Below are positions 1-37,018 of a stretch of 37,018 nucleotides of DNA, piece after piece (within the stretch, counting starts at the first letter, position 1; each line of letters begins with the position of its first letter). The position numbers and the translations under genes are program-made. A model generated the notes under the pieces. That model had not been told where the DNA came from. It saw nothing but the letters and a program-made list of their open reading frames with translations, and made no database searches. The DNA lies in the NCBI GenBank assembly GCA_025963485.1, contig JAOQAO010000081.1, forward strand, positions 1 through 37,018, read 5' to 3'. Source of the stretch: Bacteroidota bacterium. GTDB taxonomy: Bacteria > Bacteroidota > Bacteroidia > Chitinophagales > LD1.

Positions 1-79
1 TTTGCCCATGAGAGTTTGAGTTTTGGTGTATTCCAAATATAAAAGGATAGTATCTATAAAAGAAATTTATGTTTCAACC

Positions 80-177
80 GGATACTAGATACTGGATGCC
101 AGATGCTGGATAATACAGAATGCCGAAACGACGTCGGCTGTTTGCATTCATCCAGTATCCAGCATCCAGTATCCGAT
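80..177. repeat. Inverted heptamer repeat tract
   Basis: The left arm (80-114) reads as consecutive seven-base words GGATACT, AGATACT, GGATGCC, AGATGCT, GGATAAT. The right arm (150-177) reads ATCCAGT, ATCCAGC, ATCCAGT, ATCCGAT, which is the same word family in reverse complement. ATACTGGATG (89-98) pairs perfectly with CATCCAGTAT (163-172). The result is a long imperfect hairpin just upstream of the promoter of the first gene. A related pair lies at 1915-1993. I see no gene in bases 1-223. Confidence 0.85.
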
Positions 178-178
178 T

Positions 179-208
179 TTTGGATAGTCCGGCAAATAGT
201 TACTTTCG
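179..208 (+). promoter_or_regulatory. Bacteroidota-type promoter for the 224 lipoprotein gene
   Basis: TTTG at 179-182 is followed after 18 nt by TACTTTCG at 201-208, a close match to the Bacteroidota -33 TTTG / -7 TAnnTTTG arrangement. The start codon is 15 nt downstream of the -7 box. Inferred by pattern only. Confidence 0.5.
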
Positions 209-223
209 CACAAAATCAAATAC

Positions 224-685
224 ATGAAGAAACTATTAGTAGCAGCGGTAGCTGTGGCCCTGATCTCATTGACATCATGCGGCACCGGTGGCAGTGTATT
301 CTCAGCCGGTACCTGGTCGTACAAAGGTGTGAGCTATAATGCCTATGCAGCGACCGGAAGTACTACAGCCAAAACCCTGACTGCCTCTTATGCCAATAGC
401 AGCGAATCGGACAATGTGATCTGCTACTTCCAGACATTCCCTCCGGCAGCGGGTACATATACTGTCGTGAATACTCCGGTATCCTCGGCTAGTCAGGTGT
501 ACATGGTCATGAATATTGGCCTTAAAGGGTTCACTGTGGATGTCAGCGGTGCATCTACTGCGACAGTGACGGTAAATAGTGCAGGCAAAGTAGCAGTCAT
601 TGTGAATTCTGTGACTTTCTCCAATATCACCGGACAGACTGCGGACTCAGGACCGTTTACAGCTTCTTTTACACAGAATCTGTAA
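224..685 (+). CDS. Small exported lipoprotein, unknown function
   Basis: This 153-residue protein begins with a basic N-terminus and a hydrophobic stretch ending in the lipobox LTSC (Cys19), so it should be a lipoprotein processed by signal peptidase II. The mature part is rich in Ser, Thr, Ala and Val, with alternating patterns typical of an all-beta fold. It has no catalytic motif that I recognise. The start is supported by a TACTTTCG promoter-like box 15 nt upstream. The gene is monocistronic: it has its own promoter and a strong terminator directly downstream, and faces a convergent gene. Overlapping ORFs in other frames are shadows. It is real with high confidence, but the function is unknown. 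Confidence 0.85.
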   Translation: MKKLLVAAVAVALISLTSCGTGGSVFSAGTWSYKGVSYNAYAATGSTTAKTLTASYANSSESDNVICYFQTFPPAAGTYTVVNTPVSSASQVYMVMNIGLKGFTVDVSGASTATVTVNSAGKVAVIVNSVTFSNITGQTADSGPFTASFTQNL

Positions 686-710
686 ACAGTCGCCACGAAA
701 GAACATAAGC

Positions 711-750
711 AAAAAAGCCCTGTCTAATAGTTAGACGGGGCTTTCTGTTT
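711..750. terminator. Bidirectional intrinsic terminator
   Basis: AAAGCCCTGTCTAA / TTAGACGGGGCTTT forms a stem of about 13 bp with a three-base loop. It is flanked by A-rich sequence on the left and T-rich sequence on the right, so it can serve both the plus-strand gene ending at 685 and the minus-strand gene ending at 759. Confidence 0.85.
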
Positions 751-758
751 TATATTTC

Positions 759-989
759 TCAGGGATGGCGGCCTATCTGGAGGTTGCTGGTGCGGATCTT
801 GCTCTCGAGCTGCAGGCAGTACTCATCGACCTCCATGATATCTATGGTCACATCCTCACTATCCATAAACTCTACGAGATAGCTCCGCGGATTGGAGACG
901 TATACCTGGTGGACCAATCCCCGGGTGCCTTCGGGTATCTGAGCGTTCACATCGCTCGTCGTCATAATTATGTCCTCTTCTTCTATCAT
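759..989 (-). CDS. DUF4926-like small protein
   Basis: The 76-residue ORF resembles the DUF4926 type of small beta-barrel protein: 'IPEGTRGLVHQVY', then 'YLVEFMDSEDVTIDI', like family members that read 'G..GTVVEVY...YEVEF.D..G'. The family has no known activity. The start is uncertain. ATG at 989 or ATG 24 nt further in (965) would both work, but the protein-like reading frame continues upstream without a start codon to a stop at 1053-1055. The gene may therefore be the 3' part of a frameshifted longer gene (see the feature at 1044-1156). It shares the bidirectional terminator at 711-750. The family call is by eye and moderately confident. Confidence 0.55.
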   Translation of the reverse strand: MIEEEDIIMTTSDVNAQIPEGTRGLVHQVYVSNPRSYLVEFMDSEDVTIDIMEVDEYCLQLESKIRTSNLQIGRHP

Positions 990-1043
990 ATAGTTGTATT
1001 TGTTCTTTTCCCATTGGGGGTTCGGGAAAGCGCCAAATTCATC

Positions 1044-1156
1044 AGTGATATGTCATTGTATGCCTCGTCACCATCTGAGATATACCAAAACCACACGGGC
1101 GCATAGCAGGTGTGGGCGGCAATATCGTGGGTATGGATCGCGGCGGATATTACTTT
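1044..1156 (-). pseudogene. Possible frameshifted 5' part of the DUF4926-like gene
   Basis: The minus strand from 1156 to about 1047 reads as protein-like sequence ('HTHDIAAHTCYAPVW', 'WYISDGDEAYNDI'). It then loses coherence, while the neighbouring frame becomes protein-like ('TDEFGAFPNPQWEKNKYNYM') and runs straight into the DUF4926-like ORF. One missing base near 1044-1050 would join the two. The upstream part begins after a stop at 1157-1159 and has no ATG, so the gene appears to have lost its start as well. The rest of the 990-1374 spacer, about 220 bases beyond this remnant, shows no gene that I trust. Confidence 0.4.
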
Positions 1157-1374
1157 TTAGGGGGAGGAGGTTTGCCTATTAATACGATGGACGGAGACAA
1201 AGGTTTTATTTTTCGGTATAAGTTTAACAAGACGGATTTTGTGTTTAAGCAGAATCTCCTTTCGCTGAAACGGAATGAAGCTGGCCGGCACAAAGGGAAA
1301 CTTTGCTGGCGGACGGTTTGGTTTTGAAATGTTTTATTGTATATTGATTTTCATAACCCCAAAAACCGGACCCG

Positions 1375-1899
1375 ATGACCAGATCAGAAATAGTGACCAG
1401 ACTCAGGGAAGACCATAAGCGGTTTGCAGTAATGATCTCGTCGCAGACCGATGAGGACTTTCTCCGGGCGGCCGACGGCAAATGGTCCGCCGGGCATCAG
1501 CTGGATCATATATACCGCAGTGTCAAGCCATTGCGCACGGCGGTAAAGCTGCCGGGCTTCGTACCACGGCTGCTATTCGGCAAGGCGACACACCCCTCGC
1601 GTAGCTATGAGGAGGTAGTATCGGGATATAAGGAAAAGCTCGCCGGTGGTGGCAAGGCCAAAGGCAAATTCATACCCAAACCCGTCGAGGTCGGCCATCG
1701 CAATTCGCTGCTGATCAAGCTCACAGATACTGTAGAGTCCCTGTCTAAGAAGATAGAGAAAATGGACGAGGAGAAGCTCGATAGTGTAGTACTGCCACAT
1801 CCCCTCCTCGGCAAACTCACCCTCCGGGAGATGCTCCACTTCACCATCTACCACGTAGGCCATCATCACAAAATGACGATGAAGAACCTGGGGAAATGA
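1375..1899 (+). CDS. DinB-like family protein
   Basis: This 174-residue soluble protein has the layout of the DinB/YfiT-like four-helix bundle superfamily. An early 'W(S)AGHQLDHI' segment carries a helix-borne histidine (about residue 45). The C-terminal 'YHVGHHHKM' (about 159-167) would supply the other metal-binding histidines. Family members are stress-induced proteins or thiol-dependent transferases such as bacillithiol transferases, and many have no assigned reaction. There is no signal peptide, so it should be cytoplasmic. The start at ATG 1375 places the usual family N-terminus correctly. It stands alone between a decayed gene and a repeat-rich spacer. The superfamily is confident; the substrate is unknown. 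Confidence 0.75.
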   Translation: MTRSEIVTRLREDHKRFAVMISSQTDEDFLRAADGKWSAGHQLDHIYRSVKPLRTAVKLPGFVPRLLFGKATHPSRSYEEVVSGYKEKLAGGGKAKGKFIPKPVEVGHRNSLLIKLTDTVESLSKKIEKMDEEKLDSVVLPHPLLGKLTLREMLHFTIYHVGHHHKMTMKNLGK

Positions 1900-1914
1900 T
1901 CCTCGTTAATGGTT

Positions 1915-1993
1915 ACTGGATGCTGGTTTCTGGATAGCACAAATGGCAAGCAATAACTGTCCAGTATCAAGCATCCAGCAGCTAGTATCCAAT
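1915..1993. repeat. Second inverted heptamer repeat tract
   Basis: ACTGGAT, GCTGGTT, TCTGGAT (1915-1935) are followed by the opposite-orientation words GTCCAGT, ATCAAGC, ATCCAGC, AGCTAGT, ATCCAAT (1959-1993). The period is seven throughout, and the word family matches the tract at 80-177. It lies just after the DinB-like gene in a spacer of 238 bases. Confidence 0.8.
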
Positions 1994-2079
1994 TCAGGCT
2001 TCCGATAAACAGCCTATACCCAGTCTTGTGCAGTGAGGTCGAGAGAGAATTCATCAGGCTTTTCAACCCACTGCATTTT

Positions 2080-2111
2080 ATAAAAAGAGAAGCCTGCCTT
2101 TTGAGCAGGCT
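2080..2111 (-). terminator. Intrinsic terminator of the protease-lipoprotein cluster
   Basis: AGCCTGC (2091-2097) pairs with GCAGGCT (2105-2111) around a seven-base loop. Read on the minus strand, the stem is followed by TCTCTTTTTAT, directly after the stop of the minus-strand gene ending at 2138. Confidence 0.75.
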
Positions 2112-2137
2112 CCTTATTGGGACGGGTTGGTTATACG

Positions 2138-2659
2138 CTAAAAATAAATTTGATTATTCGATTCCAGTTGAAGCAACTCTATGGGGATTGAACCCTCACT
2201 GAGCTTTTTACCTTTCTGGTCAAACTTCTCATACATAAATGAGTCATCTTTGGTATATCCGCTAAACTGTAGAGTCCCCTGTGGAGAAAATAGCCTGGCC
2301 TGACGTATTGTGCCAAATTGATACTTGATTTCTTTTCTCAGGGTATCACGTACTTTAAACTGCCAAATGCCATCTGGTTTATTCAACTTATAGTCGCCCT
2401 CGGATCGCACTATCCCGATTAGGGTATCTCGGTTCTCTTTGGTGCGGTTTACGTCAGTAGGGCTTGTACCATGACCGAGAACTGGCGATAAGGATATGTT
2501 TACGTTTACCAGAGTATCATAACGCACCCAATGACCTGTCTTGAGACCTTTGCCGTCAAACTGATTCAATGACGACGGAGTGTCTTTTATCTTGCCCGAT
2601 GACACGCACGAGTTTAGGAATAGCAGAATAATCCCGGTAATAAAAAGTAAATTCCGCAT
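2138..2659 (-). CDS. Small lipoprotein with MORN/YwqK-like motifs
   Basis: Read from ATG 2659, the protein begins 'MRNLLFITG' and has a lipobox LNSC with Cys at residue 18. The longer ORF-track start puts about 30 charged residues ahead of the signal peptide and overlaps the upstream gene, so I reject it. The mature part has short motifs such as 'GLKTGHWVRYD', 'GDYKLNKPDGIWQFK' and 'GKKLSEG', which resemble the MORN-like repeats of YwqK-type proteins (predicted). It is the last gene of a minus-strand cluster, 22 nt after the preceding lipoprotein gene and followed by a terminator. The molecular role is unknown; it is probably anchored in the envelope. Confidence 0.75.
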   Translation of the reverse strand: MRNLLFITGIILLFLNSCVSSGKIKDTPSSLNQFDGKGLKTGHWVRYDTLVNVNISLSPVLGHGTSPTDVNRTKENRDTLIGIVRSEGDYKLNKPDGIWQFKVRDTLRKEIKYQFGTIRQARLFSPQGTLQFSGYTKDDSFMYEKFDQKGKKLSEGSIPIELLQLESNNQIYF

Positions 2660-2681
2660 ACCTTTTCGAATGTAGATATTT

Positions 2682-3110
2682 TTATCGCTGAATGCCATTG
2701 TTAGGCGATACACCATTTTCGATTTTGGTCTCAAAAAAAGTATGGTCACAGATGCCGTCTTTAGAAAAAGTGATGTTTAAGAACATTTCATTACACTTCA
2801 ATTGCGGTGGGCATTTACCTAATTTGTATTCAAAACTTACCGGACTTTCCCGAAGATCTGGCGAACCCAATACGGATTTCACCTTATTGGAATCAAACCC
2901 CACCAAAACATCGAACGTAACCCTGTTCTGGGAAACAAAACTGTCAATGAGTGGTTGCTCCATACGATGCATCTTATGCGCCGCATCATAACGGAAGTTC
3001 TCCTTAATAAATGCAAGCTTTTTAGATACGGATGCATTGCCCTGTTTAGAGGCAATGCATCCTATCAATACTAGTGGAATAAAAAGTAATCCAAGCTTAA
3101 TGCTATTCAT
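2682..3110 (-). CDS. Small lipoprotein, possibly BamE/SmpA-like fold
   Basis: The start is taken at ATG 3110 ('MNSIKLGLLF'), which gives a clean signal peptide ending near Cys18 (LIGC). The ORF-track start adds nine unlikely residues. This ATG overlaps the stop of the protease gene by eight bases (ATGAATAG), suggesting translational coupling. The mature part contains 'NKVKSVLGSPD' and later 'LNITFSKDGIC', a pattern loosely like BamE/SmpA-type lipoproteins ('V...LG.P...' then a beta-strand pair), but this is a weak match. There are four cysteines in the mature part besides the lipidated one. The function is unknown. Confidence 0.75.
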   Translation of the reverse strand: MNSIKLGLLFIPLVLIGCIASKQGNASVSKKLAFIKENFRYDAAHKMHRMEQPLIDSFVSQNRVTFDVLVGFDSNKVKSVLGSPDLRESPVSFEYKLGKCPPQLKCNEMFLNITFSKDGICDHTFFETKIENGVSPNNGIQR

Positions 3111-5574
3111 GGACAATTTTAAGATTGCGGTTACCATTTCTGGTTTCTACGCTCATAAGATATACGCCAGTGCCTAATGCATTCGGCATCTGCAAAGTTA
3201 GCTGATTTTCGTTTGACCCTTCCCATACATTCACGAGCCTGCCGTCTAAGCTAAAGATAGTCACTTTTTGTATGACCGATTCGGATTCAATAGTTACCTG
3301 ATTGTCGAACGGATTAGGATAGACAGAGACCTTGACCTGACCTGCGTTTTTTATCCCGTTATAGATAAAGCAAATGGGCTGTGCGACCATTGGCAGGTTT
3401 CCGCACCCATGCACATATACGGGATTGCTCGAACTTGTGACCTCGGAAGACCCGCCATCTATCGCCGAGCCATCTACTTTAATGTTGACGTACCGTCCGC
3501 TTGGCGGCAATCCTCCAGACGGAACTGTCGGAATAACATAACTCATGATCGCAGCGGGGTCTATTACATGGTTATGACCCACTCCATGCCCCAATTCATG
3601 CAAGACTACATGATAGAGATCGCTTTGACCGAACGGTACGGGAGCGGTACCTGACGTATCGGTACACCATGTAAGCGCGGGATTGTCTGAAATGATCAGA
3701 TCAAGTTCCTCAACGGTAACGATTTTTCCTCCTGCTGAAGTGCAAATGTCGGTAAAGCTGAAACAGGTCGCAAGCACGTTGGACGGTCGTGGTCCGATTG
3801 TTATCAGGTTGATCCCGTCACGCTTCGCGGTGTCCGCTAGTCCGAACGTGTCGCGCACTATGGCAAAGTTGACGCCTGTCGCGCATATCCAATCTTGCAC
3901 CGATTTTTTGACCACTCCGTAGATAGCAGGCTTATGCGATACCGAAGTATCGACAAAGAACTGGTAACCGCCGTTGCCATTCTTGTTGTACAGAAAGCTC
4001 TGGTACTTGCCGCCAGTTGCGACAATGATATCGTTCTTTAGAGAATAATAAACTGTTAAAGGTGTGGCGCTCGTATCCTTGTCGCCAGTACTTGTTACTA
4101 TGCGAAACTTGCCTGTGCCAATCGGCAGTTTCTTTGCGCCCGAATCCACCGAGGGGACGTACATTCTAACCAGCGTATCAGACCATGAGATATAATCGCT
4201 ATCATCTAAGCCGAGGCTCATCCCCGTTATTGGATAATCCGCATTGTAAAACAGTAAATTGCCCGTGCCTCTTGTGTTGCCGAATTGAAAGCCGTGTATG
4301 TTTAAAACATCCCTTACACCTCCGTTGACCGTAGGCGGATCGAATGACGTGATCGTGGCTGTGCACGACGGAACGGCTACGCTATCAGTTGTGACTAGAT
4401 CGTAAAAAGTGGATAAGGTATCTCCTGAAGAAACAGAGTATGAAGAACCATTAGCCATATACGAATTCCCAAAGAATGCGAGAGTATCTTCTATATCTAT
4501 CTTAGAGTTTAAACCGCAGGTCTGGATTTCCATACTTATATGCACAAGCTGTTGAGGTGACGCGGTGATAGGACTTTTGCAAATTGAATAGTCGTGAGCA
4601 AAAACAAGCATACTAATGGTACTCGGGTTATCATCATTGGGTGAGACTGGAAAGTAACAACTCGGGTTTGCCATGGCACCATTCGTCACGCTTATCTTGT
4701 GGTTCGTAACGAGGTAGGGGCCAAAAACAGCAGGATCGTACACAATCCGAATAGTAGCATCGCTGAGATAATGGTTTGTGTTGCTCTGGTCAAAAACGTT
4801 AACGTCATATTCCAAATATTTAGGACTTGTCCCTGTGACTTGGACATTGGAAATCCTATAATTCAAAGTTTCGATAGCGCGTGATGCCTTGGGACGGTTC
4901 AAATGCGTTCTGTTGTAGTGTAAGCGGTTTTGTGCCTGTTGCGATTCCAGAGAGCTGTATGCGGGCATTATGCGCGCATGGTAGGGATACACGGTCGGGT
5001 GCTTAGCGGCAGGTGGCAACAAACTGGATTCGGAGCAATCGACATAGGTCAATTGCGTTGCATATTCCGCAAGATCGTACAGATGCGCCAATGAATCATA
5101 TACTGTCCAAATGTCGTAGGCTTTAAGTAAACTGTCGTCGTACATGTATTTTATGAATGACTGCCAATCATACGGCGCTCCTAGCTTCACTGGAATGGTA
5201 AAAGGATAATAGGTCACAGGCAACTCCTTATCCGTTGAGCTAGTAAGAAAAATGCCTTGATCTCCGACTTTGAGCGCAAGCGCGTGAGACACGTCCAGCC
5301 CCTTATCGGTTAGCTGCCCTCCGTCTGTAATGAGTTCCACTGTTCCGCAACTCATAGCATCGACGCCTTTGAAAATCTTAGTGACTTGAATGACATTTGA
5401 GGTATAGATCATCTTCTGATCTCCGGTCTCGTACGAATTCGTCTTGATGACAACGCCCTCAAAAATATAAGTGGTGTTGTTTATCCTGTCGAGAATATCC
5501 CTGTATACTTCTTGGGCGGACAAGGTGATTGAAAAAAATAGGACCGCAAGACTTAGTAATAAATTCTTGTTCAT
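3103..5574 (-). CDS. T9SS-exported metzincin-type zinc metalloprotease
   Basis: This 823-residue protein has a Sec signal peptide (cleavage near 'LSAQE', residue 20). Residues 659-669 are HELGHGVGHNH, an exact HEXXHXXGXXH zinc motif, and Met677 in 'AAIMSY' fits the Met-turn, so it belongs to the metzincin group of secreted proteases. A region around 410-510 ('ITSFDPPTVNGG...LNIHGFQFG') looks like an IPT/TIG-type beta domain. The last about 75 residues ('VSVYPNPFDN...GVYLMSVE') are a T9SS type A sorting domain, so it should cross the outer membrane and be released or surface-attached. The substrate is unknown. It is the first gene of a cluster with two lipoprotein genes. Confidence 0.88.
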   Translation of the reverse strand: MNKNLLLSLAVLFFSITLSAQEVYRDILDRINNTTYIFEGVVIKTNSYETGDQKMIYTSNVIQVTKIFKGVDAMSCGTVELITDGGQLTDKGLDVSHALALKVGDQGIFLTSSTDKELPVTYYPFTIPVKLGAPYDWQSFIKYMYDDSLLKAYDIWTVYDSLAHLYDLAEYATQLTYVDCSESSLLPPAAKHPTVYPYHARIMPAYSSLESQQAQNRLHYNRTHLNRPKASRAIETLNYRISNVQVTGTSPKYLEYDVNVFDQSNTNHYLSDATIRIVYDPAVFGPYLVTNHKISVTNGAMANPSCYFPVSPNDDNPSTISMLVFAHDYSICKSPITASPQQLVHISMEIQTCGLNSKIDIEDTLAFFGNSYMANGSSYSVSSGDTLSTFYDLVTTDSVAVPSCTATITSFDPPTVNGGVRDVLNIHGFQFGNTRGTGNLLFYNADYPITGMSLGLDDSDYISWSDTLVRMYVPSVDSGAKKLPIGTGKFRIVTSTGDKDTSATPLTVYYSLKNDIIVATGGKYQSFLYNKNGNGGYQFFVDTSVSHKPAIYGVVKKSVQDWICATGVNFAIVRDTFGLADTAKRDGINLITIGPRPSNVLATCFSFTDICTSAGGKIVTVEELDLIISDNPALTWCTDTSGTAPVPFGQSDLYHVVLHELGHGVGHNHVIDPAAIMSYVIPTVPSGGLPPSGRYVNIKVDGSAIDGGSSEVTSSSNPVYVHGCGNLPMVAQPICFIYNGIKNAGQVKVSVYPNPFDNQVTIESESVIQKVTIFSLDGRLVNVWEGSNENQLTLQMPNALGTGVYLMSVETRNGNRNLKIVHE

Positions 5575-5736
5575 GGTTAAAATTGTGAGTTAAAAAATTA
5601 GATGATACGAATGTTAAATTGTTATTTGTATATTCCTATACCCATAAAAGGGTATGGTTCTTAACATGTAGAAAATATTAAATGGCGGCACTAAGCACAA
5701 TACATAGTGCCACCAGAGAGCTTGGGCATCTCCGTC

Positions 5737-6192
5737 TTAGTGGGTTACTGAAATCTTTTGAGTTGAGGTAAACCCATTTGCACTTGTTTGGAGTACATAA
5801 ATGCCGCTTTGTAGATTAGCGACGCTGCATGTTTTTGTATTTTTATCACTCGATATAAGAGCATCGTTAGACAGTACTGTTTTACCGAGCATGTCGGTAA
5901 TAGAGAATGCCACATCGTTTTGCACACCATCATAAATCACTGTTAGGTTATCGGATGCGGGATTGGGATATACTGAAATGTCTGATGGCTGTAGGTTTTC
6001 GATCCCTGTACTTAGTCTTTCGCCCACATATGCATTCCTTACCTCCAATGTTCCTGTGCCTGGAAATACTGAATTAAACTCTAGCTGGATATGGTTATAC
6101 CAAGGGAGTGGGAATGAAAGCGTCGTCCATTTTATACCGGGCAGTCATGAGGGACGCCCTGTCAGAGTGAGATTGACCCTGCCGATGTGCAT
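5737..6192 (-). pseudogene. Remnant of a T9SS cargo gene (sorting domain only)
   Basis: The open part below 6048 encodes a complete T9SS type A sorting domain ('ISVYPNPASDN', 'ITDMLGKTV', 'GIYVLQTSANG'). The ORF-track start at 6048 is a TTG inside continuous coding-like sequence. The frame continues upstream through 'LEFNSVFPGTGTLEV' to an in-frame TGA at 6145-6147. Beyond it, in the same frame, there is more protein-like sequence starting at ATG 6192 ('MHIGRVNLTLTG'). No signal peptide or catalytic domain remains. It is most simply the 3' end of a large secreted-protein gene that has lost its front half and gained a stop. Confidence 0.6.
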
Positions 6193-6249
6193 CAGGTATA
6201 GCAGGAATTAAATCTTTCACACACTCAAATGCACAGGTGCAAATCCAAA

Positions 6250-6285
6250 TAAAAAACCCCGCACCGTTTGGTACAGGGTTTTAGT
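6250..6285 (-). terminator. Intrinsic terminator after the T9SS paralogue
   Basis: AAAACCCTGTACC / GGTGCGGGGTTTT (minus strand) forms a strong stem with an AAAC loop, followed by a T-rich tail (TTTTTTATTT), just beyond the stop at 6304. Confidence 0.85.
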
Positions 6286-6303
6286 TTAGGATTGGGTTGC
6301 TGA

Positions 6304-7746
6304 TTATTTTGTAACGGCGAAGCGCACAGTTTCGTTGGCCGAACCGTGCTTCACAGTGAGTGTGTAGAGTCCTGCGGGCTGAGCGCTCATGTCGATGAGC
6401 ATATGGTCAGCAGAGATCACCTGCTGGTGTACAGTGCGGCCTACGGCGTCATATATCTCATAGCGGTCACCTGTCCTGCCTGTGGTCTGCAGCGTGAGCA
6501 GTCCCTCAGTAGGATTAGGATAGACGCCTACGATCATATTGCCATTGATGTCATTGATACCGACATTGACTACAGACGTGGCGGCAGATAGCGCACCGCA
6601 GCCGTTAGCGCCTACCACGTAGACGGTATAGTTGCCATTGGCAGTGACGGTAAGCGTTGCGTTGGTCTCACTATTGAGCTGTACACCATTGGCGAACCAC
6701 TGGTACGATGTGCCCGCACTCGACGTGAGGACAAATCCTACGCGCGTAATAGTAGGTGTAGTAGCAGGTTTGACGACGAGCGATACTGCATTGGAAACGG
6801 CAGTGCACTGATTGACATCAGTGACGGTGACCGTATAGCTGCCCGAGGCAGTGACATATACGGTCTGGGTAGTAGCGGCTGTATTGCTCCAGGCATAGCT
6901 GAGGCCAGCAGGTGTAGCTGTCAGCGTCGCTGTATCTCCCTGGCAGATACTGTCAGGTCCCACAGGCGAGACGGAGACGGTAGGCAGATTGACCAGTGTG
7001 ATCACGGTAGGCGATGATACTGCGCTGTCAAGGGCAGCATTGTATACGGTCACTACATATGATCCGGCAGCATTGACAGAGACCGACTGCGTGGTGGCGC
7101 CGGTAGACCATTTATATGTATAGCCTGTACCCGAAGAGGCAGTGAGTGTCTGTGATGATCCGCTGCAGAGGTTGATATTGCCCGCAGGGCTGATAGCTGC
7201 TGTCGGCGGGCCTACACAGGCTGCATATGCTTCATAAGCCGGGTACGGTGACGCAGTATCCAGTGTGGTACATGCGACAGTCGGGCACTTAGTGCGGATC
7301 CAGTACCTGAGGCCGCTCTGCGCGGCATTTTGATTTGGCAGTGTGCCTATACCGGTGAGAGTGACGTCTACGATGATGCGCAGTTGGTATTGTCCCACAG
7401 GTCCTGTAGGGGTGCCTGATACGACGATCACGCCTGCTGCACCGCCTGCAAATGTATTATTGGCTGCATTGGTAGTCCAGCAGAGTCCGGGAGGGAGATT
7501 ACTGATGGTGTCTATTTTCAGTGACTGTACGGGCAAGCTTTGTACAGTAGTGAAGTTCTGGAAATAAATAGTGTCAATGACAGGTACGCCGATGACAGTG
7601 CATGGGAGATTCTCCGGATAAGGCTGGAGGCCAGGTGATCCGAAAGGGACAGGTGTAACACTATTGGTCGCAGCTGCGCAGTGCTGTGCCTGTGCGCCTG
7701 CCGCCATGAGAGTGACCGCTAAAAAAGAAAGTAAGATTTTTTTCAT
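6304..7746 (-). CDS. T9SS cargo protein with Ig/PKD-like modules (paralogue A)
   Basis: The 480-residue protein has a signal peptide ending 'AGAQAQ'. After an N-terminal domain of about 190 residues come three similar beta modules, each with a 'Y.W.ttGATTQSV.V...GSYVVTVY' core (roughly residues 195-240, 270-320 and 335-390), like PKD/Ig-like adhesin repeats. A T9SS type A sorting domain closes it ('VGVYPNPTEG', 'GLYTLTVKH'). It should be exported across the outer membrane as a surface or matrix protein. No enzyme motif is visible. It is clearly a paralogue of the adjacent gene at 7931-9391 (same architecture, near-identical C-terminal phrases), probably from tandem duplication. It is followed by a strong terminator. 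Confidence 0.85.
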   Translation of the reverse strand: MKKILLSFLAVTLMAAGAQAQHCAAATNSVTPVPFGSPGLQPYPENLPCTVIGVPVIDTIYFQNFTTVQSLPVQSLKIDTISNLPPGLCWTTNAANNTFAGGAAGVIVVSGTPTGPVGQYQLRIIVDVTLTGIGTLPNQNAAQSGLRYWIRTKCPTVACTTLDTASPYPAYEAYAACVGPPTAAISPAGNINLCSGSSQTLTASSGTGYTYKWSTGATTQSVSVNAAGSYVVTVYNAALDSAVSSPTVITLVNLPTVSVSPVGPDSICQGDTATLTATPAGLSYAWSNTAATTQTVYVTASGSYTVTVTDVNQCTAVSNAVSLVVKPATTPTITRVGFVLTSSAGTSYQWFANGVQLNSETNATLTVTANGNYTVYVVGANGCGALSAATSVVNVGINDINGNMIVGVYPNPTEGLLTLQTTGRTGDRYEIYDAVGRTVHQQVISADHMLIDMSAQPAGLYTLTVKHGSANETVRFAVTK

Positions 7747-7930
7747 GTGATATTTAAGGTTTTTGATTTGTGCTAAAAGTATAAGATTTTATCCGCTTGT
7801 GGAAATCGAATATTTCCACAAAATGTATGGTGAAACATGCATGCGCCGGTGTTTTTGTTCTTAATATGAATCTGGCACGGGGGGTATAGTTTAGGGCCGA
7901 AGGAATTCTTTCGGAGTGTTTGGTTGTTGT

Positions 7931-9391
7931 TTATCTGATCAGTGTGAAGCGTACAGTTTCGCTCGTCGCGCCGTGCTTCACAGTGAGTGTATATACGCCT
8001 GATGGCTGTACACTGATATCTACCGGCGTACGGTCTCCGGCGATGGTGTGCTGCTGTACGATGCTGCCGATGGCATCGTGTATCTCATAGCTATCACCCG
8101 TCCTGCCGCTGGTGCTGAGTGTGAAAAGCCCTTCGCTGGGATTGGGATAGAGTGTGACCACATGGCTTGTGCTTAGGTCCCTGATGCCGACAGTGGTGAT
8201 GGAGGTAGCTGTGGAGACAGCGTGGCATCCGTGCGTATTGGTGACGAGTACGGTATAGGAGCCGTTGACCGTCACAGTGATGCTTTGGCCGGTCTCGCTG
8301 GTGAGGAGCGTGTCGTTGCGGTACCACTGATAGGTGTATCCGGTGCCTGAGCCTGCGGTGAGTGTGAGGCCATTTGGCAGGATGAGTGCGACGGGGTTGG
8401 TAGCGGTAGTGATCGTATCGATAGCGGATACGGCAGTGCATCCATAGCTGTCTGTGACCGTGAGCGTATAGTGCCCCGCTGTGGCGATCATAAGTACCTG
8501 TGTCGTGTCTCCGGTGCTCCACGCATACCTGACACCGGTGGCGATGGCCGCGAGGGGCAGTGTGTCTCCGGGGCAGAGGGTTACGTTATTGGATGGATAG
8601 ACCTGATTGCCCGGTGGTGTGCGGAAGGTGACGACGGTAGCTGCTGATACGGTACTATCTGGGCCGTTGTATACGGTGACGACATATGAGCCTGGTGCTG
8701 TGACGGTGATAGAGTCTGTGGTCGCTCCTGTAGACCAGCGGTACCTGTAGCCCGCAGCATAGGATGCGGAGAGGATGACCGATGCGCCGGGGCATATATT
8801 GGTACTGCCTGCTGCCGTGATCACCGCCGGTGGCGGACCGGGGCAGGTAGGGTAGGGTATGAAGTCATTGGTGCGGCCGGTGATCGTGTCGAGTGCTGTG
8901 CAACCTGCGGTGGCGCACCTCACGCGTACATAGTACCTCAGCCCTGCGTATGTCTCCGCATCGGAGCCATAGGGTAGCTGGCCGATGTTGGTCTGGGCTT
9001 CGAAGAGGATCTTCATCTTATACTGGCCGGCTGCGCCTGAGCAGGTGCCCTGTACATATATGATGCCGTCTTCGCCTCCGGCAAATGTGTTGTTGGCCTT
9101 ATTGGATACCCAGCAGAGTCCTGCGGGGAGGTTGCCGATGGAGTCGAGCTTCAGGGAGTCGATGATCACCATGGTGGTGCCGATATATACGGTATCAAAG
9201 TTGTGGAAGTAGATCGTGTCGGATACCGGCTGGCCTGCGACCATGCATGGGAGGTCCCACGGCAGCGGGCTGAGCCCTGCGAATGTGCCCGGATGCGTCG
9301 GGATATTGACAGAAGCTACACTGCAATGCTGGGCCGATGCGCCGGCAGTAATGATGAGTACGGACAGGAGTGCGAGTATGATTCTTTTCAT
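7931..9391 (-). CDS. T9SS cargo protein with Ig/PKD-like modules (paralogue B)
   Basis: This 486-residue paralogue of the 6304-7746 protein shares its signal peptide pattern ('ASAQHC'), the N-terminal 'LPCMVAGQPVSDTIYFHNF' segment, three 'YRWSTGATTDSITV'-type beta modules and the sorting domain ('VTLYPNPSEG', 'GVYTLTVKH'). The conserved cysteines of the N-terminal domain are kept in both copies, suggesting disulfides in the exported protein. The two genes point the same way with a 184-base spacer that has no obvious terminator, so they may be co-transcribed or each have a promoter. The long ORF at 9195-9983 on the same strand is a frame shadow of this gene and its upstream region. Confidence 0.85.
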   Translation of the reverse strand: MKRIILALLSVLIITAGASAQHCSVASVNIPTHPGTFAGLSPLPWDLPCMVAGQPVSDTIYFHNFDTVYIGTTMVIIDSLKLDSIGNLPAGLCWVSNKANNTFAGGEDGIIYVQGTCSGAAGQYKMKILFEAQTNIGQLPYGSDAETYAGLRYYVRVRCATAGCTALDTITGRTNDFIPYPTCPGPPPAVITAAGSTNICPGASVILSASYAAGYRYRWSTGATTDSITVTAPGSYVVTVYNGPDSTVSAATVVTFRTPPGNQVYPSNNVTLCPGDTLPLAAIATGVRYAWSTGDTTQVLMIATAGHYTLTVTDSYGCTAVSAIDTITTATNPVALILPNGLTLTAGSGTGYTYQWYRNDTLLTSETGQSITVTVNGSYTVLVTNTHGCHAVSTATSITTVGIRDLSTSHVVTLYPNPSEGLFTLSTSGRTGDSYEIHDAIGSIVQQHTIAGDRTPVDISVQPSGVYTLTVKHGATSETVRFTLIR

Positions 9392-9553
9392 GTGTGATGC
9401 CTCTTTTGATACCGGATAAAGGTAAACAATTTGCCTGTTTCAGAATGGCCGATAATGAGGTTTGAAGGGTGGTTCGATGAAATTGTGGAGGCTTTGGCAG
9501 ATATGCGTATTTTACGTATTCATTTTTTTTAGCGGGTATTGATTCATTACTTT

Positions 9554-9561
9554 TCAGATAT
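9554..9561 (+). promoter_or_regulatory. Possible -7 box for the 9598 gene
   Basis: The sequence around 'CAGATATTTGCAT' (about 9555-9566) resembles TAnnTTTG with one mismatch, about 35 nt before the preferred start codon. The exact position is approximate. Confidence 0.3.
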
Positions 9562-9597
9562 TTGCATACCTTGAACAAAATCAGGGTCCTAATCAAT

Positions 9598-10428
9598 ATG
9601 AGGTTCTTATGTAGTTTGTCGATCATCGTGCTATGCCTGCTCTGCTCATCGTGCCGCCAGCGCGCGCATGGCCGGAGGGTCATGACCACCGAAGATTCAC
9701 TAAGGAGGGCTGCGGCCATCATAGAGGCGACACACCTGTCTGACATGGAGAAGGTCAGGGAAGACTTCGAAGGGCCGGTAGCTGCGACAGGCACCGGAGA
9801 AGTATCCCGCGGAGATGCATTTAAAACCGATGCACTGGATGACTTTACGAAAGCGATCATACGGTCATTCGAGAAGTACAACGGCAAGCTAACCCAGGCG
9901 ATGAAGGACTCCACCACCGCCTTTGGCGTACTGATGAGCAGGTTTAGCGTACAGGACTCCCTGCATAAATATATGGCGGCCACCTACTCCCGTGATGGGC
10001 ACCTGCTGACCTTCCACTCAGAGATCACGCAGGACGACAGGCATAAGCTGGCCTGGGACCTTTATTTCGACAAAGGCAAGCTCATCTATTTCCATGAACG
10101 ACATTCTTATACTATCGAGGATGATGAGCAGGATGCGCTCACGGACGATTCTTATTTTATCTCAGCAGGCAGGGTGCTATACTCATACAGGGATGATGGC
10201 CATGCGCAGCATCAGCGGGACCATATGGACCTGATACATGTGACACGCTATTCACTCCGGGGCGATGTGGCAGGGCATGCAGCGAAGGCATTTGAGATTT
10301 TTCAGATAGACTATGCAGGCCTGCTGATGCAACCTCTGGAGTCGATGGTCTACACACCTGCGGTGCGGATACCGATGCCCGAAATCCCCGTGGATAAGAA
10401 AGTTCCTACGCGGGGTGTAGGATTCTAA
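9598..10428 (+). CDS. Putative lipoprotein of unknown function
   Basis: The ORF track starts at 9562, but the promoter-like box overlaps that codon. ATG 9598 gives a proper signal peptide ('MRFLCSLSIIVLCLL') with lipobox-like 'CSSC' (Cys19). The mature 258 residues are mixed charged sequence, with 'RDGHLLTFHSEI' followed by 'WDLYFDKGKLIYFHERHSY', a strand-turn-strand pattern. I do not recognise a family. It faces the convergent minus-strand lipoprotein gene at 10556-11416, with a perfect palindrome between them. Its upstream neighbour is the divergent T9SS paralogue B. Confidence 0.8.
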   Translation: MRFLCSLSIIVLCLLCSSCRQRAHGRRVMTTEDSLRRAAAIIEATHLSDMEKVREDFEGPVAATGTGEVSRGDAFKTDALDDFTKAIIRSFEKYNGKLTQAMKDSTTAFGVLMSRFSVQDSLHKYMAATYSRDGHLLTFHSEITQDDRHKLAWDLYFDKGKLIYFHERHSYTIEDDEQDALTDDSYFISAGRVLYSYRDDGHAQHQRDHMDLIHVTRYSLRGDVAGHAAKAFEIFQIDYAGLLMQPLESMVYTPAVRIPMPEIPVDKKVPTRGVGF

Positions 10429-10486
10429 TCATGTAAAAGCCTGACTCTCCGGAACCCGGAACCTGTGTAGTATTCAGCTTTAGAGG

Positions 10487-10519
10487 AACCCTCAAAGGGT
10501 TTCAAACCCTTTGAGGGTT
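10487..10519. repeat. Perfect 33-base palindromic element between convergent genes
   Basis: AACCCTCAAAGGGTTT and AAACCCTTTGAGGGTT are exact 16-base inverted copies around a single C. Each arm itself contains a smaller palindrome (AACCCTCAAAGGGTT). There is no long T tract, so it is not a textbook terminator, although its place between two converging stops would suit transcription ends or a REP-like role. Confidence 0.85.
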
Positions 10520-10555
10520 ATGCCACTGGCAAGGCTAATACTAATGATCAACTAT

Positions 10556-11416
10556 TCACTCTTCTATCTTAGTAGTGTCTGTCATGACCCTGGTGAGGCG
10601 GCAGGGAGGGCCCTCGCCGAGCGGATATATCCTGATCATATTATCTTTGATACGATAGCTGTATGAGTGCGACTCAGACACACCGTGCGTGTCAAAAAAC
10701 TCCATGTAATCCAGTGTGTCTTTCTGCGCCAGGATATCCGTATTGATATCAAAGGAGTCATAGGTGGGAGAACCGGCGAGCCTGCCGGTATTGACCGGAT
10801 CAAAGATGATCTGCGATGAGCCGAATATGAGTGCCGGGTCGACGGTTGTATATGCTCCTTTGAAAAGAGCTTGGGTCGTGTAATGCCTCAGGACATAATC
10901 TATGGGCCGGCCCTTATATACGGCATCGAAATAACTAAACCTGATACTGTCAGACCCCAGCGTATAGAAGGTCATAAATGCACTATCGATCCGCGCACCG
11001 GTTATATTGTCGCTTGCGGCGGTCTCGCTATCTGTGGCCTTGCGCTGTCCGGCATAGTAGCGCCCGGTAGAGTCGGTTTTGCCCAGGTATATCCAGATGC
11101 CATTGTCTTCCACACCTTTGAGCAAGCCGGTGAGGTAAAGTGTATCATGGCTCTCACGCGTGGAGTCAGCGCTGAAACTCAGCAGTCCGTCTATATGTGC
11201 CGATGAGTGATAGGGCGAATGTGACCCTGCCAGGCTGTGCGTATATTCATATGAGATCCACGAGCCTTGCAGTTTGCGTAGTATAGCGGAGATGGCGGTA
11301 TTGACGGTTCTCTGCCCCGCAGGAGGTGCTGTATGATGGCAGCATGCCAGGAGTAGCATGCATGCGCAGGATATAAGGATAGCCGGTAGGGCTTTGTATT
11401 TTACGTGTTGGGTCAT
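10556..11416 (-). CDS. Putative lipoprotein of unknown function
   Basis: This 286-residue protein has an N-terminal hydrophobic segment and lipobox 'LLACC' (Cys about residue 25). The mature part has 'LQGSWISYEY' near its front and later 'DTLDYMEFFDTHG' and 'YSYRIKDNMIRIY'. This is reminiscent of lipocalin-like lipoproteins that begin with 'L.G.W' and end in 'Y.i..n.i.i', but the match is weak. ATG 11416 gives five or six residues before the first basic residues of the signal peptide, which is acceptable. It lies downstream of the palindrome at 10487-10519 and diverges from the arsenic locus. Confidence 0.78.
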   Translation of the reverse strand: MTQHVKYKALPAILISCACMLLLACCHHTAPPAGQRTVNTAISAILRKLQGSWISYEYTHSLAGSHSPYHSSAHIDGLLSFSADSTRESHDTLYLTGLLKGVEDNGIWIYLGKTDSTGRYYAGQRKATDSETAASDNITGARIDSAFMTFYTLGSDSIRFSYFDAVYKGRPIDYVLRHYTTQALFKGAYTTVDPALIFGSSQIIFDPVNTGRLAGSPTYDSFDINTDILAQKDTLDYMEFFDTHGVSESHSYSYRIKDNMIRIYPLGEGPPCRLTRVMTDTTKIEE

Positions 11417-11616
11417 CCGGGGTATGGATCATACAGGGACATATTAAATCCCTGTACCATGTAAATATTAAAAGAAACTCCTTAATTCCAAATTATTAGA
11501 AAACTGCCCTGTGGAGAACTGTGTATGATAAACTGGAGGGAAAGGTTTTTCATACCGGATGGCACTATAGAGGATTATGGTTGCTTACAGCAATTGTTTA
11601 AATATTTTCAGGAGTG

Positions 11617-11657
11617 TTTGGTGTTTTAAAATATTAATCGTAATATTACGATTAATA
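11617..11657 (+). promoter_or_regulatory. arsR promoter with ArsR operator (26-bp perfect palindrome)
   Basis: TATTAATCGTAATATTACGATTAATA (11632-11657) is a perfect 26-base palindrome ending six bases before the arsR start. TTTG at 11617-11620 followed after 20 nt by TAATATTA fits a degenerate Bacteroidota promoter, so the palindrome would cover the -7 region. Its core recurs before arsM. Autorepression by ArsR, relieved by As(III), is inferred. Confidence 0.75.
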
Positions 11658-11663
11658 ATCACA

Positions 11664-11996
11664 ATGGGAGCTACCAAATCAGAAGAATTTTCCGTTAGGG
11701 ACAATAGGACAGCCAAATATGCCAAGGCTTTGTCCCATCCTGCGCGTGTAGCTATCCTCAAGCTGCTGATCCAGAAACAGGCATGTATATGTGGTGATAT
11801 AGTAGAAGAATTGCCTCTATCTCAGAGTACGGTATCACAGCATCTCAAAGAGCTCAAAGAAGCAGGTCTCATCAAGGGCGATATAGAGGGAGCTAAGGTC
11901 TGCTATTGTATAGATGAGAAGGAATGGAACGTCGCGAAGAACTACATCAGTGAGTTATTTGCGTCCTATATCCCATCAGCGGATAAATGTTGCTGA
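11664..11996 (+). CDS. arsR: ArsR-family arsenic-responsive repressor
   Basis: The chosen start, ATG 11664, lies just after the operator; the longer ORF-track start would run the protein through the operator. The 110-residue protein is a winged helix-turn-helix of the ArsR/SmtB family: '[13 protein letters not shown]' (23-35), then recognition helix '[19 protein letters not shown]' (52-70). 'CIC' (Cys41, Cys43) sits at the position of the metal-binding ELCVC motif of ArsR, and there are further cysteine pairs at 80/82 and 109/110. It should repress this locus until As(III) or Sb(III) binds. A second copy of the operator in front of arsM suggests it controls both. Confidence 0.9.
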
Positions 11997-12014
11997 TATT
12001 TTTTTGTTTAAATC

Positions 12015-12032
12015 AATCGTAATATTACGATT
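12015..12032 (+). promoter_or_regulatory. Second ArsR operator (18-bp perfect palindrome)
   Basis: AATCGTAATATTACGATT repeats the core of the arsR-proximal palindrome exactly and ends 21 nt before the arsM start codon. Two operators in one locus suggest that arsM-arsC can be transcribed from its own ArsR-controlled promoter. Confidence 0.75.
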
Positions 12033-12053
12033 TTAATATAAAAACCAAATACA

Positions 12054-12890
12054 ATGCAAACAGACGAACAGATCAAAGACATAGTGAGGCAGAAATACAG
12101 CGGGATCGCTACACAGGACAAAGGCAGCAACCAGGCCTCATGCTGCGGTGCAGGCGGCTGCTCCACGGAGGTGTACAACATCATGACGGATGACTATGCC
12201 GCTGTGAAAGGCTACAATCCACAGGCCGACCTCGGTCTCGGCTGCGGACTGCCGACGCAGTTCGCTAAGATCAAAAAGGGCGACACCGTCATCGACCTCG
12301 GCAGCGGCGCGGGCAATGACTGCTTTGTCGCACGGGCAGAGGCCGGCGAGACGGGCCGCGTCATCGGCATAGATTTCACTCCCGCCATGATAGATAGAGC
12401 ACGTGTCAATGCAGAGAAGCTGGGCTTTAATAATATTGAGTTCCGCCAGGGAGATATAGAAAAGATGCCCGTGACCTCTGCTATCGCCGATGTGGTGGTG
12501 AGCAACTGCGTCCTCAATCTGGTGCCCAATAAGGATAATGTGTTTAAAGAAATAGCGCGCGTACTGAAAGCCGGAGGGCACTTTAGCATATCGGACGTTG
12601 TGCTCGTGGGCGACCTGCCGGAGAATCTGCGCAAAGATGCCGAGATGTATGCAGGCTGCGTATCAGGCGCGATACAGAAAGCTGACTATATGGAACTCAT
12701 CCGCGCAAATGGTTTCCAGAATATCACTATCCAGAAAGAGAAAGAGATCATCATACCTGATGATATACTGGCCAACTATCTCAATGCCGGTGAAATAAAT
12801 ACCTTTAAGTCAGGAGCCACAGGCATCTTCAGCATCACCGTATATGCGGAGAAGGCAAAGGAATGCTGCGGGACAGATTGCTGTAAATAA
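12054..12890 (+). CDS. arsM: Arsenite methyltransferase ArsM
   Basis: This 278-residue SAM-dependent methyltransferase has motif I 'DLGSGAGND' (81-89) and 'GRVIGIDFTPAMIDRA' (101-116). The cysteines of ArsM proteins are present: Cys30/31 and 36 near the N-terminus, Cys64 in 'GLGCGLP', Cys152 in 'SNCVLN' and Cys202 in 'AGCVSGA'. The last three would form the As(III) site. A Cys-rich tail ('ECCGTDCCK') is an extra potential thiolate cluster. It should convert arsenite to methylated, partly volatile species in the cytoplasm. It starts 57 nt after arsR, has its own operator, and is followed after two bases by arsC. Confidence 0.93.
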   Translation: MQTDEQIKDIVRQKYSGIATQDKGSNQASCCGAGGCSTEVYNIMTDDYAAVKGYNPQADLGLGCGLPTQFAKIKKGDTVIDLGSGAGNDCFVARAEAGETGRVIGIDFTPAMIDRARVNAEKLGFNNIEFRQGDIEKMPVTSAIADVVVSNCVLNLVPNKDNVFKEIARVLKAGGHFSISDVVLVGDLPENLRKDAEMYAGCVSGAIQKADYMELIRANGFQNITIQKEKEIIIPDDILANYLNAGEINTFKSGATGIFSITVYAEKAKECCGTDCCK

Positions 12891-12892
12891 AT

Positions 12893-13309
12893 ATGAAGAA
12901 GATACTCGTACTATGTACCGGCAATAGCTGCCGCAGCCAGATAGCAGAGGGCTACCTAAAACACTATGCAGGTGACCGCGCGGAAGTGTATAGCGCGGGC
13001 ATCGAGGCACACGGTATCAATCCCCGCGCCATAGCGGTGATGCGAGAGGACGGCATAGATATATCCGCACATACATCAGACGTGATGGATCGCTACCTCG
13101 GTGTAGGCTTTGACTACGTGATCACCGTCTGCGACAATGCGCGTGAGCGCTGTCCTTACTTCCCTTCCTCAGCACAACAGCTTCATCACAACTTCCCCGA
13201 TCCGGCGAAAGCACAAGGCACGGAAGAAGAGATCATGCAGGAGTTTCGCCGGGTGAGGGATATGATCAAAGCTTACTGCGAGAGTTTTGTGGGAGAAAAC
13301 TTAAAGTGA
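12893..13309 (+). CDS. arsC: Thioredoxin-coupled arsenate reductase
   Basis: The 138-residue protein is of the low-molecular-weight phosphatase type: P-loop 'CTGNSCRS' (Cys8, Arg14), Cys80 and Cys87 in 'VCDNARERCP', and Asp103 in 'PDPAKA'. These match the three redox cysteines and general acid of the Staphylococcus pI258-type ArsC, which uses thioredoxin. It reduces arsenate to arsenite, the substrate for ArsM and for the neighbouring channel. The start codon is two bases after the arsM stop, so the two are surely co-transcribed. A terminator-like hairpin follows. Confidence 0.93.
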   Translation: MKKILVLCTGNSCRSQIAEGYLKHYAGDRAEVYSAGIEAHGINPRAIAVMREDGIDISAHTSDVMDRYLGVGFDYVITVCDNARERCPYFPSSAQQLHHNFPDPAKAQGTEEEIMQEFRRVRDMIKAYCESFVGENLK

Positions 13310-13327
13310 ACAGTAAATCAGGAATAT

Positions 13328-13374
13328 AGGAAATCGGGTAATACAGATCGACTGTTTTCCGGATTTCCTTTTTA
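13328..13374 (+). terminator. Terminator-like hairpin after arsC
   Basis: AGGAAATCGGG pairs with CCGGATTTCCT (one mismatch) and is followed by TTTTT. The left arm lies in a period-8 repeat (GGAATATA, GGAAATCG, GGTAATAC). The word AATCGGGTAATACA recurs exactly at 34037-34050. It separates arsC from the channel gene. Confidence 0.6.
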
Positions 13375-13388
13375 CTCCTGAAAAAAAT

Positions 13389-13396
13389 TACCTTTA
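13389..13396 (+). promoter_or_regulatory. Possible -7 box for the MIP channel gene
   Basis: TACCTTTA matches TAnnTTTG in seven of eight positions and lies 16 nt before the start codon. No good TTTG is visible at the expected -33 position. Confidence 0.35.
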
Positions 13397-13411
13397 GTCC
13401 AAACTATATAT

Positions 13412-14077
13412 ATGAGGAATTATATCTCTGAGGTGCTGGGGACTTTTGCTATTGTATTTTTCGGGACGGGCGTAGTGGTCGTCAATCAGGAGACACACGG
13501 CGTAGTGACCCATACTGGTATCTGCATCGTGTGGGGGCTGGTGGTGATGTCGATGATCTATGCATTGGGCCGCGTGTCAGGTGCGCACTTCAATCCCGCA
13601 GTGACCATCGGTTTCGCTGTCGCGAAAAAATTCCCGTGGGCACAGGTACCTCTGTATATACTCAGTCAGGTCATAGGAGCGCTGATTGCCAGCGGCACAC
13701 TGAAGCTGATGTTCCCCGCCAATGAAATGCTCGGTTCTACCAATCCCGCAGGCAGCGACCTGCAATCATTTATATTGGAATTCATACTGACCTTTGTCCT
13801 CATGGTGGTCATCATGCGTGTGGCTTATGGCTCGAAGGAGCAGGGCATGTTCGCGGGACTGGCTATCAGTTCTGTGGTCGCACTGGAGGCGCTATTCGCC
13901 GGACCGGTGAGCGGCGCTTCGATGAATCCTGCGCGGTCATTTGCCCCGGCCCTGGTATCGATGCATCTCAGCCATGTATGGATCTATCTGCTCGCGCCCA
14001 CCATCGGCAGTATCGCGGCTGTGTTCTTTGATATGTGGCTGGGAGATGATGAGGTGAAGACCGAAGAGATCGGTTGA
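13412..14077 (+). CDS. MIP-family channel with NIP-like pore, probable arsenite channel
   Basis: The 221-residue integral membrane protein has six predicted helices and both aquaporin boxes: 'HFNPAV' (NPA 61-63) and 'SMNPARS' (172-174). By spacing from these boxes, the selectivity filter reads roughly Trp41, Ala160, Ala169, Arg175. This is the Trp-x-Ala-Arg layout of plant NIP-type metalloid channels, not a water-only AqpZ filter. 'GPVSGASMNPAR' is also NIP-like. Next to arsR-arsM-arsC it likely lets As(OH)3 leave the cell down its gradient, as AqpS does in Sinorhizobium meliloti. It may have its own promoter after the arsC hairpin. The channel family is certain; the arsenite role is inferred. 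Confidence 0.85.
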   Translation: MRNYISEVLGTFAIVFFGTGVVVVNQETHGVVTHTGICIVWGLVVMSMIYALGRVSGAHFNPAVTIGFAVAKKFPWAQVPLYILSQVIGALIASGTLKLMFPANEMLGSTNPAGSDLQSFILEFILTFVLMVVIMRVAYGSKEQGMFAGLAISSVVALEALFAGPVSGASMNPARSFAPALVSMHLSHVWIYLLAPTIGSIAAVFFDMWLGDDEVKTEEIG

Positions 14078-14089
14078 TATAATAAGGTT

Positions 14090-14097
14090 TACTTTCG
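14090..14097 (+). promoter_or_regulatory. Possible -7 box for the TPR gene
   Basis: TACTTTCG, identical to the box before the gene at 224, lies 26 nt upstream of the start codon at 14124. Confidence 0.35.
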
Positions 14098-14123
14098 CCG
14101 GATCAAATCAACATCCATTTATC

Positions 14124-15140
14124 ATGCGGACCCTCCTCATTCTCGCCTTATCTATCAGCAGCCTCCTCAGCAGGTGTACCAATGGCGAGAGCCAGAAATA
14201 CTACGACAGCGGCTACGCCAAATACAAGCAGAAGGATTATGCAGGTTCGGTCAGAGACTACAATAAGGCGATAGAACTCCGTCCGGATTTTGCACTGGCA
14301 TATAATAACCGCGGCCTGTCCCGCAAGATGATGAAGGATTATGACCGCGCGATGGCAGATTACAACAAGGCCCTGGAGCTAAATCCTGATCTGTCCAAAG
14401 CATATAGCAACAGGGGCCTGCTCAAACACGACATGCATGACAATGCGGGCGGGCTCGCCGACTGCGATAAGGCAATAAAGATTGACCCTTTGTCTGCTAC
14501 GATATTCAATAATCGCGGGCTGTGCCATGAGGGGCTGGGGGATTTCCAGCTCGCGCTATCGGATTACAGCAGGGCGCTGGAACTCGACTCCAACCTTTCC
14601 CTGGTTTATAACAACAGGGGCTACACACTGCATGCGATGGGGCAAGACTCAGCGGCTATCGTAGATTATGATAAGGCTATCAGCATGGACCCCACCGATG
14701 CCTATCCGTTTAATAACAGGGGACTATCCAAACACGGGCTCAAAAATTATGCAGGGGCCATAGCGGATTATAATAAGGCAATAGAACTGGAGCCTGAGCT
14801 GGATGCGGCATACAATAACCGCGGACTGTCCGAATACCATCTGGAGCAGTATGACGAGGCGCAAAAAGACTATTCGCGTTCACTGGAGCTCAATCCGAAA
14901 AATGCACAGGCAAACAACAACCAGGGATTACTGAAATATTCACGTGGGGATTTTAAAGGTGCTTTGGCCGATTTTGAAAAGGCGGTCAGTCAGGATAGCA
15001 CACAGGCCATCAGCTACTGTAACAGGGCTCTCGCAAAACTCAAGCTCGGGCAAAAGGAAAGCGGGCTGAAAGATATGTACAAGTATAAGGCGCTGGGCCA
15101 TCCGGATGCCGATGAGATCATCCGGGCATATTGGAAATAG
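14124..15140 (+). CDS. Exported tetratricopeptide repeat protein
   Basis: The 338-residue protein begins with a short signal peptide ('MRTLLILALSISSLL'). It ends in Cys18, but the preceding Arg is not allowed in a standard lipobox, so lipidation is uncertain. The rest is about eight or nine nearly perfect 34-residue TPR units with the recurring phrase 'YNNRGLS.....DY..A..DYNKAIEL.P'. Units are so alike that recent repeat expansion or gene conversion is likely. TPR solenoids mediate protein-protein contacts; here probably in the periplasm. It has its own promoter-like box and a terminator downstream, so it is probably not part of the arsenic operon. Confidence 0.88.
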   Translation: MRTLLILALSISSLLSRCTNGESQKYYDSGYAKYKQKDYAGSVRDYNKAIELRPDFALAYNNRGLSRKMMKDYDRAMADYNKALELNPDLSKAYSNRGLLKHDMHDNAGGLADCDKAIKIDPLSATIFNNRGLCHEGLGDFQLALSDYSRALELDSNLSLVYNNRGYTLHAMGQDSAAIVDYDKAISMDPTDAYPFNNRGLSKHGLKNYAGAIADYNKAIELEPELDAAYNNRGLSEYHLEQYDEAQKDYSRSLELNPKNAQANNNQGLLKYSRGDFKGALADFEKAVSQDSTQAISYCNRALAKLKLGQKESGLKDMYKYKALGHPDADEIIRAYWK

Positions 15141-15152
15141 CACTTCGTTCCG

Positions 15153-15208
15153 GTCCCGTTCGGGACATATACCCTACGTAAAAATCACCTTTTTTGGGTA
15201 TTTTTTTT
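15153..15208 (+). terminator. Hairpin and intrinsic terminator after the TPR gene
   Basis: GTCCCG-TT-CGGGAC (15153-15166) is a compact perfect hairpin. It is followed by ATACCC (15169-15174) pairing with GGGTAT (15196-15201), then an eight-T run. Confidence 0.6.
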
Positions 15209-15319
15209 CTAAAGTATATACTGTTCATTTACTGTGTGTTTATGGGATGATCTCCCATGAGCAGAGCTAGAGGATATTGATGTGTAAATGGAACTATTTA
15301 TAACAGTTAAATATTGCTT

Positions 15320-16402
15320 ATGGCCGGGACATCACCCTTTCATGATCGACTGCAGGACCTGCGGGATGCTGCAGCATATGATCCGACAGTTTCGTTCACT
15401 GCTAAGAATGAACGCGCGCTTGCAGACAAGCTGATCCTCTCATTTCCCTATTCGCGAAAAAAGCTGTACGATAATATGGCTGCCGGCGTGATATCGGTGT
15501 TCAATGACTATCCCATGCGGAAGGACAAGGCCTATGCTCAAAGCGACCTCTCCGGCCTCATCAAAAACCTGAAAACAGGACTGCCGCGCAAAGCGCCGCT
15601 CTATATACGCGCAGGCAAGAGCCGCACAAAATATAAAGTAACTGTAGATGAGACGATCCGCAAATGGCAGCGCGGTAAAGCAGTGTTCGGCGTGACGGAC
15701 CTGCATTTTCGCGGGACTAAATTTTATGACATGGTCGATGCTGAGTCATTGAGTTATTTCAACCTGCTTTGCGATTGCCCGGAGAATGTATCCTTTCTGG
15801 AGATGCTGACGCTGGTGATCAGCTCCAAAGGGATATTCAGCGATTCGCATTCTGATGATGGAGATGGGAGCAATCACTGTTTCGTCGGCAAGAAGGTCTG
15901 GCTGGCATGGGACAGAGCCGAGGGGCAGAAGAAAGGATTGGAGGATTGTACATATGACAATGTGATGGACCAGGCGGCCTTTGATATGGATGCTTTTCTT
16001 TCGCTTCGTTCGTCGAGGTGGTTTGTGATCTCGGAAAATGAAACGCTGTTCATGCCCGGCAATTTTTCGCACAAAGTGATCACTATAGAATCCTATATAG
16101 GGTTTGGAAGTTTTTATGTGACCATGCCCGGCTATCTCAATACGATCAAGCGATGGACCCTCCGCGACACCTCTGATGTCAAGGGCGACTTCATAAAGAT
16201 CATGAACAAAACTGTTCTGTCTAAACTGAAAAGATTGCGGAGTGCGCAGCAAAGGAAACAGGATGAACTGGGCCTCCATTATCTTAAAGATGCACTGGGA
16301 TCATGGTCGCAGGATCTGGCCAAACCGGATGTGAAACGGCTTAGCAGCAATGCAGTGTTCACAGAATTTTTGAATACAGCTACGGAGCTGCTGGTGAAAT
16401 AA
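15320..16402 (+). CDS. JmjC-like putative Fe(II)/2-oxoglutarate oxygenase
   Basis: Start is ATG 15320 (the ORF track uses a TTG two codons earlier). The middle of this 361-residue cytoplasmic protein resembles a JmjC/cupin core: 'SKGIFSDSHSDDGDGSNH' carries His177-x-Asp179. 'VGKKVWLAW' (Lys192) sits where JmjC proteins have the 2-oxoglutarate lysine. 'LFMPGNFSHKVITIES' carries His251, followed by 'GFGSFYVTMPGYLNTIKRW'. The His-to-His spacing (74) is close to that of KDM2/PHF8-type JmjC domains. This would make it a protein or small-molecule hydroxylase. The flanks (1-140 and 290-361) are unrecognised. The call is by eye, with no search behind it. Confidence 0.6.
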   Translation: MAGTSPFHDRLQDLRDAAAYDPTVSFTAKNERALADKLILSFPYSRKKLYDNMAAGVISVFNDYPMRKDKAYAQSDLSGLIKNLKTGLPRKAPLYIRAGKSRTKYKVTVDETIRKWQRGKAVFGVTDLHFRGTKFYDMVDAESLSYFNLLCDCPENVSFLEMLTLVISSKGIFSDSHSDDGDGSNHCFVGKKVWLAWDRAEGQKKGLEDCTYDNVMDQAAFDMDAFLSLRSSRWFVISENETLFMPGNFSHKVITIESYIGFGSFYVTMPGYLNTIKRWTLRDTSDVKGDFIKIMNKTVLSKLKRLRSAQQRKQDELGLHYLKDALGSWSQDLAKPDVKRLSSNAVFTEFLNTATELLVK

Positions 16403-16447
16403 CTACTTTTTGCTATAATATCATCTGTCAATAAATTAAAATTAGAA

Positions 16448-17398
16448 ATGAAGCATATCCTTTTCTCGATCGTAGTGGTCAGCTGTGTGTCTCTGTCTGC
16501 CATGGCATCAAAGGCCGGTGATACGAGCTCGATAGTCACCTTTGCTATCATAGGAGACTATGGTAGCGGCGACACCAATGAGCTGCATGTGGCCAATATG
16601 GTCGATGGCTGGAACCCGGAGTTCATCATCACCGTCGGCGACAATAGCTATGACGATGACAGTGGTGATAACCTGGATATCAACGTAGGGAGGTATTACG
16701 GCAAGTATATCTACAATCCGAAAAATCCCAAGGTCCACTCAGACCCGAAAGGCAAAGCTTCTTTGCAAAAGAAAAACCTCTTTTTCCCATGCATGGGAAA
16801 TCACGATGCAAAAAATGAAGCATCCTTTACTAACTACCTCGCTTATTTCGATGTGCCAAAGAACTATACTTTCTCGTGGGGGCCTTGTTCCTTTTATTTT
16901 TTCTATAGCGGCCCGCATGGCCATGCCAGTGGCAACGGAGAGTTTGATGCAGAGACCAAGGCCTATATCAATTCGTCGCTTAGCTCTAAAACTGCGGGCG
17001 ATAGTTTTAAGCTGGTCTTCTTTCATCATCCGCCTCATAGCTCCAATATGATGGGCAATCCAAAGATCAATGCTGCATTTGATTTTGATACAATGAATGT
17101 CGACGCCGTGATCTGTGGACATGAGCATCAGTATGAGCGTATCTCACATGCCAGGCCCGGCGTGACGCCGATATATGTGGTCAATGGATCAGGAGGGGCG
17201 GAGCTCACACCGGACAGCCAGATCAGCAGGAGAGCATTAGGTCCGGACCTTGTCAGCAGCTTCCTGGACAATCACCACTTCGGCGCTGTCAAAGCGACGC
17301 TCATCACTACATCAATGAATAAGGTGCTGCATTTCGAATATTATACTGTAGATGGCCAGGGCTCGCATCTGGTGGATCAGTATTTTTTGGAGAAGTGA
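16448..17398 (+). CDS. Secreted purple acid phosphatase-like metallophosphoesterase
   Basis: The 316-residue protein has a signal peptide ('SLSAMASKAG') and all the metal-binding blocks of the calcineurin-like fold: 'GDYG' (Asp37), 'GDNSY' (Asp65, Tyr68), 'GNHD' (118-120), 'FFHHPPH' (His193/194) and 'GHEHQYER' (His225, His227). The Tyr in GDxxY and the GHxHxYER ending match the purple acid phosphatase pattern with a mixed-metal centre. It would release phosphate from organic esters outside the inner membrane. There is no C-terminal sorting domain. It follows the JmjC-like gene by 45 nt on the same strand and may share its transcript. Confidence 0.87.
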   Translation: MKHILFSIVVVSCVSLSAMASKAGDTSSIVTFAIIGDYGSGDTNELHVANMVDGWNPEFIITVGDNSYDDDSGDNLDINVGRYYGKYIYNPKNPKVHSDPKGKASLQKKNLFFPCMGNHDAKNEASFTNYLAYFDVPKNYTFSWGPCSFYFFYSGPHGHASGNGEFDAETKAYINSSLSSKTAGDSFKLVFFHHPPHSSNMMGNPKINAAFDFDTMNVDAVICGHEHQYERISHARPGVTPIYVVNGSGGAELTPDSQISRRALGPDLVSSFLDNHHFGAVKATLITTSMNKVLHFEYYTVDGQGSHLVDQYFLEK

Positions 17399-17461
17399 TT
17401 CCCACCCCACTATTTTTTCCTTATTCCCCCTAATCTATTTTCCCTGCGCACGTACATTGCG

Positions 17462-17541
17462 CAGCAAGGGGCTAATCTTGCTGTCCACCCACCCCGTATT
17501 ATGATTTGCCTTCGTCAGCAGTTGATACGCGGGGATGGGTG
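17462..17541 (+). promoter_or_regulatory. Structured leader region before the DnaA-like gene
   Basis: Two hairpins lie in series: CAGCAAG (17462-17468) with CTTGCTG (17477-17483), and CACCCACCCCGTAT (17486-17499) with ATACGCGGGGATGGGTG (17525-17541, small bulges). They lie 40-120 nt upstream of the start codon. They could end transcription of the preceding gene or fold in the leader of the DnaA-like gene; no T-tract follows directly. Confidence 0.45.
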
Positions 17542-17583
17542 TCTATGACAATGGATACTTCATAAATCATAAATAACAACGCC

Positions 17584-17997
17584 ATGCTAAGAGAAAATAA
17601 CAGTGACCACCACAGCATTCCACATTACTATGTTTATCCGGGCCTGGGCACGGTGAGCGTGCGTACAGTGCAGAGCTGCTATTCACCCGAGGAGCGGATG
17701 GACTTTATCATGAAAGTCATCAAACAGGAGTTTGAGAAACGCTTTGTACTCGATGAGGAGAAGATGTATAACGGCTCCCGGGAGATGCCGCATGCATTGG
17801 CACGTATGTGTTTTTATTATTTCACCCGGAAGCAATGCCCTACGCTGACGCTGCATGAGATAGCCCGTGCGTTCCCCGCTTTGCGCCAGCATCATACTAC
17901 ACTGCTGCATGCCTTTCATGCCATTCAGAATATGATCGACACCAGAGATTCAATGTATTATGATGCGATCATGGCTATCGACGAAAAATTAAGGTGA
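17584..17997 (+). CDS. Orphan DnaA domain IV-like DNA-binding protein
   Basis: This 137-residue protein has no AAA+ ATPase domain. Residues about 66-120 resemble domain IV of DnaA: a helix with 'ALARMCFYYFTRKQ', 'LTLHEIARAFPA' matching the 'LSLPEIGR.FGG' segment, then 'HHTTLLHAFHAIQ' matching the DnaA-box-reading signature 'RDHTTVLHACRKI'. The signature Asp is replaced by His. The N-terminal 60 residues are unlike DnaA. It might bind DnaA-box-like sites as a regulator or replication modulator. It has its own leader with hairpins. I am fairly confident of the fold resemblance and have no evidence for the role. Confidence 0.68.
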   Translation: MLRENNSDHHSIPHYYVYPGLGTVSVRTVQSCYSPEERMDFIMKVIKQEFEKRFVLDEEKMYNGSREMPHALARMCFYYFTRKQCPTLTLHEIARAFPALRQHHTTLLHAFHAIQNMIDTRDSMYYDAIMAIDEKLR

Positions 17998-18107
17998 CCG
18001 GTATCTCCTTTGGGGAAATAAAACAACAGCATGGTGATTTAATATGGTACATATTTTGCAAGAGAATAGGTGGGACATTATCTATTTCATCTCATAAAAT
18101 AAAAGTC

Positions 18108-18332
18108 ATGAATACCACGATCATCAAAGGAACCATGAAAGTCGGATTGGGCAAAGCAGTAAAAAGATGGGCGGGCCTGACGGGCAATAGAAAATTGTAT
18201 GTGGAGGGAGTAGCTGAGGAGTGGATAGGCCGCACCCAGCGATCATACGGGCGGCTCAAAGATGCCTCAAGGGATATAACAAAGATGGTCGCAAAAAGAG
18301 CTAAGAAAATGCATCTGCCGATTCCCGCTTAG
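18108..18332 (+). CDS. CsbD-like stress response protein
   Basis: The ORF track starts at 17994, but ATG 18108 gives the CsbD-like N-terminus: 'MNTTIIKGTMKVGLGKAVKRWAGLTGNRKL', matching the family pattern 'M..d.vkG..Ke..GK.ke..GkltgN..le.eG'. It continues with 'VEGVAEEWIGRTQRSYGRLKD', which fits 'eGk.d...Gk.q..yG..K'. These are small, basic, probably disordered stress-induced proteins (sigma-B regulated in Bacillus) with no known reaction. This one is 74 residues, about the usual length. The 110-base gap after the DnaA-like gene could carry its own promoter. Confidence 0.75.
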   Translation: MNTTIIKGTMKVGLGKAVKRWAGLTGNRKLYVEGVAEEWIGRTQRSYGRLKDASRDITKMVAKRAKKMHLPIPA

Positions 18333-18353
18333 GTATTTAGTGCACCAGAAGAT

Positions 18354-18397
18354 AAAGCCGGGCACGTGGTCAAACACGATTCACCCGGTTTTTTTAT
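18354..18397 (+). terminator. Intrinsic terminator after the CsbD-like gene
   Basis: AAGCCGGGCACGTG... pairs with ...CACCCGGTT around an AAACACG loop and runs into TTTTTTT. Confidence 0.75.
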
Positions 18398-18422
18398 GTC
18401 TGTATGGCAGGCTGCGATATAT

Positions 18423-18453
18423 TTTGCCTTTCCATTTTTGCATTGTACCTTTA
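18423..18453 (+). promoter_or_regulatory. Bacteroidota-type promoter for the 18478 gene
   Basis: TTTG (18423-18426), 19 nt, then TACCTTTA (18446-18453): the best -33/-7 pair in the window, ending 24 nt before the start codon. Confidence 0.6.
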
Positions 18454-18477
18454 GTTTGAAACCAAACCTACCTTGCT

Positions 18478-19902
18478 ATGAAAAGAACATTACTCCTGAC
18501 AAGTATCCTTCTTCTTCAGCTATCATCCATCTTTGCCCAGAATTCTGCGCGTGTGATCGACACGCGGCATGACCTGTTTAGCGCAGGTAGCTGGAGCTAT
18601 TTTGACTCTGCACATTATACCTACAGCGGCTCGCGGGGTGGTATAGACCCGGAGAGCAGCTCGGCGGCTAACTATGATCAGGGGCTGAGACTGATCCCAT
18701 CAGGTATCGCATGGGCTACGGATAGCAGGACCACTAAAACCTATGACGCATCAGACCGTGAGCTGACGTCTATAGTCCAGGTCATGTCTGGCGGCAACTG
18801 GCTGAACTACAGTAAAACGTATAATAACTACGATGCCAATGGCGACCTGATAGAAAGCGGCGGGCAGGGCTGGGATAGTGTAGGTGCTGTATGGCGTGAT
18901 GGCGAAATATTTACGAATACCTATGATGCCAATCATCATAGAGTGACGAGTATAGGTGACAATCACTATTCGCATTACAAAAGCATGGATTCCCTGTATT
19001 ATAATGGCTCTGGCCAGATGATCATCAATATTTATTTCACGTACGACTCTCTGACGGGATATCAATATGCCGCCATGACGCAATACGAATACAATGCCCA
19101 GGGCAAGCAAACAAAAATGATCCAATACACGCGCAATGCCGGTGTATGGGAAAACTACCAGATAGACAGTACGACGTATACCGGTACTGATCCCACCACC
19201 TCCGTGGCGATAATATGGACATCCGGCACCTGGCAGACAGGGCATCGCACAACGTATGAATATGACGCGATGCACAATGATACGCTGAGTACCTACTATC
19301 TGTCAGACTCTCTCCATCAGGGATGGCGCCCTTCGTCGCGCTCTATAGCTGTGTATAATGGCACCAATGACCGTACGCTCATGACGCAGCAACAATACAG
19401 CAATAACACATGGCAGAATAGCCAGCAGACCGCAATGACATATAATAACACGCATGGTGAATTGCTATATATCATTCGCACATGGTCCGCAGGTGCCTGG
19501 CTGGACAATACGAAATATGAGTCAACCTTCAATAGCAACGGATACAAAACGAGCATACTCTTATCGAATTATACCGGAGGTAGCTGGGTGCCTACAGGCC
19601 GGTACTACTATTGGTATGAAGATGTGAATGGGATCAGCGAGGTGAAGAAAAACATAGATACTAAAGCATATCCTGATCCATGCAGGGATAAATTTGAGAT
19701 AGCATATAGCGCAGACAAAGCAGGCGCGGCGACACTCAGGCTATATGACCTGTCAGGTAAACTCGTGAGCACTACAGAAACCTCTACTGTCACCGGTGAC
19801 AATCATATCAGCTGGGAGGCATTTGCCTTATCCGGCGGTATGTACATATATGAACTGAGCATACCCGGAGCTACCGGCAGGGGAAAGGTGATGGTGGAGT
19901 AG
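18478..19902 (+). CDS. T9SS cargo protein with YD-like repeats
   Basis: The 474-residue protein has a signal peptide cut near 'IFAQN'. The body contains roughly ten strand-turn units with phrases such as 'TYNNYDANGDLIES', 'TNTYDANHHRVTS', 'TQYEYNAQGKQTKM' and 'TTYEYDAMHNDT', each paired with a 'SGTWQ/NWLN/GVWEN' strand. This is the YD/RHS-like tandem repeat style common in Bacteroidota exported proteins. The C-terminus is a T9SS type A sorting domain ('KAYPDPCRDK', 'LRLYDLSGKLV', 'GGMYIYELS'); the usual YPNP is YPDP here. It should be a surface-exposed beta-solenoid protein; no enzyme domain is seen. A good promoter precedes it. Confidence 0.85.
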   Translation: MKRTLLLTSILLLQLSSIFAQNSARVIDTRHDLFSAGSWSYFDSAHYTYSGSRGGIDPESSSAANYDQGLRLIPSGIAWATDSRTTKTYDASDRELTSIVQVMSGGNWLNYSKTYNNYDANGDLIESGGQGWDSVGAVWRDGEIFTNTYDANHHRVTSIGDNHYSHYKSMDSLYYNGSGQMIINIYFTYDSLTGYQYAAMTQYEYNAQGKQTKMIQYTRNAGVWENYQIDSTTYTGTDPTTSVAIIWTSGTWQTGHRTTYEYDAMHNDTLSTYYLSDSLHQGWRPSSRSIAVYNGTNDRTLMTQQQYSNNTWQNSQQTAMTYNNTHGELLYIIRTWSAGAWLDNTKYESTFNSNGYKTSILLSNYTGGSWVPTGRYYYWYEDVNGISEVKKNIDTKAYPDPCRDKFEIAYSADKAGAATLRLYDLSGKLVSTTETSTVTGDNHISWEAFALSGGMYIYELSIPGATGRGKVMVE

Positions 19903-20098
19903 AGGCATATTTGTTTTTTTTGGGCTATAGAGATTCTATACATTTGTCTTTTGTAACAACTTTTCGCCGTCGGCGGCTATTTTCTTCCTGTTTTTACAGC
20001 ATTTATCTTGTTTCGCCAACTATTTTTTACACAAGGTAAGCAATTGATTATGAGATATTAGGAACTTTTACTTTGTTTGTAGGCTTATGTCACGTACG

Positions 20099-21073
20099 AT
20101 GGAGCCTACCCATATTCTCGAAATGCTCTCTACCAACAGGGAGTTTCTCAGGCGCAGGAGCGATACCGCGTTGTCAAACCTGTCTATGCTGCACAGCAGC
20201 CTGGATGAGGTGGCAGATGAAGGCGTGATCATCAGCCTCGCGCTGAATGACGCTATCGCATCTATGGTCTTCAGCGCAGACTATGCCGGAGCCATCAGGA
20301 TATCGCAGGCAGTGATAGACCGTTTTCGCAATACAAAATATGTCAATCTGATAGCAAGCCATGAGATGCTGATAGGCAGGTGCTATACTTTTACGCTTGA
20401 CTTCGACCGCGCATGGGAGCATCTGCATATGGCGGAGGCGATCGCCTTTGATGCACTGGAGATAGGCGATGCTACCAGGACTTTGCGTGCAGATATACTG
20501 CATGAGGTAGGCATGACGACGATGCAGTCCGGCAGGGACAAAGATGAGGCGATCCGCTGCTTCGAGAAAGCGCTGAGGATACTGGGCCATGAGGGCCACA
20601 ACAGGCGCAGGGCTGTATGCATCATGGCCATCGGCAATGTCAGGTATGCCGAATCAAGATTTGGAGATGCTCAGAACTACTACATGAGGGCTGAAGCACT
20701 GCTCGAGGAGACAGATGACTACTACAATCTCTCTGCTGCTTTATGCAATCTCGGTGTATGCCATATGTGCCTCGGCGCATACGGGATCGCTGAGGCCTAC
20801 CTCACCCGCTCGCTGGAGATACGCAAAAGGTCTGGCACCTATGGCGATATAGCAGGCAGCTACTACAATCTCGCTGCACTATATGAGCACAGGGGTGAGC
20901 TGGAGCGGGCATACAAGACGATGCTCATCAGCCGCGACTATGCACAGCTGAGCCAGGTCAGGATACTCCAGATCAAGATCGTGAAGGAGCTCGAAATGAT
21001 GTCCCTCTCGCTCGGAGACATATCTGCAGCGGAGGACCATCGCAGCCATCTGCAGGAGATGGAGCGTGCGTAA
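20099..21073 (+). CDS. Cytoplasmic TPR protein, copy 1 of a tandem triplet
   Basis: The start is placed at ATG 20099 because 'MEPTHILEML' aligns with the starts of the two following paralogues; ATG 20087 is four codons upstream and possible. The 324-residue protein has no signal peptide. The N-terminal half is helical ('FLRRRSDTALSNLSML'). The second half carries TPR units such as 'DEAIRCFEKALRILG', 'FGDAQNYYMRAEALLE', 'GIAEAYLTRSLEIRKRSG' and 'YYNLAALYEHRGELERAYKTML'. The arrangement resembles the sensor half of TPR-containing cyclases or regulators, but the output domain is absent. Binding partner unknown. It is the first of three adjacent paralogues. Confidence 0.8.
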   Translation: MEPTHILEMLSTNREFLRRRSDTALSNLSMLHSSLDEVADEGVIISLALNDAIASMVFSADYAGAIRISQAVIDRFRNTKYVNLIASHEMLIGRCYTFTLDFDRAWEHLHMAEAIAFDALEIGDATRTLRADILHEVGMTTMQSGRDKDEAIRCFEKALRILGHEGHNRRRAVCIMAIGNVRYAESRFGDAQNYYMRAEALLEETDDYYNLSAALCNLGVCHMCLGAYGIAEAYLTRSLEIRKRSGTYGDIAGSYYNLAALYEHRGELERAYKTMLISRDYAQLSQVRILQIKIVKELEMMSLSLGDISAAEDHRSHLQEMERA

Positions 21074-21183
21074 GGATCCATTTTCCCCTTTTTGGAGAGC
21101 AGCTTTCACAATATGCGTGTTGGAATGTACTTGTCACGCATTGTAAGTGAATAACTCGCTATGACATGTCGCGTACATTAGTT

Positions 21184-21199
21184 TGTTTCACATGAAACA
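21184..21199. other. parS-like 16-mer (one mismatch)
   Basis: TGTTTCACATGAAACA differs at one central base from the Bacillus parS consensus TGTTNCACGTGAAACA and has seven-base inverted arms. It lies seven bases before the start of TPR copy 2. It could also be an unrelated operator or chance. Confidence 0.3.
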
Positions 21200-21205
21200 C
21201 AGGCA

Positions 21206-22186
21206 ATGGATCCAAAGCAAATTATTGAGATGATCTCCTCAAACAGGAAGTATATCCGGTTGCGAAGCAATATCGCTGTTCAAAACCTCGCTATGCTGCA
21301 CAAAAGTTTTGATGGCGTGGAGGATGAAGAGTGCCAGCTGGCACTGATGCTCAATGATAGTTTTGCAGTAGCTATTTTTGGCGGCGACTATGCCGGCGCT
21401 ATTGAGATATCACTGGCTGCCCTGGAGAATTTTCATGAATCCAATCTGCACTACCTGATGGCCGAACATGAATCGCTGCTCGGCCGCTGCTATACATACA
21501 TTACACAATACGCCACCGCACGGGAGCACCTGCTGCGGGCTGAGGCTTTGGCATTTCACAGGATGCCGGATACTGATGAGGCGAGAGGACTGCGTGCAGA
21601 CATACTGCACAATCTGGCTATGAATAATCACCATGCTGATACGGGTGATGACCTGACTGTAGCCTACCTGGAGCGTGCCCTCGGAATACTGGAAGGAACA
21701 GATTTCTCCAATCGCAAAGGCATATGCCTGATGGGCATCGGCAATGTGAGAATGACCCAGGGGAGGCAGGAGGAAGCGCTATCGTATCAAATGCGTGCCA
21801 TGGAACTTTTTGAGGATGCGGAAACCTTTACAAATCTATCTACGGTCTACTCCAATATAGGTACCTGCTACACACACCTGGGGCAGTTTGAATCTGCGGA
21901 AGTTTATATCATGCGTGGCCTGGATATGCGCACCCGGATGGGCAGCTACTGGGAGATAGCCAATAGCTATTATTCGCTCGCCTCTCTCTATGTCAAGAAA
22001 GGGGAAACCGATATCGCATATGAAAACCTGCTCATCAGCCGTGACTATGCTATGGTCAGCCAGGCACGGGGCATACAGCGGATGATACTCGAAGAGCTCG
22101 AGTCGATGGCTATCAGTCGCGGAGACCTCACTGCCGCTGAGGAGCATCGCTCGCAGCTGATGGAGGTAGGGGCCATCGCTGCCTGA
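21206..22186 (+). CDS. Cytoplasmic TPR protein, copy 2 of a tandem triplet
   Basis: This 326-residue paralogue of the flanking genes starts 'MDPKQIIEMISSNRKYIRLRSN' and keeps the same order of helical units. These include 'TVAYLERALGILE', 'QEEALSYQMRAMELFE', 'FESAEVYIMRGLDMRTRMGSYWEIA' and 'YENLLISRDYAMVSQARG'. There is no signal peptide, membrane span or catalytic domain. It begins 132 nt after copy 1, and that spacer carries a 'TAGTTTG'-type box and the parS-like palindrome, so separate control is possible. Copies 2 and 3 look closer to each other than to copy 1 (for example 'SYWEIANSYY' is in both). The function is unknown. Confidence 0.8.
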   Translation: MDPKQIIEMISSNRKYIRLRSNIAVQNLAMLHKSFDGVEDEECQLALMLNDSFAVAIFGGDYAGAIEISLAALENFHESNLHYLMAEHESLLGRCYTYITQYATAREHLLRAEALAFHRMPDTDEARGLRADILHNLAMNNHHADTGDDLTVAYLERALGILEGTDFSNRKGICLMGIGNVRMTQGRQEEALSYQMRAMELFEDAETFTNLSTVYSNIGTCYTHLGQFESAEVYIMRGLDMRTRMGSYWEIANSYYSLASLYVKKGETDIAYENLLISRDYAMVSQARGIQRMILEELESMAISRGDLTAAEEHRSQLMEVGAIAA

Positions 22187-22243
22187 TCCTGAGTCCGGAG
22201 ATATTTAGTACCTTGTCTATTCACTACCCCAAAAAGCACATCC

Positions 22244-23212
22244 ATGGATCCCAGTCAGATCTGCGACATGATCACCACCAACCGGGAGTACATCAAGCTC
22301 AAAAGCAATATCGCCTTGCAAAACCTTGCCATGCTCCACCGGAGTTTTGACCATGTAGAGGATGATGCCTGTATACTGGGCCTGATGCTCAATGACAGTA
22401 TGGCGGCGCTGATATTTAGTGCGGATTATGCGGGTAGCATTGCGATCTCACAGCGCGCCATCGACCGGTTCCAGGATACCAGAGAGAAATACCTCATAGC
22501 AAATCACGAGTCAGTGCTGGGCCGCTGCTATACATTTACTCTCAAATATGCTGAGGGCCGGGATTACCTGCTGATGGCTGAGGCCAATGCCTTGGGGTTG
22601 GAGCTGACTGATGAGGTCAGAGCATTGCTGGGAGATATCCTGCACGACCTGGCAATGAATAACCATCATGCAGGTGGCGATACAGAGGAGTCTATCTCTT
22701 ATCTTGACCGCGCACTTGCCGTCCTGGAGCCGACCTCCATGCGTACACGCAAAGGTGTCTGCCTGATGGGCAAAGGCAATGTGCGGTTCAATGGACAAAG
22801 GATAGAGGAGGCGCTGGTCTTTTATAAAGAAGCGGAAGCATTTTTTGAAGGTACGGAGAGCATGAGCAATCTCTCTGCGATACTGTGCAATATAGGTATG
22901 AGCTACACCAATCTCGGACGCCTCGATGAAGCTGAGCCATATCTCATGCGCGCATTGGAGCTAAGAATACGGCTGGGCAGCTACTGGGAGATAGCCAACA
23001 GCTACTACAATATATCTGACTACTATAGAGCCAGAAACGAGATAGACAGGGCATATGATCAAATGCTCCAGGCGCGGGACTATGCGCTCGTCAGCCAGAC
23101 CCGCGGACTCAAGCTACTCATACTCGGTGAACTCGAAACCATGGCACTCGCTATGGGCAATGCCGATGCTGCGGCTGAGCACCACAAGCAATATCTGGAG
23201 CTGGATCATTGA
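22244..23212 (+). CDS. Cytoplasmic TPR protein, copy 3 of a tandem triplet
   Basis: The third paralogue, 322 residues, starts 'MDPSQICDMITTNREYIKLKSN'. Shared landmarks are 'LMLNDSMAALIFSADYAGSIAIS' (copies 1 and 2 have close versions), 'LGRCYTFTLKYAEGRDYLLMAEA', 'LHDLAMNNHHA' (nearly identical in copy 2) and 'GSYWEIANSYYNIS'. It begins 57 nt after copy 2, close enough for one transcript. It faces the convergent SanA-like gene. No output domain is present. As for the other copies, a scaffold or titration role is possible, but nothing in the sequence shows it. Confidence 0.8.
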   Translation: MDPSQICDMITTNREYIKLKSNIALQNLAMLHRSFDHVEDDACILGLMLNDSMAALIFSADYAGSIAISQRAIDRFQDTREKYLIANHESVLGRCYTFTLKYAEGRDYLLMAEANALGLELTDEVRALLGDILHDLAMNNHHAGGDTEESISYLDRALAVLEPTSMRTRKGVCLMGKGNVRFNGQRIEEALVFYKEAEAFFEGTESMSNLSAILCNIGMSYTNLGRLDEAEPYLMRALELRIRLGSYWEIANSYYNISDYYRARNEIDRAYDQMLQARDYALVSQTRGLKLLILGELETMALAMGNADAAAEHHKQYLELDH

Positions 23213-23292
23213 TATTTAGCAGGCTGGATCTTTGATTGCCATGGCTAGAGATGAAAGGGAAGATGCCGTATTTTATTAGATCCGATAATGGA

Positions 23293-23931
23293 CTAACCGA
23301 TCACTATTTTCCTGCCAAGGTATCTGGGCTCTTTACCTGTCAGCTGGTCTACAAATACCTTGACGCGCGCCAAACGCTCACGCATCCTCGTGCGAAGGCC
23401 GGCACGGCGTGATACATCGCGTGCGTTGAAAGCGATGGCGGAGATACCTATCTGTGAAGCGATATAAAGTGCGCGCTCATTATGCCATGACTGGGAGATG
23501 ACTGTGACCGAGTCCTGCCCGAAAACTTCTTTGGCCCTTTTCATCGAGTCAAAGGTACGGAAGCCTGCATAGTCCGGATAGATGCGCGTGGAGTCCACGC
23601 CCTCCGCTATCAGGTCCTCCCGCATTTGAGTAGACTCGTCGTACTCCCGGCGGCCATTGTCACCGCTTACGATGAGGTAGCTGATCTTGCCGCTTTTCAT
23701 CAGTGCGGCAGCGGCCTGTATACGGTACGTATAGTAGCGGTTCTCGTATTTGTTCCTGATATATTTATTGGTCCCCAGGAGGATGCCAGTACGGCGGTAC
23801 GGAATGCTGTCGGTATTTGAATATAATTTTCCGCTGGCAGCGGCGACGACCTTATGATTGCAGACGATGAGTGCCGATGCTGATAAAATAATAAGGAGGA
23901 GGATAGCAATGGCTAAAAGTTTTCTGCGCAT
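23293..23931 (-). CDS. SanA/YdcF-like DUF218 membrane-anchored protein
   Basis: The 212-residue protein has one N-terminal transmembrane helix ('LLAIAILLLIILSASALIV') and a DUF218 domain outside. The family blocks are visible: 'RTGILLGTNKYI', 'YRIQAAAALMKSGKISYLIVSGDNG', 'EGVDSTRIYPDYAGFRTFDSMKRA' and 'VTVISQSWHNERALYIA'. E. coli SanA affects outer-membrane barrier function (vancomycin sensitivity at high temperature). The biochemical activity is not established. The ATG at 23931 gives the proper basic start of the anchor helix. It is monocistronic, divergent from the regulator at 24121. Confidence 0.85.
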   Translation of the reverse strand: MRRKLLAIAILLLIILSASALIVCNHKVVAAASGKLYSNTDSIPYRRTGILLGTNKYIRNKYENRYYTYRIQAAAALMKSGKISYLIVSGDNGRREYDESTQMREDLIAEGVDSTRIYPDYAGFRTFDSMKRAKEVFGQDSVTVISQSWHNERALYIASQIGISAIAFNARDVSRRAGLRTRMRERLARVKVFVDQLTGKEPRYLGRKIVIG

Positions 23932-24087
23932 GGGTGAAGGTTGATGTAGCCAAAAGTAATAAATGTATGATACTAGTTGAGGGATACTTGTAGCTGATAG
24001 TTTTTGTATTTATCCGGCATGTGGTATCCGGCCGCTCATTCTTCTTTTCGCCTATAAAATATATAAAGAGTAAAACACGCTGTTTAT

Positions 24088-24095
24088 TATATTTG
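24088..24095 (+). promoter_or_regulatory. Exact TAnnTTTG box before the small regulator
   Basis: TATATTTG matches the Bacteroidota -7 consensus exactly and lies 25 nt before the start codon at 24121; no clear -33 TTTG is seen. Confidence 0.45.
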
Positions 24096-24120
24096 CGTTT
24101 ATCCATCTAATAATATCAAT

Positions 24121-24477
24121 ATGAGCATCCGTGACAGATATATCAAAGCCCTCAATGAAGTGGTGGGCCGCGACAAAAAGTTTCGCAACCTGGTGACCTA
24201 TGTCAATGAAACCGGCGACAACTACAGCACTCTCTCTAAGGTGATGAATCCTGAAACATACAAAGACCTGCAGCCTACGCTGGGCATGTGCGAGAATCTC
24301 TGCCTCCACTCTGACACCAACGGCCATTGGCTCCTCACCGGCACCACAGCTAAGGCCAATACAAAAATACCATCTGCCAGCAAAGAAGAAAAACGCCTCG
24401 AAGCGCTCGAAATGCGCCTCGAGAAACTGGAGAAAGTGATCACTAAGAAAGTACAGGGACAAGCGAGGAAGAAGTAA
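24121..24477 (+). CDS. Putative HTH-type regulator with C-terminal coiled coil
   Basis: The 118-residue protein has a helical N-terminal domain. Its last part, 'PTLGMCENLCLHSDTNGHWLLTGT', strongly resembles the end of phage-repressor-like XRE domains of Bacteroidota, which finish in '.P.WLLTGeG'. A Ser/Lys linker leads to a charged coiled coil, 'EEKRLEALEMRLEKLEKVI'. I cannot place the helix-turn-helix confidently ('FRNLVTYVNETGDNYSTLSKVM' is the best candidate), so DNA binding is inferred. It has its own exact -7 box. The next small gene starts three bases after its stop, so the two are likely co-translated. Confidence 0.6.
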   Translation: MSIRDRYIKALNEVVGRDKKFRNLVTYVNETGDNYSTLSKVMNPETYKDLQPTLGMCENLCLHSDTNGHWLLTGTTAKANTKIPSASKEEKRLEALEMRLEKLEKVITKKVQGQARKK

Positions 24478-24480
24478 ACT

Positions 24481-24765
24481 ATGGCTATAGATGTATGTCT
24501 TACAGACGAAAATGGAAATCCCGAATCTAATTTGGTGATCTGGGAAACTTTCAAGGGCGATACTTCTATCGAGGCTTATGTTTTACTCAAATATATAGAT
24601 CCACATGGGGACACAACTTTCAATACGCTGCAAATCGCGGATCTGATTTCAGATATGATACGTTTTAAAAAAACGGAGAGTTGTCCTGCAGCAGATGCTA
24701 TAATAGAATTGGCAAATCGATGTAGGAACGAAGTGCACACCTATTTGGTATTCTATGGTGATTAG
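24481..24765 (+). CDS. Small hypothetical protein, partner of the HTH-like gene
   Basis: This 94-residue acidic, soluble protein begins three bases after the stop of the regulator-like gene. I do not recognise it. Visible features are a 'DENGNPESNLVIWETF' start and a helical middle ('TLQIADLISDMIRFKK'). Cysteines are at about 6, 63 and 77, and it ends in a short strand ('HTYLVFYGD'). There is no signal peptide or membrane span. The tight coupling with an HTH-like gene suggests a regulator-partner pair, but there is no toxin or nuclease motif to support a toxin-antitoxin call. Confidence 0.6.
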   Translation: MAIDVCLTDENGNPESNLVIWETFKGDTSIEAYVLLKYIDPHGDTTFNTLQIADLISDMIRFKKTESCPAADAIIELANRCRNEVHTYLVFYGD

Positions 24766-24894
24766 ACTCAATCTTTCTAAACCGCGGCGAATTCAAGATC
24801 ATATTTATTACACTACCCAAGGCCATAGCTAGACTTTACAGTTCAGCTTCTTTGCAGTTTGATTGTATTGACGCTTTTCAATACTTTCACTTTC

Positions 24895-25974
24895 ATGGAT
24901 AAAATATTAGGATTTCTCGCACCAGTATTTATATACGCTTTCATCTTTGTTTTAAATGCTATCGTGCCCGGCCGCTGGGTAGTGGGCTATGCTAGTAAAC
25001 CCAACTCTACGGAGAAACTAAAATACCGCCTAAATGGATTGATCATTTTATTTCTTGTGGTCGGATGCTGGGCCGCATTGTGCCACTATGGCTTAGTAGC
25101 CTGGGATTGGCTGTACATATATAGATGGTATGGACTGGCAGGTGCTGTGAGTTTCGGGCTTATCTTTTCGCTCGCTATCGTCTTGCCCAATGCTCCGGTT
25201 AAGAGATCCTTTTTCGCAGACTTCTATCTCGGCCGGCTGGAGAACCCACAACTGTGGGGTGGCCGCATAGACGCCAAGATGTGGCTCTACCTTGTCGGCG
25301 CTGTGATGCTGGAGCTGAATGTCCTTAGCTTCACCGCGCATCACTATCTGCTGTATGGGGAGGCTTCTTCTCATGGTATCTTTGTCTGTGCGGGCTTGCT
25401 TACTTATTTCCTGATCGACTACCTGACTTTTGAGGAAGTACATTTATACACCTACGATCTTTTCGCTGAGCGGGTGGGTTTTAAGCTGGGTTGGGGATGT
25501 ATCGCGTTTTATCCATACTTCTATTCCATACCGCTGTGGTCCACTGTGTCGCTGGCTCCCGCACCGACGCCGGATTATTTGCTGGTAGTTTATGCCCTGA
25601 TATTTTTAACGGGATGGAGTATATCACGCGGCGCCAATTTGCAAAAGTATTTCTTCAAGAAAGATCCAAAGAAAATTTTCCTCGGTATCACACCTGAGAC
25701 TATCACCGATGGCAAGCGCACATTGCTCGTCAATGGTTTCTGGGGGCTGAGCCGCCATATCAACTATCTCGGCGAGATACTGATGGCGACAGGCATTGTT
25801 TTAGCCGTAGGCTATCCGCTGCTGCCATGGCCCTGGTTGTATCCGCTGTATTATGTGGTGCTGCTATTTCCCCGCCAGATAGATGATGACAAACGCTGTG
25901 CCGCGAAGTACGGCCCGCTGTGGGATGAATACCTGAAGCGGGTGCCGAAGAGGATTGTGCCTTGGGTGTATTGA
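24895..25974 (+). CDS. ERG4/ERG24-family sterol reductase homologue
   Basis: Starting at ATG 24895 (the track start adds 12 residues), this 359-residue protein has about nine transmembrane helices. It carries the landmarks of the Delta14/C-7/C-24 sterol reductase family: 'DFYLGRLENPQ' (eukaryotes have 'DFFlGrELNPR'), 'LLVNGFWGLSRHINYLGEI', and the C-terminal 'DDKRCAAKYGPLWDEYLKRVPKRIVPWVY'. These NADPH-dependent enzymes reduce ring or side-chain double bonds of sterols. No other sterol-pathway gene is in view, so the substrate may be another polycyclic or isoprenoid lipid. It is alone on its strand; the toxin-antitoxin pair follows convergently. Confidence 0.82.
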   Translation: MDKILGFLAPVFIYAFIFVLNAIVPGRWVVGYASKPNSTEKLKYRLNGLIILFLVVGCWAALCHYGLVAWDWLYIYRWYGLAGAVSFGLIFSLAIVLPNAPVKRSFFADFYLGRLENPQLWGGRIDAKMWLYLVGAVMLELNVLSFTAHHYLLYGEASSHGIFVCAGLLTYFLIDYLTFEEVHLYTYDLFAERVGFKLGWGCIAFYPYFYSIPLWSTVSLAPAPTPDYLLVVYALIFLTGWSISRGANLQKYFFKKDPKKIFLGITPETITDGKRTLLVNGFWGLSRHINYLGEILMATGIVLAVGYPLLPWPWLYPLYYVVLLFPRQIDDDKRCAAKYGPLWDEYLKRVPKRIVPWVY

Positions 25975-25998
25975 ATATCTGAAGAAAAAATTTAAACG

Positions 25999-26289
25999 TT
26001 ATCTGAACTTCTTAATGGGATCTTGACTAGTATGGAAAAAGGAATAAACAATGATTTCTTTATCAGATATTTCGTAGATCAATAAATAAGGAAAGCGATC
26101 AATTAAGATTTGTCTAAATTCCTTATATACCTTCTGAAAGTGCAACGGGTATTTACGGACATAAGCTATTTTCTCCTTTACCTCTTCTACAAACTGATCT
26201 CCTAGTCCATTTTGTTGTTCTTCGTAATAATCATGGGCAGTTTGTATATCCTTGTATGCCTCTTCCTTTATGATTAGTTTTAAAATCAT
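25999..26289 (-). CDS. ParE/RelE-superfamily toxin
   Basis: The 96-residue protein fits the ParE/RelE toxin pattern: 'YKDIQTAHDYYEEQQNGLGDQFVEEVKEKI' forms the helical hairpin and 'RKYPLHFQKVYKEFRQILIDRFPYLLIYEI' the central sheet, then 'IIVYSFFHTSQDPIKKF' at the end. ParE types act on gyrase and RelE types cleave ribosomal mRNA; sequence alone does not decide which. The start overlaps the antitoxin stop by four bases (ATGA). Antitoxin first, toxin second is the usual order. Confidence 0.82.
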   Translation of the reverse strand: MILKLIIKEEAYKDIQTAHDYYEEQQNGLGDQFVEEVKEKIAYVRKYPLHFQKVYKEFRQILIDRFPYLLIYEISDKEIIVYSFFHTSQDPIKKFR

Positions 26290-26513
26290 TTCCTCTTCGA
26301 TTTCAGCATTTTCTCGGTTTGTTCCCAGGTATAAGATTTGCTATTGCCGGACAGGTGATTGCTCTTCCTTTTATCCAGTTCTTTTTTTTGCTCTTTGGAA
26401 AGGTGGAACTGCTCAATGCTAGGTTTTACCAGTGTTCTGATAGCTTGTAGTACTTTGTCGTCAGCTTGTTCTATATAGCCGTGTATTTCCTGTTTCAACT
26501 CTTCGGATTTCAT
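26286..26513 (-). CDS. Antitoxin of the ParE/RelE-type pair
   Basis: This 75-residue charged, helical protein is directly upstream of the toxin gene and overlaps it by four bases. Its N-terminal 'EELKQEIHGYIEQADDKVLQAI' is typical of Bacteroidota type II antitoxins of ParE-like toxins, and it ends in a 'SKSYTWEQTEKMLKSKRK' tail that would contact the toxin. No clear ribbon-helix-helix is visible, so DNA-binding autoregulation is uncertain. The 134-base region upstream to 26647 would hold the promoter; I see no palindrome there. Confidence 0.75.
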   Translation of the reverse strand: MKSEELKQEIHGYIEQADDKVLQAIRTLVKPSIEQFHLSKEQKKELDKRKSNHLSGNSKSYTWEQTEKMLKSKRK

Positions 26514-26647
26514 GCGCTTCTTTTTTACTAAGATAAGAAAAATAGTCTGGCCCTACCAATAGCTACACCTGACCACTTTAGCAAAGGCATTTGCATCTAT
26601 CTCTTTATAGTAGCTCTTTCCCTTTTTTGCAAAACTTCATTGCGCAT

Positions 26648-27445
26648 TTACAGCCTATACATCTTCCTCGTCGTATCGCCCATGATCGTGATAGCCATCT
26701 TTCGCGGCATGAGGCGCTGCATGATGAAGCTGGCAAACTTATTTCCAGTACCAGTGATGAAAGAAGGTGTCTTTCCGAGTTTCTGCAAACACTCTGTCAC
26801 GACCTCATCGGGACTTTGAACCTTGGGTGCAAAGATGCTGGTCTTCTCCGGTTTGGTCTCTATATAGTTCGGTGTGGAGGTAGCACCCGCACAGCAGGCT
26901 ATGACATCGACGCTGCGGTCTTTCCACTCGTACCACAGGCTCTCTGCGAGGATACGGTTGAAAGCCTTGCTTGCGGCATAGGCTGCCAGGAAACCACTAC
27001 CCTGAAAACCTGCGAGCGATGCCATCAGTATCATCGCGCCTTTCTTTTGACGAAGCATGGATGCGCCAAATAGCTGCATCATATTCATCGGCGTGATCAT
27101 ATTGGCTTGCGCGAGTTGGTTATGTTGTTCGATCGTATTGTTTTCAAAAGGTCCGATGTAGGAGAGGGCGGCGTTGTAAACCAGCAGGTTTATTTCTTTT
27201 TCACCGACCACTTTTTGCAATTGCATGGCTGCATCCACGCTCGCGAGATCGCAGGTGATGCAGGTCACTTCTATATTATATTTCTCTTTGAGCGAAGCGG
27301 CAAGTATACCCAATGGCTCTTTGCGCCGGGCTACTAATATCAGGTCCATGCCCGATGCAGCGAGCTGTGTGGCAAAGGCAGCGCCTATTCCTTCAGATGC
27401 GCCGGCTATGAGCGCGAGTGGGCCGTATTTTTGTTTGACTGTCAT
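26648..27445 (-). CDS. Short-chain dehydrogenase/reductase
   Basis: The 265-residue protein has the classical SDR landmarks: 'GASEGIGAAFA' (dinucleotide site, 15-25), 'LVARRKEPLG' (the Arg after the second strand suggests NADP(H)), 'CDLASVDA', 'VYNAAL' in place of NNAG, and the catalytic 'MASLAGFQGSG...YAASKAF' Ser-Tyr-Lys set. The C-terminal phrase 'MQRLMPRKMAITIMG' closely matches the partial SDR at the right end of the window ('QRLMSRKMMVGIMG'), so the two are paralogues of the same subfamily. The substrate is unknown; the nearest named relatives are DltE/YqjQ-like SDRs. Confidence 0.88.
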   Translation of the reverse strand: MTVKQKYGPLALIAGASEGIGAAFATQLAASGMDLILVARRKEPLGILAASLKEKYNIEVTCITCDLASVDAAMQLQKVVGEKEINLLVYNAALSYIGPFENNTIEQHNQLAQANMITPMNMMQLFGASMLRQKKGAMILMASLAGFQGSGFLAAYAASKAFNRILAESLWYEWKDRSVDVIACCAGATSTPNYIETKPEKTSIFAPKVQSPDEVVTECLQKLGKTPSFITGTGNKFASFIMQRLMPRKMAITIMGDTTRKMYRL

Positions 27446-27470
27446 TGTGCCGAAAGTAATTGTTATTTAT

Positions 27471-27552
27471 GATTTTTGATTTATGGTTTATGATTGGAAT
27501 ACAATTGGCAATCGGACGTCTGCGAAATCATAAACCATAAATCATATATCAT
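27471..27552. repeat. Heptamer inverted repeat with 19-bp perfect stem
   Basis: GATTTTT, GATTTAT, GGTTTAT, GATTGGA (27471-27498) face AAATCAT, AAACCAT, AAATCAT, ATATCAT (27525-27552). TGATTTATGGTTTATGATT (27477-27495) is the exact reverse complement of AATCATAAACCATAAATCA (27526-27544), with a 30-base loop. It lies between the divergent SDR and DUF1304 genes and so could be transcribed in either leader. Confidence 0.85.
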
Positions 27553-27593
27553 AAATGGATTCTCATTATCTTGTCTCCACTAAACCAAAACTC

Positions 27594-27956
27594 ATGCACA
27601 TCATCGCAAAAATATTCGTAGGCCTTGTAGCTGTCGAGCATATCTATATCCTGTGGCTGGAGATGTTTGCCTGGACCACGCGCGGGCCGAAGACCTTCCG
27701 CTCGCTGAAGCCCGAACTCTTCGTCCCGACCAAGGCCCTCGCTGCCAATCAGGGCTTGTACAATGGTTTCCTCTCGGCGGGCCTCATCTGGTCCCTGTGC
27801 ATACAGGACATAGCCTGGTCGCGCAATGTGGCGGAGTTCTTTCTCGGATGTGTGATCACAGCAGGGATTTACGGGGCGGTGACAGCGCAGAAGTCTATTT
27901 TCTACATACAGGCCCTGCCTGCGCTCATCGCATTGGCATTGGTACTCTTTTTGTAG
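27594..27956 (+). CDS. DUF1304 family membrane protein
   Basis: With ATG 27594 the protein is 120 residues and matches DUF1304: 'IIAKIFVGLVAVEHIYILWLEMFAWTT' followed by 'FVPTKALAANQGLYNGFLSAGLIW', and four hydrophobic helices in all. The ORF-track start at 27555 lies next to the repeat and adds 13 unlikely polar residues. The family is small, widespread and of unknown function, in the inner membrane. It is divergent from the SDR gene and upstream of ppk2 by 44 nt on the same strand, though the repeat tract in that gap suggests a separate leader. Confidence 0.85.
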   Translation: MHIIAKIFVGLVAVEHIYILWLEMFAWTTRGPKTFRSLKPELFVPTKALAANQGLYNGFLSAGLIWSLCIQDIAWSRNVAEFFLGCVITAGIYGAVTAQKSIFYIQALPALIALALVLFL

Positions 27957-27967
27957 TTTGTATTCTC

Positions 27968-27995
27968 TTACTACTTACTACTCACTACTAAATAC
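27968..27995. repeat. Period-7 tract before ppk2
   Basis: TTACTAC, TTACTAC, TCACTAC, TAAATAC in tandem, then TACTCATG, whose ATG is the ppk2 start codon. It fills most of the 44-base gap. Confidence 0.8.
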
Positions 27996-28000
27996 TACTC

Positions 28001-28885
28001 ATGGATATCGACTGGAAAAAATACCGCATCACATCGGGCAAGGATTTTAAAATATCGAAGTTCTCTACGCATGCACCGGTGAAGCGGCCCTCAGATCAGG
28101 TGCTCCTGGAGGAAGAGAAGAAATACAAGAACGCGATAGCCTCCATACAGTATAAGCTCTACGCAGAAAACAGGCAATCCATGCTCATCGTGCTGCAAGG
28201 CATGGACAGTTCGGGCAAAGACAGCCTCGTGCGCCATATTATGAACGGCGTCAATCCGCAGGGTCTGCAGGTGTATAGCTTCAAGCACCCGACATCGCTG
28301 GAGCTGGAGCACAGCTACCTGTGGAGGCACTATCTCAAACTGCCCGAGCATGGACAGATCACGATATTCAACCGCTCACACTACGAGAATGTCCTTATCG
28401 CAAAGGTACACCCCGAGATCGTGCTCGCGGAGCATGTGCCGGGTATCGACTCGGTGAAAAAGGTCAATGATAAATTCTGGAAGCAGCGCTACCACCAGAT
28501 CAATAACTTCGAAGATGTGATCACGCAGAACGGTACGCGCATTGTGAAATTCTTCCTCCACCTCTCGCGCGATGAGCAGCGCAGACGTTTCCTGGAGAGG
28601 CTGGAGAATAAGGAGAAGCACTGGAAATTTTCCTCCGATGATATCAAGGAGAGGGAATACTGGGATGAGTACCAGCAGGCATATCAGGATGCGATCAGGC
28701 ACACGAGCCAGGACAAAACGCCCTGGTATGTGATCCCTGCAGATGACAAATGGTTCACGCATATGCTGTGTGGCGAGATCATCCAGCATGAGCTGGAAAA
28801 AATGAATCCGTCCTTCCCGGCGATAGATAAGACCGAACTGGAGATGATGCATCAGGCCAAGATCAGCCTGGAGAAAGGCAAGTGA
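28001..28885 (+). CDS. ppk2: Polyphosphate kinase 2 family phosphotransferase
   Basis: The 294-residue cytoplasmic protein has the P-loop 'GMDSSGKD' (67-74), Walker B 'IFNRSHYE' (122-129) and the lid segment with 'RRRFLERL', all standard in the PPK2 family. These enzymes transfer phosphate between polyphosphate and nucleotides (AMP, ADP or GDP, depending on class). With one domain and this length it could be class I or III, which I cannot tell by eye. The GH76 gene follows after six bases on the same strand, so they probably share a transcript even though their roles look unrelated. Confidence 0.88.
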   Translation: MDIDWKKYRITSGKDFKISKFSTHAPVKRPSDQVLLEEEKKYKNAIASIQYKLYAENRQSMLIVLQGMDSSGKDSLVRHIMNGVNPQGLQVYSFKHPTSLELEHSYLWRHYLKLPEHGQITIFNRSHYENVLIAKVHPEIVLAEHVPGIDSVKKVNDKFWKQRYHQINNFEDVITQNGTRIVKFFLHLSRDEQRRRFLERLENKEKHWKFSSDDIKEREYWDEYQQAYQDAIRHTSQDKTPWYVIPADDKWFTHMLCGEIIQHELEKMNPSFPAIDKTELEMMHQAKISLEKGK

Positions 28886-28891
28886 GTGCGT

Positions 28892-29950
28892 ATGAAGCGT
28901 AAGATCATCCTGAGTTTTATTGTATTGATTTTGTCCCTGAGCAGTGCATGGGCGCAGCGCGGTGTGGACCTGCTCTATGTACATCGGGGTGATACGATAG
29001 CTGCTGCGCTGCATGGCATAGAGCGCACGGACCACCTGTGGCAACATGCCGGCTGGTGGAATAGCGCGAACATTTTTGAGGCTCTCCTCGATCACCAGCG
29101 GCTCACCGGCGAGCGCGACAGCGCCTGGTGCCAGCGCGTGTATGTGGCAAATAATAAACGCTTCAAGGGCGGATACCAGAATGACTACTATGATGACAAT
29201 GCCTGGTGGGCACTCGCTTGGATCAAGGCATTCGACCTGTATCATGACAAGGCCTATATACGCACTGCTGAGCAGATATGGATCGATATGGACAGGACGG
29301 GCCGCGATACCGTATGCGGTGGAGGCATAGTATGGCACCCCACCAAGCGGTACAAAAACGCGATCACCAATGAACTATATATACTGCTCTCCGCGCGACT
29401 GGCACAGCGCACTACAGATAGTGCGGCACATCGGATGTATCTCGCCAGTGCGATCAATGACTGGATATGGTTTCGCAATAGTGGAATGTTGAATAAGGAC
29501 AACCTGGTCAACGACGGACTGACCTCAGACTGTGGCAATAACAATGGAACGACCTTCACCTACAATCAGGGTGTGATCCTTGGCGGGCTTGCCGAGCTGA
29601 CGAAGCTCACAGGCGATACCGCCTATCTCGTCACGGCGCGGAGCATAGCCTACAGTGCGATAGCTCTGCTCAGCGACTCCGGCATGATCCTCACCGAGCC
29701 CAGGCGCGAGCGTGTGAATGCCGACCTGATACAGTTCAAAGGGATATTCGTCCGCTACCTCGCGCAGCTCAATGCTACACTGCATGATCCTCACATCAGC
29801 ACCTACCTTCGCCACAATGCCGACAGCGCATGGGTGCGTGCGCACAACGGGCATCATCTGTATGACTACTATTGGCAGGGGCCATATGTGGGTTGGACAG
29901 GGAGTGGTACGGGTGCGGCGCTGGACCTGATGAATGCGGCAGTGTATTGA
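28892..29950 (+). CDS. Glycoside hydrolase family 76 protein (alpha-mannanase-like)
   Basis: I prefer ATG 28892 to the GTG at 28886, because 'MKRKIILSF' gives a standard signal peptide cut after 'SAWAQ'. The mature enzyme has the GH76 features: an (alpha/alpha) helical barrel pattern and the paired catalytic aspartates 'YYDDNAWW' (Asp101, Asp102), then 'GGGIVWHPTKRYKNAITNELY' and 'FTYNQGVILGGLAEL'. GH76 members are endo-alpha-1,6-mannanases acting on fungal or bacterial mannan, usually periplasmic or at the surface in Bacteroidota. No SusC/SusD pair is near, so it is not in a classic utilisation locus. Confidence 0.85.
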   Translation: MKRKIILSFIVLILSLSSAWAQRGVDLLYVHRGDTIAAALHGIERTDHLWQHAGWWNSANIFEALLDHQRLTGERDSAWCQRVYVANNKRFKGGYQNDYYDDNAWWALAWIKAFDLYHDKAYIRTAEQIWIDMDRTGRDTVCGGGIVWHPTKRYKNAITNELYILLSARLAQRTTDSAAHRMYLASAINDWIWFRNSGMLNKDNLVNDGLTSDCGNNNGTTFTYNQGVILGGLAELTKLTGDTAYLVTARSIAYSAIALLSDSGMILTEPRRERVNADLIQFKGIFVRYLAQLNATLHDPHISTYLRHNADSAWVRAHNGHHLYDYYWQGPYVGWTGSGTGAALDLMNAAVY

Positions 29951-29993
29951 GGGACGAAGGCGGGGGTGAATTATCGCTATAAAGTGACTTTTT

Positions 29994-30392
29994 TTATTTC
30001 ATCGGATCAGCATGAATAATATATTCCCGATAAAGGTACCATGCTATATAGATATCTATTAGTTTTTGCTTTTTAAAATTTTTGCTGGCAAATGATGATG
30101 CGGGCAGGATCTGATCCATGAATCTTCTGAACATGGCCATATTCCGGCAGCCTTCAAATAATTCATTGAGCTCTTCTTTTGATAGTTTACTCTCATCGAG
30201 TTTGTCTGCTGAATGATAAGTAATGGCGACGCGGCGTATATCTTTTTCACTCGTCCATTTCCGAAACTCAGTCTTGCTTATGCCTGCATTCTTAAGAGCA
30301 TTATTACTATCCGCACTATCATACACAGTCTGCTGCGCACAAACAGTCCACGCGAAAAAGAGGAGCGCTATTGATGCCAGGTATTTTGACAT
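29994..30392 (-). CDS. Small secreted hypothetical protein
   Basis: This 132-residue protein has a clear Sec signal peptide ('MSKYLASIALLFFAWTVCAQQ', signal peptidase I type). The mature part is helical and highly charged ('KTEFRKWTSEKDIRRV', 'LSKEELNELFEGCRNMAMFRRF') and keeps a single cysteine. I do not recognise a family. It is convergent with the GH76 gene (43 bases between stops) and divergent from the cysteine-protease gene. No partner is evident. Confidence 0.72.
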   Translation of the reverse strand: MSKYLASIALLFFAWTVCAQQTVYDSADSNNALKNAGISKTEFRKWTSEKDIRRVAITYHSADKLDESKLSKEELNELFEGCRNMAMFRRFMDQILPASSFASKNFKKQKLIDIYIAWYLYREYIIHADPMK

Positions 30393-30679
30393 GGGCAGGA
30401 ATTCTGCTACAAGGTATAATATCTACAGGAAGGTGTCGTCATTGATCCATCAATTTTTTGTGATCGCAGGTATTGGTTTGGTAGGTGTTTTCATGACATA
30501 TGATATGCTATTCGGGCCAATTTGGCCTTTGTCATATAAAGCAACTACCGGTTCGCGGGTGGTATAGAATTCATAAAAAAAGTTCGTTTTTGACAATTTG
30601 ACTTTTATCTTAGAGGAATGGATACCCTGTATAGGGCATCCAGTGCTGTTCGTTTTCGTAAACCCAAAACCTCAAAATC

Positions 30680-32329
30680 ATGAATCGTTTCCACTACTTA
30701 ACTGTGCTGTGCGTTGTGCTTCTTATTATGGCTGGTTGCAAAAAGGAGAGTAAAACAAATTCCAATAATGGCAGTCACTCATCCGGATACAATTTCGGCA
30801 CAGAGAATGTCGCCACTGTACCCAAGGTGCTCAATACCCGGAACCTCGGCGCTACCAATGCTACCCTGCCTTCTTCGTATTTTCTGTATAACTACCTGCC
30901 GCCTATAGGTGACCAGGGCCAGTACGGTACCTGTATCGGATGGTCCACTGCATATTATACTAAAACTGCGCTGGAGGCGGTAGCAAATAGTTATAGCACT
31001 GCGCAGCTCGCCAGTGCGGATCATCAGATGAGTGCCAAAGATCTGTTTACCGCCATAGCGGACAATCAGAAAGGCGCCAACTGTGACGGTACCAACTATG
31101 ATGCGGCGCTGACTGTGATGCAGACGAGGGGCGTGGCATCGCTGACCAGTGTACCGTATACCAATCTGGGCAGCTGCTCGCAGTCCGGATCGTCTGGCAG
31201 CACTGATGCCGGCAATCACAAAATAGTTTCATACAGAGCGCTGCAGGACCAGACAGTGGCGCAGTATGTCGCTGATGTCAAGCAGAGCCTCGTCAATAAT
31301 CAGCCGGTCATGGTCGGTGTGGGAGAAGGCCCGGGTTTCCAGAATTGGACCGGCACAGGTGTCATGACCGCAGGGTTTGATCCGTGCGGTGGTGGCAATC
31401 CATGCGGAGGTCATGCACAGACCATCGTGGGCTATGATGATAGCAAAGGTGCAGGCGGCGCATTCCGGGTGATCAACTCATGGAATACTACCTGGGGCGA
31501 TAATGGTTACTACTGGGTGGACTACAACTTTATGTTTAATACCCTCGCTCTGAAAGACAATTCCGGAGCGTATTCTATTTTCGTCGCTTCAAACTCGACA
31601 TCGACAGATACGACAACCCCCAATCCTAATCAGACCCCTACTACCGGTGTGGATCTCGCACCATGGGTGGAGAGCGATGTGAATACTGCAACCGGATCCA
31701 TACCGACCAGGCAGGCTGTTTACAACGTCTACAATCTCGGTACAGGTACAGCAAGTGCCTCGACTCCATGGGGGTTATATTATGTTTATTACAATGCCTA
31801 TAACGCAAATGACTATGGTGTGATATTCCATGACGATTTTGACCGTAACGTATCTACCTTTCAGTGCAGTACTACGATCAATTATTGCGAATTCAACCTT
31901 GATATTCCTTCCTCAGGTGATTTTGCTACGCAGGCATTCGGTACGCCTACCCTTTATCAGAACTATACCATGCCCAACATTACTGGCTACTACTACCTGA
32001 TGATCGTGGCAGATGCCGGAGGCGTACTCGGAGATGCGGATTATGACAATAACATTTTCTACGTCAACTATGACCCTATATATTTCACCAATGGTTTTTA
32101 CAAGACGGGAGGATCTTCCGTTCCTGACTTTAATAATAACCTAAGCCCGGAAAAGCAAGTGCTTAAAAAGAATGTATACAATACTGCTGTGACCAACAAG
32201 CATCCTAATGCTTATTCTCCGCGTGAGATCAGGACATTCCTGAAAGCTAAAAAGGCCAGCGGCGAGCTCGACGCAAAGGTAAGGGAACAGCAAACTATAA
32301 ACGGCGGCGCAGTGGGCGGTCATCATTGA
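30680..32329 (+). CDS. Papain-family (C1A) cysteine protease lipoprotein
   Basis: This 549-residue protein is an exported lipoprotein (lipobox 'MAGC', Cys20). Residues about 70-300 are a papain-like domain. Gln79 and Cys85 lie in 'GDQGQYGTCIGW', six apart as in papain's oxyanion Gln and nucleophile. His245 is in 'CGGHAQTIVGYDD' and Asn267 in 'VINSWNTTWGDNGYYWVDY'. The protein starts directly with the short spacer before the catalytic domain and seems to lack a long inhibitory propeptide. The C-terminal about 230 residues are a beta-rich region ('VDLAPWVESDVN', 'NFYYVNYDPIYF'-like), possibly a CARDB-type binding domain. It should act on the cell surface or in the periplasm. Confidence 0.85.
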   Translation: MNRFHYLTVLCVVLLIMAGCKKESKTNSNNGSHSSGYNFGTENVATVPKVLNTRNLGATNATLPSSYFLYNYLPPIGDQGQYGTCIGWSTAYYTKTALEAVANSYSTAQLASADHQMSAKDLFTAIADNQKGANCDGTNYDAALTVMQTRGVASLTSVPYTNLGSCSQSGSSGSTDAGNHKIVSYRALQDQTVAQYVADVKQSLVNNQPVMVGVGEGPGFQNWTGTGVMTAGFDPCGGGNPCGGHAQTIVGYDDSKGAGGAFRVINSWNTTWGDNGYYWVDYNFMFNTLALKDNSGAYSIFVASNSTSTDTTTPNPNQTPTTGVDLAPWVESDVNTATGSIPTRQAVYNVYNLGTGTASASTPWGLYYVYYNAYNANDYGVIFHDDFDRNVSTFQCSTTINYCEFNLDIPSSGDFATQAFGTPTLYQNYTMPNITGYYYLMIVADAGGVLGDADYDNNIFYVNYDPIYFTNGFYKTGGSSVPDFNNNLSPEKQVLKKNVYNTAVTNKHPNAYSPREIRTFLKAKKASGELDAKVREQQTINGGAVGGHH

Positions 32330-32443
32330 TAGTATTTCCGTAGCCTGCAAAATATATACAGGTCAGTGGCAGAAACTAAGTATTTTGGCACTGGCCTGTT
32401 TTGATAAATTACAATTGATAAAACTATTTTTCAAACCCATTCT

Positions 32444-33373
32444 ATGCATATGTTCACCCGTCTCATCATCTGTTTTGCTTTCTGCTTTTCGTTTTACTCC
32501 TGCTCATCTATCGGGGACCAGAAGGTCAGCAGCGAAAAGCTCCGGGCGCATCTGAGTCTTGGAGAGGATGTTTCTTATAAGGGTTACACGATCACAGGAG
32601 ACTTTGACCTGATAGATACCGGGCATGCTGTAGCGGTCTCTCCGGTCATCAGCGATGTGTATATCCGGTCAGCTATCGTATTCAGAAACTGCACCTTCAA
32701 AGGTAAGCTGATGGCCTCCCGGCGGACTGGCGCGCAGGGTTATACCGCTACATTTGGCCGGACCATCTTCTTTGAGGATTGCGTGTTTGACGATGAGGTC
32801 AACTTCGAAGGCGCCACAGTCAATGGCATCTGCAACTTCCTCAAATGCACCTTCAAAAAAGGAGGCCTTTTCAACCGGGCTACGTTCAATGGGATGGCGT
32901 CATTTACCAACTGCGCCTTTATGGAGGATGCGGGTTTTCAGCAGTGCAGTTTTGCGGGCAATAGCTATTTCAATGAATCGCATTTCTACAGGGCAGGATT
33001 TTTTCAGAACTCTTACTTCTACCGGGAGTTTACATTCAACATGGTCAATTGTGATGGCTATATGGATTTCTCGCTGGCCAGTTTTTATTCGATAGCAAAT
33101 TGCAATTATGCCCATTTTAAAAAGAATGCAGTATTCAATGATGCCAGCTTTCGCGGCAAAACGCAGTTTGTGGGATCCGAATTCGTCCGGGCGGAATATG
33201 AAGGCTGCTTATTTTATTCCCGCAGCAATTTTGACAAATCAACTTTCAGCGAGAGCCTGACTCTGAAGGATGCTAAATTCCTATCCTCCAGGCCTCAGAC
33301 CACAGGCTACAAAGCCAGCAAGCTCGATATCAGCGGCGCTGAGGTAAGCGGCGCGAAGATGACAGAGTTCTAA
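32444..33373 (+). CDS. Pentapeptide-repeat-like lipoprotein
   Basis: This 309-residue protein has a signal peptide ending in 'FYSC' (Cys20), a relaxed lipobox. Residues about 75-290 are tandem five-residue-type coils with central aromatic or hydrophobic residues: 'FRNCTFKGKL', 'FEDCVFDDEVNFEGA', 'FLKCTFKKGGLFNRATF' and 'FNDASFRGKTQFVGSEF'. This fits a right-handed quadrilateral beta-helix of the pentapeptide repeat family, here Phe/Cys-rich. Cytosolic members can mimic DNA (gyrase), but this one is exported, so that role is unlikely. A second start six bases on (MFTRLI) is equally possible. Function unknown. Confidence 0.82.
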   Translation: MHMFTRLIICFAFCFSFYSCSSIGDQKVSSEKLRAHLSLGEDVSYKGYTITGDFDLIDTGHAVAVSPVISDVYIRSAIVFRNCTFKGKLMASRRTGAQGYTATFGRTIFFEDCVFDDEVNFEGATVNGICNFLKCTFKKGGLFNRATFNGMASFTNCAFMEDAGFQQCSFAGNSYFNESHFYRAGFFQNSYFYREFTFNMVNCDGYMDFSLASFYSIANCNYAHFKKNAVFNDASFRGKTQFVGSEFVRAEYEGCLFYSRSNFDKSTFSESLTLKDAKFLSSRPQTTGYKASKLDISGAEVSGAKMTEF

Positions 33374-33462
33374 GATTTCGGATGTTGGATTTGGGATTTC
33401 GGGCGATTGGGAATTTTGTGTATTCACTATTCTCTACTCTTTAGTATCTATTCCCTATTTCA
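33374..33462. repeat. Two period-7 tracts before the 33477 gene
   Basis: GATTTCG, GATGTTG, GATTTGG, GATTTCG (33374-33401) are followed by TATTCAC, TATTCTC, TACTCTT, TAGTATC, TATTCCC, TATTTCA (33421-33462). The first is purine-rich and the second pyrimidine-rich on the same strand. Together they fill almost the whole 103-base spacer. Confidence 0.8.
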
Positions 33463-33463
33463 C

Positions 33464-33471
33464 TACCTTTA
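33464..33471 (+). promoter_or_regulatory. TACCTTTA box adjoining the 33477 start codon
   Basis: TACCTTTA is identical to the box before the 18478 gene, but it ends only five bases before the ATG. If it works as a -7 element the mRNA would be leaderless; otherwise it is chance within the repeat tract. Confidence 0.3.
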
Positions 33472-33476
33472 CTGCC

Positions 33477-34001
33477 ATGCAAGCCTCCACTGTCAATGAG
33501 CTGAAAAAAGAGCTCACGCATCTCACACCCAAAGAACTCATCGAGCTATGTACGCGCCTCGCGCGGTTCAAGAAAGAGAATAAGGAACTGCTGACCTACC
33601 TGCTGTTTGAAGCACATGATGAGCGCGCCTTTGTGGTGAGTGTGAAAGCGCATATAGACGAGGAGATAGATGCCATACCAAAAGACAATAACCTTTACCT
33701 CATCAAAAAGTCCCTGCGCAAGATACTGCGCACAGTGTCAAAGTATATACGATTCTCCGGAAATAAGATCACGGAGATAGAACTGCTCATCCACTACCTG
33801 ACAGCGATCAAAGACTCCGGCATCCCCATACACAAAAGCCAGGTCCTGACGAATCTCTATGAGATGCAGCTCAAGAAGATCAATAAGGTGCTGCCTACCC
33901 TACACGAAGATCAACAGTACGACTATGGCAAGCTGATAGAAGAGCTAAAAGTGCATGCTGATAAAGGACTGCTGAGTTCATTCTTTAAGAAGCTGAGGTG
34001 A
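33477..34001 (+). CDS. Helical hypothetical protein
   Basis: The 174-residue soluble protein is almost entirely alpha-helical and Lys/Glu-rich: 'ELKKELTHLTPKELIELCTRLARFKKENKELLTYLLFEA' forms a long helical N-terminus, then 'YLIKKSLRKILRTVSKYI', and it ends 'SSFFKKLR'. I do not recognise a named domain. Repeat-rich spacers flank it on both sides (period 7 upstream, period 8 downstream). A housekeeping or structural role is possible; nothing shows it. Confidence 0.72.
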   Translation: MQASTVNELKKELTHLTPKELIELCTRLARFKKENKELLTYLLFEAHDERAFVVSVKAHIDEEIDAIPKDNNLYLIKKSLRKILRTVSKYIRFSGNKITEIELLIHYLTAIKDSGIPIHKSQVLTNLYEMQLKKINKVLPTLHEDQQYDYGKLIEELKVHADKGLLSSFFKKLR

Positions 34002-34012
34002 TGATTTGTGGC

Positions 34013-34052
34013 GATCGGGAAATCGGGAATACAGGGAATCGGGTAATACAAG
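34013..34052. repeat. Period-8 tract between convergent genes
   Basis: GATCGGGA, AATCGGGA, ATACAGGG, AATCGGGT, AATACAAG in tandem. AATCGGGTAATACA within it also occurs at 13332-13345 after arsC. Confidence 0.8.
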
Positions 34053-34072
34053 GTATGGTTTAAGCCCGATCA

Positions 34073-35320
34073 TCAGGTTTCCGGATCAGTCGATAACTTT
34101 TTAATATTGCCCGCGATCACATTTTTCTCCGCGGTGGTCTTGGCGAGGCTCAGTGCAGTTTGATAATGCTCCAGCGCCTTTGCATTATCGATATCGGTAT
34201 ATAGGTTTCCGAGGAGGGTATGGTAAAGGTGGTAATCTGCGAGTTGCTTCAGCTTTTCAGCTTCGGTGATGGCCTCCATTTTATGGTTGGCCTTGGAGAG
34301 GGCGTAGGTGCGGTTGAGCGCCGCGATGGGGGAGTACTCGATGAGCAGGAGGCGGTTGTATAGTTGCAGGATGCTTTCCCACTTTTCTTTGGTATCCGTT
34401 TTCTGTGTGTGCCAGTAGGCGATAGCAGCTTCGATGTGATATTTTGTAAGTTGTTTTTGCGGCTCGGCGAGGCGCATGTACTCTATACCTTTCATGATCA
34501 GCTCCTGGTCCCAGAGTTTCTCGTCCTGCTCTTCGTAGAGGATGATGTCGCCCTTTTGGTCCGTGCGCGCTTCAAAGCGCGATGCGTGGAAGCACATCAG
34601 CGACAACAGCGCATTTGCCGGAGGCGTATCGGTCTGCGCGTTCTGCGTGAGCAGCAGGCAGAGGCGCATAGCCTCGACACAGAGGTCCTTACGGAGTGTG
34701 GTGTTTTGCGATGAGGAGTAGTAGCCTTCGCTGAAAAGTAAATATAGTGTCCTGAGCACATTCTCCATGCGGGCATTTATTTCTGCCAGTGCAGGGAGCT
34801 CTATTTTTATGTTGTCGTTTCGCAGTTTTTCTTTTGCGCGTGCCAGGCGTTTGTAGATCGTTTCTTTATTGGTGAGGAAAGCATCTGCTATCTCCTCCAC
34901 ACCAAATCCGCAAAGGATATTCAGCGCGAGCCCTATCTGGGCTTCGCTCGATATATCCGGGTGGCAGGTGGCAAACATCATCTGCAGCTGGCTGTCATTG
35001 ATATTCTGGTGAGAGAGGTCTATCTCCATATCGGAGGCACTGTGCGCGGCTTGTTTTACCTCGACAGAGATTTTATCAGAGAAGTTTTTATTGCGCCGCA
35101 GTGCATCTATTGCTTTGTTTTTCGCAACGCGATATAGCCATGCGGTGGGATTAGGCGGGAGGCCTTTGATAGGCCATGACTCTGATGCGAGCAGGAAGGT
35201 ATCGCTCACGATATCCTCTGCCATCTCTATATGCCCGATACCAAAGAGCCGGCAGAGCACGGAGACGATCTTGCCGTATTCTGTGCGGAATAGATGGGGG
35301 ATGAGCTCGGTCTGCTGCAT
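34073..35320 (-). CDS. ECF42-type RNA polymerase sigma factor
   Basis: The 415-residue protein has an ECF sigma core: region 2 at about 10-80 ('MAEDIVSDTFLLASESW...GLPPNPTAWLYRVAKNKAIDALRR') and region 4 at about 110-165 ('IADAFLTNKETIYKRLARAKEKLR'). A long helical C-terminal extension with 'LNRTYALSKANHKMEAITEAE' and 'HTLLGNLYTDIDNAKALEHYQ' (TPR-like) follows. This architecture, plus a neighbouring DGPF/YCII gene, is the ECF42 group, which lacks an anti-sigma factor and is thought to be controlled by its own C-terminal domain. It directs transcription of unknown targets, probably including the DGPF gene. A terminator separates the two genes. Confidence 0.9.
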   Translation of the reverse strand: MQQTELIPHLFRTEYGKIVSVLCRLFGIGHIEMAEDIVSDTFLLASESWPIKGLPPNPTAWLYRVAKNKAIDALRRNKNFSDKISVEVKQAAHSASDMEIDLSHQNINDSQLQMMFATCHPDISSEAQIGLALNILCGFGVEEIADAFLTNKETIYKRLARAKEKLRNDNIKIELPALAEINARMENVLRTLYLLFSEGYYSSSQNTTLRKDLCVEAMRLCLLLTQNAQTDTPPANALLSLMCFHASRFEARTDQKGDIILYEEQDEKLWDQELIMKGIEYMRLAEPQKQLTKYHIEAAIAYWHTQKTDTKEKWESILQLYNRLLLIEYSPIAALNRTYALSKANHKMEAITEAEKLKQLADYHLYHTLLGNLYTDIDNAKALEHYQTALSLAKTTAEKNVIAGNIKKLSTDPET

Positions 35321-35347
35321 GATTATGTTAGGAAATTAATACAAGCA

Positions 35348-35392
35348 CACGGATGACACGGATAAAACTGATTTAATGGATAAAGGATAAAT
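35348..35392. repeat. Period-9 tract upstream of the sigma factor gene
   Basis: CACGGATGA, CACGGATAA, AACTGATTT, AATGGATAA, AGGATAAAT in tandem. ACACGG at its start can pair with CCGTGT at 35408-35413. It lies 28 bases upstream of the sigma factor start codon. Confidence 0.7.
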
Positions 35393-35422
35393 CCAGTCAT
35401 CTGCGACCGTGTATTTACTAAA

Positions 35423-35452
35423 AGCGCCTCCTGATATAATGCAGGAGGCGCT
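35423..35452 (-). terminator. Intrinsic terminator after the DGPF/YCII gene
   Basis: AGCGCCTCCTG and CAGGAGGCGCT form a perfect 11-bp stem with an eight-base loop. On the minus strand it is followed by TTTTAGT. It lies between the DGPF stop and the sigma factor start. Confidence 0.85.
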
Positions 35453-35468
35453 GTAAATTTAATAGGTT

Positions 35469-35819
35469 TTACTCGATGGGCCATATCCTGCGCACTTCTA
35501 CGCTGCCACCGGGGGCGTTGAGGATCGGGCATCCATTAGCGAGTTCGGTAGCTTCCTCCAGGGAGTCCGCGCGGACGATGGTGAAGCCTCCGACAGCCTC
35601 CTTGGTCTCTACATAGGGGCCGTCCGTTACGACATTATTGGCGCGTACTACCTTGCCCTCCATGTGCAGGCGCTGGCCTCCGTTTACGAGTTTGTTTTGC
35701 GCCGTGATACCACCTATCCAGTCCATCCATTTTTTCATGTTCTCCTGCATCTGCTCCGGAGATGGCGGGGCCTGTGTGGCAGGCGGGTTCATCCTGAATA
35801 CTAAAAGGAAATCGCTCAT
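35469..35819 (-). CDS. YCII/DGPF domain protein
   Basis: This 116-residue cytoplasmic protein has the family layout: 'FLLVFRMNP...PEQMQENMKKWMDWIGG' at the front, 'VVTDGPYVETKEAVGGFTIV' (DGPY in place of DGPF) in the centre and 'SLEEATELANGCPI' near the end. The YCII fold resembles dimeric alpha+beta barrel proteins. DGPF proteins co-occur with ECF42 sigma factors and are regarded as their likely targets; their biochemical role is not settled. It lies upstream of the sigma gene, in the same direction, with a terminator between. Confidence 0.9.
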   Translation of the reverse strand: MSDFLLVFRMNPPATQAPPSPEQMQENMKKWMDWIGGITAQNKLVNGGQRLHMEGKVVRANNVVTDGPYVETKEAVGGFTIVRADSLEEATELANGCPILNAPGGSVEVRRIWPIE

Positions 35820-35938
35820 TGTTGTTGGTTTTTGATGTGAATAATTTTTGTCGTCAGTGGTATGACGAACGGCTCATCCGGTTTTGGACAGCCAAGCAAA
35901 AATATTTTTCTCTCAAACCGAAATCGCAGGCGGACTAA

Positions 35939-36382
35939 TTATGCCGCCGGTTTATTTTTCAGGACGAAGCGGTGGTAAAAGAAGGCGAAGCATAAGGCCG
36001 TAAGTACACCCTCGAGCGTATGATAGCCGGAGTCATACCAGAATACAATCCCGGGCATTTTGAATGTCGCTACCTCGATCATACCTCCCTGCAGGCCATC
36101 CCAGAAGAAGCCTACGATAGCGCCAAAGATGATAGCTGTTTTGGCCAGCCCCCAGCCGTAGTGCCGCGATGTGTACTCATAGTATATAGGCAGGAAATAA
36201 GACTGGAATACCATGTAGAAAACAAATGCCAGCGCGATGAGCGGGATGATATAGACCTCACGCTGTATGGCGCCGATCTGCTCTTTGAAGAAACTGCCCA
36301 TGATGATCTCATGGAATACATAGCCGAGATTGAAAATCACAATGTAGGTGACGAGGCCGCCGATGAGGAAATACTTTTTCAT
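35939..36382 (-). CDS. Small four-helix membrane protein
   Basis: This 147-residue protein has four predicted membrane helices (about 5-23, 46-68, 80-100, 118-138). Polar connectors include 'FHEIIMGSFFKEQIGAIQRE' and 'WDGLQGGMIEVATFKMPG'. The pattern recalls DUF1761/DUF2177-like small membrane proteins but I cannot assign it. The start at 36382 gives the typical 'MKKYF' before the first helix. It lies 24 bases downstream of the SDR stop and upstream of the DGPF gene on the same strand. Confidence 0.75.
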   Translation of the reverse strand: MKKYFLIGGLVTYIVIFNLGYVFHEIIMGSFFKEQIGAIQREVYIIPLIALAFVFYMVFQSYFLPIYYEYTSRHYGWGLAKTAIIFGAIVGFFWDGLQGGMIEVATFKMPGIVFWYDSGYHTLEGVLTALCFAFFYHRFVLKNKPAA

Positions 36383-36406
36383 GATTTGGGTTTTATGGTT
36401 TAGTGG

Positions 36407-37018
36407 TTAATTCCTGGTAGGGGAGAGCGTTGCGGGTTTCATAGCACTCAGTGGTCCTGTACTGCCCATGATACCCACCATCATTTTGCGGCTCATCAGC
36501 CGTTGGAAAAATACCATCATGCGGTTCATAGCGCCCGAGATGACTTTGGGTTTGCTCCTTTTTTCTATTGCACGCACCAGTTCCTTTGCTACCTGCACCG
36601 GGGTCTGTGTGATAGCATTGGGAAACATCCCATCCGATCCTCCTGATATAGTGTGAAAGGCAGTCTGCGTCACGCCGGGGCAGAAGGCCATGACATAGAC
36701 GCCACGGTCTTTATTCTCCCACCAGAGCGATTCGGTGAAGATGGTCACGTAGGCCTTCGTACCTGCATACACTGCGGAGCCGGGGCAGGCCGTCGTGCCG
36801 AGGACGGACGCTACATTGACGAGGGTGTCGCCTTTGCGCGCATGCTGGAGATAGGTGAGTGAGAGTTTGGTGAGAGCGGTCATATTGAGATTCATCATCG
36901 CGGCCTGCTCCGGCATGGCCAGCTCCTCGAAGCGGCCGTACATACCGACGCCTGCGTTATTGATGAGTACATCATAGTGGTTTGCGGCGAGGTGGTCGGA
37001 GACTATGTGCACGTCGTC
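36407..37018 (-). CDS. Short-chain dehydrogenase/reductase, cut by right edge
   Basis: The reading frame is open to the window end; the ORF-track Met is an internal GTG Val. Visible are 'LINNAGVGMYGRF' (NNAG), 'LVNVASVLGTTACPG...YAGTKAY' (catalytic Ser, Tyr, Lys) and 'MAFCPGVTQTAFH'. The dinucleotide-binding 'TGxxxGIG' front lies outside the window. The C-terminal 'RLMSRKMMVGIMG' matches the SDR at 26648-27445, so they are paralogues. The downstream membrane protein gene may be in the same operon. Substrate unknown. Confidence 0.85.
   Translation of the reverse strand, partial: DDVHIVSDHLAANHYDVLINNAGVGMYGRFEELAMPEQAAMMNLNMTALTKLSLTYLQHARKGDTLVNVASVLGTTACPGSAVYAGTKAYVTIFTESLWWENKDRGVYVMAFCPGVTQTAFHTISGGSDGMFPNAITQTPVQVAKELVRAIEKRSKPKVISGAMNRMMVFFQRLMSRKMMVGIMGSTGPLSAMKPATLSPTRN

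Follow-up and report, generated by a model that had tools for sequence, protein, structure and literature searches.

Tandem-word tracts in the spacers of a Bacteroidota genome as probable ends of small IVS-like mobile elements

Tandem-word tracts in the window

We analyzed a 37,018-nucleotide stretch of DNA from a Bacteroidota bacterium (contig JAOQAO010000081.1; hereafter, the window), in which tracts of degenerate tandem words lie in the spacers between genes. Two gene-less mini-elements without assigned strand carry the word ATCCAGT, which forms a dispersed word family. The one at 81–174 consists of two arms (81–111 and 150–174) around a core containing AATACAG...CTGTTTGCATT, and is predicted to fold into a hairpin of −48.9 kcal/mol (z −8.7), while the other, at 1912–1989, has inverted arms (fold z −4.5) and occupies the spacer that separates the ends of a convergent gene pair. 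A further mini-element without assigned strand, with the word AATCATA, occupies 27460–27556 between divergent genes, and its arms (27460–27495 and 27525–27556; 31 nt, 94% complementary) enclose GGAATACAATTGG... (fold z −5.9). This mini-element is absent from the orthologous spacer of congeners. The first-pass annotation had described 80–177, 1915–1993 and 27471–27552 as heptamer tracts; the heptamers are present, but as hairpins with arms of 24–31 nt and not as single tracts. Its suggestion of a structural RNA gains support from the strong RNA/DNA hairpins computed at several loci. Neither the window nor the mini-elements matched any Rfam family.

The remaining loci are mostly single ends. At 17559–17578 (+ strand), the tandem repeat finder and the word family identify a short AATCATA solo end, which closely precedes the ATG at 17584; it holds two copies only, yet its word is that of the locus at 27471. 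The solo end at 27957–27997 (+ strand), composed of TTTGTATTCT and a CTTACTA tract, stops 3 nt ahead of the ATG of a PPK2-like gene at 28001, and its word is that of an element on contig C2 carrying an IVP (S23, PF05635) gene (L010:14565–15023). Of the tracts noted at 33374–33401 and 33421–33462, both are real, but they represent two different words within one spacer: a CCGAAAT-family solo end (33374–33402, − strand), flush with the stop of gene 32444–33373, and a solo end with the word TATTCAC/TATTCTC (33421–33462, + strand), ahead of the gene at 33477. The CCCGATTTCCTGTATTCC family, with words of 8 or 9 nt, is represented by a mini-element or end at 13318–13382 (no strand; fold z −4.8), flush with the stop of gene 12893–13309, and by an end with an AATACAA leader at 34013–34054 (− strand), flush with the stop of gene 33477–34001. 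The words and the CTGTATT leader of the former recur at an IVP gene on contig C99 (L106:7428–7796). Finally, a period-9 mini-element at 35346–35415 (no strand; partly inverted ends, fold z −2.0) shares its word, ATCCGTGTC, with a GxxExxY element on contig C1. No cognate gene was found in the assembly for the ATCCAGT and CCGAAAT families, the search covering the IVP loci other than those on C201 and C68.

All of the loci listed in the first-pass annotation exist, and the lag identities bear out their periods. The seven period-7 loci give 0.51–0.86; loci 13322 and 34013 give about 0.5–0.56 at lags 8–9, and locus 35348 gives 0.58 at lag 9. The genome-wide intergenic autocorrelation that it had proposed was run on 810 spacers (121.9 kb) out of 1.30 Mb of the same assembly, with borders set by a simple ORF caller and not by a trained gene finder. 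Matches exceeded dinucleotide shuffles at lag 7 (z = 12.7), lag 14 (z = 4.6) and lag 21 (z = 4.6), and the same analysis of coding DNA from the assembly gave no excess at lag 7. Since the spacers are likewise in excess at lags 2–6 and 9, partly because of low-complexity sequence and of coding DNA that was missed (period 3), tract counts provide the cleaner test. At a score of at least 10, the 122 kb of spacers contained 46 period-7 tracts, against 0.8 expected from shuffles and 1.3 in an equal amount of coding DNA; period 8 gave 9 tracts (1.1 expected), period 9 gave 6 (0.8 expected), and periods 4–6 and 10–13 gave 0–3 each. The period-7, -8 and -9 tracts are real and confined to spacers.

Word families and the genes between inverted tracts

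The words recur throughout the genome as a few dispersed families, each tract spanning about 30 nt, or four units, in a fixed order such as CTWAATA-CTWAATA-CTAACTA-CTWAATA, where the third, variant unit is itself conserved. The earlier view that each locus uses its own word is thus wrong, and the view that the period and not the sequence is conserved is not supported. Some copies are the same in three species, among them one leader and tract that are identical throughout about 40 nt, against a coding identity of about 82%. The tracts are strand-polar: about half begin with [TC]TGTATT and the other half lack this leader. Their outer end lies almost directly against a start or stop codon, and many stop 3–6 nt ahead of a start codon. 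Tracts show no preference between start codons (24 cases) and the stop codons of facing genes (25 cases), and the [TC]TGTATT motif peaks 30–40 nt from both. Many tracts face a partner of the same word to form long hairpins, and solo ends are as common as pairs. The frequency of solo ends, together with the near-identity across three species, suggests retention for function or homogenization, and not only decay. Comparison of the same spacers between species, another check proposed at the outset, revealed length changes by whole words, with indels of 14 nt and 7 nt (L190 versus L193; SZAS-59 and UBA1941 loci), and an expanded array was found in another genome (G006:C12).

We then examined the genes enclosed by the tracts. 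The whole genome has eight IVP genes, and all four in the examined part are enclosed by inverted tracts, with a different word for each gene; their profile matches (E 7.5e-40 to 6.3e-15) are all above the curated cut-offs of PF05635 and TIGR02436 (Pfam/NCBIfam), and the nearest solved structures are 2GSC and 2RLD. An inverted-flank score of at least 25 was reached by only 21 of 1414 genes, with enrichment of IVP at p of about 5e-8. Flank anatomy was established by sequence at these four loci and by coordinates at two more, on C7 and C258, leaving aside C201 and C68. By coordinates, the C258 gene (6229–6528) lies between AATCATA tracts at 6121–6151 (−) and 6584–6621 (+), and the C7 gene (23182–23481) is followed 54 nt downstream by a tract (C7:23535–23560) of the TATTCAC/TATTCTC word, in the form TATTCTC. 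All IVP copies examined lie between protein-coding genes, and not inside a 23S rRNA gene. The two-sided asymmetry of the leader, at first puzzling, is explained by this arrangement, because the leader side is the inside of the element. The C2 IVP also has a weak, sub-threshold match to the NCBIfam Avd model (E 1.7e-5). To our knowledge, IVP has no recombinase or polymerase activity.

Furthermore, the GxxExxY loci gave 9 as the best period in five out of five cases, like the window tract at 35348. The C1 gene (L009:10268–10675) lies between ACACGGATAACACAGAT and ATCCGTGTTGATCCGTGT; scans of viral contigs for GxxExxY found nothing. The genes inside tract elements belong to PF05635 or PF13366, and none is a Y1 transposase gene (PF01797), a family with seven matches in the genome. 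RAYT was considered as the mobilizing gene and rejected, the only RAYT examined (L124) being flanked by a different palindrome.

Distribution across genomes and plasmids

Among 61 genomes, nine carry an IVP at least 62% identical to that of C2, and the same nine have 15–45 matches to its word, CTWAATA, versus 0–11 in each of the other 52 (Fisher 6e-11; 7e-8 within the family). CTWAATA tracts also flank IVP in a different genus (G006:C11 and G020:C23). We assembled 29 IVP loci from the own genome, relatives, plasmids and viral contigs, of which 27 show a lag-7 identity of at least 0.7 or an inverted-flank score of at least 24. The latter was reached by 20 loci, whose terminal inverted repeats could form a long stem; flanks are not inverted at the Pseudanabaena (L200) and Persicobacter (L239) loci. 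The best period was 7 in 20 loci and 8 in six. No IVP was found in the phage collection. On two plasmids, with 33 and 19 genes, IVP ranks highest of all genes in inverted flanks, and IVP genes on plasmids of Nostoc, Calothrix and Anabaena have heptamers on either side.

Presence and absence at otherwise identical sites were observed on cyanobacterial plasmids, and not in the window's own genus, where the orthologous spacers of an SDR gene in eleven relatives were too diverged to define an exact empty site. The site is filled on Trichormus plasmid C and empty in Nostoc linckia and Tolypothrix, with flanks about 98% identical, and the empty sites lack heptamers altogether, so that gene and heptamers are missing together. 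Two further sites, PCC 7003 (filled) versus PCC 7002, which MAFFT misaligned, and a Nostoc TraM site, are empty or altered without a clean junction. With regard to target-site duplication, GTAAT occurs on both sides at one site, a single case of 5 nt in an A/T-rich context. Three mini-elements were also found (L232–L234), and one of them, L234, sits inside an IVP gene.

Origin of the tracts

The IVS of 23S rRNA in Leptospira and Coxiella encode the same protein family (PF05635, TIGR02436) and likewise have terminal inverted repeats and a long stem. In Coxiella, tandem heptamers of variable number precede the S23 gene and have an RNase III site at them, and RNase III is reported to cut the IVS out of the transcript, whose pieces are not religated (PMC4990558). 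In contrast, the present elements lie in spacers between protein genes; they fall into several word families within a genome, and many copies lack the gene or consist of a solo end. The cyanobacterial STRR and TAACTGA repeats are similarly intergenic, dispersed and of period 7, with whole-unit indels (PMC4679880), but have until now been described without an associated gene or element, their proposed roles being regulatory or unknown. The kinship with STRR, initially suggested by period, is now strengthened by a common associated gene family, IVP; TAACTGA itself was not seen next to an IVP gene here. The statement that no such repeats were described for this group needs a caveat, since TAACTGA repeats are reported in five Bacteroidetes (PMC4679880). 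REP/REPIN sequences with RAYT resemble the present elements in having two inverted ends, a cognate gene for each family, and numerous solo ends and non-autonomous pairs, whereas here the gene encodes no transposase of known chemistry and the ends consist of degenerate tandem words instead of a tagged short palindrome. A RAYT located between REPs (L124) is also present in the own genome. Avd of diversity-generating retroelements shares the fold family of IVP, but no reverse transcriptase or template/variable repeat was seen adjoining the present IVP genes.

Replication slippage, considered in the first-pass annotation, would let chance 7-mers grow and shrink by whole units like microsatellites, with no element behind them. 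The whole-word indels between the SZAS-59 and UBA1941 loci, the expanded array in G006:C12 and the variable heptamer number among Coxiella strains all fit such changes. However, slippage alone explains neither the restriction to 7 (then 8 and 9), and not 4–6 or 10–13, nor the dispersed families with fixed order of variant units, nor the strand polarity with its [TC]TGTATT leader, inverted partners and central cognate gene, nor the heptamer-free empty sites, and we regard it as highly improbable as the origin. A second reading, in which IVP is a passenger that inserts into, or is trapped by, independent pre-existing arrays, draws on the arrays without IVP, which far outnumber those with it, and on the 22% of 50 control genes on cyanobacterial plasmids that reach a lag-7 identity of at least 0.7. 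Against it stand the joint absence of gene and heptamers at empty sites, the inversion of both flanks, the covariation of word copy number with the presence of the cognate IVP over 61 genomes, and the shared two-armed plan of the gene-less hairpins, which leave it very little room.

Alternatively, TTGTATT could act as a promoter element, with the tract serving as an unstructured 5′ leader to which a regulator binds. The tracts ending just before start codons and the leader and tract shared by three species favor such cis-regulation, and a translational role as a regulator-bound leader was proposed for the TAACTGA repeats of Beggiatoaceae (PMC4679880). Nevertheless, stops are abutted as often as starts, which led us to drop the promoter assignment; by eye, no consistent Bacteroidota TAnnTTTG box precedes the motif, and the inverted partner and the gene between are left unexplained. 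We thus consider cis-regulation improbable as the general account, while secondary use as a leader is possible at some loci. Rho sites and mRNA circularization, prompted by spacing and complementarity, were rejected since the orientation to transcription is not constant.

From the observed anatomy, gene–word pairing, dispersion, plasmid empty sites, mini-element within an IVP gene and whole-word changes, we consider it very likely that the tracts form the ends of small mobile elements of the IVS type, including derivatives without the gene. A full element would have the order inverted tract, AATACAA, gene, TTGTATT, tract, each tract being about 30 nt. Each word family would have its own gene, words of 7 or 8 nt going with a four-helix-bundle IVP/S23 (PF05635) gene and words of 9 nt with a gene for a GxxExxY nuclease-like protein (PF13366). 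The hairpins at 80–177, 1912–1989 and 27460–27556 would be derivatives without the gene, and single tracts would be solo ends. Intolerance of insertions inside genes may be the reason why the elements persist in spacers, against start and stop codons. By analogy with Coxiella, the two arms may pair in the transcript and be cut by an RNase III-like enzyme, and a copy between two genes would therefore do little harm. The IVP protein may recognize its own word and assist in copying the element, perhaps by way of RNA and with a reverse transcriptase provided in trans, given the relation of IVP to Avd. More broadly, we think it fairly likely that these are a superfamily of very small mobile elements with degenerate tandem-word ends, in which the class of the single enclosed gene fixes the word length (9 nt with GxxExxY, 7–8 nt with IVP), and that their gene-less offspring account for a large share of the heptameric repeats in Bacteroidota and Cyanobacteria.

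In the open-access literature, the scope of our search, we found the Coxiella heptamers but no paper on a general link between heptamers and IVP. The heptameric repeats of cyanobacteria and Bacteroidetes have had no agreed origin, and S23/IVP and GxxExxY are abundant families of unclear role. The link between word and gene would merge both puzzles, with a protein and its word as partners in a mobile element, and the words could guide the search for full elements, for recent insertions and for the copying machinery. If true, this hypothesis would explain a class of cyanobacterial repeats that has been without explanation for decades.

Periodicity of the spacers and anatomy of the tracts

The window, contig C92 in its full length, derives from a draft assembly (MAG) of an uncultured Bacteroidota lineage (279 contigs, 4.5 Mb), of which we analyzed 1.30 Mb, then extended to 1.77 Mb, with spacer borders set by a simple ORF rule. 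The lag-7 identity in spacers exceeded that of dinucleotide shuffles (z = 12.7), the excess recurring at the harmonics 14 and 21, and 46 period-7 tracts (runs, about 30 nt long, of degenerate tandem words) were observed against 0.8 expected, with a smaller excess for periods 8 and 9 and nearly none elsewhere. The proposal of the first-pass annotation, that spacers carry degenerate words in a fixed 7-base period, thus withstood comparison with shuffled controls. The word families include CTWAATA, AATCATA, AATCCGA, ACTTAAA, GTCTAAT, ATCCAGT and the 8/9-nt CCCGATTTCCTGTATTC; in the CTWAATA family, TAACTAC is the third of four units almost without exception.

Of 84 tracts, 42 carry TGTATT at an edge, compared with 5.6% of random spacer positions, and periodicity follows downstream of [TC]TGTATT, not upstream (17% vs 2.5%). 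In 54 strong cases, the distance from motif to gene on the tract side clusters at about 30–40 nt, with the gene presenting its start codon 24 times and its stop codon 25 times; the distance on the other side is scattered over 0–190 nt and beyond. The overall distribution of the motif has the same 30–40 nt peak, on the tract side only.

Other repeats also occur in this genome. The perfect palindrome AACCCTCAAAGGGTTT A AAACCCTTTGAGGGTT at window 10487–10519 matches palindromes on either side of a REP-associated tyrosine transposase (RAYT) gene of the same genome (L124:7886–8482), and by this sequence match the palindrome and the transposase gene are assigned as a REP/RAYT pair. Another repeat, dispersed and some 50 nt long, TTCTTCCCTCTCC..GGAGAGGGAAGATGCCGAAGGCAGATGGGTGAGG, to which the most enriched 8-mers over all spacers belong, occurs in L109, L060, L023 and other spacers with no gene linked.

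Inverted tracts and the genes they enclose

Three loci of the first-pass annotation form hairpins, and elsewhere same-word tracts are paired pointing away from one another with a core in between. At L101, this core is the gene for a 117-residue PF05635 protein (23S rRNA intervening-sequence protein, IVP), with AATACAA 1 nt past the stop codon and TTGTATT abutting the start codon. Inverted tracts lie on both sides of all four own-genome PF05635 genes examined (L010, L101, L106 and L110), as well as of their orthologues in SZAS-59 and UBA1941, two of the related Bacteroidetes MAGs in the genome collection, with a different word for each element. Just 21 of 1414 own-genome genes reached an inverted-flank score of at least 25, the four IVP genes scoring 28–42, and several of the remaining 17 are small mobile-type genes (GxxExxY, DUF559, RAYT). 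These arrangements suggest that the tracts are the ends of small mobile elements resembling rRNA intervening sequences (IVSs).

Two DUF559 nuclease-like genes (L116:7620–8006 and L088:7176–7610) lie near inverted CCCCCTTT-type repeats, with TTTGTATT also upstream at L088; DUF559 genes are perhaps a third gene class with the same layout. A small GIY-YIG-like gene at L010:12048–12365, like its orthologues at L188 and L192, has imperfect inverted CGAAGCAATCTTCAACTT flanks. The best flank period was 9 for the three GxxExxY genes examined in the own genome, as for a Persicobacter and a Gemmatirosa gene of this family, and window 35346–35415, also of period 9, shares its word with the GxxExxY element L009; this part is weaker, since it comprises five loci, three of them with a lag-9 identity of just 0.63–0.68.

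Further IVP genes, from plasmids of mainly cyanobacterial origin and from viral contigs, were gathered by protein similarity alone, so that their flanks were unselected. A lag-7 tract or inverted flanks were found at 27 of 29 IVP loci (five of these loci from the own lineage), a set from which near-identical copies were removed and which retains some kinship, including four redundant viral-contig copies; on two of these plasmids, either feature was rare among control genes. The best period was 7 in 20 loci and 8 in six, with words such as GGGAGTA (Nostoc edaphicum), GGGAACA (Nostoc C052), GTGTAGG (Calothrix) and CGTTCAA (viral contig). One exception to this plan is a Pseudanabaena IVP gene (L200), lying between long AAAGCTA and AAAGCCA arrays in the same orientation, not inverted. 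Cyanobacterial plasmid IVP genes also occur within CRISPR operons (L200, L205, L211), twice in the cas6/cas4 gap and once between cmr2 and cmr3.

Occupied sites and the pairing of word and gene

One such IVP element is present on Trichormus variabilis plasmid C, and the corresponding Nostoc linckia and Tolypothrix plasmids, about 98% identical in the flanks, have neither gene nor heptamers; likewise, an element lies between cmr2 and cmr3 in PCC 7003, with none in PCC 7002. Three Nostoc plasmids carry gene-less, heptamer-ended mini-elements of 170–200 nt with the same ends, and one of these interrupts a four-helix-bundle gene (L234:401–860). Within the genus of the window, orthologous spacers differ in word (L120 vs L184 and L198) or in both word and orientation (L009 vs L195), and tract lengths change by whole words. 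At each single site, the difference may represent either gain or loss.

By coordinates, AATCATA tracts at 6121–6151(-) and 6584–6621(+) of contig C258 enclose an IVP gene (6229–6528), and on contig C7, 54 nt separate an IVP gene from the TATTCTC tract after it; among the loci examined in the own assembly, the cognate gene was not found for two of the window's words. CTWAATA tracts flank an IVP gene in two further species, one of another genus (G006:C11 and G020:C23). Among 61 genomes, the set encoding an IVP of at least 62% identity to the protein of contig C2 coincided exactly with the set having at least 15 CTWAATA matches, an association whose p-values are inflated by shared ancestry. Even so, matches numbered 0 and 4 in two congeners lacking the cognate IVP; within the sister genus there were 15–28 in the four genomes that encode it and 0–5 in the others.

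A proposed role of the tracts

In the Coxiella IVS stem, RNase III cuts at tandem heptamers upstream of the S23 gene, and the heptamer number differs among strains (PMC4990558); earlier proposals cited there regard IVSs as remnants of transposition or mobile elements. By analogy, copies between genes would be tolerated because the arms could be excised from the transcript at such positions. The IVP protein would, in addition, recognize its own word. DNA copying by an RNA route is plausible, given the kinship to Avd.

At L010:10637–10676, TTGTATTCGT and four heptamers are identical in three species (with L188 and L192), at a coding identity of about 82%. Such conservation exceeds what a dead element end would be expected to show. 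Since some solo ends are highly conserved, room is left for a secondary role of these as the leader or trailer of a gene.
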